Assembly (NCBI RefSeq): GCF_008919445.1
Contig: NZ_VSLG01000011.1
Location: 1 to 64,000, forward strand
Reading direction: 5' to 3'
Source: Serinicoccus kebangsaanensis
GTDB taxonomy: Bacteria; Actinomycetota; Actinomycetes; Actinomycetales; Dermatophilaceae
Length of the DNA: 64,000 nt
Shown: one piece after another, positions 1 to 64,000 of the stretch
Layout of the letters: the number at the start of each line of letters is the position of its first letter
How positions within the stretch are numbered: the stretch's first letter is position 1
The notes under the pieces: model-generated
Database searches by the model: none
Told to the model about the DNA's origin: nothing
What the model saw: the letters and a program-made list of their open reading frames with translations, nothing else
Program-made: the position numbers and the translations under genes

Positions 1-73
1 CCACCGACGCCCATCACCACAACACCGTCCAGCCGATGCGCCAACCAGCCGCGGCTTGACATAGGAGAAACGC

Positions 74-604
74 ATGGCGACACTCGTGATCACGGTCGTC
101 GGAGACGACCGCCCAGGGCTGGTCAGCGCGCTGGCCGACGTCATCGCCGAGCACGCCGGGAGCTGGGAGCGCAGCCAGCTGGCCGAGCTGGCGGGCAAGT
201 TCGCCGGGATCGTCACGGTCGACGTCCCGGACGCGCGTGCCCAGGAGCTGGTCGAGGCCATCGCGTCCTGGACCGGCGTGCTGGAGACGACCGTGCACAC
301 GGCGGCGTCGGCGGCCGCGCCCGAGGGCGAGCTGCTGCACCTCGACCTCGTGGGCAACGACCGTCCGGGGATCATCAAGGAGATCACCGGCGCCCTGGCC
401 GCGCAGCAGGTCTCGGTCGAGGACCTGCAGACCAAGGTCGTCCCGACGCCCCAGGCCGGGGGAGACCTCTTCGCCGCACGGGCCCGGCTCCGCGTGCCCG
501 AGGCTGCTGACCTCCCCGCCCTGCGGGCGGCGCTGGAGCAGCTCGCCACAGAGCTGCTCGTCGACCTCAACGTCGACTCCGACGACAGCATCGACTGGGA
601 GTGA
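74..604 (+). CDS. Tandem ACT-domain protein (GcvR-like)
   Basis: 176 aa with two ACT folds, about residues 3-80 and 88-168. Each opens with the same ligand-loop signature, GDDRPGLVSAL and GNDRPGIIKEI. Stand-alone tandem ACT proteins are small amino-acid-sensing regulators; the closest named relative is GcvR, the glycine cleavage repressor, but the ligand and partner here are unknown. There is no DNA-binding domain, so it should act through a protein partner in the cytosol. The ATG is preceded by AGGAG at a normal distance. The gene converges on the GNAT gene with a 10-bp gap. The window starts too close upstream to judge operon membership. Confidence 0.8.
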   Translation: MATLVITVVGDDRPGLVSALADVIAEHAGSWERSQLAELAGKFAGIVTVDVPDARAQELVEAIASWTGVLETTVHTAASAAAPEGELLHLDLVGNDRPGIIKEITGALAAQQVSVEDLQTKVVPTPQAGGDLFAARARLRVPEAADLPALRAALEQLATELLVDLNVDSDDSIDWE

Positions 605-614
605 CCGACCGGGG

Positions 615-1145
615 TCAGCCGCTCCCGCACTCGTGGACGTACCGGTCGCCGCTCCATCCGTCGGGCTCGGCCACGATCCCGACGTGGCGGAACCCCAGGC
701 GACGCGCGACGGCGGCCGAGGCGTGGTTGGCCGGGTCGCACCGGATGAGGAACCGCGTGACCGGTGCCTGGTCGGCCGCCAGCTGCATCGCCGCGCGCGT
801 GGCGGCGGTGGCATAGCCACGCCCCCGGCGACCGGCATACATCGTGTAGGTCAGGTTGACCTCGCCGGGCCGGAGGTAGGACAGGCCTCGCTGGATCCCC
901 ACGACCCCGACGTGCTCTCCCGTCGTGGCGTCCTCGACGGCCAGGTCCACCACGTCCGCCCCCGCGCGCCATGCGTGCGCCATCCGCTCGAGCCAGGCCA
1001 GGTGCTCCTCGGTCGTGCTGGCGCGGCCGCCGTTCACCCAGCGGTCGACGAGGTCGTCGCAGCCCGAGGCATGGGCGGCGAGGTCGTCCGGCCGCAGCGG
1101 ACGCAGCAGCACGGCTGGCTCGGGACGCGCGTCGGGGAGAGGCAC
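615..1145 (-). CDS. GNAT family N-acetyltransferase (RimJ-like)
   Basis: 176 aa. The opening LLRPLRPDD and the acetyl-CoA pyrophosphate loop [15 protein letters not shown] (about residue 107 on) are typical of the RimJ/RimL branch, which acetylates protein N-termini or small amines. The C-terminal part [14 protein letters not shown] fits strand 7 of the fold. The GTG start lies 6 nt after a TACCGT box on the same strand, so the mRNA probably begins at the start codon. The substrate cannot be predicted. It is divergent from folD, 80 bp apart, and convergent with the ACT gene. Confidence 0.82.
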
Positions 1146-1151
1146 GAGGGG

Positions 1152-1157
1152 ACGGTA
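1152..1157 (-). promoter_or_regulatory. -10 box, GNAT gene (leaderless type)
   Basis: TACCGT read on the minus strand, 6 nt before the GTG at 1145. The spacing puts the transcription start at the start codon, and no ribosome binding site is visible. Confidence 0.5.
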
Positions 1158-1212
1158 GCAACCCGTGGCGACGTGCCGCGGCCCGCGCGCCCGGTCGCCC
1201 CGTCGGCAGTCC

Positions 1213-1218
1213 TAGACT
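1213..1218 (+). promoter_or_regulatory. -10 box, folD (leaderless type)
   Basis: TAGACT, 7 nt before the folD ATG at 1226. The spacing implies transcription starting at the A of the start codon. There is no ribosome binding site. Confidence 0.55.
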
Positions 1219-1225
1219 GCCTGGC

Positions 1226-2080
1226 ATGACCGCCACCATCCTCGACGGCAAGGCCGTGCACGCGACCATCCAGGACGAGCTGCGCACCCGGGTGGAGGCG
1301 CTGGCGGCGCGGGGCGTCGTGCCCGGCCTGGCCACCGTCCTGGTCGGCGACGACCCCGCCAGCACGTGGTACGTCGGCGCCAAGCACAAGGACTGCGCGC
1401 AGGTCGGAATCACCTCGGTCCGGCGGGACCTGCCCGCGGGTTCCAGCCAGGCGGACGTGCTCGGCGTCGTCGACGAGCTGAACGCCGACCCGGCGGTCAC
1501 GGCCTTCCTGGTGCAGCAGCCGACCGGTCTGGACGAGTTCGCGATCCTGTCCCGGGTGGACCCGGCCAAGGACGTGGACGGGCTGCACCCGACCAACCTG
1601 GGTGCGCTCGTCATGAACGAGCCCGCGCCGCTGCCCTGCACCCCGGTGGGGTGCGTCGAGCTGCTGCGCCGCTACGACGTGCCGGTCGCGGGCGCGGAGG
1701 TCGTCGTCGTGGGGCGCGGTCTCACCGTGGGGAGGCCGCTCGGGCTGATCCTCACCCGACGCAGCGAGAACGCCACCGTGACCCTGTGCCACACGGGGAC
1801 GCGGGACCTGGCCGAGCACACGCGCCGCGCCGACATCATCGTCTCGGCGGCGGGGGTGCCCGACATGATCACCCCCGACATGGTCCGTCCCGGGGCGGCC
1901 GTCCTCGACGTCGGCGTCGCGCGGCGGGACGGGAAGATCGCCGGAGACGTCCACCCGGACGTCGCGCAGGTGGCGGGGTGGCTGACCCCGAACCCCGGCG
2001 GGGTGGGCCCGATGACGCGGGCGATGCTGCTGAGCAACGTCGTCGAGGCGGCGGAGCGGGCCGCCAAGCGGGTCGGATGA
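1226..2080 (+). CDS. folD: Bifunctional methylene-THF dehydrogenase/cyclohydrolase
   Basis: 284 aa, the usual FolD length. It interconverts 5,10-methylene-THF, methenyl-THF and 10-formyl-THF with NADP, supplying one-carbon units in the cytosol. The catalytic YVGAKHKDC block (Tyr-x3-Lys) is at about residues 50-58, followed by [25 protein letters not shown] and the nucleotide-binding loop [13 protein letters not shown], where many FolDs have GRS-x-VGKP. The ATG at 1226 is chosen because the longer frame upstream lacks FolD similarity and a TAGACT box sits 7 nt before it. The stop codon overlaps the start of the next gene. Confidence 0.96.
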
Positions 2081-2382
2081 GCCCCACGGGGGACGCCGAC
2101 GAGAGCCAGCCCCTGGTCAGCACGGGCACCCGTCCACTGGGGCCGTGGTGGCTCGCCGTGCTGGGGCTGGTGGCCGCCGGGATGCTGCTCATGTCGTCGA
2201 ACCTGCGGGCCTACGGGTATGCGCTCGGCGGCACCTTGGGGCTGCTCGCCGTGCTGCGGGCGGTGCTCCCGGCGGGCCGGGCGGGCGGACTGGTGGTCCG
2301 TGGGCGCTGGATCGACGTCCTCACCCTGCTGGTGCTGGGGGTCGCGGTGGCCGTGCTGGCCTCGACCCTGCGCCTGGTGTGA
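2077..2382 (+). CDS. DUF3017 small membrane protein
   Basis: 101 aa. A short hydrophilic N-terminus of about 24 residues is followed by three hydrophobic segments (roughly residues 27-42, 46-64 and 80-98), giving a small integral membrane protein. It starts inside the folD stop codon (ATGA overlap), so it is translationally coupled to folD. A DUF3017 protein between folD and mdh is a recurrent actinobacterial arrangement as I recall it. The function is unknown. The gene ends 18 bp before the end of the convergent mdh. Confidence 0.75.
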
Positions 2383-2400
2383 CCCGCCCGGCCGCGCTGC

Positions 2401-3387
2401 TCAGACCAGGCCGAGCTCGGTGACGGTGGCGCGCTCCTCGGCCAGCTCTGCGACCGACGCGTCGATCCGGCCCCGGGAGAAGTCGTCGATCTCCAGACCC
2501 TGCACGATCTCGTAGGAACCGTCACGGGTGGTGACGGGGAAGGAGCTGATCAGCCCCTCCTCGACGCCGTAGGAGCCGTCGGAACGGACGGCCATCGAGA
2601 CCCAGTCGCCCTCGGGGGAGGCTCCCAGCCAGTCGCGGGCGTGGTCGATGGTGGCCGACGCGGCGGACGCCGCGGAGGAGGACCCGCGGGCCTCGATGAT
2701 GGCCGCGCCGCGCTTGGCGACGGTCGGGATGAAGGTGTCCTCGATCCACTGCTGGTCACCCACCGCCTCGGCCGCGTTGCGGCCGCCGACCTCGGCGTGG
2801 AACAGGTCGGGGTACTGGGTGGCGCTGTGGTTGCCCCAGATGGTCATGTGCGACACCTCGCCGACCGGCGCGCCGACCTTGGCGGCGAGCTGGGCGATCG
2901 CCCGGTTGTGGTCCAGCCGGGTCAGCGCCGAGAAGCGCTCGGTCGGGATGTCCGGGGCGTTGCTCATGGCGATCAGGGCGTTGGTGTTGGCCGGGTTGCC
3001 GGTCACCGTGATCCGCACGTCGTCGGCGGCGTGCGCGTTGAGGGCCTTGCCCTGGGCGGTGAAGATGGCGCCGTTCGCCTCGAGCAGGTCTCCGCGCTCC
3101 ATCCCCTTGCTCCGCGGCCGGGCTCCGACCAGCAGGGCGACGTTGACGCCGTCGAAGACCTGGTTGGGGTCGTCGCCGATCTCGACGCCGGCCAGGGTGT
3201 CGAAGGCGCAGTCGTCGAGCTCCATGACGACACCCTCCAGCGCACCGAGGGCGGGCGTGATCTCGAGCAGGCGCAGCTCGATCGGGGTGTCCTTGCCGAG
3301 CAGCTCGCCGGAGGCGAGGCGGAAGAGCAGGCTGTAGCCGATCTGACCGGCCGCGCCGGTGACGGCGACCTTGACGGGAGTCTTCAC
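2401..3387 (-). CDS. mdh: Malate dehydrogenase
   Basis: 328 aa, NAD-dependent malate/oxaloacetate interconversion in the TCA cycle. The N-terminal Rossmann loop is [11 protein letters not shown]. The substrate-binding arginine region [15 protein letters not shown], the LDHNR motif and the catalytic histidine block [12 protein letters not shown] are all present, so this is the dimeric MDH group 2 type rather than the lactate-dehydrogenase-like type. The GTG start is preceded by GGAAGG at good spacing, and the product starts [14 protein letters not shown] as in the family. It faces the folD-DUF3017 pair. Confidence 0.97.
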
Positions 3388-3432
3388 GAGAAGGACCTTC
3401 CTGGGGGAGGACTGGGGCGGCTGACGCGCTCG

Positions 3433-3498
3433 ACGCTAGCACCCGGTCCGTGGCGGGAGGCGGCCGAGTGGCCCGACCTCCGACGCCTGGGCTAGCGT
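3433..3498. promoter_or_regulatory. Divergent -10-like boxes between mdh and the LysM gene
   Basis: TAGCGT occurs on the minus strand at 3433-3438, facing mdh, and on the plus strand at 3493-3498, facing the LysM gene. Each leaves a 45-70-nt leader ending in a good ribosome binding site. No convincing -35 was seen, so these are suggestions. Confidence 0.3.
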
Positions 3499-3564
3499 GC
3501 CAGCGAGCCGTCGTCACGACCGCGGGCACCCGGACCGTTCCGGCCCGCACGAGAGGAGCGAGCG

Positions 3565-3852
3565 ATGGGACTGTTCGACCGGATCAAGGGCGTGCTCGAC
3601 GACGTCCGGGGGGCGCGGCCCGGCACCCGCACGCGACACCGGACCCCTGAGGCGGAGCCGGCGCCGTCGTCGTCACCGCACACTCCGGACCAGGTGACGA
3701 GGTATGCGACAGTCACGGTCCAGCCGGGGCAGACGCTGGCCGGCATCGCCGAGGAGCGCGGCGTCGACCTGCAGGAGATGGTGCGGCTCAACGGCATCGA
3801 GGCGCCGGACCTGGTCTTTCCGGGTCAGGTCTTCAAGCTGCCGCCGGCCTGA
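3565..3852 (+). CDS. LysM domain protein
   Basis: 95 aa. The N-terminal MGLFDRIKGVLDDVRG can form an amphipathic helix, a Pro/Ser-rich linker follows, and a single LysM fold fills about residues 46-94 (YATVTVQPGQTLAGIAEE, then FPGQVFKLPPA). LysM binds N-acetylglucosamine polymers such as peptidoglycan. There is no signal peptide or lipobox, so how it meets the cell wall is unclear, and it may act as a cytoplasmic adaptor. GAGAGGAG precedes the ATG. It is convergent with the 2H phosphoesterase gene, only 3 bp apart. Confidence 0.8.
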   Translation: MGLFDRIKGVLDDVRGARPGTRTRHRTPEAEPAPSSSPHTPDQVTRYATVTVQPGQTLAGIAEERGVDLQEMVRLNGIEAPDLVFPGQVFKLPPA

Positions 3853-3855
3853 TCC

Positions 3856-4404
3856 TCACCCGGCGAGCGGATAGTCGGCGCGGGTGCGCCAGACGCCGTC
3901 GCCGTCGTGCATGTAGAGCCGGAACGCGGCGGCAGGGTAGGAGCAGCTGAAGGCACCCAGGTCCCGGAAGGCGCGGTCCAGCGCCGGGAGCGGCAGGTCG
4001 TGCGCGAGCGTCACGTGGGGGTGGTAGGGGAAGTCCAGCGGTCGACGCACCGGACCGTCCCGGACGGCCCGCTCGAGCCGCTCGCAGTCGGCCACCCCCT
4101 TGGCCACCTGGACGAAGACCACGTCGGACACCGGCCGGAAGGTGCCGGTCCCGCGCAGCATCACCTCGAACGCCCCGTGCAGGGCCGCCACCCGCTGCAG
4201 GTGCTCCTCCAGCGCGTCCAGCTCGGTGCCGGACACCGGCGTGGGGGGGAGCAGGGTGATGTGGGTCGGGATGTGGGCGGCCCGCTCCTCGCCGTAGCCG
4301 ATGCGCAGCCGCTGCAGATGGGTGCCCCACGGCTCCGGCACCGGCAGCGCCACGCCGACGACGGGGGAAGCCGGTGACGGGGCGGGGTCGTCGCGTCGAC
4401 TCAT
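3856..4404 (-). CDS. 2H phosphoesterase (2'-5' RNA ligase family)
   Basis: 182 aa. Two H-x-T motifs place it in the LigT/cyclic phosphodiesterase superfamily: HITLLPPTPV at about residue 48 and HVTLAHDLPL at about residue 126. Members hydrolyse 2',3'-cyclic phosphates or 2'-5' bonds in RNA or nucleotides; the exact substrate is open. The ATG at 4404 is chosen over an in-frame GTG three codons upstream because TAGGGT lies exactly 7 nt before it. The C-terminal YMHDGDGVWRTRADYPL is typical of actinobacterial members. Confidence 0.82.
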   Translation of the reverse strand: MSRRDDPAPSPASPVVGVALPVPEPWGTHLQRLRIGYGEERAAHIPTHITLLPPTPVSGTELDALEEHLQRVAALHGAFEVMLRGTGTFRPVSDVVFVQVAKGVADCERLERAVRDGPVRRPLDFPYHPHVTLAHDLPLPALDRAFRDLGAFSCSYPAAAFRLYMHDGDGVWRTRADYPLAG

Positions 4405-4411
4405 CCCCGTC

Positions 4412-4417
4412 ACCCTA
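4412..4417 (-). promoter_or_regulatory. -10 box, 2H phosphoesterase (leaderless type)
   Basis: TAGGGT on the minus strand with a 7-nt gap to the ATG at 4404. It decides the start between two in-frame candidates. Confidence 0.5.
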
Positions 4418-4443
4418 CTCGGGTGCTGCCGCGGCCCTGCAGG

Positions 4444-5598
4444 TCACGCGACGGATCGCCGGCCGGCGTGCACGACGGCGGAGTAGTGGTCCACGAGCTG
4501 ATCCACGAGTGCGGGCCAGGAGCGCTCGTGCACCCGCTGCCGGCCGGCGGCCCCGAGCCGCTCCCGCAGGGCGGCCGCGCCGGACCCGACCAGCGGCATC
4601 ACGGCGGCACGCAGGGCTCCGTGCTCGTCCGGGTCGAAGAGCTCCCCGGTGCGTCCTGGCTCGATGAGGTCCACCGGCCCGCCCCGCGCCGGGGCCACCA
4701 CCGGGAGGCCGGCGGCCGAGGCCTCCTGCAGCGTCTGACCGAAGGTCTCCCGGGTCCCGGTGTGGACGAAGACGTCGAAGGCGGCATAGGCCTGGGCCAG
4801 CTCGGCTCCCTCGCGGCGTCCCAGGAAGACCGCCTCGGGGAGCTGGGCCTGGAGGATCTCCCGGCTCGGGCCCTCACCGACGAGCACCAGCCGGGTCCCG
4901 GGCAGCGAGGCGAGCTCGGTGAGCCGGTGCAGCTCCTTCTCCGGGGCGAGCCGACCGACATACCCCAGGATCGTCTCTCCCCGGGGCGCCAGCCGATCCC
5001 GCAGCGCGAGGGCTGCGGGGTCGGCGCGACGGTCCGGGTGGAAGAGGTCGGCGTCCACGCCGCGGCCCCACAGGGCGATCCGCGGCACCTCGTGCTCGGC
5101 GAGGTCCGACAGGGCCGAGGTGGACGGGGCCAGGGTGAGGTCGGCCTGCTCGTGGATCCGCCGGATCCAGCGCCACGCCGCCCGGGCCGTCAGGTCGCCG
5201 GCCGGCCCCGCGTGCTGACGGATGTAGGACGGCATGTCGGTCTGGTAGATCGCGACCGACGGGATCCCGAGCGCGCGGGCGGCGACGAGACCGCGCACCC
5301 CCAGGACGAACGGTGAGGCCACGTGCATGACGTCCGGCCGGAACCGGTGCAGCACCGTCTCGATCTCGTAGGACGGCAGCCCCACGCGGAACTTGCGGAC
5401 CGGGACGCTGGTCACGGTGTGCACAGGGAAGCCGGCATAGTGCTCGGGCGTCATCACCGGGCTCCAGGGGCTGGTCCCGGGCGCGATCACCAGGGCGTCG
5501 TGGCCCTGGTCGCGCAGGCACTCGAGCACCTTGAGGACGCTGGTGGTGACGCCGTTGAGCGCGGGGAGGAAGGACTCGGTGACGATGGCGACGCGCAC
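4444..5598 (-). CDS. GT4 glycosyltransferase, MgtA-like mannosyltransferase
   Basis: 384 aa from the GTG at 5598. The protein then opens MRVAIVTESFLPALNGVT, as mycobacterial MgtA-type GDP-mannose-dependent alpha-mannosyltransferases do. The GT-B fold is shown by the N-terminal GVT loop, LGYVGRLAPEKEL in the donor domain, and the E-x7-E region EASAAGLPVVAPARGGPVDL. It probably adds mannose to a lipid anchor at the inner membrane face. An in-frame ATG at 5739, 2 bp after the manC stop, would add a 47-residue low-complexity extension. I prefer 5598 because of homology and a CAGGCT box 7 nt upstream. The neighbour manC makes the likely donor, GDP-mannose. Confidence 0.85.
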   Translation of the reverse strand: MRVAIVTESFLPALNGVTTSVLKVLECLRDQGHDALVIAPGTSPWSPVMTPEHYAGFPVHTVTSVPVRKFRVGLPSYEIETVLHRFRPDVMHVASPFVLGVRGLVAARALGIPSVAIYQTDMPSYIRQHAGPAGDLTARAAWRWIRRIHEQADLTLAPSTSALSDLAEHEVPRIALWGRGVDADLFHPDRRADPAALALRDRLAPRGETILGYVGRLAPEKELHRLTELASLPGTRLVLVGEGPSREILQAQLPEAVFLGRREGAELAQAYAAFDVFVHTGTRETFGQTLQEASAAGLPVVAPARGGPVDLIEPGRTGELFDPDEHGALRAAVMPLVGSGAAALRERLGAAGRQRVHERSWPALVDQLVDHYSAVVHAGRRSVA

Positions 5599-5741
5599 GT
5601 GGTCCAGCCTGGGGCCACCAGGTATGCCGGCGGTGGACTCCGCGGGTGTGTCCGGTGGCCGCCGGGTGACCAGGGGGTGCCCCACGCCGTCCCTCATCGG
5701 ACGTCGTGGGGCCTCGGGGTGACGCGGCGCGGTGGACATCG

Positions 5742-6872
5742 TCAGGTCAGGTCCTCCCGGCCGAGGCGCTGCAGGGTGGCGACCATGGCGCCCACGTCCT
5801 GGCAGCGCTCGCGGGTCGTCACCAGCAGCGCGTCCGGCGTGTCCACGACCACGACCTCCTCCAGGCCCAGCACGACGACGGCGCGGTTACCGTGCGCCGC
5901 GACCACACCGGTCGAGTCCTGGGCGACGACCTCGCTCGACCGGCCGAGCACCCGCAGCCCCCCGTGCTCGGGACGGTCGTCGAGCAGGGTGGCGAGCGAG
6001 GCGAAGTCGCCCACGTCGTCCCAGCCGATGTCGGCGGGCACGACCACGACCCGTCCGGCTCTCGCGGCGGGCTCGGCCACCGCCCGGTCGATCGCGACGG
6101 CCTCCAGCGAGCCCCAGACCTGATCACCCTGACCGGGGTCGGCGGCCAGCAGCCGCAGCAGCCGCACCATCTCGGGGTCGGTGCGCGCGAGCAGGTCGAG
6201 CAGGGTGCTGGCGCGGACCACGAAGATGCCCGCGTTCCACAGGTGCCGGCCGCCCTCCAGGTAGGCCTGGGCCACCGCACGGTCCGGCTTCTCCACGAAC
6301 GAGACCACCTGCCGGACGCCGTCGGCACCGTCCAGCGACCGGGCGTCCCCGACCTCGATGTAGCCGAAGGCGGTGGAGGCGTAGCGCGGGGTGATGCCGA
6401 GGGTGGCCAGCGCGCCGCTGCGGGCGGCCACCACGGCCTGCCGCACGCACTCCGCGAAGGCCTCCTCGTCGTCGATGACGTGGTCCGCGGCGAAGGACCC
6501 CAGGACCGCCTCCGGGTCACGTCGCTCGAGCACCGCAGCGGCCCAGCCGATCGCCGGCATCGAGCTGCGGGGGGAGGGCTCGAGCAGCAGGTTCTCCGGC
6601 GCCAGGTCGGGCAGCTGGCTGCGGACGGCGTCGGCGTGGCGACGGCCGGTGACCACCATCACCCGGTCCCCGGCGAGGGGACGGACCCGGTCCTGCGTGG
6701 CCTGCAGCAGCGAGCGACCCGTGCCGGTCAGGTCGTGCAGGAACTTCGGGGACTGGCGTCGGGAGAGCGGCCACAGCCGGGTCCCCGAGCCACCTGCGGG
6801 GATGACTGCGGTCAGGTCGTCGATGCCGTCGCCGCGCTCCACCGGGTGCGCGGCGCGGGTCGGGGTGCTCAC
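5742..6872 (-). CDS. manC: Mannose-1-phosphate guanylyltransferase
   Basis: 376 aa. It makes GDP-mannose from mannose-1-phosphate and GTP. The nucleotidyltransferase signature [12 protein letters not shown] is near residue 28, followed by FVEKP, WNAGIF and GWDDVG. It lacks the C-terminal isomerase cupin of the bifunctional enzymes, so it does only the transferase step. The GTG start at 6872 lies 6 nt after TAGACT. Its promoter overlaps that of the divergent pyrD. Upstream of the mannosyltransferase and almost touching it, it should feed mannolipid or glycan synthesis. Confidence 0.92.
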
Positions 6873-6878
6873 CGCGCC

Positions 6879-6888
6879 AGTCTAGGGT
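6879..6888. promoter_or_regulatory. Overlapping divergent -10 boxes of manC and pyrD
   Basis: Plus-strand TAGGGT (6883-6888) is 7 nt from the pyrD ATG, and minus-strand TAGACT (6879-6884) is 6 nt from the manC GTG. The boxes share two base pairs within CTAG, so polymerase can occupy only one at a time. The whole intergenic gap is 23 bp. Confidence 0.6.
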
Positions 6889-6895
6889 TGCCTGC

Positions 6896-7996
6896 ATGTC
6901 GGTGCCCCCGATCCCTCTGACGCTCCCACGGCGGCTGGCCGGCACGGCCGGACGACGTGCATACCGGCACCTGGGGCGTCCGGTGCTGTGGCGGATGGAC
7001 GCCGAGCGAGCGCACCACGGCACCGTGCTCGCCGCGGACCGGCTGGGCCGCACCTGGCCCACCCGGGCGCTGCTCGCCGCCGCGGGATCCGCCGTGCCGC
7101 CCGCCGCGCCGGTCGACCTGCTGGGTCTGCGCTTCCCGAACCGCGTCGGCCTGGCGGCCGGCATGGACAAGGACGGGCGGGCCGTCCCGGCCTGGGGTGC
7201 GCTGGGGTTCGGGCACGTCGAGCTGGGCACCGTCACGGCGCTCCCGCAGCCCGGCAACCCGCGACCGCGCATGGTCCGGCTGCCGGGGAGCACGGCCGTG
7301 ATCAACCGGATGGGCTTCAACAACCTCGGGGTCCAGGCCCTGGCCCAGCGGCTGCGCGAGGCGCGCGCTGCCGGGCTGGTGCGGATCCCGGTCGGGGTGA
7401 GCATCGGCAAGTCCAAGGTCACGCGGGTGGCCGAGGCGGTGCCGGACTACCTGACGTCGGTGGCCGCCCTGGAGGGCCTGGCGGACTACCTGGCGGTCAA
7501 CGTCTCCAGCCCCAACACCCCGGGGCTGCGCTCGCTGCAGGACGCCGGCCCGCTGCGGCACCTGCTCACCGCCGTCGTGGAGGCAGCGGCCGGTGTGCCG
7601 GTGCTGGTCAAGCTGGCGCCGGACCTCACCGACCAGGCGCTGGAGGAGGCCGTGGCCGTGGCCCTGGACGCCGGGGTGGCCGGCTTCGTCGCGACCAACA
7701 CCACGCTGGCGAGGGACGGCGTGGTGCCTCGTGAGGCCGCGCGGGCGCGTGCCGAAAAGGGTGGGCTGTCGGGCGCGCCGCTGACGGTGCGGGCCCGGGA
7801 GGTCGTGGCCAGGGTGCGCTCGCTGACCGACCGGCCGGTGATCGGCGTCGGGGGCGTCATGACCGGGGCCGACGCCGCGGCGCTCGTCGCGGCCGGTGCC
7901 GATCTGGTCCAGCTCTACACCGGGCTCGTGTATGCCGGGCCGGCCCTGGTGGCGGACGCGGTCGGAGCCACCACGGGCGACGCCCGGTCGGGGTGA
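6896..7996 (+). CDS. pyrD: Dihydroorotate dehydrogenase (quinone), class 2
   Basis: 366 aa. It oxidises dihydroorotate to orotate at the inner membrane, passing electrons to quinone (pyrimidine synthesis). The N-terminal extension of about 60 residues with basic amphipathic helices ([18 protein letters not shown]) is the class 2 membrane-association domain. The FMN barrel shows [40 protein letters not shown] and [14 protein letters not shown] with the class 2 catalytic serine. The last residues and the stop codon lie inside the first unit of a 32-bp tandem repeat, so the C-terminus (TTGDARSG) is repeat-encoded. Confidence 0.96.
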
Positions 7997-8061
7997 GGAT
8001 GACCACGAGCGACGCCCGGTGGGGGTGAGGATGACCACGAGCGACGCCCGGTGGGGGTGAG
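7970..8061. repeat. 32-bp tandem repeat, three units (family B)
   Basis: Units begin at 7970, 8002 and 8034; each has ACCACG, then GCGACGCCCGG, then a G-rich run and TGAGGATG. Unit 1 differs at two positions and contains the pyrD stop codon. The core GACGCYCGG plus G-run is shared with the 32-bp arrays at 37.2-37.4 kb. Units adjoin without spacers. It lies between pyrD and the co-directional M20 gene. Confidence 0.85.
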
Positions 8062-8123
8062 GGGAGCGGGCGTGGGTGCCCGCGTATCCTGGCCGGTGAC
8101 CCTGCCCCGTCCGGAGAGTGCCG

Positions 8124-9380
8124 TTGACCACCGACGTGACCCGTCCCCTGAGCCAGACCACCACCCCGCCCGAGCCCAGCTCGCTGGCGCAGGTGCTGCG
8201 GCGGGTCGAGGAGGAGGTCGACGCCCACGCGGACGAGCTGCTCACCTGGCGGCGGGATGTGCACCAGCACCCCGAGGTGTGCTGGACCGAGCACCGGACC
8301 ACCGAGCTGGTCGCCGGCGTGCTGTCCCAGGCCGGTGCGCGCGTGCGCACGCTGCCCGGCACCGGAGCGGTCGTCGACCTGGGTCACCCGGAGCCACGGA
8401 CGCGGATCGCGCTGCGCGCCGACCTGGACGCCCTCCCCATCGAGGAGATCACCGGCCTGCCCTACGCCTCGCGGGTGCCGGGCGCCTGCCACGCCTGCGG
8501 CCACGACGTGCACACCGTCGGTCTGCTCGGCGCCGGCCTGGCGCTGCACGCCCTCGGTGACGAGCTGCACGCGCGCGAGCTCGGGGTCCGCCTCGTCTTC
8601 CAGCCCGCCGAGGAGACCCACCCGGGCGGCGCCCTGAAGGTCATGGAGCAGGGCGTGCTCGACGGCGTCGACCGGATGCTCGCGGTGCACTGCGACCCCT
8701 CGGTCGACGTCGGCAGCGTGGGGCTCCGGGTGGGGCCGATCACCGCGGCCTCCGACCAGGTGCACGTGGTCATCACCGGTCGCGGCGGGCATACCTCCCG
8801 CCCGCACCTGACCCAGGACATCACCTATGCCCTGGCCAAGGTGGTCACCGAGGTCCCGGCCGCGCTCACCCGCCGGCTGGATCCCCGGGCGGCGGCGGTG
8901 CTCGTCTGGGGGGTGGTCCGCGCCGGCGCGGCGGCCAACGTCATCCCGGCCCAGGGGGAGGCCCTGGGCACGCTGCGCATGCTGGACGCCGAGCTCTGGG
9001 AGGTGGTCGAGCCGATCTTCACCGAGACCGTGCAGGCGGTGGTGGCGCCCTACGGGGTCAAGGCCACGGTCCACTACACCAAGGGCGTGCCGCCGGTCGA
9101 CAACGAGAACAGCTCGGTCGTCGCGCTGTCCAAGGCGGCGATGATGCTCCTCGGTGCGGGGGCGGTGCAGCCGACCAAGCAGTCGATGGGCGGGGAGGAC
9201 CTGGGGTGGTACCTCCAGCAGGTCCCGGGCGCGATGGCCCGGCTGGGGACCCGCACGCCGGGTGGCCCGACCTACGAGCTGCACCAGGGCGACCTCGTCG
9301 TGGACGAACGCTCCGTCCTCATCGCCGCGAAGCTGCTCGCCGGGTCGGTGTTCACCGCCTTGAGCGAGTCACGCACGTGA
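8124..9380 (+). CDS. M20 family amidohydrolase (hippurate hydrolase-like)
   Basis: About 418 aa from the TTG at 8124, where GGAG is 7 nt away; an in-frame GTG at 8118 is too close to that site. M20D metallopeptidase-type amidohydrolases release amino acids from N-acyl or related amides. Metal ligands are in HACGHDVH (about residue 120) and PAEETHPGG (about 158); the lid domain carries the RGGHTSRPH histidine, and QSMGGEDLGWYLQ is the C-terminal ligand motif. No signal peptide is seen, so it is cytosolic. The acyl substrate cannot be inferred. It lies between pyrD and the nucleoside transporter operon without obvious linkage to either. Confidence 0.88.
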   Translation: MTTDVTRPLSQTTTPPEPSSLAQVLRRVEEEVDAHADELLTWRRDVHQHPEVCWTEHRTTELVAGVLSQAGARVRTLPGTGAVVDLGHPEPRTRIALRADLDALPIEEITGLPYASRVPGACHACGHDVHTVGLLGAGLALHALGDELHARELGVRLVFQPAEETHPGGALKVMEQGVLDGVDRMLAVHCDPSVDVGSVGLRVGPITAASDQVHVVITGRGGHTSRPHLTQDITYALAKVVTEVPAALTRRLDPRAAAVLVWGVVRAGAAANVIPAQGEALGTLRMLDAELWEVVEPIFTETVQAVVAPYGVKATVHYTKGVPPVDNENSSVVALSKAAMMLLGAGAVQPTKQSMGGEDLGWYLQQVPGAMARLGTRTPGGPTYELHQGDLVVDERSVLIAAKLLAGSVFTALSESRT

Positions 9381-9413
9381 CGTCCTGACACTCCTGGGAC
9401 GGATGTGACGGCG

Positions 9414-9427
9414 CAGGTCACGACCTG
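9414..9427. promoter_or_regulatory. Inverted repeat upstream of the nucleoside transporter operon
   Basis: CAGGTC-AC-GACCTG is a perfect 6-bp inverted repeat about 98 bp before the bmpA-type start. It could be a regulator operator. A TACCAT box at 9484-9489 is the only promoter-like element I see nearer the gene. Nothing else supports either site. Confidence 0.3.
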
Positions 9428-9524
9428 ATCACGTCTTGGCTGACGTGCGCGTCATGGAGGCCCTACCGGCGGGTCACCAGGGTTACCATCTTCGCGTCAT
9501 ACCCACAGGACAAAGGAGTTTCCC

Positions 9525-10661
9525 GTGCGTCGGGTCCTGAAGCTTGCCACCGCCGGTGCGGCGGCCACCCTCGTCCTTGCCGCGTGCGGCGAGGCTCCCA
9601 CCGAAGAAGACACGAACGCCGCCGGCGGCGAGAACGCCGAGAGCAGCGAGGCTGCGGGCGGCGGCGAGGAGGCCGGCGACTTCAAGGCCTGCATGGTCTC
9701 CGACTCCGGCGGGTTCGACGACCAGTCGTTCAACCAGTCGGGCAAGGAGGGCCTGGACTCCTCCGTCGAGGCCCTCGGCATCGAGGGGGTCGAGGTCGAG
9801 TCCCAGGCGGACACCGACTACGCCACCAACGTCTCCAACCTGGTCTCCCAGGGCTGCTCCATCACCATCGGCGTCGGCTTCCTGCTCGAGGACGCGATCC
9901 AGTCCGCGGCGGAGGAGAACCCGGACACCAACTTCGCGCTCATCGACTCCGCCTTCAGCGACGCCGACTTCGCGCCGGTCGAGCTGGACAACGCCAAGCC
10001 GATCCTCTTCAACACCGCCGAGGCCAGCTTCCTCGCCGGCTACCTCGCGGCCGGCATGACCGAGTCCGGCACGGTCGCGACCTTCGGTGGTCTGCAGATC
10101 CCCTCGGTGGCGGTCTTCATGGACGGCTTCGCCGACGGCATCGCGAAGTACAACGAGGACAACGCCGACGCCGACGTGCAGCTCCTCGGCTGGGACAAGG
10201 AGGCCCAGGAGGGCGCCTTCTCCGGTGACTTCGAGAACCAGAGCCAGGGCCAGACCCTGACCGAGCAGTTCATCTCCCAGGGCGCGGACATCGTCATGCC
10301 GGTCGCCGGCCCGGTCGGGCTCGGTGCCGCCGCGGCGGCGTCGGAGTCCGACGGCGTCCACATCATCTGGGTCGACTCCGACGGCTACCTCACCGCGTCC
10401 GAGTACTCCGACCTGATGCTGACCTCGGTCATGAAGCAGATCGGCCCCGCGGTCGAGCAGACCGTCACCGAGACGGTCGAGGGCGGCTTCAGCAACGAGC
10501 CCTACGTCGGCACCCTGGAGAACGAGGGCGTCGGTCTGGCGCCGTACCACGACTTCGAGGGCGAGGTCCCCGAGGAGCTCACCACGCAGATCGACGAGTA
10601 CCGCGACCAGATCATCTCCGGCGACCTGGTCATCGAGTCGCCGAACAGCCCGCAGCAGTGA
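9525..10661 (+). CDS. BMP-family nucleoside-binding lipoprotein
   Basis: 378 aa. Signal peptide MRRVLKLATAGAAATLVLAAC has a lipobox (LAAC) with Cys21 as the lipid-modified residue, and an acidic/Gly linker follows. The mature part is the Bmp/PnrA fold: MVSDSGGFDDQSFNQSG, LVSQGCSITIGVGFLLEDA and VATFGGLQIPSVAVFMDGF. Family members bind purine and pyrimidine nucleosides outside the membrane for an ABC importer. GTG start with a strong AAAGGAG site. A hairpin at 10708-10742 separates it from the ATPase gene, probably allowing more binding protein than transporter. Downstream cdd, deoA and add agree with nucleosides as the cargo. Confidence 0.93.
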   Translation: MRRVLKLATAGAAATLVLAACGEAPTEEDTNAAGGENAESSEAAGGGEEAGDFKACMVSDSGGFDDQSFNQSGKEGLDSSVEALGIEGVEVESQADTDYATNVSNLVSQGCSITIGVGFLLEDAIQSAAEENPDTNFALIDSAFSDADFAPVELDNAKPILFNTAEASFLAGYLAAGMTESGTVATFGGLQIPSVAVFMDGFADGIAKYNEDNADADVQLLGWDKEAQEGAFSGDFENQSQGQTLTEQFISQGADIVMPVAGPVGLGAAAAASESDGVHIIWVDSDGYLTASEYSDLMLTSVMKQIGPAVEQTVTETVEGGFSNEPYVGTLENEGVGLAPYHDFEGEVPEELTTQIDEYRDQIISGDLVIESPNSPQQ

Positions 10662-10707
10662 CGTCGGCCGGGCACCGGTCGACGGCGTCGACCGGCTGAG
10701 CCCGGCG

Positions 10708-10742
10708 GTAGCGGCCCGGCCCATCTCGGGTCGGGCCGCTAC
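10708..10742 (+). terminator. Intercistronic hairpin after the BMP lipoprotein gene
   Basis: Perfect 11-bp arms GTAGCGGCCCG and CGGGCCGCTAC around a 13-nt loop, with no T-run. Placed between binding-protein and ATPase genes, it may stop part of the transcription or protect the upstream mRNA 3' end. Confidence 0.6.
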
Positions 10743-10829
10743 GCTGTCCCCGCCACACCCCCGAGGTGCAGGCCTACCACCGCCGCCCTCGCCACCCTCC
10801 CGTGAGGTATGCATGAAGCAGGAACCGCG

Positions 10830-12503
10830 ATGAAGCTCGAACTGCAGGGCATCACCAAGGTCTTCGGGTCCTTGGTCGCCAACGACCACATCGACCTGGT
10901 GGTCGAGCCCGGCGAGATCCACGCCCTCCTGGGCGAGAACGGCGCCGGCAAGTCCACCCTGATGAACGTCCTCTACGGGCTCTACGACCCGGACGACGGT
11001 CAGATCCTGCTCGACGGCGCACCCGCGACCTTCAAGGGCCCGGGGGACGCGGTCGCGGCCGGCATCGGCATGGTGCACCAGCACTTCATGCTGGTGCCCG
11101 TCTTCACCGTGGCCGAGTCGGTCGCCCTCGGCTACGAGCCGACCGGCGCCGCGGGTGTCCTCAAGCTGGACGAGGCCCGGCGGCGGGTCACCGAGATCTC
11201 CGACCGCTTCGGCTTCCACGTCGACCCGGACGCCAGGATCGAGGACCTGCCCGTCGGCGTGCAGCAGCGGGTGGAGATCATCAAGGCGCTGTCGCGGGAC
11301 GCGAAGGTGCTCATCCTGGACGAGCCGACCGCGGTCCTGACCCCGCAGGAGACCGACGAGCTGATCGGGATCATGCGCGAGCTCAAGGAGGCCGGCACCT
11401 CCATCGTCTTCATCACGCACAAGCTGCGCGAGGTCCGGGCGATCGCCGACCGGATCACCGTCATCCGACGCGGCAAGGTCGTCGGCGAGGCCAGTCCCAG
11501 CTCCACCGAGACCGAGCTCGCCTCGCTCATGGTCGGACGCTCGGTCAGCCTCACCGTGGACAAGACCCCGGCCCAGCCGGGCGAGGCCAGCTTCGAGGTG
11601 GACGGGCTGTCCGTCATCGCCGCCAACGGCACCGTGCTCGTGGACGACATCTCCTTCGACGTCCGGGCCGGCGAGATCCTCTGCGTCGCCGGTGTGCAGG
11701 GCAACGGGCAGACCGAGCTGGCCGAGGTGATCCTCGGCATCGAGGAGGCGGACGCCGGCTCGATCCGGCTGGGCGGCGAGCCGATCCTGGGCAAGGGCGT
11801 CAAGGAGCGGCTCCGCTCCGGCATCGGCTTCGTCCCCGAGGACCGGTCCACCGACGGCGTCGTGTCCTCCTTCTCGATCGCGGAGAACCTCGTCCTCGAC
11901 CTCTACGACACCGCCCCCTTCGCCCGCGGTGTCTCGATGAGCCCCGCCACGGTGGCGGCCAACGCCGAGCAGCGCACCGAGGAGTTCGACGTGCGCTACA
12001 CCTCCGTGCACGACCCGATCTCCACGCTCTCCGGCGGCAACGCGCAGAAGGTCGTCCTGGCCCGGGAGATGTCGCGACCGCTGCGCCTGCTCGTGGCCTC
12101 GCAGCCGACGCGTGGCCTGGACGTCGGCTCCATCGAGTTCGTGCACAAGCGCGTGGTCGAGGAGCGCGACCGCGGCACCCCGGTGATCATCGTGTCGACC
12201 GAGCTGGACGAGGTGCTCGGCCTCGCCGACCGGATCGCGGTGATGTACCGCGGCCGCATCGTCGGCATCGTCGACGCCGTCGACGAGCACGGCACCCGGG
12301 TCAACCGCGACGTGCTCGGCCTGATGATGGCCGGCGTGCCGCTGGAGGACGCCCAGCAGCAGGCCGCCGAGCACCACTCGGTCCTCGGCGCGGCCGACCT
12401 GGACGGCGACGGCGTGCCGGACCACCTGCAGCGTCCCGCCGGCGAGCCCACGGGCGAGCACCGGCATACCTCCGCCCCTGCGACCACCGAGGAGCACCCG
12501 TGA
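10830..12503 (+). CDS. Nucleoside ABC transporter, fused double ATPase
   Basis: 557 aa with two ABC cassettes (about 1-235 and 250-500), like the RbsA/NupO type. Cassette 1 is canonical: GENGAGKST, signature LPVGVQQRVEI, Walker B VLILDEPTAVLTP. Cassette 2 has a degenerate P-loop (GVQGNGQTEL, no GKS/T) and ASQPTRGLD at Walker B, but an intact LSGGNAQKVVLAREM signature, so only one of two ATP sites should be fully active, as is usual in this family. The start ATG at 10830 has AGGA upstream; an in-frame ATG at 10809 is less likely. A Pro/Ala-rich C-terminal tail ends in a GTGA overlap with the first permease. Confidence 0.93.
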   Translation: MKLELQGITKVFGSLVANDHIDLVVEPGEIHALLGENGAGKSTLMNVLYGLYDPDDGQILLDGAPATFKGPGDAVAAGIGMVHQHFMLVPVFTVAESVALGYEPTGAAGVLKLDEARRRVTEISDRFGFHVDPDARIEDLPVGVQQRVEIIKALSRDAKVLILDEPTAVLTPQETDELIGIMRELKEAGTSIVFITHKLREVRAIADRITVIRRGKVVGEASPSSTETELASLMVGRSVSLTVDKTPAQPGEASFEVDGLSVIAANGTVLVDDISFDVRAGEILCVAGVQGNGQTELAEVILGIEEADAGSIRLGGEPILGKGVKERLRSGIGFVPEDRSTDGVVSSFSIAENLVLDLYDTAPFARGVSMSPATVAANAEQRTEEFDVRYTSVHDPISTLSGGNAQKVVLAREMSRPLRLLVASQPTRGLDVGSIEFVHKRVVEERDRGTPVIIVSTELDEVLGLADRIAVMYRGRIVGIVDAVDEHGTRVNRDVLGLMMAGVPLEDAQQQAAEHHSVLGAADLDGDGVPDHLQRPAGEPTGEHRHTSAPATTEEHP

Positions 12504-13813
12504 CCGAGGAGAAGCGCCCCGACGCGGGCGAGGAGCAGTCCGTCGCCGCGACCCCGCCGGGGGAGACCGGGGAGGGGCAGGGCCCCACCCTGCGCGAGCA
12601 GGAGCGACCCTCGGTGCTCTACCAGATCATGTCCGGCAGCGCCCTGATGTCGGTGCTCGCGGTCGTGCTGGCCCTGCTCATCGGCGGGCTGCTGATCGCC
12701 TTCGCCAACGAGGACACCCGCGAGGCGTCCACCTACTTCTTCGCCCGGCCCCTCGACACCCTGGCGGCCGGCTGGACGGCGATGACCGACGCCTACGTCG
12801 CGATGTTCCGCGGGTCGGTCTTCGACTGGCAGGCCGGCAGCTTCGCCGGGATGGTCAAGCCGCTGACCGAGTCGATGGTCTTCGCGGTGCCGCTGATCCT
12901 GGCCGGCCTGGGCATCGCGGTCGGCTTCCGGGCGGGGCTGTTCAACATCGGTGCGCAGGGGCAGATCATCGTCGGCGCCATCGTCGCCGCCTGGCTGGGC
13001 TTCGCCTTCGACCTGCCCGTGGTCATCCACCTGCTCGTCGCCATCCTCGGCGGCCTCATCGGTGGAGCGGTGTGGGGCGGCATACCAGGTGTGCTCAAGG
13101 CCCGCTTCGGCGCCAACGAGGTGATCGTCACGATCATGCTCAACTACATCGCGGTCTACCTCATCAGCTACATGCTCAAGCTGCCGAGCTTCAACCCCGG
13201 CCGCACCGGTCAGCGCAGCCCGGCCGTGAGCCCGGACGCGACCTACCCGCTGCTCGTGCCGCAGTGGCTCTGGCCGGACAACGGCTTCCGCCTGCACTGG
13301 GGCTTCGTGGTCGCGATCCTGGCCACGGTCTTCGTGTGGTGGCTGATGGAGCGCTCCACCGTCGGCTTCCAGATCCGCGCCGTCGGGGCGAACCCGGCCG
13401 CGGCGCGCACCGCGGGGATGTCGGTCGGACGGATCACCGTCATCACGATGGTCGTCGCCGGTGCCCTCGCGGGGCTGGCGGCCACCGGCCAGGTCCTGGG
13501 CACCGAGCGCTCGCTCACGGCGGGCGTCGCGGCGTCCTTCGGGTTCGACGCGATCACGGTCGCCCTGCTCGGTCGATCGCGCCCGTGGGGCACCTTCTTC
13601 GCCGGGCTGCTCTTCGGGGCGCTCAAGGCCGGCGGCTTCCTCATGCAGTCGCTCACGGCGACCCCGATCGACATCGTGCTGGTCGTGCAGTCCCTCATCG
13701 TGCTGTTCATCGCGGCACCACCGCTGGTCCGCACCGTCTTCCGGCTCCCGGACCCGGACCGCCGCCGCAGACCCAGGCGCACCGCCTCGACGACCCAGGA
13801 GGCCACGGCATGA
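12500..13813 (+). CDS. Nucleoside ABC transporter permease 1
   Basis: 437 aa in the BPD_transp_2 family (RbsC/NupP-like). After a cytoplasmic N-terminus of about 40 residues come roughly nine hydrophobic segments. Family motifs include IAVGFRAGLFNIGAQGQIIVGA and RAVGANPAAARTAGM, the cytoplasmic loop that contacts the ATPase. It overlaps the ATPase stop (GTGA) and runs into permease 2 by another 4-nt overlap, so the subunits are made together. With the BMP lipoprotein it forms a nucleoside importer in the cell membrane. Confidence 0.92.
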   Translation: MTEEKRPDAGEEQSVAATPPGETGEGQGPTLREQERPSVLYQIMSGSALMSVLAVVLALLIGGLLIAFANEDTREASTYFFARPLDTLAAGWTAMTDAYVAMFRGSVFDWQAGSFAGMVKPLTESMVFAVPLILAGLGIAVGFRAGLFNIGAQGQIIVGAIVAAWLGFAFDLPVVIHLLVAILGGLIGGAVWGGIPGVLKARFGANEVIVTIMLNYIAVYLISYMLKLPSFNPGRTGQRSPAVSPDATYPLLVPQWLWPDNGFRLHWGFVVAILATVFVWWLMERSTVGFQIRAVGANPAAARTAGMSVGRITVITMVVAGALAGLAATGQVLGTERSLTAGVAASFGFDAITVALLGRSRPWGTFFAGLLFGALKAGGFLMQSLTATPIDIVLVVQSLIVLFIAAPPLVRTVFRLPDPDRRRRPRRTASTTQEATA

Positions 13814-15114
13814 GCACCGCGACCCAGCCGCACCAGGCCACCCCCTCGGACGAGACGAGCGTCCAGCGGACGCGGCCGAAGGTCAGCCTGAAGTCCACGA
13901 TCGTGTATGCCCTGGCGGCGCTGGTCACCCTGCTCGCCTGGGTGCTGGACACGCCCGCCGACGCGAGGACGACCTTCCAGTTCGGCAGCAGCGGGGACCT
14001 CTTCCGCATCCCGAACGTCCCGGTGCCCGCCCTGGGCTTCCTGGTCGTGCTGCTCGTGGTGATGCTCGCGGCCACGGCCTTCTCGTTCTGGCGCTACCGC
14101 GAGCGGCGACCCCTGCCGGCGTGGGTCCACGTCGTCGTCGGCGCCTCCTTCGTGCTGGCCTTCCTGACCTTCGTCGGGGCGGGCCGGAGCACCGTCATCC
14201 CCATGGTGTCGCTGCTGGCGGGTGCGCTGGCGCTGTCGGTGCCCCTCGTCTTCGGCGCCATGTCCGGCGTGATCTGCGAGCGCTCGGGCATCATCAACAT
14301 CGCCATCGAGGGTCAGCTGCTGTTCGGCGCCTTCGCCGGTGCGGTGGCCGCCTCGGCAGCCGGGTCGGGCTACGTGGGGCTGATCGCCGCGCCGATCGCG
14401 GGCGGCCTCGTGGGCGCCGGGCTCGCGTGGTTCGCCGTGACCTTCCGGGTCAACCAGATCATCGTCGGCGTGGTGCTCAACACCCTCATCATCGGCCTCA
14501 CCGGCTTCCTGTTCTCCACCGTGCTGTCGGACAACAAGGCGCTGTGGAACACCCGCATGCCGCTGCCCCGCATCCGGATCCCGCTGCTCGCGGACATCCC
14601 GGTCATCGGGCCGGTGCTGTTCAACCAGACGATCCTGGTCTACCTCATGTACGCCCTCGTCATCGGGCTGCAGATCATGCTCTTCCGGAGCCGCTGGGGC
14701 CTGCGGACGCGCGCCGTCGGGGAGCACCCGAAGGCCGCCGACACGGTGGGCATCAAGGTCAACGTGCGCCGGGTGTGGAACACCATCCTCGGTGGCGCGA
14801 TCGCCGGGCTGGGCGGGGCGTTCTTCACCGTCGGGTCCGGTCTGGCCTTCGGCCGCGAGATGTCCGCCGGTCAGGGCTACATCGCCCTCGCCGCGATGAT
14901 CCTGGGCAAGTGGAACCCCTGGGGCGCCGTCATGGCTGCGCTGCTCTTCGGCTTCTCCAAGAACCTCGGCAACGTGCTGTCCACCATCGGCAGCGGGGTG
15001 CCCTCTGAGCTGCTGCTCATGCTGCCCTACGTCATCACCATCCTGGCCGTCGCCGGCTTCGTCGGGCGGGTCCGCCCACCCGCCGCCGAGGGCGTGCCCT
15101 ACACCAAGAGCTGA
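13810..15114 (+). CDS. Nucleoside ABC transporter permease 2
   Basis: 434 aa, the NupQ-like partner permease. A cytoplasmic N-terminus precedes about ten hydrophobic segments. The conserved CERSGIINIAIEGQLLFGAF and RAVGEHPKAADTVGIKVN loops match the family. It starts at an ATGA overlap with permease 1. Two different permeases with one double ATPase is the standard layout for BMP-type nucleoside transporters. cdd follows after 12 bp, so import and deamination are co-expressed. Confidence 0.92.
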   Translation: MSTATQPHQATPSDETSVQRTRPKVSLKSTIVYALAALVTLLAWVLDTPADARTTFQFGSSGDLFRIPNVPVPALGFLVVLLVVMLAATAFSFWRYRERRPLPAWVHVVVGASFVLAFLTFVGAGRSTVIPMVSLLAGALALSVPLVFGAMSGVICERSGIINIAIEGQLLFGAFAGAVAASAAGSGYVGLIAAPIAGGLVGAGLAWFAVTFRVNQIIVGVVLNTLIIGLTGFLFSTVLSDNKALWNTRMPLPRIRIPLLADIPVIGPVLFNQTILVYLMYALVIGLQIMLFRSRWGLRTRAVGEHPKAADTVGIKVNVRRVWNTILGGAIAGLGGAFFTVGSGLAFGREMSAGQGYIALAAMILGKWNPWGAVMAALLFGFSKNLGNVLSTIGSGVPSELLLMLPYVITILAVAGFVGRVRPPAAEGVPYTKS

Positions 15115-15126
15115 GGGAGGCATACC

Positions 15127-15519
15127 GTGCCCGAGATCGACTGGCAACCGCTGCACGACGCCGCGGTCGAGATGACCTCGCGGGCGTATGCCCCCTACTC
15201 GGGCTATCCCGTCGGGGTCGCCGGGCTGGTGGACGACGGCCGGGTCGTGGCCGGGTGCAACGTGGAGAACGCCGGCTACGGCGTGACCCTGTGCGCCGAG
15301 TGCGGCATGGTCTCCGACCTCGTCGCCGGTGGTGGCGGCCGGCTGGTCGCGGTGTGGTGCGTCGACGGCCGGGGCGAGACCCTCATGCCGTGCGGCCGGT
15401 GCCGCCAGCTGGTGTGGGAGCACGGGGGAGCCGACTGCCTGCTGCAGACGCCCGAGGGTGTGCTGCGGATGGACCAGGTGCTGCCCCAGGCCTTCGGGGC
15501 CGAGGACCTCGCCCGCTGA
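15127..15519 (+). CDS. cdd: Cytidine deaminase
   Basis: 130 aa, the small tetrameric type. It converts (deoxy)cytidine to (deoxy)uridine. The zinc site is formed by CAEC (the Glu is the proton shuttle) and PCGRC; the substrate loop AYAPYSGYPVGVA and GCNVENAGYG are intact. The GTG start is preceded by GGGAGG. It is the last gene of the transporter operon; a strong 56-nt hairpin follows 31 bp after the stop. Confidence 0.96.
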   Translation: MPEIDWQPLHDAAVEMTSRAYAPYSGYPVGVAGLVDDGRVVAGCNVENAGYGVTLCAECGMVSDLVAGGGGRLVAVWCVDGRGETLMPCGRCRQLVWEHGGADCLLQTPEGVLRMDQVLPQAFGAEDLAR

Positions 15520-15550
15520 CCGCCGCCCCCCGCCCGGCTCGGGACCAACG

Positions 15551-15606
15551 TCGGGATAGCCCAACCTTCATCGGGAAGTTCGCCGATGAAGGTTGTGCTA
15601 TCCCGA
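15551..15606. terminator. Long palindrome between convergent genes
   Basis: Two 24-nt arms, from TCGGGATAGC to TTCATCGG and its complement, pair with one mismatch around an 8-nt loop (GAAGTTCG). It is conspicuously less GC-rich than its surroundings. Placed between cdd and the oppositely oriented 220-aa gene, it can act in both directions. Confidence 0.7.
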
Positions 15607-15618
15607 CCGCACTCCGGC

Positions 15619-16281
15619 CTAGGCGGGGGGCTCGCCGCCGAGCAGGCAGGCCCGGGGGAGCCCGGCGCTCAGCGCCAGCTTCCCGGCCTCCGGGCTGCGC
15701 GCCAGATACAGCGCCTGGCCCCCGATCTGGGCGATCCGCTCCTGGAGCGTGCTGATGGTGCCGGCGTCGAGGACCACGCGGCCCTGCTCCGGCGGCATGA
15801 ACGGCTCCTCGCCGAAGGTCCCGGACCGGTCGGTGCGGGCGACCTGCGTCGGGTCCATCGGCCGTTGGCCCATCGCCTCGGCCAGCAGCCGCAGCGTGCC
15901 GGCCCCCTGCCCGGTCGGCTCACCGCCGTCCACCGGGACCGAGAAGCGCACCTCGTCGGCCGTCTCGGTCACCTCCTGCAGCACCCACCGGGCCTGCCGG
16001 TCACGCGTCATCACGGCATAGGTCAGCGCCGGCTGCTCCCCGTCCAGCAGGGCCTCGGCGGCCACGACCAGCGCCTGGGGGTCGAGGCCCACCGCCAGGG
16101 CGGTCGCGCACGACATGGTCGCCTCGATCCGCGGCGTGGAGGCGGTCGCGACCAGCCGCTCGTTGCGCAGCGCGACGATGGTGGGGAACATCGACCCGCC
16201 GGCGGACGTCCCACCACGGGATCGACGCAGCAGATCGGTCACCGAGGGAGCGACGAGGGCCATGATGTCAGCGACGAGCAC
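15619..16281 (-). CDS. Hypothetical protein, 220 aa
   Basis: I do not recognise this family. It has no signal peptide or membrane segment. The N-terminal half (MFPTIVALRNERLVATAS, then AAEALLDGEQPALTYAVMTRD) looks like alternating strands and helices, and the middle is acidic (VTETADEVRFSVPVDGG). The GTG at 16281 has CATCCT 7 nt upstream; an ATG at 16263 would drop six residues. It diverges from the following hypothetical membrane protein and converges on cdd. Codon use matches its neighbours, so it is likely a real gene. Confidence 0.55.
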   Translation of the reverse strand: MLVADIMALVAPSVTDLLRRSRGGTSAGGSMFPTIVALRNERLVATASTPRIEATMSCATALAVGLDPQALVVAAEALLDGEQPALTYAVMTRDRQARWVLQEVTETADEVRFSVPVDGGEPTGQGAGTLRLLAEAMGQRPMDPTQVARTDRSGTFGEEPFMPPEQGRVVLDAGTISTLQERIAQIGGQALYLARSPEAGKLALSAGLPRACLLGGEPPA

Positions 16282-16341
16282 GCGACCGAGGATGTCACAC
16301 CGGGTCGGGTCGCTGCGGCACCGGAGGACGAGGAAGGCATG

Positions 16342-17058
16342 ATGTCAGGTATGCAGCGTGGCAAGCAGGTGCCGTGGTTCGGGATCATCGTGGCGGTCAT
16401 CCTGCTCAACGTCTTCACCAGCATCGACCTGCCGGTCGTGCCGATCATCGTCGCCGCCGTCGTCTTCAGCATGGTCACCGGCTCACGTCGCGCCCGGTCC
16501 GTGGGAGGGTCCACGGCACAGGGCCGGCAGACGCCAGCCGCGCCGGACCCGCCGGCCGGGGACACCGAGCAGGGGCTGCCGCGCATCGACGTGCCGCAGT
16601 TCCCCGGCGACGCGCCGCCCCCGCCGCTGCCGACGCAGGGCACCCAGCCCGCGGCCGAGCCGCACCGGTTGGAACCCGAGCCCGCCCCGAGGCCGGAGCC
16701 CGCGTCAGCAGGGGGAGCCGCGGCATACCCCAGCAGCACGTCGACCGACCCGGTCGTGTCCCTGGGTCAGCTGCACCTCGGGCGGCTCGCGCGCGAGCTG
16801 AGCGCGGCGGCAGGGACCGGCGCGAGCGCGGACGTCGACCGGCTGCTGGGTGAGATCGACGACATGACCCAGCGGTCGCTCATGATGCTCGACGGGGCGA
16901 CGGGGATGCCCGGCAGCGGTCGCAGGGAGTTCGAGTCGGGGCTGCGTCGGCTGGAGCGTGAGGTGCGGGCCGCGCGGGGTGAGCAGCCGGCCGGCTCGCG
17001 CGTGGACCGGGTGGTGCGCACGTGCACCTCCCTCGGCCAGACCGGCAGGTACGCCTAG
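16342..17058 (+). CDS. Hypothetical membrane-anchored protein with Pro-rich linker
   Basis: 238 aa. Two short hydrophobic stretches near the N-terminus (WFGIIVAVILLNVFTSI and VVPIIVAAVVFSMVTG) form a membrane hairpin or one broken segment. About 85 residues of Pro/Gln/Glu-rich disordered linker follow. The C-terminal 85 residues are charged and helical (LHLGRLARELSAAAGTGAS, IDDMTQRSLMMLDGA, FESGLRRLEREVRAARGE), a likely coiled coil facing the cytoplasm. Starts at 16339, 16342 and 16351 are possible; AGGA is best spaced for 16342. Function unknown. Confidence 0.6.
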   Translation: MSGMQRGKQVPWFGIIVAVILLNVFTSIDLPVVPIIVAAVVFSMVTGSRRARSVGGSTAQGRQTPAAPDPPAGDTEQGLPRIDVPQFPGDAPPPPLPTQGTQPAAEPHRLEPEPAPRPEPASAGGAAAYPSSTSTDPVVSLGQLHLGRLARELSAAAGTGASADVDRLLGEIDDMTQRSLMMLDGATGMPGSGRREFESGLRRLEREVRAARGEQPAGSRVDRVVRTCTSLGQTGRYA

Positions 17059-17112
17059 GTCGGTGGTCAGGTCGCCTGCACGCGCCGCACCCGATGCGCC
17101 ACACTGGGCGCC

Positions 17113-18402
17113 ATGAGTGAGTCCTACGACGCCGTCGACATCATCCGCACCAAGCGCGACAAGGGTGAGCTGAGCCCCGAGCAGATCGCCTGGGTCATCG
17201 ACGCCTACACCCGCGAGGTCGTCGCCGACGAGCAGATGTCGGCGCTCGCCATGTCCATCCTGCTCAACGGCATGAACCGGCGGGAGATCAGCGACTGGAC
17301 CGCGGCGATGATCGCCTCCGGCGAGCGGATGGACTTCTCCTCGCTGTCCCGGCCCACGGCGGACAAGCACTCGACGGGCGGGGTGGGTGACAAGATCACC
17401 CTGCCGCTGGCCCCGCTGGTCGCGGCGTGCGGCGTGGCGGTGCCGCAGCTGTCCGGCCGCGGGCTCGGCCACACCGGAGGGACGCTGGACAAGCTGGAGG
17501 CCATCCCCGGCTGGCGGGCCGACCTGTCCAACGAAGAGATGCTGGACCAGCTCGAGGACGTGGGCGCGGTGATCTGCGCCGCCGGCTCCGGGCTGGCCCC
17601 GGCGGACAAGCGGCTGTATGCCCTGCGCGACGTCACCGGGACGGTCGAGGCGATCCCGCTCATCGCGTCCTCGATCATGAGCAAGAAGATCGCCGAGGGC
17701 ACGGGGACCCTGGTGCTGGACGTCAAGGTCGGGTCCGGAGCGTTCATGAAGACCGAGGACGACGCGCGCGAGCTCGCCGAGACGATGGTGGCGCTCGGTC
17801 AGGACGCCGGCGTGCACACCGTCGCGCTGCTGACCGACATGTCCACCCCGCTGGGGCTCACGGCGGGCAACGGGCTGGAGGTCGCCGAGTCGGTGGAGGT
17901 GCTGGCCGGGGGAGGCCCGCAGGACGTCGTCGACCTCACCGTGGCGCTCGCGCGGGAGATGCTCGAGGGCGCAGGCGTCACCGAGGTGGATCCGGCCGAG
18001 GCGCTCGCCGACGGGCGGGCGATGGACGTGTGGCGTCGGATGATCGAGGCGCAGGGCGGCGACCCGGACGCCCCGATGCCGGAGTCGAAGGAGAGTCAGC
18101 AGGTCGTCGCCGACGCCGACGGCGTGCTCACCCGGCTGGACGCGCTCGCCGTGGGTGTGGCGGCGTGGCGGCTGGGGGCGGGACGGGCCCGCAAGGAGGA
18201 CCCGGTGCAGGCCGCCGCCGGCGTGGTGATGCACGCCAAGCCCGGCGACGAGGTCACGAAGGGTCAGCCGCTCATGACGCTGCACACCGACGAGGAGCAG
18301 CGCTTGGGCCGTGCGACCGAGGCGCTGGAGGGGTCCTGGACCATCGGCACCGCCGACGAGGTGGAGACGGCCGACAGCATCGTCATCGACCGCGTCGACT
18401 GA
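17113..18402 (+). CDS. deoA: Thymidine phosphorylase
   Basis: 429 aa. It phosphorolyses thymidine/deoxyuridine (or pyrimidine nucleosides broadly) to base and (deoxy)ribose-1-phosphate. The family signature around SGRGLGHTGGTLDKLE, the phosphate-binding KHSTGGVGDK and KVGSGAFMK are intact, and the C-terminal PYNP domain (about residues 340-425) is present. The ATG at 17113 is only 7 nt from a CACACT box, a weak leaderless promoter. It is placed to use the deoxyuridine made by cdd. A 22-bp repeat array begins 4 bp after the stop. Confidence 0.95.
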   Translation: MSESYDAVDIIRTKRDKGELSPEQIAWVIDAYTREVVADEQMSALAMSILLNGMNRREISDWTAAMIASGERMDFSSLSRPTADKHSTGGVGDKITLPLAPLVAACGVAVPQLSGRGLGHTGGTLDKLEAIPGWRADLSNEEMLDQLEDVGAVICAAGSGLAPADKRLYALRDVTGTVEAIPLIASSIMSKKIAEGTGTLVLDVKVGSGAFMKTEDDARELAETMVALGQDAGVHTVALLTDMSTPLGLTAGNGLEVAESVEVLAGGGPQDVVDLTVALAREMLEGAGVTEVDPAEALADGRAMDVWRRMIEAQGGDPDAPMPESKESQQVVADADGVLTRLDALAVGVAAWRLGAGRARKEDPVQAAAGVVMHAKPGDEVTKGQPLMTLHTDEEQRLGRATEALEGSWTIGTADEVETADSIVIDRVD

Positions 18403-18406
18403 CCGG

Positions 18407-18560
18407 GACCGGCCGCACGGTGTGTCTCGACCGGCCGCACGGTTTGTCTCGACCGGCCGCACGGTTTGCGTGCAAAGTGCGCGGTCGGTCAGCGCAAAGT
18501 GTGCGGTCGGTCAGCGCAAAGTGCGCGGTCGGTCAGCGCAAAGTGTGCGGTCGGTCGGTC
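18407..18560. repeat. 22-bp repeat array, 3 direct + 4 inverted units (family A)
   Basis: Three direct units (18407, 18429, 18451) each begin GACCGGCCGCACGG. Four inverted units follow (18473, 18495, 18517, 18539), each beginning CAAAGT and containing GCGGTCGGTC. The two halves are head-to-head, so the junction at 18472/18473 is the centre of a very large inverted repeat. It lies between the convergent deoA and aldehyde dehydrogenase genes and may be a bidirectional terminator. Confidence 0.88.
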
Positions 18561-18580
18561 CGGCGAGCGGGATCGGCGGG

Positions 18581-19510
18581 TCAGGTCCCCTTGGGGTGCC
18601 AGACCGTCTTGGTCTCCAGGAACGTCGTCATCCGGCTCAAGGCAGGGGTGGCGGTGAAGTCCGGCTCGACCGCGGTGACGCCGCTGCCGCCGGGGCGCAG
18701 GACCCGCTTGAGGTTGTCGGCGGCGCCGGCCTCCAGGTCACCCCAGTCCAACCCGCTCACGCCGGCAGCGCCGGTGAGGTCCAGGCCGTTCACGTCGCGG
18801 TGCGAGGCCAGCCAGGGCGCCACCTCTGCGGTGTCGGCCGTGATGAGGTTGACCACGCCGCCCGGCACGTCAGACGTCGCCAGCGCCTCGGACAGGGTGA
18901 TCGCCGGGATCGGCCGGTCCTGGGAGGTCAGCACCACCGCGGTGTTGCCGGACACGATGACCGGCGCCACGACCGAGACGAGCCCCAGCAGCGAGGACGA
19001 CTGCGGTGCGAGGACCGCCACGACGCCCGTGGGCTCGGGGGCGGAGATGTTGAAGAAGGGGCCGGCCACCGGGTTCAGCCCGCCCAGGACCTGGGCGAAC
19101 TTGTCGGACCACCCGGCATACCAGACCCACCGGTCGATGGCCGCGGTGACGACCGCGTCCGCCCGGGCGCTGCTCAGACCCTCCGCCTGCGCCACCTCGG
19201 CGGCGAACTGGCTGCGGCGGCCCTCCATCACCTCGGCCACCCGGTAGAGCACCTGGCCACGGTTGTATGCCGTGGCACCGGCCCAGCCGGACTGCGCCTT
19301 GCGGGCCGCCTGCACCGCGTTGCGGGCGTCCTTGCGGGAGCCCTTGGCCACGTTGGCGAGGAAGGCCGGGTCGGTGAACGTCCGCGAGGTCTTCGCGCCG
19401 CGCGGTGCGGCATACACCTCGTAGGACCGGCCCGACTCGCTGCGGGGGAACTTCCCCCCGATGAACAGCTTGTAGGTCTTGTTGACCGCTACCCGGGTAT
19501 CTGTGCTCAT
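18581..19510 (-). CDS. Truncated, probably non-catalytic aldehyde dehydrogenase homologue
   Basis: 309 aa against about 480 in the family. The NAD-binding half is recognisable (YKLFIGGKFPRSESGRSYEV, ARKAQSGWAGATAYNRGQVLYR, VVAVLAPQSSSLLGLVSVVAP, SGNTAVVLTSQDRP), but the block with the catalytic cysteine is missing and the usual ELGGK region is LTGAAGVSGLD. It is in frame from a good start, and its ATG overlaps the stop of the full-length enzyme gene (TGATG), so it looks like a kept partner subunit rather than debris. Similar short ALDH genes next to deoC occur in other actinobacteria as I recall. Its role is untested. Confidence 0.8.
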   Translation of the reverse strand: MSTDTRVAVNKTYKLFIGGKFPRSESGRSYEVYAAPRGAKTSRTFTDPAFLANVAKGSRKDARNAVQAARKAQSGWAGATAYNRGQVLYRVAEVMEGRRSQFAAEVAQAEGLSSARADAVVTAAIDRWVWYAGWSDKFAQVLGGLNPVAGPFFNISAPEPTGVVAVLAPQSSSLLGLVSVVAPVIVSGNTAVVLTSQDRPIPAITLSEALATSDVPGGVVNLITADTAEVAPWLASHRDVNGLDLTGAAGVSGLDWGDLEAGAADNLKRVLRPGGSGVTAVEPDFTATPALSRMTTFLETKTVWHPKGT

Positions 19511-20952
19511 CAGTTCGCTCCCGTCTTCACGTAGGCCTCCAGGCCGTGTCGCCCGCCCTCACGGCCGTAGCCCGACTCCTTGAACCCGCCGAACGGGCTG
19601 GTCGGGTCGAGCTTGTTGAAGGTGTTGGCCCAGACCACCCCGGCCTTGAGCTGGTCGGCCATCCACAGGATCCGCGACCCCTTCTCGGTCCAGATCCCGG
19701 CGGACAACCCGTAGGGGGTGTTGTTGGCCTTGGCCACCGCCTCGCCGGGGGTGCGGAAGGTCAGCACCGACAGGACCGGCCCGAAGATCTCCTCCTGGGC
19801 GATCCGGTGGGTCTGGCTGACGCCGGTGAACACGGTCGGTGCGAACCAGTAGCCGGTGCTCGGCAGCTCGCACGCCGGGGACCAGCGCTGGGCCCCCTCG
19901 GCCTCGCCGATCTCGGTCATCTCGGTGATCCTGGCCAGCTGCTCGGCGGAGTTGATGGCACCGATGTCGGTGTTCTTGTCCAGCGGGTCACCGACCCGCA
20001 GGTGGCCCAGGCGCCGCTTGAGCTTCTCCTCGACCTCGTCCGCGACCGACTCCTGGACCAGCAGCCGGGAGCCGGCGCAGCAGACGTGGCCCTGGTTGAA
20101 GAAGATGCCGTTGACGATGCCCTCGACCGCCTGGTCGATCGGTGCGTCGTCGAAGACGATGTTCGCGGCCTTGCCACCCAGCTCCAGCGTGGCCTTCTTG
20201 CGGGTGCCGGCGATGGCGCGGGCGATCGCCTTGCCCACCCCGGTGGAGCCGGTGAAGGCGACCTTGTCGACGCCCTCGTGCTCGACCAGGGTCTGGCCGG
20301 TGCTGCCCGCCCCGGTGATGATGTTCACCACCCCGGGGGGCAGCTCGGCCTGCTGGCAGACCTCGGCGAAGAGCAGCGCGGTCAGCGGCGTCGTCTCGGC
20401 CGGCTTGAGCACCACCGTGTTGCCGGTGGCCAGCGCCGGGGCGATCTTCCACGCCATCATGAGCAGCGGGAAGTTCCACGGGATGACCTGGCCCACCACG
20501 CCGTAGGGGCGGGGGTCGTCGCCGAGCGAGGCGTGGTCCAGCTTGTCCGCCCAGCCCGCGTGGTAGAAGAAGTGCGCCGCCGCGAGCGGGACGTCGATGT
20601 CGCGCGACTCCTTGATCGGCTTGCCGTTGTCCAGGCTCTCGAGGACCGCGAACTCGCGGGACCGCTCCTGCAGGATCCGCGCGATGCGGAACAGGTACTT
20701 CCCCCGGTCGGCGCCGCTCATCCGGGACCACACCCTGCCGTAGGCGGTCCGGGCGGCCGCGACCGCCGCGTCCACGTCCTGCTCGTCCGCCTCGGAGACC
20801 TCGGCCAGCACCTCCTCGGTGGACGGGCTGACCGTCTTGAAGCTGGCGCCGTGCCCGTCGACGAACTCACCGTTGATGAACAGGCCGTAGGAGGGCTTGA
20901 TGTCGAGGATCGCGCGGGACTCCGGCGCGGGGGCGTAGTCGAAGGTGGGCAT
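19510..20952 (-). CDS. Aldehyde dehydrogenase
   Basis: 480 aa, full length and catalytic. Glu lies in ELGGKAANIVFDDA, the nucleophile in FFNQGHVCCAGSRLL (the second Cys of the pair aligns with the family site), and the cofactor region in IPWNFPLLMMAWKIAPALATGNT. It oxidises an aldehyde with NAD(P). Position just after deoC suggests acetaldehyde from deoxyribose-5-phosphate cleavage as the substrate, which is inference. It ends in a 1-nt overlap with the truncated homologue. Confidence 0.92.
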   Translation of the reverse strand: MPTFDYAPAPESRAILDIKPSYGLFINGEFVDGHGASFKTVSPSTEEVLAEVSEADEQDVDAAVAAARTAYGRVWSRMSGADRGKYLFRIARILQERSREFAVLESLDNGKPIKESRDIDVPLAAAHFFYHAGWADKLDHASLGDDPRPYGVVGQVIPWNFPLLMMAWKIAPALATGNTVVLKPAETTPLTALLFAEVCQQAELPPGVVNIITGAGSTGQTLVEHEGVDKVAFTGSTGVGKAIARAIAGTRKKATLELGGKAANIVFDDAPIDQAVEGIVNGIFFNQGHVCCAGSRLLVQESVADEVEEKLKRRLGHLRVGDPLDKNTDIGAINSAEQLARITEMTEIGEAEGAQRWSPACELPSTGYWFAPTVFTGVSQTHRIAQEEIFGPVLSVLTFRTPGEAVAKANNTPYGLSAGIWTEKGSRILWMADQLKAGVVWANTFNKLDPTSPFGGFKESGYGREGGRHGLEAYVKTGAN

Positions 20953-20991
20953 CGGTGGGCGTCTCCTCGGGGAAGGCAGCAGGGGCAGGGC

Positions 20992-21999
20992 TCAGTAGAG
21001 GCTGGGCGAGTCGTCGGCGATGTAGTCGGCGCCGGAGTAGGCACCCGTGGCCATCCGCTGACGCTGCAGCAGCAGGTCGTTGAGCAGGCTGGACGCGCCG
21101 AAGCGGAAGTAGGTGTTGGTGAGCCACTGCTCCCCGGCGACCTCGTTGACGGCGACGAGGAAGGTGATGGCGTCCTTGCTGGTCCGGATGCCGCCGGCGG
21201 GCTTGACTCCGATCTGCTCCCCGGTGAGCTCCAGCCAGTCGCGCACCGCCTCCAGCATGATGAGGGTCACCGGCAGGGTCGCCGCCGGCGACACCTTGCC
21301 GGTGCTGGTCTTGATGAAGTCGCCCCCGGCGAGCATCGACAGCCAGCTCGCGCGGCGGACGTTGTCGTAGGTGACCAGCTCGCCGGTCTCCATGATGACC
21401 TTGAGCCGGGCCGGGCCGCACACCTCCTTGACCGCGGCGATCTGGTCGAAGACGGTGAGGTAGTCACCGGAGAGGAAGGCGCCCCGGTCGATGACCATGT
21501 CGATCTCGTCCGCCCCGGCGCTCACCGCGTCCTGGGTGTCGGCGAGCTTCACCGGCATACTGGCTCGTCCGCTGGGGAAGGCGGTCGCGACGGCCGCCAC
21601 CTTGACCTCGCTCGTGCCCAGGGCCTGCTTGGCGACGGCGACCTTGTCGCCGTAGACGCAGACGGCCGCGGGGTGCGGGGTGGAGGGGTCGGAGGGGTCC
21701 GGTGAGAGGGCCTTGGTGACCAGGCCGCGGACCTTGCCGTCGGTGTCCGCGCCCTCCAGCGTGGTCAGGTCGATCATCGAGATCGCGGTGTCGATCGCCC
21801 AGGCCTTGGCGGTGGTCTTGATCGAGCGGGTGCCCAGCCCGGCGGCGCGCGCCTCGCACCCGACCTGGTCGACCCCCGGCAGGCCGTGCAACCAGCGGGT
21901 CAGCGCCTGGTTGGTGAGCCGTGAGACGCCGAGGATCTCGCGTGCGCGGGAGGTCTGCTCGGCGGCGGTGACGACAGCGGTGTCCGTGGAGGTGCTCAC
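20992..21999 (-). CDS. deoC: Deoxyribose-phosphate aldolase
   Basis: 335 aa, longer than the enterobacterial enzyme, like other actinobacterial DeoCs. It cleaves 2-deoxyribose-5-phosphate to acetaldehyde and glyceraldehyde-3-phosphate. Catalytic residues are visible: Asp in EIDMVIDRGAFLSG, the Schiff-base lysine in FIKTSTGKVSP, and the second lysine in GVKPAGGIRTS; the LKVIMETGEL strand is conserved. The GTG start at 21999 has TAGACT 6 nt upstream. It is the first gene of a three-gene operon with the two aldehyde dehydrogenases. Confidence 0.95.
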   Translation of the reverse strand: MSTSTDTAVVTAAEQTSRAREILGVSRLTNQALTRWLHGLPGVDQVGCEARAAGLGTRSIKTTAKAWAIDTAISMIDLTTLEGADTDGKVRGLVTKALSPDPSDPSTPHPAAVCVYGDKVAVAKQALGTSEVKVAAVATAFPSGRASMPVKLADTQDAVSAGADEIDMVIDRGAFLSGDYLTVFDQIAAVKEVCGPARLKVIMETGELVTYDNVRRASWLSMLAGGDFIKTSTGKVSPAATLPVTLIMLEAVRDWLELTGEQIGVKPAGGIRTSKDAITFLVAVNEVAGEQWLTNTYFRFGASSLLNDLLLQRQRMATGAYSGADYIADDSPSLY

Positions 22000-22005
22000 C
22001 GAGGA

Positions 22006-22011
22006 AGTCTA
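22006..22011 (-). promoter_or_regulatory. -10 box, deoC operon (leaderless type)
   Basis: TAGACT on the minus strand, 6 nt from the deoC GTG. The imperfect dyad GCACGCGTGTGC at about 22028-22039, in the divergent region shared with the cupin gene, could be a control site. Confidence 0.5.
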
Positions 22012-22087
22012 AGCCACCGGGCCTAGCACGCGTGTGCCCCGAGACGGGCGGAGCGGGGACCGTCGCGGAGCTCTCACCCCACCCGCA

Positions 22088-22093
22088 TAGGAT
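22088..22093 (+). promoter_or_regulatory. -10 box, cupin-add operon (leaderless type)
   Basis: TAGGAT, exactly 7 nt before the cupin ATG at 22101. No ribosome binding site is present. Confidence 0.55.
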
Positions 22094-22100
22094 CACCGGC

Positions 22101-22451
22101 ATGCCGACGATGTTGCGGCCGGTCCGGGTGCCCGGGACCGGGGAGAAGCTGATCCAGGAGCTGGCCGGTTCCGCGAGCACGGGGCACGACGGTGTCTCGG
22201 TCGCCCGGATGACCGTCCCGGCGGGGTGGGACGAGCCGGGCCAGCGCCCGGAGTTCGACGAGGTGACGTATGTGCTGGCCGGCCACCTGGTGGTGGAGCA
22301 CGAGGGCGGACGGGTCGACGTCGGCGCGGGGGAGTGCGTGCTGACCCGCGCCGGGGAGTGGGTCCGCTACTCCGTCGGCCCGGGTGGGGCCGAGTACTTC
22401 GCCGTGTGCGCGCCGGCCTTCACCCTCGAGCGGGCGCACCGCGATGAGTGA
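22101..22451 (+). CDS. Cupin domain protein
   Basis: 116 aa, a single cupin barrel of the EutQ/AraC-sensor size. The core is [18 protein letters not shown], then [18 protein letters not shown]. The usual two-His-Glu metal set of motif 1 is incomplete (ENN-type residues replaced), so metal binding is uncertain. It may bind a sugar or nucleoside as a sensor, or be an isomerase-like enzyme. Its stop codon lies inside the add gene (8-bp overlap), so it belongs functionally with adenosine deaminase. Confidence 0.75.
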
Positions 22452-23589
22452 GCCGCTGACCGAGGAGCGGATCCGCGCGCTGCCCAAGGTGCTGCTGCAC
22501 GACCACCTGGACGGCGGGGTGCGACCGGCGACGGTGCTCGACCTGGCGCGGCAGCAGGGGTATGCCGACCTGCCCGCCGACGATGTGGCGTCGCTGTCGG
22601 CGTGGTTCGCGGAGTCCGCCGACAGCGGGTCGCTCGAGCGCTACCTGGAGACCTTCGCGCACACTGTGGGCGTGCTCCAGACCGAGGACGCGCTGCGCCG
22701 CGCCGCGCGCGAGTGCGTCCTCGACCTCGCTGCGGACGGGGTCGTCTACGCCGAGGTGCGGTATGCCCCGGAGCAGCACCTGGAGGCGGGCCTGAGTCTC
22801 GACGAGGTCGTGGAGGCGGTCGACGCGGGCTTCCGGGAGGGTGAGCAGGCGGTCGCCGACGGCGCGGGCGAGGCGCCGGCCGGACCGGTCCGGGTGCGCG
22901 CGATGCTCACCGCGATGCGGCACGCGGCGCGCAGCCGGGAGATCGCCGAGCTGGCGGTGCGCCACCGCGGCCGGTCCGTCTGCGGCTTCGACATCGCGGG
23001 GGCAGAGGACGGCTTCCCGCCCACGCGGCACCTCGGAGCGTTCGAGTTCCTGCGGCAGGCCAACGCCCACTTCACCATCCACGCGGGTGAGGCCTTCGGG
23101 CTAGCCAGCATCTGGGAGGCGATCCAGTGGTGCGGCGCCGAGCGCCTCGGGCACGGCATCCGGATCGTCGACGACATCAGCCTCGACGGTCGACCCGTGA
23201 CCGACGACCTGGCCGGGGCGATCCGGCGGGCGCAGCAGGAGCCGCGCGCCTTCGCGCTCGGCGAGCTGGCGGCATACGTGCGGGACCGACGGATCCCGTT
23301 GGAGATGTGCCCGAGCAGCAACGTGCAGACCGGTGCGGCCCCGTCGATCGAGGAGCACGCGATCCGGCTGCTGGACGCCCTGCGCTTCCGGGTGACGCTG
23401 AACACCGACAACCGGCTGATGAGCGCGACCTCGATGACGCGTGAGGCGCAGCTGCTCGTGGACCGGGCGGGGTGGGGGATGACCGAGCTGCGGCGCGTGG
23501 GCGTCAACGCGATGAAGTCCGCCTTCCTCCCCTTCGACGAGCGGTTGGACCTCATCGAGACGGTGCTGAAGCCGGCCTACGACGGGTGA
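22444..23589 (+). CDS. add: Adenosine deaminase
   Basis: 381 aa. It converts (deoxy)adenosine to (deoxy)inosine. Zinc and catalytic residues: LLHDHLDGG (HxH; many Adds have HLHLDG), HAGEAFG (the catalytic Glu follows the His), ERLGHGIRI and LNTDNRLMS. The ATG at 22444 lies within the end of the cupin gene. Together with punA at 35 kb it would yield hypoxanthine and ribose-1-phosphate. The stop is followed by an inverted repeat at 23597-23646. Confidence 0.94.
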
Positions 23590-23596
23590 CCTGCAC

Positions 23597-23646
23597 TTCT
23601 GGACATCGCTTTCTGGTGCCCGTCGCCCACGTGTCGATGTCCAGAA
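23597..23646. terminator. Inverted repeat between convergent add and RDD genes
   Basis: 12-nt perfect arms TTCTGGACATCG and CGATGTCCAGAA separated by 26 nt. It starts 7 bp after add and ends 8 bp before the RDD gene stop. Bidirectional terminator is the simplest reading, though the loop is long. Confidence 0.5.
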
Positions 23647-23653
23647 CGGAGGG

Positions 23654-24460
23654 TCAGTGGGGCTCGGGGAGCACCCGGGCGCGGAGGGCGTCGGCCCGCT
23701 CCAGCCGCTCCTCGTCGCGACTGCGCCGCCGGGCCAGCACGGTGGCCATCACCTGCTCCGGGTGCGCCCCGGCCGGGGGCGCGGGAGCGACATGGTGCAG
23801 CACGGCGGCATACAGCTCGCTCCCGGTCTGTGCACGTGCCTCGGGGGTGAGGGTCTGCGCCCGGGCGAGGAACTGACGGGTGGCGACCACCAGACCGTCC
23901 GGGATGACGCCGATGTCGGCCCCGGCGACCCAGTCCGCGAGCTCGGGCGAGGACTGCGGTGGTGGCAGCATCCTCAGCCGGACCCGGTCGTGCACCACAT
24001 AGGTCCCCGCGAGGAGGTCGCCCAGCCGCTTGGCCTTCTCGTTGGTCATGGCGGTGATGAGCGCGACGCTGCCGAGCGTCATCCACAGCTCGAAGGTGCC
24101 GGCGAGAGCGCGGATGGTGGCGTGCCGCAGCCCGATCGGACCGGTGTCGTCGCGGACGGTGCGCAGGCCCATGACCAGCTTGCCCAGGGTGCGACCGTGG
24201 GTGAGCGTCTCCAGCGTGATCGGTATGCCCGCCATGACGAGTGCCATGACGACGATGAGGAAGGCCTGGCCCAGGGCGGCGTCGGCGGAGAAGATGTCCC
24301 CGGGCAGGAGCAGCACCAGAAGGACGACGCCGGCCGCGATCACGAGCAGGTCGATCAGGCCGGACACCATCCGGGTGGGGACCTGCGCGGCGGGCAGCTC
24401 GACCTCGACCGCCTCGCTGGTGACGAAGCGGTGCGGGTCGAAGATCCCCCGGGTCGCCAT
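23654..24460 (-). CDS. RDD family membrane protein
   Basis: 268 aa. The RDD domain (about residues 20-165) has the Arg/Asp pair in RMVSGLIDLLVIA and the later DLLAGTYVVHD, with three or four hydrophobic segments. About 100 charged helical residues follow on the cytoplasmic side. RDD proteins are poorly understood membrane proteins, some with transport roles. The ATG lies 7 nt after TAGAGT. Divergent pairing with a SpoIIM-domain gene and the nearby MoxR/DUF58 operon is a common actinobacterial grouping. Confidence 0.85.
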   Translation of the reverse strand: MATRGIFDPHRFVTSEAVEVELPAAQVPTRMVSGLIDLLVIAAGVVLLVLLLPGDIFSADAALGQAFLIVVMALVMAGIPITLETLTHGRTLGKLVMGLRTVRDDTGPIGLRHATIRALAGTFELWMTLGSVALITAMTNEKAKRLGDLLAGTYVVHDRVRLRMLPPPQSSPELADWVAGADIGVIPDGLVVATRQFLARAQTLTPEARAQTGSELYAAVLHHVAPAPPAGAHPEQVMATVLARRRSRDEERLERADALRARVLPEPH

Positions 24461-24467
24461 GACCGGA

Positions 24468-24503
24468 ACTCTAACCGTCGCGGCGCGGTCGATGGCCTAC
24501 GGT
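24468..24503. promoter_or_regulatory. Divergent leaderless -10 boxes, RDD and SpoIIM genes
   Basis: Minus-strand TAGAGT (24468-24473) is 7 nt from the RDD ATG, and plus-strand TACGGT (24498-24503) is 6 nt from the SpoIIM GTG. Both starts and both promoters fit in a 49-bp gap. Confidence 0.55.
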
Positions 24504-24509
24504 GGTGCC

Positions 24510-25505
24510 GTGGACCTTGATGCGCTGGTGGGGCGTCGGCGCGCCTCGTGGGAGCGGTTGGACCGGCTCTCCCGGCAGCGCAGCTTGGACGGCGAGCAGG
24601 CCGACGAGCTCCTGGACGGCTACCAGCGCGCCGCGACCGACCTGTCCCTGGTCCGCTCCAGCGCTCCGGACGCCACGGTGGTCAGCCACCTGTCCACCCT
24701 GGTGGCAAGGGCGCGGGCGCGCGCGGCGCGGGTGCGGACGGTCAGCTGGTCCGGCATCGGTCGGTTCTTCGCCGAGGACTTCCCGGCCGCGCTCTACCGC
24801 CTGCGGTGGTGGTGGGGGATCACGGCGGCGGCCAACGTCGTGGTCGGCCTCATCCTGGGGTGGTGGCTGGTGCAGAACCCGGTGGTCGAGCAGTCCCTGC
24901 TGAGCACCGAGCAGGTGACCGAGCTGGTCAACGTCAGCTTCGAGTCCTACTACTCCGAGCACGCCGCGAGCAGCTTCTCCACGCTGGTGTGGGTCAACAA
25001 CGCCTGGGTGGCGGCGCGTTGCCTGGGCATGGGGATCCTCGGGGTGCCGGTCATCTGGTTGCTGTGGCAGAACATCGCCAACGTCGCGGTGATCGGCTCG
25101 CTCATGCACCGGCACGGTCGGGCGGACGTCTTCTGGGGGCTCATCACGCCGCACGGGCTGCTGGAGCTGATGGCGATCTTCGTGGCGGCGGGCGTCGGGC
25201 TCCGGCTGTTCTGGTCCTGGGTGGCGCCCGGCGCACGGACCCGGCTGAGCAGCCTGGCCGCGGAGGGTCGCACGGCCGCCGGTGTGGCCGTCGGGCTGGT
25301 CTTCGTGCTGCTCGTGTCCGGCGTGATCGAGGGGTTCGTCACCCCCTCGCCGCTGCCCACGTGGGCCCGTGTGGGGATCGGGGTGCTGGCCCTGGCCCTC
25401 TTCTTCGTGTATGTCTTCACCCTCGGGCGGCGGGCGGCGCGACGGGGCGTCAGCGGGGACGTGGGCGAGGACCTGCAGGCGGCGTCCGCGCCCACGGCCG
25501 GATAG
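24510..25505 (+). CDS. Stage II sporulation protein M (SpoIIM/DUF95) family membrane protein
   Basis: 331 aa. A basic helical N-terminus of about 95 residues precedes some five hydrophobic segments. The family hallmark is GLITPHGLLELMAIFVAAG (about residue 205). In sporulating firmicutes SpoIIM belongs to the peptidoglycan-degrading DMP complex; in non-sporulating actinobacteria the domain sits with RDD, DUF58 and MoxR genes and has no assigned role. The GTG at 24510 is chosen because TACGGT lies 6 nt upstream; the longer open frame is antisense to the RDD gene. Confidence 0.85.
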   Translation: MDLDALVGRRRASWERLDRLSRQRSLDGEQADELLDGYQRAATDLSLVRSSAPDATVVSHLSTLVARARARAARVRTVSWSGIGRFFAEDFPAALYRLRWWWGITAAANVVVGLILGWWLVQNPVVEQSLLSTEQVTELVNVSFESYYSEHAASSFSTLVWVNNAWVAARCLGMGILGVPVIWLLWQNIANVAVIGSLMHRHGRADVFWGLITPHGLLELMAIFVAAGVGLRLFWSWVAPGARTRLSSLAAEGRTAAGVAVGLVFVLLVSGVIEGFVTPSPLPTWARVGIGVLALALFFVYVFTLGRRAARRGVSGDVGEDLQAASAPTAG

Positions 25506-25576
25506 GCACTGGGCCACCGATGAGTTCGTGATGTGCGGCAGGTCTGACCGGGCACGGGACCGACGAAGGGACAACC

Positions 25577-26167
25577 ATGATCGACCTCACCCCGGCCACG
25601 ACCCGTGTCGCGGGCCTGCTCGACGGCGTCGACGACGCACAGCTCGGGGCGCCCACGCCGAACCAGGACATGACGGTGACCGCGCTGCTGCACCATGTGC
25701 TCGGCCTCACCGTCGCGTTCCGCGACGCGGCGGCGAAGATCGAGGGGCCGACCACCCAGACGCCCCCGGAGGTGAGCGACGAGCCGCTCCCCGACGCCTG
25801 GCGCGAGCAGCTGCGCGACCGGCTGACGGCGCTCGCCCAGGCCTGGTCCGAGGAGTCGGCCTGGGAGGGGATGACCACGGCCGGCGGGGTGACCTTCCCC
25901 GCCGAGGCCTGCGGACTGGTCGCCCTGGACGAGGTGCTGCTGCACGGGTGGGACCTGGCCGTCGCGACGGGGCAGGACTACGAGGTCCCTGACGACGAGG
26001 CCGAGGCGGTGCTGCCCATCGTCACCCCGAGCGGTGACGCGGAGACGGACGCCGAGGCCCGCGACGGGATGTTCGGGCCGCCGGTCGAGGTGCCCGACGA
26101 CGCGTCGACGTTCGACCGGGTGCTGGGGCTGTCCGGCCGCGATCCACGTTGGGCGCACCGGCAGTGA
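25577..26167 (+). CDS. TIGR03086-type DinB-like metal-binding protein
   Basis: 196 aa, in the mycothiol-dependent maleylpyruvate isomerase/DinB helical-bundle superfamily. Histidines that could bind metal are in VTALLHHVLGL (about residue 39) and DEVLLHGWDLAVATGQ (about residue 123). Some relatives use mycothiol, consistent with an actinobacterial host; the reaction here is unknown. It has an ATG with AAGGGA upstream. It ends just before a 22-bp repeat array and converges on the DUF58 gene. Its position inside the membrane/AAA cluster seems incidental. Confidence 0.8.
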   Translation: MIDLTPATTRVAGLLDGVDDAQLGAPTPNQDMTVTALLHHVLGLTVAFRDAAAKIEGPTTQTPPEVSDEPLPDAWREQLRDRLTALAQAWSEESAWEGMTTAGGVTFPAEACGLVALDEVLLHGWDLAVATGQDYEVPDDEAEAVLPIVTPSGDAETDAEARDGMFGPPVEVPDDASTFDRVLGLSGRDPRWAHRQ

Positions 26168-26170
26168 CGT

Positions 26171-26250
26171 CGTGCGGCCGGTCGACGCAAACCGTGCGGC
26201 CGGTCGACGCATATCGTGCGGTCGGTCGACGCATATCGTGCGGCCGGTCG
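26171..26250. repeat. 22-bp tandem repeat, 3.6 units (family A)
   Basis: Units start at 26171, 26193, 26215 and 26237 (the last partial). Each reads CGTGCGGCCGGTCGACGC followed by AAAC or ATAT, and is the reverse complement of the family A unit at 18.4 and 37.1 kb. The array begins 4 bp after a stop codon, between convergent genes. Confidence 0.88.
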
Positions 26251-26263
26251 GGGGAGGGGGCCC

Positions 26264-27574
26264 TCAGAGGAGGCCCTGCGCCTTGAGGGCGAGGTAGTGG
26301 TCCGCCAGCGCGACCGGCAGCTCCTCGGGTGGCTCGTCGAGCACGGTGACGCCGAGCTGGTTCAGCGCCACGGCGGTGCGGTGGCGCAGCGACCCGGTCC
26401 GCTCCGCGGCGGCTGAGGCGTAGGCCTGCTCCACCTGGTCGGTGCGGGTGCGGATCGCCTCCAGCGCCGGGTCGGCCACGGAGGCCACGACGACCCGGTG
26501 GTGCGCCGTCAGGCTGGGCAGCACCGGCAGCAGACCCTCCTCCAGGGCGGCCGGCTCCAACGGGGTGAGCAGCACCACGAGGGCTCGACGCCGGGTGAGG
26601 GTGGTGACGGCGCCGGCGAGCATGGACCAGTCGGCCTCCAGCAGCACCGGCTCCAGCGGGGCCATCGCCGTGACGAGCTGGTGCAGCAGGCCGGAGCGGC
26701 CCGCCGTGGTGCCGGAGCCCACGCGTGCCCGCACGCTGCGGTCACCGGCGAGCAGGTCCACCCGGTCTCCCGCCCGCGAGGCGAGCGCAGCCAGCAGCAG
26801 GGCGGCGTCCATGGCGGCGTCCAGCCGTGGCTCGTCGCCGACCCGGGCGGCGCTGGTGCGGGCGGTGTCCAGCACCAGGATCACCCGCCGGTCGCGCTCC
26901 GGCTGCCAGGTGCGGACCACGACGTGCTGGCGCCGCGCCGTGGCGCGCCAGTCGATCGAGCGCACGTCGTCGCCCTCGACGTAGTCGCGCAGCGAGTCGA
27001 ACTCGGTGCCCTGCCCGCGTGTGCGCACCGCCGACCGGCCGTCCAGCTGCCGCAGCTGCGCCAGCTTGGCCGGCAGGTGGCGTCGCGAGCGGAAGGGGGG
27101 CAGCGAGCGCACCGCACCCGGCACGCGGACCGTCCGTTGCCGGCCTCCGAGCCCGAGCGGGCCGTGCGTGCGCACCGTCACCCCCACGGCTGGTCGATCG
27201 CCCCGACGGGTGGGGCGCAGGCCGGTATGCACGGCCCGCCGCTCTCCCGCGGGGAGGTCCAGGGGGTGCCGGGTGGGCTCCTGGACGCCCGCCGACGGCA
27301 CCCACGCGTCGCGGATCAGACCGCGGACCCGACGGGTGCCCGGGTTGGTCACCGACAGGGTCGTGCTCGTCTCCTCCAGCAGCCGCACCTGGGGGACGGG
27401 TGAGCGCTCCAGGCGCAGCGAGCGGGGCGCCGGCGCCAGCGCCGCGTCGGCGAGCACCAGCAGGGCGACCGCGACCAGCCAGGCGGCCGCGACCGGTCCG
27501 GCCGAGCCGGGCCACAGGACGACCGGCACCAGCCCGAGGAGGGCCAGCGCCACGACGGGACCGCGGACGACCAT
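26264..27574 (-). CDS. DUF58 domain protein
   Basis: 436 aa. Two N-terminal hydrophobic segments (residues 3-50) are followed by the diagnostic DYVEGDDVRSIDWRATAR and a vWA-like part (VILVLDTARTS). DUF58 proteins accompany MoxR ATPases and are thought to be their membrane-linked partners in folding or metal loading of other membrane proteins; the true substrate is not known. It is the last gene of a long operon, 13 bp after moxR, and stops beside the 22-bp repeats. Confidence 0.87.
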   Translation of the reverse strand: MVVRGPVVALALLGLVPVVLWPGSAGPVAAAWLVAVALLVLADAALAPAPRSLRLERSPVPQVRLLEETSTTLSVTNPGTRRVRGLIRDAWVPSAGVQEPTRHPLDLPAGERRAVHTGLRPTRRGDRPAVGVTVRTHGPLGLGGRQRTVRVPGAVRSLPPFRSRRHLPAKLAQLRQLDGRSAVRTRGQGTEFDSLRDYVEGDDVRSIDWRATARRQHVVVRTWQPERDRRVILVLDTARTSAARVGDEPRLDAAMDAALLLAALASRAGDRVDLLAGDRSVRARVGSGTTAGRSGLLHQLVTAMAPLEPVLLEADWSMLAGAVTTLTRRRALVVLLTPLEPAALEEGLLPVLPSLTAHHRVVVASVADPALEAIRTRTDQVEQAYASAAAERTGSLRHRTAVALNQLGVTVLDEPPEELPVALADHYLALKAQGLL

Positions 27575-27587
27575 GGATCCGGCCCTC

Positions 27588-28609
<1,022 letters not shown>

Positions 28610-28613
<4 letters not shown>

Positions 28614-29881
28614 GGTGTCCTCTCGGTGGGGTGGGTGCGGGTGGGCTCGTGCGCGGGGCCGGCCGCACCCCGGCCGTCAGGATAGGCGGGGCTCGGGGCG
28701 CCGCCGCGGTCGCCGGCGGGCCGGCGCACGCGCGCCTCGAGGTCGTGGACGTCGCGGACCAGGCGCACGAGGGCGTCGTCGTCCCCGAGCTGACCGGCGT
28801 CCACCAGCAGCCGCCGGGTATGCCCGGCGTCCTGGCCGGTCGCGCCGCTGACCGCACGCACCAGCTGGTCGGGCTCGGCACCGACGGGCAGTCCGAGCAG
28901 CGGGGCGAGGCGCCGTCGCGCTCCGGCCTGGACGGCGCGGGCGGCGTGGGCGCGGTCGTGGGCCTGGTGGTAAAGCCGGCCGCGGCTCAGCGTCGTCTCG
29001 GTGGCCCGGACGACCGCGGGGAGGGGCTCGGCGACGACGGCGCCCAGCCGGCGGCCACGCCAGAGCGCCGTCGCGAGGACCGCGCCGGCCATGACCGCGA
29101 CCGCCGCGGTGAGGTTGCGTGGGAGCACGTCCCACAGCGACGCCGCGGCGTCCAGCCCCGCGTCGCCCGGCTGCGGCAGCACCCACAGGAGCTGGTCGCT
29201 GCCGCCGAGAGCGCGCAGCGCCAGCGCCGCGTTGGCCTCCTCGGTGATCCGAGCGTTCGTCCAGGTCGACCCGATCCCGGCGACGACGGTCTCCGGCCGG
29301 TCCTCCTGCGCCGTGAGGACCACCAGGGCGCCCTCGCGTGCACCGCCGGCGTTGTGACCCGCCCCGGGCGGGAAGCACGCGGTCGCGTCGGCGCGGTCGT
29401 CGCCGCCCACGGAGAGCAGGACGTCCCACCCGGCCAGGCGGTCGCCCTCGCGCGCGAGCGGGTGGGCGCAGTCGGCGACGACCGGGATGCCGGAGCCGCC
29501 GCTGGAGTCGAGGTCCAGGCCCAGCACCGGGCCGACGTCCTGCCGCGGGTCGTCGGTCAGCACGACGAGTCGGTCGAGTCCCGCGTCGGCCAGGTCGGCG
29601 AGCAGCTGTGGACCGCTCTCCGGCTCGAGGTAGGCGGTGTGCGGCAGCAGGAGGGACGTCCCCGGGCCGACGTCGGCCGGGTCCAGCCGGCTGGTGCCGG
29701 GCACGACCTGCACGTCGACCCCCTGCGACCGGAGCACCTCGTGCAGCGCCTGTGCCCCCTGCGGTCCCGGGTTCACCGGGCTCAGCCGCTCACCGGAGCG
29801 CGGCGTGCTCAGCAGGGCCGCCGCGACCACCGCGACGACGGCGAGGGCCACCCACGGGGCGAACCGGCGCAGCGCGGTCAC
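28610..29881 (-). CDS. DUF4350 domain membrane protein
   Basis: 423 aa from the GTG at 29881, which overlaps the DUF4129 stop (GTGA). One hydrophobic segment near the N-terminus (about 8-25), an extracytoplasmic domain with GAQALHEVLRSQGVDVQVV and LLLPHTAYL, and a second segment at about 256-275 (LTAAVAVMAGAVLATALW) place about 240 residues outside. The C-terminal 150 residues are charged and helical inside the cell. DUF4350 proteins are companions of MoxR-DUF58 units; no activity is assigned. Confidence 0.83.
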
Positions 29882-30558
29882 GACGGCACCCAGGACTGGG
29901 GGGCAGTGGCGAGCTCGGGTCGGGACTGCCGCAGCCGGTCGCCGAGCTCGAGCACGGCCTCGGCCTGGGCGGTGCTGGCCGGGTGGTCGCCGTAGCGCAC
30001 GGCGTCGAAGGTGTCGCCCGCGAGGCGCAGCTCCGCACCGTGCCGGGGGAAGACGGGTGCCAGCTCGCCGGCCACCTCGTGCGCGGTTCGCCCCGGCCGT
30101 TCGTCGAGCACCGTCCGCTCGAGCGCATCGGCGGCGATCGCGCGGTACCCCTCCAGCACCGCCTCGTCGAGGCGACCGGCCTCCAGCGCCGACCGGGCGC
30201 TGTCGCGGTACTCCTGCGCCGAGCGGCGGGCACCGCCGAGCACCGCGCCGTCGGGCCGTGGCGGCAGCAGCCGGGCGGCACGCCACCGGTCCCGGCTGGC
30301 GAAGAGCAGCACCGCGGCCACCGCCGCGAGCACCAGACCCAGCACCAGCCAGGTGGACCACGGCGGCAGGGAGCCCAGGTCCGGTGGGTCAGGCAGGCGG
30401 TCGGTGATCCACCTCCACAGCCGGGTGAGCCACGGCTCCTGGAGCTGGTAGCCGCCGGACCCGAGCTCGTCGTCGAGCCACCGGCGTGCCTCGTCGCGGT
30501 CCGGGTCCAGGGCACCGAGCACCTGGTCCCGACCGGCGGGCGGGGGGCGTGTGGGCAT
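29878..30558 (-). CDS. DUF4129 domain membrane protein
   Basis: 226 aa from the ATG at 30558. One transmembrane segment (STWLVLGLVLAAVAAVLLFA, about residues 78-97) precedes a cytoplasmic DUF4129 helical domain (SAQEYRDSARSALEAGRLDEAVLEGYRAI... RTAHEVAGEL). This C-terminal domain is common in transglutaminase-MoxR-DUF58 clusters and is a likely docking module. The longer open frame upstream overlaps the preceding gene and has no start as good. It is coupled to the DUF4350 gene by a 4-nt overlap. Confidence 0.82.
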   Translation of the reverse strand: MPTRPPPAGRDQVLGALDPDRDEARRWLDDELGSGGYQLQEPWLTRLWRWITDRLPDPPDLGSLPPWSTWLVLGLVLAAVAAVLLFASRDRWRAARLLPPRPDGAVLGGARRSAQEYRDSARSALEAGRLDEAVLEGYRAIAADALERTVLDERPGRTAHEVAGELAPVFPRHGAELRLAGDTFDAVRYGDHPASTAQAEAVLELGDRLRQSRPELATAPQSWVPS

Positions 30559-30581
30559 ACCAGCTGCTTCCGGGGCGGTGC

Positions 30582-31697
30582 TCAGCGAGACCGGCTCGCG
30601 GCGCGCTCCTGGGCCGCCCGCACGAGCGAGACGTCCAGCCCCTCCCGGCGGATCCGCTGGTCGAGGTAGAGCAGGGCGGTGACGCCGGCGGTGAAGGGGA
30701 TGGTCAGCGCCCCGACCACCAGCTGCAGCGCGTGGTCGGTGACGAGCAGGGTCGGGCTCATCGGGTCCATCATCCCGGTGGGCCCCAGCGCGGCCATGAC
30801 GGCCGCCGCCACGGGCAGCTGCACGACCGCGGCCAGGACGCTCGTGACGATCCCGGCGAGGATGGTGATGCCCACGATCCGCCACCCCTGGCCGCCGCGG
30901 GACAGGCTCCAGGCGCGCGCGATGCCCTTCCAGGGACCGATCCGCTCGAGGACCACCGGGGCCGGTGCGAGGCTCAGCCGGCAGGCGGCCCAGACGAACC
31001 CGACGACGGCAGCGATGCTGAGCAGGACCACGAGCAGGATGACCAGGGCGCCGTCGCCCACGGCCACCAGCCCGGCGATCACCACGACCAGGGCGATGAT
31101 CGCGATGACGGCGAGCACCCCCATGAGCAGCACGGTGCCGACGAGCGCGAGCAGACGGCCCCGGACGGCCCGCCAGGTGTCACCGAGGCCGGCCCGGTCG
31201 CCCAGGACCGCCTCGCCCACGACGTGCACGATCATCCCGGTCAGGGCGATGGAGGCCAACGAGGAGAAGATCGTGGAGAGCAGCAGGTTCACGGCCTGCA
31301 GGTCGACGTCGCTGAGCGAGGTGAGGGCGTTGGACATCAGCAGGGAGAGCAGCAGCGAGGGCGCGAGGAGCACGGCGAGCACGATGAAGCCCATGCCGAT
31401 CGTGGCCTCGGGGTTGCGCCGCATGGTCTGGAGGGCCCCGCCGAAGATGTCGCCCAGGGTCAGCGGACGCAGCGGCACCACGCCGGGCTGGTGCATGCGG
31501 GCCAGCTGCTCCGGGGGGAGCTGGTGCCACTGGGGCTGGTGCGGCGTCGGCTGCTGCTGCCACGACGGCTGGCTCCAGCCGGGGGGCTGCGACGGGGCGC
31601 CCCCGTCGGCGGGACCGGGCGGGACGGGCGGCGGCAGCGGTGGCCGGTCGGGACGTCCCGGGTCTCCGGGTGGTGGCCCCAAGGGTGGCTGGGTCAT
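30582..31697 (-). CDS. Multi-TM protein with Pro-rich N-terminus
   Basis: 371 aa. The first 75 residues are Pro/Gln-rich and disordered (PPGWSQPSWQQQPTPHQPQW). PLRPLTLGDIFGGALQTMRRNP then leads into about six hydrophobic segments, resembling the glycerophosphodiester-phosphodiesterase-type membrane domain found in actinobacterial MoxR clusters, without any catalytic domain. The role is unknown. It starts in a 4-nt overlap with the kinase gene and precedes the DUF4129 gene by 23 bp. Confidence 0.78.
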   Translation of the reverse strand: MTQPPLGPPPGDPGRPDRPPLPPPVPPGPADGGAPSQPPGWSQPSWQQQPTPHQPQWHQLPPEQLARMHQPGVVPLRPLTLGDIFGGALQTMRRNPEATIGMGFIVLAVLLAPSLLLSLLMSNALTSLSDVDLQAVNLLLSTIFSSLASIALTGMIVHVVGEAVLGDRAGLGDTWRAVRGRLLALVGTVLLMGVLAVIAIIALVVVIAGLVAVGDGALVILLVVLLSIAAVVGFVWAACRLSLAPAPVVLERIGPWKGIARAWSLSRGGQGWRIVGITILAGIVTSVLAAVVQLPVAAAVMAALGPTGMMDPMSPTLLVTDHALQLVVGALTIPFTAGVTALLYLDQRIRREGLDVSLVRAAQERAASRSR

Positions 31698-32350
31698 CCC
31701 CCTGCTCCTCGATCGGTCTGTCGTGGCCGCGGCGACGGGTCCTGCGGCAGTCCCCTGGCGCGCGTCTCTGCCTCACGGGCGGTCATCGGCTCGGCGCCGA
31801 GCGACCGCTGTGCGGACACGATACCCGGCTCGGCCCGGCGCAGGACGTGGCCGCGGCGCCACAGGGTCATGGGGGGCTTGCGCCGTTCGGCCAGGTCCCG
31901 GGCCAGGCGTCGGGTGAAGGTCAGCCACGGGTGGTGCCGGATGCACCACGCCCCGGCGAGCAGTCCTCGGCGCCGCAGGCCGTCGACGACGTGCGCGGCG
32001 AAGATCCCCTCGGCGACGACGACGGTATGCCCCTCGAGCCGTACCTCGTGGCTGCCGCGGATCGCGGAGCGGCTGATGTCGTAGACGGGCATCTGCGCCG
32101 CACCGTCGCGGCAGAGGCGTTCCAGCGCGTCGATCGCGGCGGCGCCGTCCCAGGAGTCGACGTGGTCCCAGTCCGGGAGGCCGAGCGGGCTCATCGGCAG
32201 GTCCGGGTCGTCGCCCTCGCGGTAGAAGTCGTCCAGCTGCACGACCGGCCACCCGTGGTCGGTGTGCAGCCGCGCGGCCAGGCGCGACTTGCCCGCCCCG
32301 CTCGGCCCGGCCAGCACGAGCACACGAGCGGTTCGGGGGGCCGGGTCCAT
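31694..32350 (-). CDS. Uridine kinase-like P-loop protein
   Basis: 218 aa. Walker A LAGPSGAGKSRLA is near residue 15 and QLDDFYREGDDPDLP follows, the Asp-Phe-Tyr region of the uridine/pantothenate kinase group; DWDHVDSWD and the VVAEGIFAAHV strand also fit. It would phosphorylate uridine or a similar small molecule with ATP or GTP. It heads the 32.35-26.26 kb operon but has no evident link to MoxR; the nearby nucleoside genes are the more natural context. The ATG lies 8 nt after TAGACT. An upstream extension of the frame is antisense to other coding DNA. Confidence 0.82.
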   Translation of the reverse strand: MDPAPRTARVLVLAGPSGAGKSRLAARLHTDHGWPVVQLDDFYREGDDPDLPMSPLGLPDWDHVDSWDGAAAIDALERLCRDGAAQMPVYDISRSAIRGSHEVRLEGHTVVVAEGIFAAHVVDGLRRRGLLAGAWCIRHHPWLTFTRRLARDLAERRKPPMTLWRRGHVLRRAEPGIVSAQRSLGAEPMTAREAETRARGLPQDPSPRPRQTDRGAGG

Positions 32351-32397
32351 GGCGGACGAGTCTAGGTCCGGCGCCGCCGGCGGCGGATCCGGGGGCG

Positions 32398-33015
32398 TCA
32401 GAGGAGGATGGCGAGCACGGCCACCGCGACCGCGAGGGCGAGCACCGCGATCGCGGGCCAGGCGAGGTCGGTCCGGACGGCGGCCCCGCGGCCGTCGGCC
32501 GCGAGCTGACCTCCGTCGAGCCGCCAGCGCTGCAGCGCGCGCTGAGCCTGGTCGGCCACCGACTGGGCGGTGTGGCCGCCGTCCCCGCGGCGGGTCGTGG
32601 TCTCGGCGAAGTCGTCGACGCTCCGATGCGGTGTCCGCTCCCGCTTCGCCGGGACCGCCCAGGCGCTGTGCCGTTGGCCGTCCGTGTCGTGCAGCTCCAG
32701 TGCCCACTGATGGGTGATCTCGTCGACGGCGGCGAAGGGGACCACCGTGTCGGCGACGATGTTGGCCAGCAGCACACCGTCCTCCCGCAGCACGACGTGC
32801 GGCCGGAGGAAGAGCGCCCAGGCCACCGCGGCGAGACCTAGCACCAGCGCGACCGCGCCCAGGATCCCCTCCCGCTGCCCCGAGCCGACGTCCCAGACGG
32901 TCAGCGCGGCGAGGACCCCGGCACCGGCGACCATGAGCCAGCCGAGGATGCGCGCCGGCAGGGTGCGGTAGACCGCGATGACCTCGCCGCTCAGCCCGTC
33001 CGCCGTCCCTGCCAT
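32398..33015 (-). CDS. Small membrane protein with PH-like domain
   Basis: 205 aa. Two N-terminal hydrophobic segments (about 23-42 and 50-70), a soluble middle that resembles a bacterial PH-like fold (LRPHVVLREDGVLLANIVADTVVPFAAVDEI, split here by family convention), and a C-terminal segment (LAWPAIAVLALAVAVAVLAI). The domain reading is tentative. The ATG is 7 nt after TAGGAT. It is separate from the kinase operon by 47 bp. Function unknown. Confidence 0.7.
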   Translation of the reverse strand: MAGTADGLSGEVIAVYRTLPARILGWLMVAGAGVLAALTVWDVGSGQREGILGAVALVLGLAAVAWALFLRPHVVLREDGVLLANIVADTVVPFAAVDEITHQWALELHDTDGQRHSAWAVPAKRERTPHRSVDDFAETTTRRGDGGHTAQSVADQAQRALQRWRLDGGQLAADGRGAAVRTDLAWPAIAVLALAVAVAVLAILL

Positions 33016-33022
33016 GCCGGTG

Positions 33023-33028
33023 ATCCTA
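33023..33028 (-). promoter_or_regulatory. -10 box, PH-like membrane protein gene (leaderless type)
   Basis: TAGGAT on the minus strand, 7 nt before the ATG at 33015. Confidence 0.5.
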
Positions 33029-33067
33029 GCGCCGGCCGACCGGCGCTCGTGCGGGCCGACGCGGCCC

Positions 33068-34756
33068 TCACAGGGCGGTGAGCTGCTCCATGCTCGTGCG
33101 GACCTGCGCCAGCCGTCGCGCCGCCTCCTCGCGAGCGCCCGGGAGACCCTCCCGGTCCTCGACCGGGACGATCGCCTCGAGGTAGACCTTGAGCTTCGGC
33201 TCGGTCCCGCTGGGCCGGACGATGACCCGGGTGTCGTCCTCGAGCAGGAAGCGCACGCCGTCGGTGGGCGGCAGGCCGCCCGCCCCCTCGGCCAGGTCCT
33301 CGCTCTGCCGCAGCCGCACCCCGCCGAGCTCGTCGGGGGTGTCGTCGCGCAGTCGCTGCATGACCGGGGGGATCTGGGCCAGGTCGCTCACCCGCACCGA
33401 GAAGGCGTCGGTCTGGTGCACCCCGTGCCGCACGGCGAGGTCGTCCAGGACGTCGGTCAGCCGGCGACCCTGCCCCTTGAGGGTGGCGGCCAGCTCGGCG
33501 GCCATGAGCGCCGCAGTCACGCCGTCCTTGTCCGGGACCGTCGCGGGGTCGACGCAGTAGCCGAGCGCCTCCTCGTAGCCGTAGGCCAGCCCGGCCACCC
33601 GGCCGATCCACTTGAACCCGGTGAGCGTCTCCTCGCCGGGCAGCCCGGCCGAGTCCGCCATCGCCCCCAGCAACCGGGACGAGACGATCGACCGGGCGAG
33701 CACGGACCGGGCCGGCGTCGCCCGGCCCCGGTCGATGACGTGCTGGCCGAGCAGCGCCCCCACCTCGTCGCCGCGCAGCATCCGCCAGCGGTCGCCGTCG
33801 CGCACCGCCAGGGCGCACCGGTCGGCATCGGGGTCGTTGGCGATGACCAGGTCCGGCCCCACCCGCTCCGCCAGCTCCAGGGCGGCGTCGATCGCCCCGG
33901 TCTCCTCGGGGTTCGGGAAGGAGACGGTGGGGAAGTCCGGGTCCGGCTGCTCCTGCGCGGCGACCGGCGCGGGTGCGGGGAAGCCGGCCCGCTCGAACGC
34001 CAGCCGCACCACCTCCGACCCGACGCCGTGCAGCGCCGTGTGCACCACCGACAGGTCACGGGGGCTGCTGGGGTCGAGCACGCCGACGGCGGCGTCGAGG
34101 TAGGCCTCCAGCAGCTCCTCGCCCAGCGTCTGCCAGCCCTCCTCGGCGAGCGGCACCTGCGAGGTCGACGTCACCGCGGCGATCTGCGCGGCGATGTCCC
34201 GGTCGGCCGGAGGCACGATCTGGGAGCCGTCGCCGAGGTAGACCTTGTAGCCGTTGTCCTCCGGGGGGTTGTGGCTCGCCGTCACCATCACCCCGGCGTC
34301 GGCGCCGAGGTGGCCGATCGCGAAGGCGAGGACCGGTGTCGGGAGCGGGGAGGGCAGCACCATCGCGCGGCCGCCGGCCGCGGTGACGACGGCGGCGGTG
34401 TCGCGGGCGAAGACGTCGGAGTTGTGGCGGGCGTCGAAGCCGATGACCACGGCCGGTCCGGGCGTCGCGTCCCCCGCCGTCTCCAGCCGCGCCTCGAGGT
34501 ATGCCGTCAGCCCGGCCGCGGTGCGGATGACGACGGACCGGTTCATCCGGTTCGGTCCGGCGCCGAGCCGGCCACGCAGGCCGGCGGTGCCGAACTCGAG
34601 GAAGGCGCTGAACCGGTCCTGCAGGTCGTCGAGGGCACCCTGGTCCCCGGCCTCGGCAGCGGTGAGGACCCGCTCCAGCTCGGCGCGGGTCGCGGGGTCG
34701 GGGTCGTCGGCCAGCCAGGTGCGGGCGGTGCTCAGCAGGTCGGTGCGGTCGGTCAC
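33068..34756 (-). CDS. pmmB: Phosphosugar mutase, PmmB/PGM2 type
   Basis: 562 aa. It belongs to the alpha-D-phosphohexomutase superfamily: substrate entry FGTAGLRGRLGAGPNRMN, active-site serine loop TASHNPPEDNGYK, metal loop NDPDADRCALAV, and a C-terminal phosphate-binding RPSGTEPKLKVYLE. The length and FGTAGLR opening are those of the branch that includes human PGM2, a phosphopentomutase. Its ATG-proximal neighbour is punA, which releases (deoxy)ribose-1-phosphate, so conversion of pentose-1-phosphate to the 5-phosphate for DeoC is likely its job, rather than mannose metabolism. The GTG start has CAGGAG close upstream, and the gap to punA is 35 bp. Confidence 0.88.
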   Translation of the reverse strand: MTDRTDLLSTARTWLADDPDPATRAELERVLTAAEAGDQGALDDLQDRFSAFLEFGTAGLRGRLGAGPNRMNRSVVIRTAAGLTAYLEARLETAGDATPGPAVVIGFDARHNSDVFARDTAAVVTAAGGRAMVLPSPLPTPVLAFAIGHLGADAGVMVTASHNPPEDNGYKVYLGDGSQIVPPADRDIAAQIAAVTSTSQVPLAEEGWQTLGEELLEAYLDAAVGVLDPSSPRDLSVVHTALHGVGSEVVRLAFERAGFPAPAPVAAQEQPDPDFPTVSFPNPEETGAIDAALELAERVGPDLVIANDPDADRCALAVRDGDRWRMLRGDEVGALLGQHVIDRGRATPARSVLARSIVSSRLLGAMADSAGLPGEETLTGFKWIGRVAGLAYGYEEALGYCVDPATVPDKDGVTAALMAAELAATLKGQGRRLTDVLDDLAVRHGVHQTDAFSVRVSDLAQIPPVMQRLRDDTPDELGGVRLRQSEDLAEGAGGLPPTDGVRFLLEDDTRVIVRPSGTEPKLKVYLEAIVPVEDREGLPGAREEAARRLAQVRTSMEQLTAL

Positions 34757-34791
34757 GGTGCTCCTGTCCTCGGTCCGGTGCGGCGGTCGGC

Positions 34792-35625
34792 TCAGATGCG
34801 CTCGACGATGCGGGCCAGCAGCTCGCCGCAGCGCTCCGCCGCAGCGGCGCCGGCGTCGATGACCTCCTGGTGGTCCAGCGGCGTCTCGCTGATGCCGGCC
34901 GCCGGGTTGGTGACCAGCGAGACCCCCAGCAGCTCGAGCCCCGCCTGCCGGGCCGCGATCGCCTCCAGGGCGGTCGACATACCCACCAGGTCGCCACCGA
35001 GCACCTTGGCCATCTGGACCTCGGCCGGGGTCTCGTAGTGCGGCCCGGGGAACTGCACGTAGACGCCCTCGTCCAGGCCGGCGTCGACCTCGCGGGCGAG
35101 CTCTCGCAGCCGGGGCGAGTAGAGGTCGGTGAGGTCGACGAAGGTGGCGCCCTCGACGGGCGAGGTCGCGGTGAGGTTGATGTGGTCCTTGATGAGCACC
35201 GGTGTGCCCGGTGCCCACTCGGGCCGCAGCCCACCGCAACCGTTGGTGAGCACGATCGTCGAGCATCCCGCGGCTGCCGCGGTGCGGACCGCGTGCACGA
35301 CGGAGCGCACGCCCTTGCCCTCGTAGAAGTGGGTGCGGGTGCCGTAGACGAGGACCCGTCGCCCGTTCGGGAGGGGGATGGAGCGCATCGTGCCCGAGTG
35401 GCCGGCGACGGCGGCCGCCGCGAACCCGGGCACGTCGGCGTGGTCGATCTCGGTGTCCGGCTGCCCCAGCGCGTCGGCGGCGGGCTTCCAGCCGCTGCCC
35501 AGCACGAGCGCGATGTCGTGCCGGTCGGCCCCGGTGCGCTGCGCGATGACCTCGGCCGCCGCCTGCGCCACCTCCACCGGGTCGGTCGTCGGGTCCGCGA
35601 GGTCGGGGGTTGCACCAGTAGTCAC
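34792..35625 (-). CDS. punA: Purine nucleoside phosphorylase
   Basis: 277 aa, trimeric class. It splits inosine and guanosine (and deoxy forms) to base and pentose-1-phosphate. Signature blocks: VLGSGWKP, GHSGTMRS phosphate site, TNGCGGLRPEW, MSTALEAIAARQAG and SLVTNPAAG with the purine-binding Asn. The GTG at 35625 is chosen because TACCCT lies 6 nt upstream and homologues begin near here; the longer frame to 35673 crosses the divergent gene's promoter. Operon with pmmB. Confidence 0.94.
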   Translation of the reverse strand: MTTGATPDLADPTTDPVEVAQAAAEVIAQRTGADRHDIALVLGSGWKPAADALGQPDTEIDHADVPGFAAAAVAGHSGTMRSIPLPNGRRVLVYGTRTHFYEGKGVRSVVHAVRTAAAAGCSTIVLTNGCGGLRPEWAPGTPVLIKDHINLTATSPVEGATFVDLTDLYSPRLRELAREVDAGLDEGVYVQFPGPHYETPAEVQMAKVLGGDLVGMSTALEAIAARQAGLELLGVSLVTNPAAGISETPLDHQEVIDAGAAAAERCGELLARIVERI

Positions 35626-35631
35626 GGGGTC

Positions 35632-35637
35632 AGGGTA
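35632..35637 (-). promoter_or_regulatory. -10 box, punA-pmmB operon (leaderless type)
   Basis: TACCCT on the minus strand, 6 nt from the punA GTG. The divergent flavoprotein gene starts only 31 bp away, with TTGGAT 6 nt before its GTG as the matching plus-strand element. Confidence 0.5.
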
Positions 35638-35656
35638 GCGATGGTTGGATGGGAGC

Positions 35657-37123
35657 GTGAGTGCTGGCAACAAGTCCGTCGTCGTGATCGGTGGTGGCCC
35701 GGGTGGCTACGAAGCCGCCCTGGCTGCCGCGCAGCTGGGCGCGGAGGTGACCGTCGTCGAGCGGTCCGGTCTCGGTGGCGCCGCCGTCCTGACCGACTGC
35801 GTGCCGAGCAAGGCGCTCATCGCGACCGCCGACTTCATGGACCGGTTCAGCGCGGCCAAGCGGATCGGCGTGCACTTCGACGGTGCCCAGGTGCCGGGCG
35901 ACCAGGGCGTCACCGCGCACATCGCCGACGTCAACACGCGCATCCTGGACCTCGCGCGGGCGCAGAGCCGCGACATCGGCGAGCGGCTCGAGTCGGCCGG
36001 CGTCGAGGTCGTGCAGGGAGCCGGGTCCCTGCTCGAGGGCGGCAGGGTGCAGATCCTGGAAGGGGTGGAGGACGTCGCCTCGGGGGAGGAGCCGGCGCCG
36101 CACGACGAGGACTGCGACTCCTCGCGGGAGCGGCGCGAGCTGGACGCGGACGTGGTGCTGGTCTCGACCGGGGCGCGTCCCCGGGTGCTGGAGTCGGCCC
36201 GCCCGGACGGTGAGCGGATCCTCACCTGGCAGCAGATCTGGGACCTCACCGAGCTGCCCGAGCACCTCGTGGTCATCGGATCCGGCGTGACCGGCGCGGA
36301 GCTGGCCCACGCCTACCTCGGCCTGGGGTGCCAGGTGACGCTGATCTCCTCCCGGGACCGGGTGCTGCCGGGCGAGGACGCCGACGCCGCCAACGTGGTG
36401 GAGGAGGTCTTCCGCCGCCGGGGGATGACGGTGCTGAACCGCTCACGCGCGGGGGCGGTGCGCCGCGAGGGGGACGGCGTCGTGGTGACCCTCGAGGACG
36501 GCCGGGAGGTGGCGGGCAGCCACGCCCTGCTGGCGGTGGGCTCGATCCCCAACACCTCGGACATGGGGCTGGAGGGGGCCGGGGTGCGGCTGAGCGGCTC
36601 CGGACACATCGAGGTGGACCGGGTGTCGCGGACCAGCGCGCCGGGGGTGTATGCGGCCGGCGACTGCACGGGTGTCTTCCCGCTCGCGTCGATCGCGGCG
36701 ATGCAGGGCCGGATCGCGGTGGCGCACGCGCTGGGCGACGCGGTGGCCCCGCTGTCCCTCGGCAAGGTGAGCTCGAACATCTTCACCGACCCCGAGATCG
36801 CCACCGTCGGCGTGAGCCAGGCCGACGTGGACGAGGGCCGGGTGGATGCCCGGGCGGTCATGCTGCCGCTCACCAAGAACCCGCGGGCCAAGATGCAGAA
36901 CCTGCAGGACGGCTTCGTCAAGCTCTTCGCCCGCAGCGGCAGCGCGACCATCGTCGGGGGAGTGGTGGTGGCGCCCCGGGCCAGCGAGCTGATCTTCCCG
37001 ATCGCGCTCGCCGTCGCCAACCGGCTCAACGTCGACCAGTTCTCCGCCACCTTCACGGTCTACCCGTCGATGAGCGGCTCCCTCTCTGAGGCCGCCCGGC
37101 AGCTGCACGAGATCGCCGACTGA
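35657..37123 (+). CDS. lpdA: LpdA-type NAD(P)H-quinone reductase (flavoprotein disulfide reductase fold)
   Basis: 488 aa. FAD site VVIGGGPGGYEAALAAAQLG, NAD site VVIGSGVTGAELAHAYLGLG, and FAD contact APGVYAAGDCTG. The redox motif is GGAAVLTDCVPSKAL: only one cysteine, where lipoamide dehydrogenase has a Cys-x4-Cys pair. The C-terminal His-x4-Glu proton relay is also not evident. This matches mycobacterial LpdA, which reduces quinones and not lipoamide. It is cytosolic. The GTG at 35657 gives the family N-terminus; TTG at 35645 is an alternative. Repeats start 7 bp after the stop. Confidence 0.88.
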   Translation: MSAGNKSVVVIGGGPGGYEAALAAAQLGAEVTVVERSGLGGAAVLTDCVPSKALIATADFMDRFSAAKRIGVHFDGAQVPGDQGVTAHIADVNTRILDLARAQSRDIGERLESAGVEVVQGAGSLLEGGRVQILEGVEDVASGEEPAPHDEDCDSSRERRELDADVVLVSTGARPRVLESARPDGERILTWQQIWDLTELPEHLVVIGSGVTGAELAHAYLGLGCQVTLISSRDRVLPGEDADAANVVEEVFRRRGMTVLNRSRAGAVRREGDGVVVTLEDGREVAGSHALLAVGSIPNTSDMGLEGAGVRLSGSGHIEVDRVSRTSAPGVYAAGDCTGVFPLASIAAMQGRIAVAHALGDAVAPLSLGKVSSNIFTDPEIATVGVSQADVDEGRVDARAVMLPLTKNPRAKMQNLQDGFVKLFARSGSATIVGGVVVAPRASELIFPIALAVANRLNVDQFSATFTVYPSMSGSLSEAARQLHEIAD

Positions 37124-37130
37124 CCCCACC

Positions 37131-37218
37131 GACCGGCCGCACGGTCTGCGTCGACCGGCCGCACGGTCTGCGTCGACCGGCCGCACGGTCTGCGTCGACC
37201 GGGCGCACGGTTTGCGTC
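37131..37218. repeat. 22-bp tandem repeat, 4 units (family A)
   Basis: Units at 37131, 37153, 37175 and 37197 start GACCGGCCGCACGG (GACCGGGCGC in the last) and end TGCGTC. Each unit boundary creates GTCGAC, and CGGTC...GACCG across the boundary can form a 5-bp stem with a 6-nt loop. Same family as at 18.4 and 26.2 kb. Confidence 0.9.
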
Positions 37219-37280
37219 GACCGGGCGTCGCGTGTGGTTGCTCTCAGGCCGACCGGGCGTCGCGTGTGGTTGCGGGGCGA
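37219..37280. repeat. 32-bp tandem repeat, about 2 units, forward (family B)
   Basis: Units at 37219 and 37251 begin GACCGGGCGTCGCGTGTGG; the second loses its last bases. The ACCGGGCGTCGC core equals the complement of the 8-kb array. The array follows the 22-bp array without a gap. Confidence 0.78.
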
Positions 37281-37285
37281 GGTCT

Positions 37286-37438
37286 CAGCCAACCATTGAC
37301 GACGCTCGGTGGGGGTTCAGCCAACCATTGACGACGCTCGGTGGGGGTTCAGCCAACCATTGACGACGCTCGGTGGAGGTTCAGCCAACCATTGACGACG
37401 CTCGGTGGGGGTTCAGCCAACCATTGACGACGCTCGGT
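37286..37438. repeat. 32-bp tandem repeat, 5 units, inverted (family B)
   Basis: Units at 37286, 37318, 37350, 37382 and 37414, each CAGCCAACCATTGACGACG, then CTCGGTGG plus a G-run. They are nearly identical (one G-to-A in unit 3); the fifth is cut short where the biotin carboxylase stop codon begins. With 37131-37280 this fills the whole 314-bp gap between lpdA and the carboxylase gene; no ORF or RNA gene is seen there. Confidence 0.92.
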
Positions 37439-39216
37439 CAGTCCTTGAGCTCGCAGATGGCGGCGCCGTTGGTCACCGTGTCGCCGACGGCGGCGGACAG
37501 GCCGGTCACGGTGCCGGACTTGTGCGCCTTGATCGGCTGCTCCATCTTCATCGCCTCCAGCACGACCACCACGTCGCCCTGGGCCACGCTCTGGCCCTCC
37601 TCGACGGCGATCTTGACGATGGTGCCCTGCATCGGCGCCGTCACCGCGTCGCCGGAGGTCGCGGCCCCGCCACCTCCACCACGGGTGCGCTTGGGCGCCT
37701 TCTTCCGTCCCCCCGTGGCACCGCCGCCGGCTGCCCCGAGGGCGAGACCGGCGGGCAGCGAGACCTCGAGCCGCTGACCGCCGACCTCGACGACGACCTG
37801 CTGCCGCTCGCCCTGCTCGCCGGGCTCGTCGGCCGTCGGTCCGGAGTAGGGCTCGATCTGGTTGTCGAAGTCCGTCTCGATCCACCGGGTATGCACGGTG
37901 AAGGCTGCGTCCGGGTCCTCGGGGGCGAACGCCGGGTCCGACACCACGGCCCGGTGGAAGGGGAGCACGGTCGGCATACCCTCCAGCTCGAACTCCGCGA
38001 GCGCCCGCCGCGAGCGCGCCAGCGCCTCGGCGCGGGTGCGGCCGGTCACGACGAGCTTGGCCAGCATGGAGTCGAAGGCCCCGGCCACGGTGTCGCCCTC
38101 GACCACGCCGGAGTCCAGGCGCACGCCCGGACCCGACGGGGGGCGGAAGACCAGGGCCGTGCCCGGCGCGGGCATGAAGTCGCGCCCCGCGTCCTCGGCG
38201 TTCAGGCGGAACTCGAAGGAGTGCGCGTGCGGCACCGGGTCGTCGTAGCCCAGCTCCTCGCCGTCGGCGATGCGGAACTGCTCACGCACCAGGTCGACGC
38301 CGGTCACCTCCTCGGTGACGGGGTGCTCCACCTGCAGCCGGGTGTTGACCTCCAGGAAGGAGATGTCGCCCTCCGGGCCGACGAGGAACTCGCAGGTGCC
38401 GGCACCGACATAGCCGGCCCTGCTCAGGATCGCCTTGCTCGCCCGCACCAGCTCGGCGTGCTGCTCCTCGGACAGGAAGGGCGCGGGCGCCTCCTCGACG
38501 AGCTTCTGGTTGCGGCGCTGCAGCGAGCAGTCCCGGGTGGACACGACGACGACGTTGCCGTGCTGGTCGGCCAGGCACTGTGTCTCCACGTGCCGGGGGC
38601 GGTCCAGGAACCGCTCCACGAAGCACTCGCCCCGACCGAAGGCGGTGACCGCCTCGCGCACCGCGGAGTCGTACAGGTCCGGGATCTCCTCCATCGTGCG
38701 GGCCACCTTGAGGCCACGCCCGCCGCCGCCGTAGGCCGCCTTGATCGCCACCGGCAGCCCGTGCTCCTCGGCGAACGCGACGACCTCGTCCGGTCCCTCC
38801 ACCGGGTCGGTCGTCCCTGGCACCAGCGGCGCCTCGGCGTCGAGCGCGATGTGCCGTGCCTTGACCTTGTCGCCGAGGGCGTCGATCGCCTCGGGGGAGG
38901 GGCCGATCCAGGTCAGTCCTGCCTCGGTCACCGCCGCCGCGAAGGAGGCGTTCTCGGCGAGGAAGCCGTAGCCGGGGTGCACGGCGTCCGCGCCGGCCTG
39001 ACGGGCGACGTCGAGCAGCTTCTGCTGGACCAGGTAGGACTCACCGGGGGTGGCCCCGCCCAGGGCGTACGCCTCGTCGGCCACCTTGACGTGCAGCGCG
39101 TCGCGGTCGGGGTCGGCGTAGACGGCGACCGAGCCCAGGCCCGCGTCCTGGCAGGCGCGGGCGATACGCACGGCGATCTCGCCGCGGTTGGCTATGAGGA
39201 CCTTGCTGATCGGCAT
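37438..39216 (-). CDS. Acyl-CoA carboxylase alpha subunit (biotin carboxylase + BCCP)
   Basis: 592 aa. The ATP-grasp biotin carboxylase (about 1-450) shows [14 protein letters not shown], the glycine loop [12 protein letters not shown] and [16 protein letters not shown]. The biotinyl lysine is in [15 protein letters not shown], 40 residues from the end. It carboxylates biotin for transfer to an acyl-CoA by a separate beta subunit, likely the one at 41 kb or another in the genome. The ATG at 39216 is preferred to the GTG at 39225 because TAGGGT is 7 nt upstream. The substrate range (acetyl-, propionyl- or other CoA) cannot be read from this subunit. Confidence 0.93.
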
Positions 39217-39223
39217 GGGGGTC

Positions 39224-39229
39224 ACCCTA
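39224..39229 (-). promoter_or_regulatory. -10 box, carboxylase alpha gene (leaderless type)
   Basis: TAGGGT on the minus strand, 7 nt before the ATG at 39216. It lies between that ATG and the end of the MerR gene, which therefore does not share a transcript start with it. Confidence 0.5.
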
Positions 39230-39271
39230 GACCCAGAGGTATGCCGTCCCGCGCCACAGGTGCGGGGGTGC

Positions 39272-39658
39272 TCAACTCAGCCGCTCCACGTCCTCGGCGC
39301 AGCGCTGCTCCAGCTCGTCCAGCTCGCGCAGGCTGTCCTCGATGTCCCGCCGGCGACGCTCGAGGTCGGCGCGGCGGTCGCCGATCTGGGACAGCAGGTA
39401 GCGCAGCTGGCCGACCTCTCCCGGCTGGTCGTCGTACATGTCCAGGATGGTGGCGATCTCCTCCAGCGAGAAGCCCAGCCGACGTCCGCGCAGGATGAGC
39501 GAGAGGCGGGTGCGCTCCCGGCGGTGGTAGATGCGGCGCTGGCCCTCGCGGTCCGGCGCGAGCAGCCCGAGGTGCTCGTAGTGGCGCAGGGCCCGATGGG
39601 TCACGTCGTAGTCGTCGGCCATCTGCGCGATGGTCCACGTCGTTGTGGCGTCAGTCAT
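39272..39658 (-). CDS. MerR-family transcriptional regulator
   Basis: 128 aa. The winged-helix N-terminus is [26 protein letters not shown] and [27 protein letters not shown]; the C-terminal half is a long dimerisation coiled coil (about 75-125, [20 protein letters not shown]). No metal-binding cysteine cluster is present, so it probably senses an organic ligand such as an acyl-CoA. It diverges from the acyl-CoA dehydrogenase gene across a palindrome-bearing promoter region, and a Liu-type role in fatty or branched-chain acyl degradation is the best inference. Confidence 0.85.
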
Positions 39659-39688
39659 GGTTGTCCTTACGTCAAGGTGCCTACCGAC

Positions 39689-39724
39689 ATCTTGCTTGAC
39701 CTTCGCGTCAACGTCAAGCAGGAT
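39689..39724. promoter_or_regulatory. Mirror-image MerR promoter/operator
   Basis: Palindrome CTTGAC-N12-GTCAAG (39695-39718). Plus-strand promoter: TTGACC (39696), 17 nt, CAGGAT (39719). Minus-strand promoter: TTGACG (39717-39712), 17 nt, CAAGAT (39694-39689). One bound dimer would cover both. A half-site-like CCTTACGTCAAGG at about 39665-39677 lies nearer the merR gene. Confidence 0.65.
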
Positions 39725-39783
39725 GGGAGGACGGCTGGCGGTCCCGCCACCACCGGTGAAGTTGAGCGAGGAGGCGGACGAGG

Positions 39784-40968
39784 ATGTTCGAACTGACGCA
39801 GGACCACGAGGAGTTCCGCCAGCTGGTGCGCGAGTTCGCGACGGGGGAGATCGCACCGCACGTCGACAAGTGGGACGCCGACGCCCACTTCCCGACCGAC
39901 CTGGTGCCCAAGATGGGTGAGCTCGGGCTCTTCGGTCTCAACGCACCGGAGGAGTTCGGCGGGGCGGGCACCGAGCACGGGGGCTTCACCTACACCTGCC
40001 TGGCGATCGAGGAGCTGGGGCGGATCGACCAGTCGATCGGGATCACCCTGTCCGCGGGCGTGGGCCTGGGCATCAACCCGATCCTGTCCTTCGGGACCCA
40101 GGAGCAGAAGGAGCGCTACCTGCCCGACCTGCTCGCGGGCAAGGCGCTGGCCGGCTTCGGGCTGACGGAGCCGGATGCCGGGTCGGACGCCGCCGCCAGC
40201 AAGACGAAGGCGGTCCTGGACGACGGCGACTGGGTCATCAACGGGTCCAAGGCCTTCATCACCAACTCCGGGACCGACATCACCTCCGTGGTGACCGTCA
40301 CCGCCAGGACCGGCCAGACCGCTGACGGCAAGCCGGAGATCAGCGCGATCATGGTGCCCGCCGGCACCGACGGCTTCGAGGTCGAGCCGGCCTACCGCAA
40401 GCTGGGCTGGCACATCTCCGACACCCACGGGCTGACCTTCGCCGACTGCCGGGTGCCCGAGGACCACCTGCTCGGCGAGCGGGGCGAGGGCTTCAAGCAG
40501 TTCCTCAAGACCCTGGACGACGGGCGGATCGCGATCTCGGCGCTCGCCGTCGGCTGCGCCCAGCGGATGCTGGAGGAGTGCACGGCCTACAGCCAGGAGC
40601 GCACCGCCTTCGGCCGGCCGATCGCCGTCAACCAGGGCGTGTCCTTCCAGATCTCCGACCTGGCGGTCATGGTCGAGGCGGCCCGTCTGCTCACCTACAA
40701 GGCGGCCTGGCTCAAGGACGAGCAGGAGGCCGGTCGGCGCTCGGTCGCCGAGGTGAAGCAGGCCGCGGCCGTCGCCAAGCTCTACTCCACCGAGGCCGCC
40801 GTCACCTCCACCCGCATCGCCACCCAGGTCTTCGGGGGCAACGGCTTCATGGAGGAGTACCCCGTCGCCCGGTTCTACCGCGACTCCAAGATCCTCGAGA
40901 TCGGCGAGGGGACGTCCGAGGTGCAGCGCATGGTCATCGCGCGCGGTCTCGGTCTGCCCGCGCGCTGA
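39784..40968 (+). CDS. Acyl-CoA dehydrogenase
   Basis: 394 aa, a standard FAD flavoenzyme that introduces the alpha-beta double bond in acyl-CoA. FAD/substrate motifs: GFGLTEPDAGSDAAASKTKA, FITNSGTD and QVFGGNGFMEEYPV. The catalytic glutamate is in YRDSKILEIGEGTSEVQR. A GAGGAGG site precedes the ATG. Control by the divergent MerR regulator is likely. Followed after 23 bp by a carboxyltransferase gene, so the pair may oxidise and then carboxylate one acyl chain as in leucine or similar catabolism. Confidence 0.94.
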   Translation: MFELTQDHEEFRQLVREFATGEIAPHVDKWDADAHFPTDLVPKMGELGLFGLNAPEEFGGAGTEHGGFTYTCLAIEELGRIDQSIGITLSAGVGLGINPILSFGTQEQKERYLPDLLAGKALAGFGLTEPDAGSDAAASKTKAVLDDGDWVINGSKAFITNSGTDITSVVTVTARTGQTADGKPEISAIMVPAGTDGFEVEPAYRKLGWHISDTHGLTFADCRVPEDHLLGERGEGFKQFLKTLDDGRIAISALAVGCAQRMLEECTAYSQERTAFGRPIAVNQGVSFQISDLAVMVEAARLLTYKAAWLKDEQEAGRRSVAEVKQAAAVAKLYSTEAAVTSTRIATQVFGGNGFMEEYPVARFYRDSKILEIGEGTSEVQRMVIARGLGLPAR

Positions 40969-40991
40969 GGCCGGCTGGCACGATGGTCGAC

Positions 40992-42566
40992 ATGGACACC
41001 ACGGGCAGCGCACCGGGGCCGACCGGCGGTGACGCCCGGGTGACCGAGCTGCGCAGCCGGCTGGAGACGGCATACCAGGCGTCGGCCGAGCCGACCGAGC
41101 GCGCCCGCCAGAAGCTCGACGACCAGAACAAGCTCTACGTCCGTGAGCGGATCGCGCTGCTCTTCGACGAGGGGACCTTCGTCGAGGACGCGAGGTATGC
41201 CAACGCCACCGCGGAGGGGCTGCCCGCCGACGGTGTGGTGACCGGCCGGGGCGAGGTGGACGGGCGCGCGGCGATCGTGGTCGCGAACGATCCGACGGTC
41301 AAGGCCGGGTCCTGGGGGGCGCGGACGGTCGAGAAGATCATCCGGGCCACTGAGGCGGCGCTGCGCGAGGAGCTGCCGATCTTCTGGTTCGTGGACTCCG
41401 CGGGTGCGCGGATCACCGACCAGGTCGACCTCTTCCCCGGGCGGCGCGGCGCCGGCCGGATCTTCCACAACCAGGTGGCGCTGTCCGGCAAGGTGCCGCA
41501 GATCTGCTGCCTGTTCGGGCCGAGCGCCGCCGGGGGCGCCTACATCCCGAGCTTCACCGACCTCATCATCATGGTGGAGGGCAACGCGTCGATGTATCTC
41601 GGCAGCCCCCGGATGGCCGAGATGGTCGTGGGGGAGCAGGTCAGCCTGGAGGAGATGGGCGGGGCGCGGATGCACTGCACCGTCTCGGGCGTGGGTGACC
41701 TGCTGGCCGCGGACGACACCGAGGCGATCGAGCTGGCGCGCCACTTCTTCTCCTACCTGCCCGAGTCCTGGCGTGCCCCCGTGCCCGCCTACCAGGCGGA
41801 GGAGCCGGCGGCGCCGCTGGAGCGGCATACCGTCCCCGAGGCGGAGTCGGTGCCCTTCGACGTGCACGACGTCATCGACGGCATCGTCGACGACGACAGC
41901 TTCTTCGAGGTCAAGCCGCTCTTCGCCGCAGAGCTGGTCGTGGGTCTGGGGCGGGTCGACGGCCAGACCGTCGGGATCGTCGCCAACAACTCGGCGGTCA
42001 AGGGCGGGGTGCTCTTCACCGACTCGGCCGACAAGGCGGCGCGCTTCATCTGGCTGTGCGACGCCTACGGCATACCCCTCATCTATCTGGCGGACGTCCC
42101 CGGCTTCATGATCGGGTCCGAGGTCGAGCGCGGCGGCATCATCCGGCACGGCGCGAAGATGGTCTCGGCGGTCAGCGAGGCGACGGTGCCGCAGCTGTGC
42201 ATCGTGCTCCGGAAGGCCTACGGCGCCGGGCTGTATGCCATGGGCGGGCCCGGTTTCGGACCGGACGCGACGATCGCGCTCCCGACCGCACGGATCGCGG
42301 TGATGGGCCCGGAGGCGGCCGTGAACGCGGTCTACGCCAACAAGATCGCCGGGATCGAGGACGAGGCCGAGCGGCAGCGCTTCATCGACGCGCGGCGGGC
42401 GGAGTACCTCGAGGACGTCGACCTCGAGCGGCTGGCCGCCGACCTGGTCATCGACGCGATCACCGAACCGGAGGACCTCCGCGCGGAGATCGTGCACCGG
42501 CTCCGGTATGCCGCACGCCGGGACCGGCACTTCTCCACCCGACGCCGGAGCATCCCGCCGGTCTGA
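40992..42566 (+). CDS. Acyl-CoA carboxylase beta subunit (carboxyltransferase)
   Basis: 524 aa. Two crotonase-like halves: N-terminal RERIALLFDEGTFVE, DSAGARITDQVDLFPGRRGAG and GPSAAGGAYIPSFTD; C-terminal YLADVPGFMIGSEVERGGI and KAYGAGLYAMGGPGFGPD. It transfers carboxyl from biotin to an acyl-CoA alpha or gamma carbon. DVPGFMIGSEVE differs from the propionyl-type DVPGFLPGTDQE, so a methylcrotonyl- or geranyl-like substrate is possible but unproven. ATG at 40992 (7 nt after CACGAT) or 40983. The alpha subunit partner is probably at 37.4 kb. Confidence 0.9.
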   Translation: MDTTGSAPGPTGGDARVTELRSRLETAYQASAEPTERARQKLDDQNKLYVRERIALLFDEGTFVEDARYANATAEGLPADGVVTGRGEVDGRAAIVVANDPTVKAGSWGARTVEKIIRATEAALREELPIFWFVDSAGARITDQVDLFPGRRGAGRIFHNQVALSGKVPQICCLFGPSAAGGAYIPSFTDLIIMVEGNASMYLGSPRMAEMVVGEQVSLEEMGGARMHCTVSGVGDLLAADDTEAIELARHFFSYLPESWRAPVPAYQAEEPAAPLERHTVPEAESVPFDVHDVIDGIVDDDSFFEVKPLFAAELVVGLGRVDGQTVGIVANNSAVKGGVLFTDSADKAARFIWLCDAYGIPLIYLADVPGFMIGSEVERGGIIRHGAKMVSAVSEATVPQLCIVLRKAYGAGLYAMGGPGFGPDATIALPTARIAVMGPEAAVNAVYANKIAGIEDEAERQRFIDARRAEYLEDVDLERLAADLVIDAITEPEDLRAEIVHRLRYAARRDRHFSTRRRSIPPV

Positions 42567-42850
42567 TGAGGCGGGAACGGGCGCGGGCGGGCAGGGGACC
42601 CCTGCTCCTGGGTGCGCTGGGAGCGGTGATCGTGGTGACTGGCCTCGTGGTGATGCTCACAGCACCCCAGGAGTTCGGGTGGTTCGCCTATCAACCGCTG
42701 CCGCTCGAGCAGCCCCTTCCTCATGGCGTGACGGCGCAGTCCGCCAGCGGCGTGGCCCTGGCAGTTCTCGGTCTTGTCCTGCTCTCGCTCGCGGTGGGAT
42801 ACCGCTTCGGGTTGCAGCGGGGACGGGGTGAAGAAACAGTTAACCGATAA
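42566..42850 (+). CDS. Small two-TM membrane protein
   Basis: 94 aa. Two hydrophobic segments (about 14-34 LLLGALGAVIVVTGLVVML and 64-83 GVALAVLGLVLLSLAVGYRFG) flank a short extracellular loop with EFGWFAYQPLP. It starts in a TGATG overlap with the carboxyltransferase gene. Codon use is less GC-biased than in its neighbours. No family is recognised. Confidence 0.65.
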   Translation: MRRERARAGRGPLLLGALGAVIVVTGLVVMLTAPQEFGWFAYQPLPLEQPLPHGVTAQSASGVALAVLGLVLLSLAVGYRFGLQRGRGEETVNR

Positions 42851-42863
42851 GTTCAGTGTCTGC

Positions 42864-42869
42864 TACGCT
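42864..42869 (+). promoter_or_regulatory. -10 box, ArsR-SRPBCC pair (leaderless type)
   Basis: TACGCT, 6 nt from the GTG at 42876. The preceding AT-richer stretch 42837-42855, with GTTAAC, is the likely place for an ArsR operator. Confidence 0.5.
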
Positions 42870-42875
42870 GCACCC

Positions 42876-43217
42876 GTGCCTGACATCGACGCCGCAGCGA
42901 CGGCGATCGCGCACGTCTCACGGCGGACCATGGTCGAGCGGCTGGTGACCGGCCCGGCGACCGTGTCCGAGCTCGCCACGCTGCTCGAGGTCAGCCTGCC
43001 GGCGACCCTCAAGCACCTCGACCGGCTGGAGGAGGGCGGGGTCGTGCAGCGCAGCAAGCACGGCCGCGTGGTCACGGTGACCCTCGTGCCGGGTGCGCTG
43101 GAGCCGCTCGGTGAGTGGGCGGCGCGCACCCGGCTCTTCTGGTCACACCATCTGGATCGGTATGCCGCTCACCTCGGCGCCGAGTCATCGCACCGCGACG
43201 AAGGGAACACCCCATGA
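42876..43217 (+). CDS. ArsR-family winged-helix regulator
   Basis: 113 aa. HTH core ATVSELATLLEVSLPATLKHLDRL with wing VVQRSKHGRVVTVTL. The metal-site cysteines of classical ArsR/SmtB are absent. This sub-group is typically co-transcribed with an SRPBCC protein and represses its own operon. The GTG at 42876 has TACGCT 6 nt upstream; the longer frame back to 42774 overlaps the previous gene. It ends in a 4-nt overlap with the SRPBCC gene. Confidence 0.87.
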   Translation: MPDIDAAATAIAHVSRRTMVERLVTGPATVSELATLLEVSLPATLKHLDRLEEGGVVQRSKHGRVVTVTLVPGALEPLGEWAARTRLFWSHHLDRYAAHLGAESSHRDEGNTP

Positions 43218-43651
43218 GCGCTACCACCATCACCATCTCCCGGCACGTGCCCGCCGACGCAGAGCGAGCCTTCCACGCCTGGATGGATCCCGACGAGCTG
43301 GCGCAGTGGTGGTGGCCGCAGTGGCCGGACACGACCTACGAGATCGACCCGCGCGAGGGCGGAGCGGTGCGGATCTACAGCGCCGCGGTCGGGATGGGGG
43401 TGACCGGCACCATCACCACCTACGACCGGCCGCGGAAGTTCTCCATGACCTGGATCTGGATCAGCGACGGGTCCGAGGCAGAGGTCGACGGCGCGCCGGT
43501 GGTGGACACCGTGCAGGTGGTCTTCGACGAGGGGTCGGACGGCACCGAGGTGACCGTGCGCCACACCTCGACCGAGCACGAGGAGGACGGCGGCGCCGAG
43601 CAGGGGTGGAACGACGTGCTGGACCGGCTGCCCGGACACCTGTCCGGCTGA
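43214..43651 (+). CDS. SRPBCC (AHSA1/CalC-like) protein
   Basis: 145 aa, a START/Bet v 1-like fold with a hydrophobic pocket: ISRHVPADAERAFHAWMDPDELAQWWWP at the start, GGAVRIYSAAVG, YDRPRKFSMTWIW and EQGWNDVLDRLPGHL. Such proteins bind a hydrophobic ligand; some confer resistance to natural products. Coupling to the ArsR regulator (ATGA overlap) suggests ligand-induced expression. The ligand is unknown. Confidence 0.87.
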   Translation: MSATTITISRHVPADAERAFHAWMDPDELAQWWWPQWPDTTYEIDPREGGAVRIYSAAVGMGVTGTITTYDRPRKFSMTWIWISDGSEAEVDGAPVVDTVQVVFDEGSDGTEVTVRHTSTEHEEDGGAEQGWNDVLDRLPGHLSG

Positions 43652-43687
43652 GTCCGTCGCGCCCGCCGGGCAGGGCAGGATGGGTGC

Positions 43688-44935
43688 ATGGCGGACACGA
43701 CGGACCCCTGGCCGGACGGCATACCCGCCCGGGCGCGGCGGTCGCTGGAGGCGGCGGGCTACACCGGGCTGGGTGACCTGGCAGGCGCACCGATGCTCGA
43801 GATCGCCGACCTCGAGGGCGTCGGCCCGGCCACGATCACCCGGCTGGCGGACGCCCTGGAGGCTGCAGGCACGCCGCTGACCGGGACGGAGGAGGCCTTC
43901 CGGCACTGGCGCTCGCAGCAGGGTCGCCCGGGCTCCGCGAAGTGGTCGGGAGGCTCCGGCCGACGCTCCTCGTCGGACCGGAAGAAGGAGGACGTCGGCC
44001 AGCCGGTGCACCTCGACGTCGACGGGCGCAGCGTGCGGGTCTCGAGCCCGAACCGCGTCTACTTCCCCGAGCGCGGCTGGACCAAGCTCGACGTCGCGCG
44101 CTACTACCTGGCCGTCGGTCCCGGCATACTCCGCGGGCTGCGTGACCGGCCGACGATGCTGCACCGCTTCCCGGACGGGCTGGCGGGGGAGAAGGTCTAC
44201 CAGAAGCGGCTGCCCAAGGGCGCGCCGGACTGGGTGCCGACGATCCGGCTGCACTTCCCGCGGTTCGACCAGTATGCCGACGAGCTCGCCCCCGCGACCG
44301 TCGCCGACGTGGTCTGGGCCGTGCAGATGTCCACCGTGGAGTTCCACCCGTGGAACGTGCGGGCCGCCGACGTCGACCGACCCGACGAGTGGAGGATCGA
44401 CCTGGACCCGATGCCGGAGGCGACCTTCGAGGACGTGCGCGCCGTCGCCGGCGTGTGCCGCGAGGTCCTCGACGAGCTGGGGATCACCGGCTACCCCAAG
44501 ACCTCGGGCGGGTCCGGGCTGCACGTCTACGTGCGGATCCGGCCGGAGTGGGAGTTCGCCGACGTCCGACGGGCTGCCTGGGGGTTCGCCAGCGAGGTCG
44601 TGTCCCGGATCCCGCAGCGGGCGACCGTGGAGTGGTGGCGCAAGGACCGCGACCCACGCCACGTCTTCGTCGACTTCAACCAGAACGCCCGCGACCACAC
44701 GCTCGCCGCGGCATACTCGCTGCGGGGGCTGCCGCAGGGCACGGTCTCGACCCCCTTCGCGTGGGACGAGCTGGACGACATCGACCCGCAGGACCTCACC
44801 CTCGCGACGGTGCCCGAGCGGTTCGCGACGATCGGCGACCCGCACGAGGCCATCGACGAGCAGGCCTTCGGCCTGGAGCCGTTGCTGGAGTGGGCCGAGC
44901 GCTTCGAGCAGGACGCCGAACCACCGCCGGAGTAG
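43688..44935 (+). CDS. Helix-hairpin-helix domain fused to LigD-type polymerase domain
   Basis: 415 aa. Residues 12-60 carry a helix-hairpin-helix-like motif (GYTGLGDLAG, then LEGVGPATITRLADAL), a Ser/Lys linker follows, and residues 108-400 are a LigD PolDom (archaeo-eukaryotic primase fold): FPERGWTKLDVARYY, metal aspartates in WRIDLDPMP, KTSGGSGLHVYV, and VFVDFNQNARDHT. PolDoms fill gaps or add ribonucleotides in non-homologous end joining. Here there is no ligase or nuclease domain and no ku gene in the window. ATG with CAGGAT 6 nt upstream. Confidence 0.88.
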   Translation: MADTTDPWPDGIPARARRSLEAAGYTGLGDLAGAPMLEIADLEGVGPATITRLADALEAAGTPLTGTEEAFRHWRSQQGRPGSAKWSGGSGRRSSSDRKKEDVGQPVHLDVDGRSVRVSSPNRVYFPERGWTKLDVARYYLAVGPGILRGLRDRPTMLHRFPDGLAGEKVYQKRLPKGAPDWVPTIRLHFPRFDQYADELAPATVADVVWAVQMSTVEFHPWNVRAADVDRPDEWRIDLDPMPEATFEDVRAVAGVCREVLDELGITGYPKTSGGSGLHVYVRIRPEWEFADVRRAAWGFASEVVSRIPQRATVEWWRKDRDPRHVFVDFNQNARDHTLAAAYSLRGLPQGTVSTPFAWDELDDIDPQDLTLATVPERFATIGDPHEAIDEQAFGLEPLLEWAERFEQDAEPPPE

Positions 44936-45013
44936 CACGCCCGGGCCGGCGATGTATCTGCCGGGGTCGGTCGGGCTCACCATCGCGAAGTCTCCGACAA
45001 GGCGGTGCGGATC

Positions 45014-46483
45014 ATGCGTGACCTGGTCATCACGCTCCCCGGGATCATGGGCAGCTGCCTGCGCCGTGATGCGGAGTCGCTGTGGGACCCCGGCCCCGGC
45101 CTGGTGACCAAGCTGCTGCGCCATCGTCGTTGGGTCGCCGGCCTCGCGCTGGACCCGGACGACGACCCGACCCTGGCACTCGCGCCGGACGGGGTGGTGC
45201 CCACCACGCCGATCCGGTCCCACACCATCGTGCCCGGGCTGGTCGAGCTGGACGGCTACACCGAGCTGGACGGCGCGGTGCGCCGCGCCTTCCCGGAGCT
45301 CATCGAGGGCGATCCCCTCCGGCCCGGGCAGCGGCTGGACGGGCGTGACCCGCAGCAGGCCGGTGTGCCCGACTACTACCAGTTCGCCTACGACTGGCGT
45401 CGCGACGTCCGGTCCGCCGCGCTCCGTTTGCACGACCTCGTCGAGGTCGCCCTGCCCGCGCTCGTGGCCCAGCGCAGCCCGCAGGCCAAGGTGGTCCTCG
45501 TCGGGCACTCCATGGGTGGCCTCGTCGCCCGCTACTACCTCTACGGCACCGACCTGCGCACCGGGACGGCGCTCGCCGGGTGGCGCAACGTGCGCGAGGT
45601 GCTGACCCTGGGGACGCCCTACCGGGGCTCGGTCGACGCGTTGTCCTACCTGCTCTTCGGCTACCGCAAGCTCTTCGTCGACCTGACCGACGCGGCCCGC
45701 AGCTTCCCGTCGATCTACCAGCTGCTCCCGCGCTACCGGGTGGTCCACGACCAGCGCTCCGGCGAGGACCGGTGGCTCTACCCGCACGAGCTCGGAGGGT
45801 ATGCCGGGCTGGACGTCCCCCGTGCCCGCTCCGCCTACGAGGACTTCCACGGGGTGATGGACCAGGGGTTGGAGCAGGCCGAGAGCGCAGGTCGACGGCT
45901 GACGACGCCGCACATCGGCTTCGGTCACCCGACCCACAACTCGGTGGTGCTCACCGGGCACGAGGTGGAGGTCCGGCGCTCCGCGCCGGACTACGTCGAC
46001 CAGGTCTACGACAGCGGCGACGGGACGGTCCCGCTCCTGTCGGCCATCCCCTTGGAGCTGGACGAGGAGCGGTCGCGGTTGCGCTACACCAACCAGCGGC
46101 ACGGCAGCCTCCAGGCGGACCGCCGCACCCTGGAGTCGGAGATCCAGCAACGTCTGCGGCAGAGCCAGAGCGGCACCTCTGACGCCCGGGAGAGCGCCGC
46201 CGCGGCGGACTCCGCGCCCGCGCTCGGCCTCGCCGGTCCGAGCGCCTTCCTCGCGGGCGAGGCCCCCTACGTCGACGTGTCGGTCACCGGGGGAGAGGAG
46301 GCAGGTGGCCTGGTGGCCCGGGTGCACGAGCTCGTGGGTGGGACGTCGACGACGGTCGAGGTCGAGGGCGGTGGCCGCGTGGATCTGCCCTCCGCACCGG
46401 GGGAGTACCGCGTCGAGGTCTCCTGCGCGTCCCCCCGACTGACCTCGACCTGCTTCTACGCCGTCGTCGAGCCGGAAGGATAG
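45014..46483 (+). CDS. LCAT-like alpha/beta hydrolase (lipase/phospholipase)
   Basis: 489 aa. The N-terminus DLVITLPGIMGSCLRRD is the lecithin:cholesterol acyltransferase-type opening. The nucleophile elbow is VVLVGHSMGGLVARYYL (about residues 163-179); an Asp lies in YDSGDGTVPLLSA and a His in NQRHGSLQ. No signal peptide, so it acts in the cytosol or on the inner membrane face. The last 110 residues form a separate beta-rich domain (VDVSVTGGEEAGGLVARVHELV... YRVEVSCASPRLTSTC). A GTG at 45005 is an alternative start. Only 4 bp separate it from the transglutaminase-like gene. Confidence 0.85.
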   Translation: MRDLVITLPGIMGSCLRRDAESLWDPGPGLVTKLLRHRRWVAGLALDPDDDPTLALAPDGVVPTTPIRSHTIVPGLVELDGYTELDGAVRRAFPELIEGDPLRPGQRLDGRDPQQAGVPDYYQFAYDWRRDVRSAALRLHDLVEVALPALVAQRSPQAKVVLVGHSMGGLVARYYLYGTDLRTGTALAGWRNVREVLTLGTPYRGSVDALSYLLFGYRKLFVDLTDAARSFPSIYQLLPRYRVVHDQRSGEDRWLYPHELGGYAGLDVPRARSAYEDFHGVMDQGLEQAESAGRRLTTPHIGFGHPTHNSVVLTGHEVEVRRSAPDYVDQVYDSGDGTVPLLSAIPLELDEERSRLRYTNQRHGSLQADRRTLESEIQQRLRQSQSGTSDARESAAAADSAPALGLAGPSAFLAGEAPYVDVSVTGGEEAGGLVARVHELVGGTSTTVEVEGGGRVDLPSAPGEYRVEVSCASPRLTSTCFYAVVEPEG

Positions 46484-46487
46484 GCGG

Positions 46488-48494
46488 GTGGCGGCATACC
46501 CGCGCTGGGTCTGGCGCAAGGCGGAGCGCGCCTCCCTCGCGCGCTTCGTGAACGCGGGCTGCGCCGCCGGGGTGGTGCCGACGATCCGCCCCTCGGGGGA
46601 GCGGAGCGTCCACGACACGATCGCGGCCGGTGACCGTCGCGAGGTCCTGGCTGCCCTGTACGCCGCCGTGGCCGAGCTCGGCATCGACTACGACATCGAG
46701 AGCTACACGGCGGACGGCCAGCACAGCCAGGTCGTCCGCAGCCCTCCGGAGATGAGGGACCGCAGACGCGGCACCTGCCTCGACCTGGCGCTGCTGTGCT
46801 GCGGTCTGGCCCTCGACCTCACCCTGCGCCCGGTCCTGATCGTGCTCGAGGGACACGCCCTCATGGCCCTCACGGACACCGAGTTCAGCCTCGAGATCGA
46901 CGCCTCCACGACCCAGGAGTCGCTGGTCGGCTGGATCGACCAGGGTCACCTGGTGCCGCTGGAGTGCACCGGCGCCGCCCGCGGGGTGGGCCTCCCGCTG
47001 AGCTTCGACGAGGCGGTCGACCGAGGTCGTGCCGTGATCCAGGAGCGGCGGATGCTCTTCGCCCTCGATCCCTATCGGCTGCAGCGGGACCAGGGACTGG
47101 AGCCCGCCTCATGCCAGCCGCGCGACCGCAGGTGGGTGGTGGCGGCGGGCGGTCTCGGGGTGGTGGCCGTGGCGGCGCTCGCAGCATGGTGGTGGGTCCC
47201 GGACCGGCAGCCGGTCTTCGACCGTGGGGTCGAGGCCGTCGTCGTGCCCGAGGTCCCCGACGTCCCGGGGGCGGCGGACTGGGTCGCCGACGGCGTGCGG
47301 CGTGCGGCGCAGGGAGGGACCACCTTCGTGGACGTGGCCGAGTGCGGCACGATCAGCCGGATCGAGGTCGGGGGGCCTGACGTCGCGCGCCGGCTGGACC
47401 TCGAGGACCCGGGCAACCCGTCCAACGTCGACGCGCTGCTCGTCGGCTCGGCAGCGCCGACCTCGGAGGAGGGGTCGACCACCTTCATGGAGCTGGAGAT
47501 CGTCCCGACCTCGACCCGGCTCGCCGCTGCCGGAGATCCCGCCCTGCTCGCGCTGGGTTCCTCCCCGGCCGCAGTCGACCTGGAGCGCGACGCCCTGCTC
47601 GCCTATCCGGAGCTCCGTGTGCTGCCCGCCGTGCTGCAGGGCGTCCGCCAGCTCGACGGCGGCACCGACCAGGACCTGGCCGGAGCGGAGTGTCTCTTCG
47701 CGCTGGCCGACGACCGGTTGGCGGACGACCCGACGCCCCGGGTGCAGCGATACCGCGCATCCCTGGCCGTGCTGGCCGCGAACGGCTACATCCTGCGTGC
47801 CTCGTCCGCGGAGCAGGCGGACGAGTCGGCACTGCTGGACCAGGCCCGGGACCGGCTGGCCGCCGCCGGGACGTTGGTGCAGGCCCCGGAGGATCGGGCG
47901 GTGGTGCGGGCCAACGGGATGGCGGTCGAGGTGATGGATCTCATCGAGGACGACGGCACCCTCGCCCAGGACGTCGACGATCGCGAGGTGGACGCGCTCC
48001 TGAGCACCCTGCGACAGAGCGCCGCCGAGGTCGGGGACGCCTCGCCGGCCGCAGTCGTGGCGATGAGCTCCTCCGCCGCCCGGCTCCACCTGGCCACCTA
48101 CCGCCGCGACGGCGACCCGGCTCAGGTCGATGCCGCCCTCGAGGTCACCGGCGCTGTTCTTCCCCTCACGGACCAGCTGCCCGGCTCGGCGGGGCGACGT
48201 CAGGCCGCCGAGCTGCACGAGGTGCGTGGGCTGGCCCGGCTCGCCGCCGGAGAGCACACGGCGGCGGTGGAGGAGTTCGAGCAGGCGGCTGCCTCGGCCG
48301 CGGGCGTCCAGTCGTTCCACTACCGGCTGCAGGGCGCCACGGCGCGGATGGCGCGGTGCTCCGAGGGGGACGCCGAGGAGATCGTGCGCGTCGCCGGGCA
48401 GACCCGTGCCTTCCTGGACACGCAGGTCAGCGAGGCCCTGAGCGACCAGCTGGACCAGGTCGAGCAGCTGGCGGCATCCCGCTGCCCGTCCTGA
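46488..48494 (+). CDS. Transglutaminase-like membrane protein with helical C-terminus
   Basis: 668 aa. Residues about 40-160 resemble a transglutaminase-type cysteine-protease fold, with a possible triad of Cys97 (RRGTCLDLALLCCG), His123 (VLEGHALMAL) and Asp138 (LEIDAST). One transmembrane segment (about 216-236, VVAAGGLGVVAVAALAAWWW) has arginines on its N-terminal side, so the protease-like part should be inside and the 430-residue C-terminus outside. The C-terminus is helical with TPR-like repeats (ELHEVRGLARLAAGEHTAAV). GTG start with GGAAGGA 7 nt away. Coupled to the LCAT-like gene. Confidence 0.72.
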   Translation: MAAYPRWVWRKAERASLARFVNAGCAAGVVPTIRPSGERSVHDTIAAGDRREVLAALYAAVAELGIDYDIESYTADGQHSQVVRSPPEMRDRRRGTCLDLALLCCGLALDLTLRPVLIVLEGHALMALTDTEFSLEIDASTTQESLVGWIDQGHLVPLECTGAARGVGLPLSFDEAVDRGRAVIQERRMLFALDPYRLQRDQGLEPASCQPRDRRWVVAAGGLGVVAVAALAAWWWVPDRQPVFDRGVEAVVVPEVPDVPGAADWVADGVRRAAQGGTTFVDVAECGTISRIEVGGPDVARRLDLEDPGNPSNVDALLVGSAAPTSEEGSTTFMELEIVPTSTRLAAAGDPALLALGSSPAAVDLERDALLAYPELRVLPAVLQGVRQLDGGTDQDLAGAECLFALADDRLADDPTPRVQRYRASLAVLAANGYILRASSAEQADESALLDQARDRLAAAGTLVQAPEDRAVVRANGMAVEVMDLIEDDGTLAQDVDDREVDALLSTLRQSAAEVGDASPAAVVAMSSSAARLHLATYRRDGDPAQVDAALEVTGAVLPLTDQLPGSAGRRQAAELHEVRGLARLAAGEHTAAVEEFEQAAASAAGVQSFHYRLQGATARMARCSEGDAEEIVRVAGQTRAFLDTQVSEALSDQLDQVEQLAASRCPS

Positions 48495-48507
48495 GCGACG
48501 AACCGGC

Positions 48508-49866
48508 TCAGCAGGACAGGTCCACGACCAGCTCGGAGCCACCGCTGCGGTATGCCGTGTCACCCGCCGCGGGGTAGGTCCGCGCGACGACGGCGTCCGC
48601 GCCGGAGCACCCGGTCGAGACCGTCGCCGTCACCGTGTAGGGCGGGTCGGCCATGCCGGCGAGTGCCTGCTCGGACTGGGCCACGGTCATCCCCACCAGG
48701 TCGGGCATCGGGGGGCAGGGGAGCCGGACCTCGAGGTTCACCGGACCGCCGAGGATGCCGTTCGGCACCGGCGACTGACGGGTCACCCGCTCGGGATCTG
48801 TCCCGCAGCTCACCGATGTCGTCAGCTCGCTCCCCGGCAGCCCGGCCGCCTGCCCTGCGTCGGCCAGGACCGCTCCGGCCTCCTCCCAGGTCTGGCCGAG
48901 GACCGGCGGCGCCGCGAGGCAGTGCTCGACGGCACTGAAGCCGGCCAGCAGGGCCTCCTGGTCGTCGGCCTCGTGCCACTGGCGCTCCTCGGTGAAGGTG
49001 ACGACCCGCAGCCCGGGTTCGATCGGCCACGGGCTGCGGGTGGCTGTGGTGGAGGCGCCGCACGTGGGCGACTCCAGTGGCAGCTGGTGGGTGCCTGCGC
49101 CGTCGGTGACGGCGATCGTCCACGCACCGCCCGGTCGCTGGTCGGGGAGCGCCAGGTAGGCCGTGGAGACGTGGCGGGTGGTGCCGTCGGGTGCCGTCCG
49201 TCGGTAGGTGTGGCCGACCGGCCACAGCGTGCTCCCGTCCGAGACGGAGAGCCCGCGCGCCTGCGTGCCGGTCTGGCCGTAGCCGAGGTTGCGCTCGGGC
49301 TCGACGTCGTCGAGCGGGACCAGCGTCCCGGAGCCCCAGGTGGTGCCGGCGGGGTCGGTCACCGTGAGGGTCGCCCCGTCCGGTGCCTGGACCGAGGTGA
49401 GGCAGACGGTCCAGATGTCCTGCCGGTCCGCCAGCATGAGCGCTCTGTTGGCGGGCCGCAGCCCGGCCTGGCCCTCCACGTCGTCGGTGTCCAGCAGGCA
49501 CTGGGACCGCCCGTCGTAGGTCGCGGCGTCCAGGCGGCCGAAGGCGAGGTCGAGCACCGCGTCGGCGCCGTCGGCGAGGGTCTCTCCCGTCTCCTCGTCC
49601 CCGTCCCCGGACGAGCCGCCGTCGCCACCGGCCGACCCACCGTCGCCACCGGCCGACCCACCGTCGCCACCGGAGGTGTCGCCCCCGCCGCCGGACGAGC
49701 CTGAGGAGCCTCCTCCTCCGGACGAGGACTGCTCCTCGGAGTCCCCGCCCCCGGACGAGGACTCCTCGGGGCCGGAGCCCTCACTGCTCGTGGGGCCGGT
49801 GTCGTCCGTGCTCCCGCAGCCCGCGAGCGCCAGGAACAGCGTGGCCGTGACCAGGTGTCGTCGCAT
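48508..49866 (-). CDS. Lipoprotein with Ser/Gly/Asp linker and C-terminal PASTA-like domains
   Basis: 452 aa. Signal peptide MRRHLVTATLFLALAGC with lipobox LAGC (Cys17). Residues 18-95 are a flexible Ser/Gly/Asp-rich tether including near-perfect GGDGGSA repeats. A cysteine-containing middle domain (about 100-300) is unrecognised. The C-terminal 150 residues resemble two PASTA units (VLGQTWEEAGAVLADAG and MPDLVGMTVAQSEQALAGM), a fold that binds peptidoglycan or beta-lactams in Ser/Thr kinases and PBPs. It would be a surface-anchored cell-wall-contacting protein. It converges on the transglutaminase-like gene with a 13-bp gap. Confidence 0.78.
   Translation of the reverse strand: MRRHLVTATLFLALAGCGSTDDTGPTSSEGSGPEESSSGGGDSEEQSSSGGGGSSGSSGGGGDTSGGDGGSAGGDGGSAGGDGGSSGDGDEETGETLADGADAVLDLAFGRLDAATYDGRSQCLLDTDDVEGQAGLRPANRALMLADRQDIWTVCLTSVQAPDGATLTVTDPAGTTWGSGTLVPLDDVEPERNLGYGQTGTQARGLSVSDGSTLWPVGHTYRRTAPDGTTRHVSTAYLALPDQRPGGAWTIAVTDGAGTHQLPLESPTCGASTTATRSPWPIEPGLRVVTFTEERQWHEADDQEALLAGFSAVEHCLAAPPVLGQTWEEAGAVLADAGQAAGLPGSELTTSVSCGTDPERVTRQSPVPNGILGGPVNLEVRLPCPPMPDLVGMTVAQSEQALAGMADPPYTVTATVSTGCSGADAVVARTYPAAGDTAYRSGGSELVVDLSC
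49619..49673. repeat. 21-bp coding repeat in lipoprotein tether
   Basis: Two exact copies plus part of a third of GCCACCGGCCGACCCACCGTC (here quoted as its 21-bp period: GCCACCGG, CCGACCC, ACCGTC), encoding GGDGGSA on the minus strand. Likely to vary in copy number between strains. Confidence 0.7.
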
Positions 49867-49934
49867 AGCACACCTCCTCGCCCTGAGGAGGGACTCGGGG
49901 CGCGCTCAGATACGCAGCCCGGCTGACCGGCGGA

Positions 49935-50492
49935 TCACGCCTCCTCGGCCAGCAGCGCGAAGCTGACGCTGTCGCGCCAGGTGCCGTCGCGGTGCAGGGA
50001 CTCCTTGACGTGCCGCGCTTCCTGGCGCATGCCGACCTTGGTCATGACACGGGCGGAGGCCGGGTTGTCGGCAAAGGCGTCGGCGTACACCCGCCGCACC
50101 CCGAGCTCGAAGGCAATGGTGATGAGCTCACGCACCGCCTCGGTCGCATAGCCCTTGCCCTGGTGCTTCGGGGCGAAGACCCAGCCCAGCATCGCCTGGC
50201 TCCGGGCCGCCTGCTCCTCCACCTCCGCCTGCGACCACGCGTCCTCGACGGCCAGCAGGAGGTCCCCGACGATCTCGCCGAAAGCCTCGACGACCAGGGT
50301 CCCGCCGGACCGCTGCGCGAAGACGCGGGCGTGCGCGGCCTGATCCGTCGGGCGTCCGGAGAGCCACTGGGCGGTCTCGGGCAGGCTGCGGTAGGCGAAG
50401 ACCGCCGCAGCGTCCTCGGCGAGGGGCGGACGGAGCAGCAACCGTTGCGTCCGCCGTGGCCACGGAAGGTCGCTCAGGTCGCGAGCGCTCAC
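49935..50492 (-). CDS. GNAT family N-acetyltransferase
   Basis: 185 aa, RimJ/RimL type: RTQRLLLRPPLAEDAAAVF at the start, acetyl-CoA loop PKHQGKGYATEAVRELITI and ADAFADNPASARVMTKVGM, then RDSVSFALLAEE at the end. The GTG at 50492 overlaps the stop of the upstream peptidase gene by 4 nt, fixing the start; the open frame continues upstream only as a shadow. It is co-expressed with the S9 peptidase. Substrate unknown. Confidence 0.85.
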   Translation of the reverse strand: MSARDLSDLPWPRRTQRLLLRPPLAEDAAAVFAYRSLPETAQWLSGRPTDQAAHARVFAQRSGGTLVVEAFGEIVGDLLLAVEDAWSQAEVEEQAARSQAMLGWVFAPKHQGKGYATEAVRELITIAFELGVRRVYADAFADNPASARVMTKVGMRQEARHVKESLHRDGTWRDSVSFALLAEEA

Positions 50493-52408
50493 AGGTGCTC
50501 GCCCCACCAGTCGAGGATGTGCTCGAACCGCTGCATCCGGTGCCGAGGCTGGCCCGACCGGGTGAGCTCGTGCCCCTCGCCGGGGAAGATGAGCAGCTTG
50601 GTCGGGACACCGTTGCGCCGCAGCCGCGCGAACAGCCGCTGTCCCTGCTCCAGGGGGCAGCGGAAGTCCCGCTCGGAGTGGATGATGAGCGTGGGCGTCG
50701 TGATCTTGTCCGCCCACGTCAGGGGCGACTGCTCGTGCTGGTAGGCACCGGCATACTCGTCCGCGAAGAACCAGCCGATGTCGCTGGTGCCGGCGAAGGA
50801 GTCCCAGGCGTTGACCGCCCGCTCGCTGATCGCGGCGGAGAAGCGGTCGGTGTGCCCGACCAGCCAGGTGGTCATGAGGCCGCCGTAGGACCCGCCCTGC
50901 ACCCCGACCCGACCGCTGTCGAGCCCGGGCAGGGTGAGCGCGTGGTCCAGCAGGGCGGTGAGATCGGCGACGTCGACCGTGCCGATCGCCTCCTTGACCG
51001 CCCGCCCGTGGGCGGCGCCGTAGCCGGAGCCGCCGCGCGGGTTGGCCATGACGACGGCATACCCCGCGCCGGCCAGCACCTGGGCCTCGTCGAAGAGGTT
51101 GCCCGAGTACTGCGTGTACGGCCCCCCGTGGATCATCAGCACGACCGGGTGACCCGCCTTGCGACGCGCCTTCTTCGCGGGGCGGACGAGCCAGCCGTGC
51201 ACCGGGTAGCCGTCGCCGGAGGTGGCGTTCAGCTCCTCCGGCTCCAGGGGTGCGGCGGTGCCGGTGAGGTGGCTGGCGAAGTCGGTGCGCTGGGTGAGCT
51301 GCTCGCCCGGGCGGCCGACGAAGAGCTCGGAGAAGGACGCCCGCGTGCCCGCGACCGCGACGACGACGTCGGCACCGCTGGCCAGACCGGTCACCGTCAC
51401 GTTGCCGTCCAGCAGCACCTCGTCGGTGGACAGGTCGCGGACGAGCGTGTCACCACGGTGCTCGAGCGCCGCCAGGACGCGGCCGTCCGCCGTGATCACC
51501 GGGGGGCAGGCGAGGTGGTCGGTCTCGGCGTCGGTGAGCGCCACGCCCGGGCCGTCCACCCGACGCAGGACGGCGTTGCGGGCGACGAAGTCCTGCTTGG
51601 AGGGACCGAGGTCGGCCGCGCCGTAGACGGCGGTGCCGTCCCGCCCCACGTGCACTCCACCTACCGAGCTGGTGCCGTCGGTGTGCCGGCGGAACGTCCT
51701 GCCGCGCAGGTCCACCGAGCACACGTCGCTCACGAGGGTGTCCGGCGTCCAGGCGCCGCGGCGGTCGCGGGAGGCGACGAAGGCGACGCGGGACCCGCCG
51801 TGCAGGAAGACCGGGGCGGTGTCGTCACCTGCGCCGGGCGTGAGCCGGTTGCTGCTCGGGACCTCGTCGTCGGCGTCGCCGAGCTCGGAGAGGTCCAGGA
51901 GGAAGATCGAGCTCGGCCGGTCCAGGACGTAGCCCAGACCGTCCGCCCGGTAGGTGCTGTGCTCGATCAGTCGAGGAGCCTCCTGGTCCGGCTTGATGTC
52001 GTCGTCGGTGCCGTAGCGGCCCTCCTCGGGGACGCGGGCGGCATACGCGATCTGGGTGCCGTCTGGCGACCAGGCGAAGGAGCTCACGCCCAGCGCTGTG
52101 TCGGTGAGCGTGCGGGCGTCCCCGCCGTCGGCGGCCATGACGTGCAGCTGCGGAGGACCGTCCTCACCCGCACGCAGGAAGGCGAGCCGGCTGCCGTCGG
52201 GGGAGTATGCCGGTGCCGAGTCGCGCGTCGACCGCGTCAGCCGGTGGGGCTCGGCGTCGTCCTCGGTGAGGTCCAGCCGCCACAGGTCGGCGCGGTAGCG
52301 GTTGTCGTCGACGTCGGGGCGGCTGACGACGAAGACGGCGTCCCGCCCGTCCGGGTGCACCGTGGGGGAGGAGAGCGTGCGGAGCTTGGTCAGGTCGCTG
52401 GGCTTCAC
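50489..52408 (-). CDS. S9 family peptidase (prolyl oligopeptidase/acylaminoacyl-peptidase type)
   Basis: 639 aa. The N-terminal 380 residues form a WD/propeller-like domain (YSPDGSRLAFLRAGEDG, FAWSPDGTQIAYAAR) that restricts access to small peptides. The C-terminal alpha/beta hydrolase has HGGPYTQYSGNLFDEAQVLA, nucleophile GVQGGSYGGLMTTWL (about residue 505), the acid near HSERDFRCPLEQGQ and the base in FPGEGHELTRSG. Cytosolic, no signal peptide. The GTG at 52408 lies 7 nt after TAGTCT. Confidence 0.93.
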   Translation of the reverse strand: MKPSDLTKLRTLSSPTVHPDGRDAVFVVSRPDVDDNRYRADLWRLDLTEDDAEPHRLTRSTRDSAPAYSPDGSRLAFLRAGEDGPPQLHVMAADGGDARTLTDTALGVSSFAWSPDGTQIAYAARVPEEGRYGTDDDIKPDQEAPRLIEHSTYRADGLGYVLDRPSSIFLLDLSELGDADDEVPSSNRLTPGAGDDTAPVFLHGGSRVAFVASRDRRGAWTPDTLVSDVCSVDLRGRTFRRHTDGTSSVGGVHVGRDGTAVYGAADLGPSKQDFVARNAVLRRVDGPGVALTDAETDHLACPPVITADGRVLAALEHRGDTLVRDLSTDEVLLDGNVTVTGLASGADVVVAVAGTRASFSELFVGRPGEQLTQRTDFASHLTGTAAPLEPEELNATSGDGYPVHGWLVRPAKKARRKAGHPVVLMIHGGPYTQYSGNLFDEAQVLAGAGYAVVMANPRGGSGYGAAHGRAVKEAIGTVDVADLTALLDHALTLPGLDSGRVGVQGGSYGGLMTTWLVGHTDRFSAAISERAVNAWDSFAGTSDIGWFFADEYAGAYQHEQSPLTWADKITTPTLIIHSERDFRCPLEQGQRLFARLRRNGVPTKLLIFPGEGHELTRSGQPRHRMQRFEHILDWWGEHL

Positions 52409-52415
52409 CTGCGCG

Positions 52416-52421
52416 AGACTA
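52416..52421 (-). promoter_or_regulatory. -10 box, S9 peptidase (leaderless type)
   Basis: TAGTCT on the minus strand, 7 nt before the GTG at 52408. Confidence 0.5.
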
Positions 52422-52449
52422 CGCCGGGATGGTCAGCCTCTCGTCGAAA

Positions 52450-52491
52450 GGTCCCGTGGGAGTCGGCACCTGCCCTGATTCTCACGGGACC
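52450..52491 (-). terminator. Hairpin after the thyA-Nudix/DHFR operon
   Basis: Arms GGTCCCGTGGGA and TCTCACGGGACC pair with one mismatch around an 18-nt loop. It lies 19 bp downstream of the Nudix-DHFR stop and just before the peptidase promoter. Confidence 0.55.
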
Positions 52492-52509
52492 GACGGCGAG
52501 GTCGGCGTC

Positions 52510-53505
52510 TCAGCGCCGCTCCCAGGTGACCCAGGCGGCGACCTCGCCCTCGCCCGGGAGCCGCGAGGACTCACGCCACACCGCCGGGTCGACCTCGGGG
52601 AAGCGGGTGCTGCCCTCCGGCGCGAGGTCGACCTCGGTCAGCACCAGCCGGTGGGCGTGCTGGATGGTCTGGGCGTAGATCTGGCCGCCGCCGGCGACGA
52701 AGACCTCGTGGTCGCCCGCCATGAGGAGGGCCTCCGGGAGGGAGTGGGCGACCTCGGCCCCCGGCGCCGTCCAGTCACGCTGCCGGGTGACGACGATCGT
52801 GCGCCGCCCGGGCAGCGCCCGCCCGATGGAGTCCCAGGTGCCTCGCCCCATGACGAGCACCCCGCCCATCGTGGTCTGCTTGAAGAAGCGGAGGTCCGCG
52901 GGCAGGTGCCACGGCATCGAGTCGCCGTCGCCGATCACGCCGCCCCGCCCTACCGCGGCGATCAGCGTCAGGGTCTGGTCGAAGCCGTGGGTCAGCAGGG
53001 ACCCGACCCGTCCCGCGCGCAGCGCGTCCAGCGCCCGACGCTCGTGCGGGACCACCCGCTCCGGGAGCGCGTCCAGGGGCCACCACCGCATCTCCTGCGC
53101 CCGCTCGGGCTCGGCCACGTGCGGCTCGCCGGCCCACGTGCGTGCGCTGACGAAGACGTCGACACGCTGCTCGACGGGGTCGGGGAGGGCGCAGGTGCGG
53201 TGCAGCGTGGCGAGGTGCGACAGGTCCTGCACCGTGACCCCGACTCCCATCTCCTCTGCGGCCTCGCGGATCCCGGCCTGCCAGAAGCTCTCGCCCGGCT
53301 CGACGTGCCCGGCGGCCCCGCAGGCCCACCAGCCGTCCATGTAGGGGGTCCCGCGCCGCAGCTGCAGCAGCACCTCGGTGCCGTGCGCGCCGTCTCGCTG
53401 CAGCACGACGTAGGTGGCGGGGACGAGCCGGGCGTCGGCAGCACCCTGACCACCCCGGTCACGCGCGATCTCGCCGGGCGCGACCTCCGGGGAGCGCGAG
53501 GTCAT
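52510..53505 (-). CDS. Nudix hydrolase-dihydrofolate reductase fusion
   Basis: 331 aa with two enzymes. Residues 25-165: Nudix fold with a perfect box from Gly66 to Val88 ([13 protein letters not shown] then [10 protein letters not shown]). Residues 177-331: DHFR with [27 protein letters not shown] (catalytic Asp204), [16 protein letters not shown] and [16 protein letters not shown] regenerates tetrahydrofolate after thymidylate synthase; the Nudix half could clean dNTPs or hydrolyse dihydroneopterin triphosphate. The ATG overlaps the thyA stop by 4 nt. The frame is uninterrupted through the junction. Confidence 0.93.
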
Positions 53506-54323
53506 ACCGCGATCGGGGCCTTGATCGTCGGGGCGGCGACGTAGTCCCGGACCTCGACGTCCTCGAGCTCGAAGCCGTCGATCATCGTGACCTCGGGGTT
53601 CAGCCAGAGGCTCGGCAACGGCCCCGGCGTCCTGGTCAGCTGCTCCGCGGCCTGGTCGAGGTGGTTGGTGTAGAGGTGCGCGTCACCCAGCGTGTGCACG
53701 AAGTCCTTGGCCCGCAGGTCGGTCACCTGCGCCACCATGTGCGTCAGCAGGGCGTAGGAGGCGATGTTGAAGGGGACGCCGAGGAAGGTGTCGGCGCTGC
53801 GCTGGTAGAGCTGGCAGGACAGCCAGCCGCGCTGGTCCTCGTCGCCCGGGGCCGCGGGCGCGACGTAGAACTGGAAGAGGGTGTGGCACGGCGGCAGGGC
53901 CATCGAGTCCACGTCGGCGACGTTCCAGGCGGTGACGATGTGGCGCCGCGAGTCGGGGTCGCTCCGCAGCCCCGCGACGAGCCGCTGGATCTGGTCGATC
54001 GTGCCGCCGTCCGGGGTCGGCCAGGAGCGCCACTGGTGGCCGTAGACGGGCCCGAGGTCCCCCTGCTCGTCGGCCCACTCGTCCCAGATGGTGATCTTGC
54101 GCTCCTGCAGCCAGCGCACGTTGGTGTCGCCGCGGAGGAACCAGATGAGCTCGCCGATGATGGAGCGCAGGTGCAGCTTCTTGGTCGTCAGCGCCGGGAA
54201 CCCCTCGGTCAGGTCGAAGCGCATCTGGTGGCCGAAGACCGACAACGTCCCCGTGCCGGTGCGATCCTCCTTGCGCACCCCCTCGCTGCGGATCCGCTCC
54301 AGGAGGTCGAGGTATGCCTGCAT
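53502..54323 (-). CDS. thyA: Thymidylate synthase
   Basis: 273 aa. It methylates dUMP to dTMP using methylene-THF, which ends as dihydrofolate for the adjacent DHFR. Folate/nucleotide sites: [32 protein letters not shown], active cysteine in [12 protein letters not shown] (about residue 155), [19 protein letters not shown] and HLYTNHLDQ. The ATG lies 6 nt after TACAGT. First gene of the operon with the Nudix-DHFR fusion. Confidence 0.97.
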
Positions 54324-54329
54324 GCGACC

Positions 54330-54335
54330 ACTGTA
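54330..54335 (-). promoter_or_regulatory. -10 box, thyA (leaderless type)
   Basis: TACAGT on the minus strand, 6 nt before the thyA ATG at 54323. Confidence 0.5.
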
Positions 54336-54358
54336 GGCGCGATCGCCGACAGGCTGTC

Positions 54359-55192
54359 TCAGCCACGAGCGTCAACGGCATCGAAGAATCCGCGGAGCTC
54401 CTCGGCCACTGCACGGGGATGCGTCAACGGGCCGGCGTGGCCGGCACCAGGGACAGCGTGGATCCGCGCCACGGCGAGGTGCGCGACGACATGACGAGCG
54501 CACTGCGTGAAGAACGGCCCCGTCTCGGCGCCATGCAGCACCAGCAGCGGGGAGGTGATGGCACCGAGTGTCTCGGGGTCCTCGGGCCTCGGGCCGTCGT
54601 ACGTCGACACCTGGCGGAAGACCTCCAACACATGGGGTGAGTAGGCACCGGCAGCCTCGAAGTAGCCCACGTCGTCAGCAGCTGCCAGGTCAGCCTGGGT
54701 GAAGGGGTGGGCGGCGAAGGCGCGCATCGCCCCCGCCAGATCACCATCCTGGACGAGTGCTTGGCCTTGCGCCAGGGCCTGCATGAGGTCCTGGCGCTCG
54801 TCCTGGTCCATCAACGAGCTGACGAGCGGCTCGTACAGGGCAGTCGCCACGACTGCGTCGAGCCGCGCCGAGAGCGAGAGCGCGTGCCCAGCGCCGGCGG
54901 ACCACCCGACCAGCCGGGTCGGCTCTCCCAGGCTCTCGACGTAGGTGGCGTAGTCCCTGCCGACCCGGTCGATCCGCAGGTTCGGATGGGTGTCGCTACG
55001 ACCACGACCGCGCATGCTGGGCAGATGACAGGTGAAGCAGTCCGTGAGGTGCGGTAGCAGGGACCGCCAGTCGAGGTCGCCGTCGCCCATCACGCCCTGA
55101 AGAAGGACCAGAGAAGGCCCGCTGCCCTCCACAGTCGCGCGGATGGTGACCGCGTCGTCGGTGGTGACCTCGTGGGTCCGGCTGTGCGTCAC
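54359..55192 (-). CDS. Alpha/beta hydrolase A
   Basis: 277 aa. [19 protein letters not shown] is the oxyanion-hole region with Gln in place of the usual His of HG; the nucleophile is [14 protein letters not shown] (GxSxG), the acid near [11 protein letters not shown] and the base in [12 protein letters not shown]. Small-molecule esterase or lactonase-like; the substrate is unknown. The GTG at 55192 overlaps the stop of hydrolase B (GTGA). Codon use is visibly less GC3-biased than in thyA or rnj, hinting at acquired DNA. Confidence 0.8.
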
Positions 55193-56046
55193 GATCGTTC
55201 GCACCTGCTCGTCTCGATGCCGTGGACGATGTCGGCAACGGCTGCCGCCACCGGGTCCGGTGCCTGCAGGGCCAGCATGTGGTCGGCATCCGGAACGTCG
55301 ACGCTGTCGCACCACGGGAACCACGTCTGCAGAACGTCCGGGGCGGCACGGAACACGGGGCGGGTGTCGGTCCCGACAACTGTGCGCACCGGGCAGCGGA
55401 CAGCCGCCATCTGATCGGCGGTGAGGCCGTCGTCCCACGTCAGTCCGGGGAGGTCCGACCCGAAGGCCATGGCCGCGCCGTCCACCGAGTCACGGAAGGC
55501 GTCCGGGGCAACGCGGTCCATGCGTGCGCGCCACCCGGGCTGGAGGGTTGCGTCGTAGAAACCGGAGACGGCACCCTCGACATCGCCCGCGACGTACTTC
55601 TCCGCCGCCGGAAGGACCGACCGCAACCACTGCACACCTGCCGGGTGCGACAAAGGGACAGGGGGTTCGAGGAGGCAGAGCGAGGCCACTCGGTCGGCGT
55701 GGGACGCGGCGGCCGTCAGGGCGACGAGCGCTCCGAGCGAGTGGCCGACCAGGTGTGCGGCCCCGATGTCGAGGTGATCGAGCAGACCGACGAGGTCGGC
55801 GCCCTGATCGTCCAGCGTCAGGGGTCGCACCTGTTGGGCACGGGGGCTCTGGCCGTGTCCCTGCCGGTGATAGAGCACACGACGGCAACCGGAGAGGGCG
55901 ACGGCGTGTTGGACGGGAGCAAGCATCTCGGCGCTGAGACCACCGTGGACGAGGACGACGGGTGGCCCAGCCCCGACCTCCCGGTAGGCCAGCTCGTGGT
56001 CACCGATCGCGACCTTCTCCATCGCCGGGGCCTGGGTGGCGGGCAT
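55189..56046 (-). CDS. Alpha/beta hydrolase B
   Basis: 285 aa. VVLVHGGLSAEML (oxyanion hole HGG), RQGHGQSPR, nucleophile HLVGHSLGALVALTA, acid near TVVGTDTRPVF, base PDADHMLALQAP. GAGGAGGAG precedes the ATG at 56046. Homologues are often described as heroin esterase- or haloperoxidase-like, but the substrate is not predictable. It forms a two-gene operon with hydrolase A, divergent from the three-domain hydrolase/cyclase-like gene. Confidence 0.82.
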   Translation of the reverse strand: MPATQAPAMEKVAIGDHELAYREVGAGPPVVLVHGGLSAEMLAPVQHAVALSGCRRVLYHRQGHGQSPRAQQVRPLTLDDQGADLVGLLDHLDIGAAHLVGHSLGALVALTAAASHADRVASLCLLEPPVPLSHPAGVQWLRSVLPAAEKYVAGDVEGAVSGFYDATLQPGWRARMDRVAPDAFRDSVDGAAMAFGSDLPGLTWDDGLTADQMAAVRCPVRTVVGTDTRPVFRAAPDVLQTWFPWCDSVDVPDADHMLALQAPDPVAAAVADIVHGIETSRCERS

Positions 56047-56165
56047 GGTCTCCTCCTCGTGACTCCTGTGCTCGTACGGATGAAGGCGCCACCCCATGCG
56101 TCGCACCGCGACGAGACTCGTCGCGACAGCGGCCACGTGGCACCATGAGTGGTGGAGACGTCGTG

Positions 56166-58109
56166 ATGGACACGCCGGAGACGCACTACACGCGCGCCGG
56201 GGACGCCGAGATCGCCTACCAGACGTTCGGGACCGGCCCGGTCGACCTCGTGTGGGCGTTCGGGTTGATGACGCACCTCGAGGTCAAGTGGGAGCAGCCG
56301 TCGCTGGCAGACATGCTCGGGCAGCTCTCCGGCTTCAGCAGGCTGATCCTGTTCGACCGGCGTGGGTGCGGCCTGTCCGATCGTGGCGACCGCCACCTCT
56401 CGCCGACGCTGGACGAGCGGGTCCAGGACGTGCTCGCCGTGCTGGACGCCGTCGGTTCGCCGCGCGCCTCATTGTTCGGGGTGTCCGAGGGCTGTGCCCT
56501 GGCCGCCCTGTTCGCCACTCTCCACCCCCGTCGCACCGAGAAGCTCATCCTCTACGGGGGTATCTCGCGTCTGCTCCGGGACACTGCCCACCCGTGGGGC
56601 ATCTTCGATGCCGAGCAGTACGAGGCGGCCTTCGGTCCGGTCTTCCACCATTGGGGGACCGAACAAGGAGCCGTGGCTCAGGTGCGGCTGATCGCCCCGT
56701 CAGCCGTCGGTGACGCCGACTACATCTCGTGGTTCGCCAGGCAGCAGCGGCTCTCGCTCAGCCGGGACGCGGTGGTGCAGTTCATGGAGACGGCGACGCG
56801 CTACGACATCAGCGAGCTCCTGCCCGCGGTGAAGGTGCCGACACTGGTGCTCCACCGGTCCGGCGACTCCGTCGTGCCGACCAGCAGCGCCCGACGCATA
56901 GCCTCGAGCATCCCGGATGCTCGTCTGGTGGAGCTCCCCGGCGTGGGCCACCTGCCCTACATCGGTGATGCCGCGTCCGTGGTGGAAGCGATGCGCGACT
57001 TCCTCGATGTCCCGGTCCCTCACGTGCTGGTGGATCACCGTGTGGTCACCCTGCTCGCCACGGATGCGCACGGGCAGCAGGCCGCAGCCATGGTCAGGCG
57101 TTACGCCAGGCGATGGCGCGGCACGGAGGCCACCACGATGACGGGAGAGGTGGTCGTCCGCTTCGACTCGGCCACTCACGCGGTGCGGTGCGCCCTCGAC
57201 CTCGTCGACGCTGCGCGAGAGGCCGAGATGGTCTTGCGAGCCGCGGTGCATACAGGGGAGTGCGAGATCGGGGGTCAGGCTGTCGGTGGGTCCGCGTCGC
57301 ACGTCCCTGGCGCGCTGCTCCAGCACGTCGAACCCGGACACGTCGCGGCCACCGCAACCGTCAGAGATGTCGTGCCTGGGTCGGGCATGACCTTCATCGA
57401 TGAACGCCGGGTGCTCCTGACGGGGCAGACCGAGGAGATCTTCGTCACCACGGTCGCCCTGGAGCCGCCCGCTGATGCGCCGACCGCGGCCACGGGTGAG
57501 CCAGAGCACATCTTCCGACAGGATGGCGAGTACTGGACGCTCGCCTTCGAGGACCAGGTCGTGGCCGTGCGCGACAGCAAGGGGATGCACGACCTCGGCG
57601 TGCTGCTCTCGGACCCAGGTCGAGAGCGGCACGTGCTCGACCTCTGGGCGGGGCCGCACCACGCCGGCCGGGCGCACGAGGCCGGCCGGCCGCAGGAGGG
57701 CGGTGTCATGACCACACCGTCCGGAACGGCACAACCCGTGATCGACGACGAGGCCCGCTCTCGCTACCGACGCAGGCTGGTCCAGCTCGATGAGTCGATC
57801 GGGGAGGCCCGCCTGAGTGGTGGCTCGCCGGAGCGGCTCGTGGAGGAACGCGACTGGCTCGTCCACGAACTCACCGCTGCCTACGGGATCGGGGGACGCT
57901 CGCGGACGATCAACGATCCGGCGGAGAGGGCGCGCAAGGCGATCTACCGCCGGGTCACCGATGCACTGCGTCGAATCGAGAAGTCCCATCCTGCCCTCGG
58001 CAGGCACCTGCGCCACTCGGTCCACACCGGGTTCTACTGCAGCTACGCCCCCGAGCGTGAGCTGCGCTGGACCACCAACCGCGAGGGCAGCCACCGGCCC
58101 TCCGGCTGA
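56166..58109 (+). CDS. Three-domain protein: alpha/beta hydrolase, degenerate nucleotide cyclase, C-terminal regulatory domain
   Basis: 647 aa. Domain 1 (about 1-275): alpha/beta hydrolase with LILFDRRGCGLSDR, nucleophile LFGVSEGCALAALF and base PGVGHLPYIG. Domain 2 (about 283-430): class III cyclase homology (TMTGEVVVRFDSATHAV, LRAAVHTGECEIGGQAVGGSA), but the first metal-aspartate motif (FTDIVGS in active enzymes) is replaced by VVTLLATDAHGQ, so it should not make cAMP. Domain 3 (about 445-647): FRQDGEYWTLAFEDQVVAVRD, a module I associate with actinobacterial regulators, then basic helices. ATG at 56166 with GGAG 9 nt before; ATG at 56145 is the alternative. Confidence 0.8.
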   Translation: MDTPETHYTRAGDAEIAYQTFGTGPVDLVWAFGLMTHLEVKWEQPSLADMLGQLSGFSRLILFDRRGCGLSDRGDRHLSPTLDERVQDVLAVLDAVGSPRASLFGVSEGCALAALFATLHPRRTEKLILYGGISRLLRDTAHPWGIFDAEQYEAAFGPVFHHWGTEQGAVAQVRLIAPSAVGDADYISWFARQQRLSLSRDAVVQFMETATRYDISELLPAVKVPTLVLHRSGDSVVPTSSARRIASSIPDARLVELPGVGHLPYIGDAASVVEAMRDFLDVPVPHVLVDHRVVTLLATDAHGQQAAAMVRRYARRWRGTEATTMTGEVVVRFDSATHAVRCALDLVDAAREAEMVLRAAVHTGECEIGGQAVGGSASHVPGALLQHVEPGHVAATATVRDVVPGSGMTFIDERRVLLTGQTEEIFVTTVALEPPADAPTAATGEPEHIFRQDGEYWTLAFEDQVVAVRDSKGMHDLGVLLSDPGRERHVLDLWAGPHHAGRAHEAGRPQEGGVMTTPSGTAQPVIDDEARSRYRRRLVQLDESIGEARLSGGSPERLVEERDWLVHELTAAYGIGGRSRTINDPAERARKAIYRRVTDALRRIEKSHPALGRHLRHSVHTGFYCSYAPERELRWTTNREGSHRPSG

Positions 58110-58135
58110 CCAGTGAGGGCCGCAGGCCACCTAGC

Positions 58136-58966
58136 TCAACCGGCGGCGACGAGCCCCACGCAGAGGGCACAGAAGGCCAGGCCGACGCCCTGGCCGGTGC
58201 CGATCCGCTCCCGCAGCACGGCGGCCGCCAGGAGGACGGTGACCGCCGGGTAGAGCGAGGTCAGGACGGCGGCCACGGTCATCAGGCCGGCCTGGGTGGA
58301 CAGCAGGAACCCCAGGGCGGCGAGCGTCGCCAGCACGCCGGCGAGCAGGCCTCCTCCGACCTCGACCCTCGTCCTCGGCCTCCAGCTCCCGCGCAGCAAC
58401 GAGGCCGCGAGGATCACGCTGACCAGGGCGAACGCCTGGGTCACCGCCAACGGCCAGTAGCCCGCGCCGTCGGGCACCTGCCCGATGGCGGCGAAGAGCA
58501 GGCCGAACCCGAGACCGGCGAGCGCCCCGTCCAGGATCCCGCCGGCGAGCCGTCGCCCGTGCCCGGGCTCGCGGCTCACGAGCCAGATGCCCGGCAGGGC
58601 GGCGACGATGCCGCACCACACGAGCACGCCGGGTCGCTCGCCCGAGACCAGCGCCACGGCCACCGGCAGCACCGCCGCCCCCACCGCCGAGATGGGTGCC
58701 ACGACCCCCATGCGTCCGGTGGCCAGGCCGCGGTAGAGGAACGCGCCACCGAGCCCGCTGCCGACCCCCGCCAGCGCGCCCCAGGCCAGGTCCGGCGCGG
58801 TCGGGTCCCCGCTCGTGAGGACGGCGATCGCGATCGCCCCGAGGAGCCCACCGACGGCGCACATGACCGCGACCGGCCACGGCGAGCTGCGCCGGGACGC
58901 CACGCCGCCCACGAAGTCGGAGAGGCCGTAGGCGACCGCCGCGCCCAGCGCCAGGAGCAGACCCAT
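58136..58966 (-). CDS. EamA/DMT-family transporter
   Basis: 276 aa with about ten hydrophobic segments, the DMT-superfamily pattern of two EamA halves: GLLLALGAAVAYGLSDFVGG, then YRGLATGRMGVVAPISAVG, and in the second half TSLYPAVTVLLAAAVLRERI, the conserved end of the repeat. It probably exports metabolites across the cell membrane; the substrate is unknown. The ATG at 58966 lies 7 nt after CAGGCT. It diverges from the RNase J gene and converges on the hydrolase/cyclase-like gene. Confidence 0.87.
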   Translation of the reverse strand: MGLLLALGAAVAYGLSDFVGGVASRRSSPWPVAVMCAVGGLLGAIAIAVLTSGDPTAPDLAWGALAGVGSGLGGAFLYRGLATGRMGVVAPISAVGAAVLPVAVALVSGERPGVLVWCGIVAALPGIWLVSREPGHGRRLAGGILDGALAGLGFGLLFAAIGQVPDGAGYWPLAVTQAFALVSVILAASLLRGSWRPRTRVEVGGGLLAGVLATLAALGFLLSTQAGLMTVAAVLTSLYPAVTVLLAAAVLRERIGTGQGVGLAFCALCVGLVAAG

Positions 58967-59019
58967 GGGCAGGAGCCTGGCAGACCTCACGCCCTGCGGG
59001 CGACGCCGACCCCTCCGGC

Positions 59020-59025
59020 TACCCT
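59020..59025 (+). promoter_or_regulatory. -10 box, RNase J (leaderless type)
   Basis: TACCCT, 7 nt before the ATG at 59033; no ribosome binding site. Confidence 0.55.
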
Positions 59026-59032
59026 GTGCGCC

Positions 59033-60718
59033 ATGAGTCACCCCCATCCCGAGCTGACCGCGCCCCCGCCCCTGCAGGACGGGGGCGTCCGCGTGATCCC
59101 GCTCGGCGGGCTGGGTGAGGTCGGGCGCAACATGGCCGTGATCGAGCACGCCGGCAAGCTCCTCGTGGTGGACTGCGGCGTGCTCTTCCCGGAGGAGCAC
59201 CACCCCGGGGTCGACCTGATCCTTCCCGACTTCAGCCCGATCGAGGACCGGCTGGACGACGTCGTGGCGATCGTCCTCACCCACGGCCACGAGGACCACA
59301 TCGGCGCCGTGCCCTACCTGCTGCGGCTCAAGCCGGACATCCCGCTGGTCGGGTCGCAGCTCACGCTCGCGCTCATCGAGGCCAAGCTCAAGGAGCACCG
59401 GATCACCCCGTTGACGCTGGGCGTGACCGAGGGCGGTCGCGAGCAGCTGGGGCCCTTCGACTGCGAGTTCGTGGCCGTCAACCACTCCATCCCGGACGCG
59501 CTCGCGGTCTTCATCCGCACCGCTGGCGGCACCATCCTGCACACCGGCGACTTCAAGATGGACCAGCTCCCGTTGGACGGCCGGATCACGGACCTGCGCG
59601 CCTTCGCCCGGCTGGGGGAGGAGGGCGTGGACCTGTTCATGACGGACTCCACCAACGCCCACGTCCCCGGGTTCACCACGCCGGAGCGGCAGATCGCGCC
59701 CGCGATCGAGCGGGTGTTCCACAATGCCAGCCGGCGGATCATCGTGGCGTGCTTCTCCTCGCACGTGCACCGGGTGCAGCAGGTGCTCGACGCCGCCGAG
59801 GAGTCGGGCCGCAAGGTCGCCATGGTCGGGCGCTCGATGATCCGCAACATGGGGATCGCCGCGGAGCTGGGCTACCTCCGCATCCCGGACGGGGTACTGA
59901 TCGACCTCAACCGGCTCACCCAGCTGCCGGACGAGGACCAGGTGCTCGTCTGCACCGGCTCCCAGGGCGAGCCGATGGCGGCGCTGTCCCGCATGGCCAA
60001 CGGTGACCACAAGATCGACGTCGGCGAGGGCGACACGGTCCTGCTCGCCTCGTCCCTCATCCCCGGCAACGAGAACGCCGTCTACCGCGTGATCAACGGC
60101 CTGACCCGTCGCGGCGCGGACGTGGTGCACAAGGAGAACGCCCTGGTGCACGTCTCCGGCCACGCGAGTGCCGGGGAGCTGCTCTACTGCTACAACATCG
60201 TCCGGCCGCGCAACGTCCTGCCGGTCCACGGGGAGTGGCGGCACATGGTCGCGAACGCCGACCTGGCGGTGCAGACCGGTGTCCCTCGCGACAACGTCGT
60301 GCTCGCCGAGGACGGCGTGGTGGTCGACCTGGTCGACGGCAGGGCGCGGGTGGCCGGCGCCGTCGACTGCGGGTATGTCTACGTCGACGGCTCCCTCGTC
60401 GGCGCGGCGGACGAGACGATGCTCAAGGACCGGCGCATCCTGCGGGACGAGGGCTTCGTCACGATCATCGTGGTGCGCGACTCCTCGACGGGCGCCATCG
60501 CCGCCGGCCCGGAGATCCAGACCCGAGGGTTCGCGGAGGGTCAGGACGTCTTCGAGCGGGTGCAGCCCAAGCTGGTCGCAGCCTTGGAGGAGGCCCGGAG
60601 CAACGGTGTCCAGGACACGCACCAGCTGCAGCAGGTGATCCGCCGGACGGTGGGCTCCTTCGTGGGCAACAAGCTGCGTCGGCGCCCGATGATCATCCCC
60701 ATCGTCATCGACGCCTGA
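59033..60718 (+). CDS. rnj: Ribonuclease J
   Basis: 561 aa. A metallo-beta-lactamase/beta-CASP nuclease with both endo- and 5'-3' exonuclease activity in mRNA decay and rRNA maturation. Zinc motif LTHGHEDHIGAVPYLL, beta-CASP motifs DSTNA, SSHVHRVQQVLDAA, TGSQGEPMAALSRMA and HVSGHASAGE; the C-terminal domain runs from about residue 465. In actinobacteria rnj commonly lies near thyA-dfrA and ftsK, as here, with dapA apparently missing between them. A small CCCCG...CGGGG stem (60720-60740) between its stop and the convergent gene could terminate both. Confidence 0.96.
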   Translation: MSHPHPELTAPPPLQDGGVRVIPLGGLGEVGRNMAVIEHAGKLLVVDCGVLFPEEHHPGVDLILPDFSPIEDRLDDVVAIVLTHGHEDHIGAVPYLLRLKPDIPLVGSQLTLALIEAKLKEHRITPLTLGVTEGGREQLGPFDCEFVAVNHSIPDALAVFIRTAGGTILHTGDFKMDQLPLDGRITDLRAFARLGEEGVDLFMTDSTNAHVPGFTTPERQIAPAIERVFHNASRRIIVACFSSHVHRVQQVLDAAEESGRKVAMVGRSMIRNMGIAAELGYLRIPDGVLIDLNRLTQLPDEDQVLVCTGSQGEPMAALSRMANGDHKIDVGEGDTVLLASSLIPGNENAVYRVINGLTRRGADVVHKENALVHVSGHASAGELLYCYNIVRPRNVLPVHGEWRHMVANADLAVQTGVPRDNVVLAEDGVVVDLVDGRARVAGAVDCGYVYVDGSLVGAADETMLKDRRILRDEGFVTIIVVRDSSTGAIAAGPEIQTRGFAEGQDVFERVQPKLVAALEEARSNGVQDTHQLQQVIRRTVGSFVGNKLRRRPMIIPIVIDA

Positions 60719-60727
60719 GCCCCGCTC

Positions 60728-61099
60728 CTAGTCCTCGGGGTGGTCCGGGCGGCCGAGCCGCTTGCGCAGGCGGGCGGCCTCCTCGGCGATCTCCTTCTCC
60801 GTCGGCTCCTTGTCGAGGGCGAGGGAGGCGCCGTGGATCGCCACGCCGACGCCCCACCCCATCATCGGCCAGATCGGCCAGAAGTACTCGCCCCAGCCCG
60901 AGGTCACCAGCCAGATGAGGGTGAGCATCGTCATGATGATGAGGTAGATGCTCAGGTGCTGCCGGAACTCCTTGCGCTGCTCGATCCGCGCGAGCGCGCG
61001 CTTGCGCATCTCCGGGTCCAGCTCCGTGCTGGGGCGGTAGGGCTGGAGCGGGAAGCTCCCCTCGACGGGGTCGTGGGGTCCGTCCGGTGGCTGGGTCAC
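60728..61099 (-). CDS. 2TM-domain membrane protein A
   Basis: 123 aa from the GTG at 61099, 7 nt after TACGCT; the longer frame upstream has no support. ARIEQRKEFRQHLSIYLIIM begins a membrane hairpin with two hydrophobic segments (about 50-68 and 74-94) joined by the motif EYFWPIWPMMGWGVG. A charged tail follows. 2TM domains occur at the ends of actinobacterial sensor proteins and alone; function unknown. The motif FWPxWxMxGW recurs in the next gene. Confidence 0.75.
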   Translation of the reverse strand: MTQPPDGPHDPVEGSFPLQPYRPSTELDPEMRKRALARIEQRKEFRQHLSIYLIIMTMLTLIWLVTSGWGEYFWPIWPMMGWGVGVAIHGASLALDKEPTEKEIAEEAARLRKRLGRPDHPED

Positions 61100-61106
61100 G
61101 GGTGCC

Positions 61107-61112
61107 AGCGTA
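61107..61112 (-). promoter_or_regulatory. -10 box, 2TM protein A (leaderless type)
   Basis: TACGCT on the minus strand, 7 nt before the GTG at 61099. The box sits 1 bp before the end of the next gene, so this gene has its own promoter although the two are co-directional. Confidence 0.45.
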
Positions 61113-61113
61113 C

Positions 61114-61497
61114 TCACCGGGTCGCGGCACGAGGTGCGGAGCGCGCCTCGACCATGCGGGTGAGGTCGGGCAGGAGGCACCAGCTCCACCCGATCATCGC
61201 CCAGACCGGCCAGAAGTGCCCCCCGCCGCTCAGTGCCCAGACGGCGACCAGCATGCCCATCAGCAGGGCTGAGCTGACCACCCGTGACCGGCTTGCCGCC
61301 AGGCCGCCCCTGCGCCCTGCCGGACCGCAGCCGGCACCCGCCTGGCGGTCCGGGTGCTGCTCGGTGCGGGGCAACTCCTCGACCCCGCCCGTGCCCGGCG
61401 TCGGCAGGGGCGGGGCGACGGCGAAGGCCTCGGTCGGCCCGGTGGCACCGTCCGCAGCGGGCTGGGCCTGCGTCGACGTGGATCCGTAGCTGTTCAT
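61114..61497 (-). CDS. 2TM-like membrane protein B
   Basis: 127 aa from the ATG at 61497, 7 nt after TAGCGT. About 70 residues of Pro/Gly/Thr-rich disordered N-terminus precede one hydrophobic segment (VSSALLMGMLVAVWALSGG) and the motif HFWPVWAMIGWSWCLLPDL, a second partial segment. The motif matches 2TM protein A, so the two are likely related by duplication or share a partner. Function unknown. Confidence 0.65.
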   Translation of the reverse strand: MNSYGSTSTQAQPAADGATGPTEAFAVAPPLPTPGTGGVEELPRTEQHPDRQAGAGCGPAGRRGGLAASRSRVVSSALLMGMLVAVWALSGGGHFWPVWAMIGWSWCLLPDLTRMVEARSAPRAATR

Positions 61498-61504
61498 GCC
61501 CACG

Positions 61505-61510
61505 ACGCTA
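61505..61510 (-). promoter_or_regulatory. -10 box, 2TM-like protein B (leaderless type)
   Basis: TAGCGT on the minus strand, 7 nt before the ATG at 61497. The divergent 61.51-61.70 kb stretch to ftsK is AT-richer than the rest, with no ORF or RNA I can support. Confidence 0.45.
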
Positions 61511-61698
61511 GGCGCACCGGGGGAGGCCGCACAGTGACAGGTGTCAGAGATCGGGGATGACACCGAATTCGACGACTGGTTCTTCTGCCATGGCGTGCAG
61601 AAGAGAGGTCTAAAAGCGGCAGGCCGCCGGCAGCAGGCGCTGGCACCGAAATCCATGCCGACGGGCGTGGGACGTCTGTGGCGCACGTGATGATTGGG

Positions 61699-61704
61699 TA
61701 CGGT
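61699..61704 (+). promoter_or_regulatory. -10 box, ftsK (leaderless type)
   Basis: TACGGT, 6 nt before the GTG at 61711. This fixes the start of the partial gene. Confidence 0.5.
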
Positions 61705-61710
61705 GCGATC

Positions 61711-64000
61711 GTGGCCAAGACTGCGACCTCCACGACCCGCGCCGGCTCCGGCGGTGCCTCACGGCGCCCCGCGAGCCGGTCGACGCCTGCCAAGGGCCGG
61801 AACGGCTCGGGCGCCAACCGCGCCAAGGCCGGATCCGCCAGGGCGGGCGGCGAGCCGTCGCTGCCCGGTCGGGCGATCCGCGGCATCGCCGGCGTCACCG
61901 GGGGCACCGTCCGGGCGATGACGGACACGGCGCACGACCTCGAGCCAGAGCACCGCCGTGACGGAGCGGGATTCCTCCTCCTGGCGCTCGCGCTGGTCGT
62001 GGCGCTGCGAGAGTGGTGGGGCCTGGACGGCTACGTCGGTGACGTCATCCACGTGGCGGCCGCAGGCACCTTCGGTCGGGTCGCGCTGGTCCTGCCCGCC
62101 GTGCTGCTCTTCTTCGCCGTGCGCCTCTTCCGCGCCCCGGGGGAGCAGCAGGCCACGAACCGGATGAGCATCGGCACCACCGCGATGCTGATCTCCGCGA
62201 GCGGCATCACCCACCTGGCCACGGGGAACCCGGACTACGCCGAGGGCTCGGGCGTGCTGCAGCGCTCGGGCGGCATCCTGGGGTTCATCGCCTCCTCGAT
62301 CCCGGCGTCCGCGATCACGGTCACCGGCGCCTACATCGTGCTCAGCCTGCTGGGGATCTTCGGCCTGCTCGTGCTGACCCGGACCCCGGTGCACCGGATC
62401 CCGGACCGCATCCGTGAGGTGGAGCAGCAGCTCTTCGACTCGGCGCGCTTCGACCGTGTCGATGCCGACGGCAACCCGCTGCCGCGCGGCCGACGGGGCG
62501 CCGGTGACGTCGACGGACCGCGTGACGGCGACGTCGCCTTCGAGCAGGCCGCCCAGGTGGACGGCGCAGGCCGGCCGCGCCGGGCGGGGCGTGCCGACTC
62601 CTCCAGGTCGCGCAGGCGGGCCACGACCGACCCGGACGCGACGGGCGACGTGCCCGCGCCGAGCGGCAGGCGCCGCGCCCAGCGCACGGACGGGGAGTCG
62701 ACCGAGGAGATCCCCGCGCTGCGCCCCGGCGAGAAGCGTCCCGCGGCGCCGAGCGTGGTGGAGAAGTCGAAGCAGGCGACCAAGACGGACCTGGAGGCAC
62801 CGCCCACCGCACAGCTCCCGCAGCGGGTCGAGCAGCTGCAGCTGGCCGGCGACGTCACCTACACCCTCCCGGAGTCCGTGCTGCTCAAGGCGGGCAGCCC
62901 GCACAAGGAGCGTTCGGACGCCAACGACAAGGTCGTCGAGGCCCTCACCGGCGTGCTCGAGGACTTCAACATCGACGCCCAGGTCACCGACTTCACCCGT
63001 GGCCCGACCGTGACGCGCTACGAGGTCGAGCTCGGCCCGGGGGTCAAGGTCGAGCGCATCACCGCGCTGTCCAAGAACATCGCGTATGCCGTCGCCAGCG
63101 CCGACGTGCGGATCCTCTCGCCGATCCCCGGCAAGTCCGCGGTGGGCGTCGAGATCCCCAACGCGGACCGCGAGAACGTCAGCCTCGGCGACGTGCTGCG
63201 CAGCCAGACGGCACGCAACAACACCCATCCGATGGTCATGGGGGTCGGCAAGGACGTCGAGGGTGGCTACGTCATCGCCAACCTGGCCAAGATGCCGCAC
63301 ATGCTGGTCGCGGGCGCCACCGGCTCGGGCAAGTCGAGCTTCGTCAACTCGATGATCACCTCGATCCTCATGCGCGCGACCCCCGACGAGGTGCGCCTCA
63401 TCCTGGTCGACCCCAAGCGGGTCGAGCTGACGGCATACGAGGGCATCCCGCACCTCATCACCCCGATCATCACCAACCCCAAGAAGGCGGCCGAGGCGCT
63501 CGCCTGGGTGGTCAAGGAGATGGACCACCGCTACGACGACCTCGCGACCTTCGGCTACAAGCACATCGACGACTTCAACAAGGCCATCCGGTCCGGCAAG
63601 GTGACCCCTCCGCCGGGGTCGGAGCGCGAGCTGACGCCCTACCCGTATCTTCTCGTGGTGGTCGACGAGCTCGCCGACCTGATGATGGTCGCCCCGCGCG
63701 ACGTCGAGGAGTCGGTCGTGCGCATCACCCAGCTCGCCCGGGCCGCCGGCATCCACCTGGTGCTGGCGACGCAGCGACCCAGCGTGGACGTCGTCACCGG
63801 GTTGATCAAGGCCAACGTGCCGAGCCGGATGGCGTTCGCGACCTCCTCGCTCGCGGACTCCCGGGTCGTGCTGGACCAGCCCGGCGCGGAGAAGCTCATC
63901 GGCATGGGTGACGCGCTCTTCCTGCCGATGGGTGCGAGCAAGACGATGCGGGTGCAGGGCTCCTGGGTCACCGAGTCCGAGATCCACGACGTCGTCGCGC
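61711..64000 (+). CDS. ftsK: DNA translocase FtsK (5' part, runs off the window)
   Basis: First 763 codons, open at the right edge, with no stop in frame. A basic Ser/Arg/Ala-rich N-terminus (1-80) precedes four hydrophobic segments (about 88-110, 118-140, 155-175 and 188-215) for the division septum, a charged linker (about 225-370) and the motor: alpha/beta domain TYTLPESVLLKAGSP and PTVTRYEVELGPGVKVERI, Walker A AGATGSGKSSF (about residue 538), Walker B LLVVVDELADLMMV. It pumps chromosome termini apart at division. The DNA-reading gamma domain is beyond the window. Confidence 0.95.
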   Translation, partial: MAKTATSTTRAGSGGASRRPASRSTPAKGRNGSGANRAKAGSARAGGEPSLPGRAIRGIAGVTGGTVRAMTDTAHDLEPEHRRDGAGFLLLALALVVALREWWGLDGYVGDVIHVAAAGTFGRVALVLPAVLLFFAVRLFRAPGEQQATNRMSIGTTAMLISASGITHLATGNPDYAEGSGVLQRSGGILGFIASSIPASAITVTGAYIVLSLLGIFGLLVLTRTPVHRIPDRIREVEQQLFDSARFDRVDADGNPLPRGRRGAGDVDGPRDGDVAFEQAAQVDGAGRPRRAGRADSSRSRRRATTDPDATGDVPAPSGRRRAQRTDGESTEEIPALRPGEKRPAAPSVVEKSKQATKTDLEAPPTAQLPQRVEQLQLAGDVTYTLPESVLLKAGSPHKERSDANDKVVEALTGVLEDFNIDAQVTDFTRGPTVTRYEVELGPGVKVERITALSKNIAYAVASADVRILSPIPGKSAVGVEIPNADRENVSLGDVLRSQTARNNTHPMVMGVGKDVEGGYVIANLAKMPHMLVAGATGSGKSSFVNSMITSILMRATPDEVRLILVDPKRVELTAYEGIPHLITPIITNPKKAAEALAWVVKEMDHRYDDLATFGYKHIDDFNKAIRSGKVTPPPGSERELTPYPYLLVVVDELADLMMVAPRDVEESVVRITQLARAAGIHLVLATQRPSVDVVTGLIKANVPSRMAFATSSLADSRVVLDQPGAEKLIGMGDALFLPMGASKTMRVQGSWVTESEIHDVVA

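What the first reader, a model, noticed from the sequence alone, without database searches (positions are those of the whole stretch)
1..64000. Hexamer GTATGC/GCATAC is strongly over-used and overrides codon preference
By eye I find more than 50 copies on the two strands, where a roughly 72% GC composition would predict far fewer (order of 15-20). It appears in every frame and forces rare codons: ATA in Gly-Ile-Pro (13081, 42070, 43719), GCA before Tyr (41069, 44711, 46493), CAT in His-Thr (12474), and TAT in Tyr-Ala (13905, 15187, 63084). GTACGC, one transition away, seems scarce. Candidate causes are deamination of a 5-methylcytosine in GTACGC without short-patch repair, or selection for a bound motif.
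Basis: partly seen in the sequence, partly recalled or inferred. Interest (0 to 1): 0.72.

Follow-up and report, generated by a model that had tools for sequence, protein, structure and literature searches.

The report
Over-used word in actinobacterial genomes
A short DNA word, GGTATGCC, is written nearly nine hundred times on each strand of this bacterium's genome at the cost of normal codon choice, some relatives use a slightly different spelling, and the pattern resembles the 'self' tags by which some other bacteria choose DNA to take up or repair.

Summary
GTATGC/GCATAC occurs 56 times in the window against about 7 expected; the true unit is GGTATGCC(G): GGTATGCC has 1,764 copies genome-wide against 10 for the reversed control. 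The excess survives a codon-preserving null (GTATGCC 287 v 33) and fills about 40% of the sites where the protein permits it. It recurs in 53 of 71 genomes of the family (probably Ornithinimicrobium and other Dermatophilaceae) but not at such levels in 46 genomes of other families of the order. Two genomes lacking it carry GGATGCCG instead (3,949 and 3,816 copies): dialects. In four of six samples, copies in the same orientation exclude one another within about 0.5-1.5 kb while opposite ones do not; there is no strand bias along a closed chromosome. Deamination of GTACGC is rejected: donor pool too small, GTAC avoided in every context, C5-methylase and MutS do not track the word. Best reading: a DNA-uptake-sequence-like self-recognition word read strand-specifically, probably with ComEA/ComEC/Tad; main rival a Chi-like signal for AdnAB. 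No receptor or experiment shows either, and competence genes are equally present in genomes without the word.

The parts
833..841 (-). word copy TGTATGCCG
2216..2224 (+). partial copy GGTATGCGC
3701..3709 (+). partial copy GGTATGCGA
5621..5629 (+). word copy GGTATGCCG
6957..6965 (-). partial copy GGTATGCAC
7929..7937 (+). word copy TGTATGCCG
8787..8795 (-). word copy GGTATGCCC
10806..10814 (+). partial copy GGTATGCAT
12462..12470 (-). word copy GGTATGCCG (His-Thr)
13078..13086 (-). word copy GGTATGCCG (Gly-Ile-Pro, ATA)
13904..13912 (+). word copy TGTATGCCC
15118..15126 (-). word copy GGTATGCCT
15185..15193 (+). word copy CGTATGCCC (Tyr-Ala, TAT)
16348..16356 (+). partial copy GGTATGCAG
16721..16729 (-). 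word copy GGTATGCCG
17615..17623 (+). word copy TGTATGCCC
19114..19122 (-). word copy GGTATGCCG
19264..19272 (+). word copy TGTATGCCG
19408..19416 (-). word copy TGTATGCCG
21553..21561 (-). word copy AGTATGCCG
22559..22567 (+). word copy GGTATGCCG
22760..22768 (+). word copy GGTATGCCC
23270..23278 (-). word copy CGTATGCCG
23806..23814 (-). word copy TGTATGCCG
24222..24230 (+). word copy GGTATGCCC
27224..27232 (+). partial copy GGTATGCAC
28817..28825 (+). word copy GGTATGCCC
30553..30561 (-). word copy GGTATGCCC
32024..32032 (+). word copy GGTATGCCC
34498..34506 (+). word copy GGTATGCCG
36648..36656 (+). partial copy TGTATGCGG
37888..37896 (+). partial copy GGTATGCAC
37972..37980 (-). word copy GGTATGCCG
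39238..39246 (+). word copy GGTATGCCG
41068..41076 (-). word copy GGTATGCCG (Ala-Tyr, GCA)
41194..41202 (+). word copy GGTATGCCA
41823..41831 (-). word copy GGTATGCCG
42068..42076 (-). word copy GGTATGCCG (Gly-Ile-Pro, ATA)
42232..42240 (+). word copy TGTATGCCA
42505..42513 (+). word copy GGTATGCCG
43159..43167 (+). word copy GGTATGCCG
43717..43725 (-). word copy GGTATGCCG (Gly-Ile-Pro, ATA)
44122..44130 (-). word copy AGTATGCCG
44271..44279 (+). word copy AGTATGCCG
44709..44717 (-). word copy AGTATGCCG (Ala-Tyr, GCA)
45798..45806 (+). word copy GGTATGCCG
46492..46500 (-). word copy GGTATGCCG (Ala-Tyr, GCA)
48549..48557 (+). word copy GGTATGCCG
50749..50757 (-). word copy AGTATGCCG
51055..51063 (-). 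word copy GGTATGCCG
52039..52047 (-). word copy CGTATGCCG
52204..52212 (+). word copy AGTATGCCG
54311..54319 (+). word copy GGTATGCCT
57246..57254 (-). partial copy TGTATGCAC
63083..63091 (+). word copy CGTATGCCG
63431..63439 (-). word copy CGTATGCCG

Best explanation
GGTATGCC(G) is a genome-wide self-recognition word that works like the DNA uptake sequences of Neisseriaceae and Pasteurellaceae. Shown: massive over-use on both strands, overriding codon choice; high copy number, within the sampled order, only in one family, with losses and a one-base dialect; conservation at orthologous sites among users; strand-specific spacing in four of six samples; scarcity in a prophage. Inferred: a DNA receptor of the ComEA/ComEC/Tad-pilus competence system prefers DNA carrying the word; kin DNA is imported and recombined more often, so the word accumulates wherever protein sequence allows; and because a second copy in the same orientation nearby seems to add nothing while one in the opposite orientation does, the word would be read on one strand, for example the single strand that is imported. 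I judge this the most likely of several directional DNA-processing roles; the receptor is unidentified.
For: Over-use: GGTATGCC 1,764 copies against 10 of the reversed word; codon-preserving null 198 against 17; 310 of 797 (G000) and 280 of 662 (G007) synonymously possible GTATGCC sites are filled. Both strands equal: G007 168 + and 170 - in 20 spaced regions, without a run of biased regions (the origin was not located). Dialects: 53 of 71 family genomes have at least 137 GGTATGCC, 18 have fewer than 90, and 46 genomes of other families 3-123; of the 18, G056 and G046 carry GGATGCCG 3,949 and 3,816 times (top 8-mer of the G056 sample under the codon null, 141 against 28). Conservation: at same-amino-acid sites of the comEC neighbourhood (25 users, 9 non-users), 446 of 774 comparisons among users keep the word exactly, 2 of 168 in non-users, over 20 and 10 alignment columns; where a user could have the word but lacks it, 13.6% of the other users have it. 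Spacing: same-orientation pairs under 800 bp 48 against 75 (G000), 42 against 74 (G007), 24 against 41 (G056, GGATGCC), each below all 300 simulations; opposite pairs 92 against 87, 98 against 88, 45 against 37. A prophage inside comEC of G018 has 2 GTATGCC in 40.4 kb against 7 in 19.6 kb of flank. Competence parts: ComEC in 66 of 71 genomes, a ComEA-like match beside it in 34 of 34 loci examined, TadE in 70 of 71; Tad pili and ComEA/EC serve transformation in the actinobacterium Micrococcus luteus (PMC4322843, passages).
Against: No gene was found that tracks the word: ComEC and ComEA are just as present in genomes without it. Natural transformation has not been shown here, and no uptake test or receptor exists. 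In H. influenzae uptake is reported as independent of the orientation of the uptake sequence (PMC1939737, passages), which does not predict strand-specific exclusion. The exclusion was not significant for GGATGCCG in G106 (221 against 240 +/- 14.5) and absent for the weaker GGATGCCG excess in G031 (14 against 13.9). An unrelated over-used word of G067 shows a weaker same-strand deficit (45 against 63 +/- 7), so the signature may not be peculiar to this word. PilM of type IVa pili is found in 4 of 71 family genomes, two of them weakly, so the known ComP-type receptor route is mostly unavailable.
Confidence: 0.45

Rival explanations
1. A Chi-like signal: the actinobacterial end-resection enzyme AdnAB (or another helicase-nuclease) changes its activity at the word when it meets it in one orientation, so each end of a two-ended break needs its own orientation.
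For: It predicts strand-specific redundancy directly, scarcity in a prophage, and independence from competence genes. AdnAB was found only in Actinobacteria, where RecBCD seems not to serve homologous recombination (PMC6452273, passages). Chi words come in related spellings in Proteobacteria (PMC8022716, passages).
Against: Chi is polarised on the leading strand (PMC8022716, passages); the word is not (168:170 in G007). RecC is present in 35 of 53 users and 9 of 18 non-users, so RecBCD does not track it. The strength of over-use exceeds what I recall for Chi. AdnAB itself was not tested; that mycobacterial AdnAB ignores Chi is recalled, not checked.
Confidence: 0.25
2. A HIP1-like methylation-linked word kept by a cognate methyltransferase or by methylation-directed mismatch repair.
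For: HIP1 of cyanobacteria is likewise over-used, replaced by alternates in some genomes, and tied to methyltransferases (PMC4390886, passages).
Against: The word is not a palindrome. Users G001 and G012 (817 and 1,207 copies) have no match to PF00145, PF01555 or PF02384; other methylase families were not tested. The MutS domain is absent from 42 of 42 genomes.
Confidence: 0.08
3. Mutational origin: deamination of 5-methylcytosine in GTACGC, or biased mismatch repair, creates GTATGC.
For: GTACGC and GTAC are scarce, most clearly in the genus (GTAC 0.37 and 0.41 of expected in G000 and G007 against 0.73-0.93 in five other genomes sampled).
Against: Donor pool too small (307 observed against 141 for both words); GTATGC without a following C is not in excess (35 against 37); several positions differ at orthologous sites; same-orientation exclusion has no mutational reading; no C5-methylase match in G007.
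Confidence: 0.02
4. Another directional role: a binding site for a nucleoid, segregation or replication factor read on one strand.
For: Strand-specific spacing with mean same-strand gaps of 1.9-2.5 kb.
Against: Segregation (KOPS-like) and lagging-strand priming signals should be polarised with replication (recalled); no bias is seen.
Confidence: 0.15

Closest known systems
DUS/USS DNA uptake sequences and DUS dialects of Neisseriaceae and Pasteurellaceae
   Same: Short asymmetric word, about 0.7-1.2 copies per kb here, both strands without chromosomal bias, one-base dialects, some members without it, competence genes in the genome (dialects: PMC3630211, passages; no orientation bias: PMC1939737, passages).
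   Different: High-GC Gram-positive host, mostly without type IVa pili (PilM); copies of the same orientation exclude one another while opposite ones do not; no receptor or uptake preference shown; few close inverted pairs.
Chi and Chi-like recombination sites
   Same: Asymmetric over-used octamer; strand-specific logic; related spellings in relatives.
   Different: No strand polarity along the chromosome; RecC does not track it.
HIP1 of cyanobacteria
   Same: Extreme iteration of an octamer, replaced by alternates in some relatives.
   Different: Not palindromic; no methylase of three families in two user genomes.
KOPS (FtsK-orienting sequences)
   Same: Asymmetric octamer spread over the chromosome (recalled).
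   Different: KOPS are polarised toward the terminus (recalled); this word is not.

Membership tests
DNA uptake sequence (DUS/USS) | Extreme genomic over-representation of a short asymmetric word beyond codon use | tested here: met
DNA uptake sequence (DUS/USS) | Both orientations equally common, no polarity along the chromosome | tested here: met
   G007 168 + / 170 - in 20 regions; G000 174 + / 170 - GTATGCC in 464 kb
DNA uptake sequence (DUS/USS) | Related dialects in relatives | tested here: met
   GGATGCCG 3,949 and 3,816 copies in G056 and G046; codon null
DNA uptake sequence (DUS/USS) | Competence machinery present in carriers | tested here: met
   but equally present in non-carriers, so not diagnostic
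DNA uptake sequence (DUS/USS) | Type IVa pilus with ComP-like minor pilin receptor | tested here: not met
   PilM in 4 of 71 family genomes, two of them weak matches; the receptor, if any, must be another protein
DNA uptake sequence (DUS/USS) | DNA with the word is taken up or transforms better | not testable with these tools
   needs transformation assays
Chi site | Polarised on the leading strand | tested here: not met
   (no run of biased regions in G007; origin not located)
Chi site | Cognate RecBCD/AddAB-type enzyme tracks the word | tested here: inconclusive
   RecC in 35 of 53 users and 9 of 18 non-users; AdnAB not tested
HIP1 | Palindromic word | tested here: not met
   GGTATGCC against GGCATACC, by inspection
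HIP1 | Cognate methyltransferase in carriers | tested here: inconclusive
   none of three families in G001 and G012; other families untested
5mC deamination hotspot | C5-methylase in carriers and copies accounted for by loss of the donor word | tested here: not met

The most novel reading that the evidence does not exclude
A family-wide, possibly class-wide, set of dialect-forming words marks self-DNA in high-GC Gram-positive bacteria for a strand-specific processing step, with GTATGCC, GGATGCC and perhaps GTACGCC as dialects: the first sequence-specific self-recognition known to me for Tad/ComEA/ComEC transformation, or else the first Chi-like signal for AdnAB.
Probability: 0.4. Interest if true: 0.9.

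Novelty: new variant of a known kind. Interest (0 to 1): 0.72.

Why it matters
Uptake sequences are known to me only from two families of Gram-negative bacteria. An equivalent in Actinobacteria, with dialects separating related genera, would give a third origin of sequence-based mate choice in DNA exchange, with a different machine (Tad pili, mostly no type IVa pili). The strand-specific exclusion is a quantitative signature that can be looked for in the classical systems and that separates models of how such words accumulate. If the word is instead read by AdnAB, it would supply a Chi for that enzyme.

Tried and rejected
Deamination and biased repair. Codon bias as the cause. Type IVa pilus correlate (PilM), ComEC, RecC, TadE, three methylase families (on 71 genomes, 59 and 60 on 42 of them): none tracks the word. 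Terminator-like inverted pairs: under 60 bp there are 2 inverted of 3 close pairs in G000 (323 gaps) and 9 inverted of 12 in G007 (318 gaps), too few. Even spacing irrespective of strand: CV 0.98 and 0.90 for all gaps, little different from random; per strand 0.92, 0.75 and 0.73 in G000, G007 and G056, so the evenness is on the single strand and slight in G000. CGTACGCC as a dialect: high in some families of the class (3,461 copies in G284, 3,398 in G148, of 296 genomes) and top 7-mer (as GTACGCC) under the codon null in Marmoricola and Nocardioides loci (23 against 5.8, 21 against 5.0, whose output was cut for about L061-L076), but the word contains a palindrome and preferred codons, and in G054 both same- and opposite-orientation close pairs were in excess (65 against 41, 90 against 43), so it stays a lead. 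E. coli Chi, Haemophilus and Neisseria as yardsticks for the spacing test were not run (the last two were not in a collection I could reach; E. coli would have needed too many region calls).

Print: none of six spellings (GGTATGCCG, GTATGCCG, CGGATGCCG, CGTATGCCG, GTATGCC, GGATGCCG) is in the open-licence PubMed Central library as a whole word; GGTATGCC was searched only beside two common words, and none of the 15 papers listed held it. Topic searches listed no paper whose title or abstract start reports an uptake sequence in Actinobacteria; only listings were seen, apart from passages of PMC1939737, PMC3630211, PMC4322843, PMC8022716, PMC6452273, PMC4390886, PMC6370729 and the outline and abstract of PMC2346458.

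Choices that affect counts: ORFs were called by my own script (longest ORFs with high GC3), not by a gene finder. 'Users' are family genomes with at least 137 GGTATGCC, 'non-users' those below 90; nothing lies between. The orthologue test used 11 of 16 ORFs of one locus (those found in at least 8 genomes) and only sites with identical amino acids; comparisons are not independent. For spacing, GTATGCC was used; longer forms give the same sign but weaker neighbour correlations (GGTATGCC z -2.2 and -3.1, GTATGCCG z -2.6 and -1.7 in G000 and G007). Scoring CGGATGCC and GGATGCCG together in G056 counts one site twice and gives a false excess below 200 bp. Control words were picked by me: of 8, four had clearly positive orientation correlation and four were near zero; of three, all had more same-orientation neighbours than opposite; of four, three were near zero and one (GTCGACC, palindromic core) alternated through overlapping copies.

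Full report
What was checked. In the 64-kb window (72.6% GC) GTATGC and GCATAC occur 30 and 26 times, 56 in all, where a first- or second-order Markov model gives about 7; GTACGC occurs 7 times where 20-23 are expected. The most over-used 7- and 8-mers of the window are extensions of the same word: GTATGCC 47 against 2.5, GTATGCCG 34 against 1.1, GGTATGCC 28 against 1.1 (order 2). So the hexamer is the core of GGTATGCC(G). In the whole genome (3.50 Mb, 37 contigs) GTATGC is found 3,077 times against 473 for the word read backwards, and GGTATGCC 1,764 times against 10. In a 464-kb sample, around 395 copies of GTATGC the base before it is G in 275, the base after it C in 344, and the next G in 238. 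GGTATGCC itself is 44 times over a first-order model there; several one-base variants (GGTAGGCC, GGTATGTC, GGTATGAC, GGTATGCA, GGTATGCG) are 3-6 times over it, and the first base is loose (T 17-fold, A 12-fold, C 5-fold).

It is not codon usage. Shuffling synonymous codons within each of 316 ORFs gives 33 +/- 6 GTATGCC against 287 seen, and 17 +/- 4 GGTATGCC against 198. Counting every place in the ORFs where the protein would allow GTATGCC by synonymous change, 310 of 797 are filled in this genome's sample and 280 of 662 in that of the relative G007; filled places occur in all six reading phases, from 25% (Ala-Tyr) to 59%. The words lie in my ORFs about as often as expected (287 of 344, expected 275).

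GTATGCC and GTACGCC together are 307 where the codon null gives 141, so converting the second into the first cannot supply the copies. GTACGC is scarce because GTAC is avoided before all 16 dinucleotides (222 against 827), and GTATGC not followed by C is not in excess (35 against 37). At orthologous sites the words that replace it among users are mostly CTACGCC, GTACGCC, GTATGCG, GTAGGCC and CTATGCC, with single differences at four positions. A C5-methylase match is missing from the richest genome G007 and from G022, G028, G029 and G030, and present in 36 of 71 genomes; the MutS domain is missing from 42 of 42.

Who has it. The window's genome is most likely an Ornithinimicrobium: the best named RNase J matches are O. 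tianjinense (88%) and O. cavernae (82%); the family is then Dermatophilaceae in the GTDB sense (inferred). In 117 genomes of the order, GGTATGCC reaches at least 137 copies in 53 of the 71 genomes of this family and is below 90 in 18; in 46 genomes of other families it has 3-123 copies. Within the genus only G023 of 31 lacks it. Named loci agree: a form of the word is the top or a top 8-mer around RNase J in Ornithinimicrobium (2 loci), Terrabacter (3), Tetrasphaera (2) and Arsenicicoccus (1), and it is not over-used in Janibacter (3), Piscicoccus, Phycicoccus sp. HDW14, Kribbia, Humibacillus and an unnamed Dermatophilaceae genome.

Dialects. Two non-users, G056 and G046, have 3,949 and 3,816 copies of GGATGCCG, one base different; of the 117 genomes these, G106 (4,491) and G090 (1,548), both of another family, and G031 (1,336) stand out, and the other 112 have at most 1,027. 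Under the codon null GGATGCCG is the top 8-mer in the samples of G056 (141 against 28) and G031 (81 against 29), while it is at expectation in G000 (46 against 51) and G007 (42 against 41). In the two other non-users sampled, different words lead: CGTACGTC and CGTACGCC in G054, CCCCTTCG in G067. CGTACGCC is high in several other families of the class, and GTACGCC is top under the codon null in single loci of Marmoricola and Nocardioides; this third spelling is a lead only, because it holds a palindrome and preferred codons.

Conservation. In eleven gene alignments of the comEC neighbourhood (25 users, 9 non-users), wherever one user has GTATGCC and another genome encodes the same amino acids, the other user keeps the exact word in 446 of 774 comparisons and a non-user in 2 of 168. 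For gene pairs less than 70% identical in protein it is 182 of 299 against 1 of 137. Where a user could have the word but lacks it, the other user has it in 13.6% of 2,408 comparisons. These counts rest on 20 alignment columns (10 for non-users), and the comparisons are not independent.

Strand-specific spacing. Successive GTATGCC copies alternate in orientation more than chance: 216 of 344 neighbour pairs in G000 and 219 of 333 in G007; in the window itself 30 of 46. The cause is a lack of same-orientation neighbours: at 0-200, 200-400 and 400-600 bp they are 0.26, 0.44 and 0.71 of expectation in G000 and 0.22, 0.49 and 0.73 in G007, reaching 1 by about 1 kb, whereas opposite pairs under 1 kb are at 0.8-1.6. 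The same holds in comEC neighbourhoods of 23 other users (21 against 44 under 800 bp) and for the other spelling in G056 (GGATGCCG 42 against 70, lowest at 600-1500 bp; neighbours 129 opposite and 64 same). It survives a null that draws only from synonymously possible sites and keeps gene strand and phase: 48 against 75, 42 against 74, 24 against 41, each lower than all 300 draws. Control words mostly show the opposite or nothing: of 8, four positive and four near zero. Against it: G106 shows at most a trend (221 against 240 +/- 14.5), G031 none (14 against 13.9), and the unrelated CGAAGGGG of G067 shows a weaker deficit of its own (45 against 63 +/- 7). There is no bias along the chromosome: 168 + and 170 - in 20 regions of the closed genome G007 (80:84 and 88:86 in its two halves as deposited; origin not located).

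How it may work. These are features of a selected recognition word. Two machines would do that: import of DNA as a single strand (uptake signal), or resection of a double-strand end (Chi). I favour uptake because of density, dialects, absence of polarity and the presence of ComEC in 66 of 71 genomes (the five misses are incomplete or very fragmented assemblies), a ComEA-like match beside comEC in 34 of 34 loci examined (SLBB and helix-hairpin-helix domains in G000) and TadE in 70 of 71, the set that serves transformation in Micrococcus luteus (PMC4322843, passages). But these genes are as common in non-users, no receptor is known, and in Haemophilus the orientation of the uptake sequence is reported not to matter (PMC1939737, passages). 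Even spacing of uptake sequences was noted by Karlin and colleagues (as cited in PMC1939737; the paper itself is not held). For Chi, polarity is part of the working definition used in PMC8022716 (passages) and is not met; AdnAB, found only in Actinobacteria (PMC6452273, passages), is the enzyme to test. RecC is present in 35 of 53 users and 9 of 18 non-users. HIP1-like methylation is unlikely: users G001 and G012 show none of three methylase families.

Mobile DNA. In G018 and G002 the comEC match is in two parts about 40 kb apart. In G018 the DNA between carries terminase, portal and tape-measure genes (3 of 5 proteins tested) and only 2 GTATGCC in 40.4 kb against 7 in 19.6 kb of flank; in G002 it has 4 in 40.1 kb against 8 in 19.9 kb, and of 5 proteins tested one matched a phage family of unknown function. 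The density is near the background of the codon null (about 3.5 per 40 kb): the word is neither avoided nor built up in this DNA, as expected of a host signal that accumulates slowly.

Verdict. Which machine reads it is open.

Noticed in passing
G018:C46:68541-108976 (L155-L157) and G002:C1:1161212-1201313 (L158-L160): The comEC match is split by about 40 kb in two species of the genus; in G018 the inserted DNA is a prophage (terminase, portal, tape measure), in G002 its nature is unclear. It recalls the prophage in comK of Listeria (recalled).
   Followed up: partly
window and genus samples (L001-L020, L175-L194): The tetramer GTAC is avoided (0.37 and 0.41 of an order-2 expectation in G000 and G007) but little in five other genomes sampled (0.73-0.93); least avoided before TC (GTACTC 80 against 96). 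It is unexplained.
   Followed up: partly
G067 samples (L205-L214) and Janibacter loci L024, L031: Another over-used word, CCCCTTCG/CGAAGGGG (132 against 29 under the codon null in G067; CCCCCTTC 8 and 16 against about 1 in L024 and L031), in lineages without GTATGCC.
   Followed up: partly
G284, G148, G176 (families f45, f29): CGTACGCC reaches about 0.5-0.85 copies per kb in some genomes of other orders of the class, possibly a third spelling.
   Followed up: partly
G023 (same genus): The only one of 31 genomes of the genus without the word (38 copies); its comEC match is cut off near a contig end.
   Followed up: no
L089 (uncultured Nesterenkonia) and L023 (Dermatophilaceae MAG): Small sets of repeated words, CGTTTTAC (7 against 0.01) and ACCTAGGG/AAACCTAG (9 and 8 against 0.2 and 0.04), perhaps interspersed repeats.
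   Followed up: no
window 13813-15127 and 61686-63639: Stretches where my ORF caller found no gene although words lie in them (13904, 15118, 63083, 63431).
   Followed up: no
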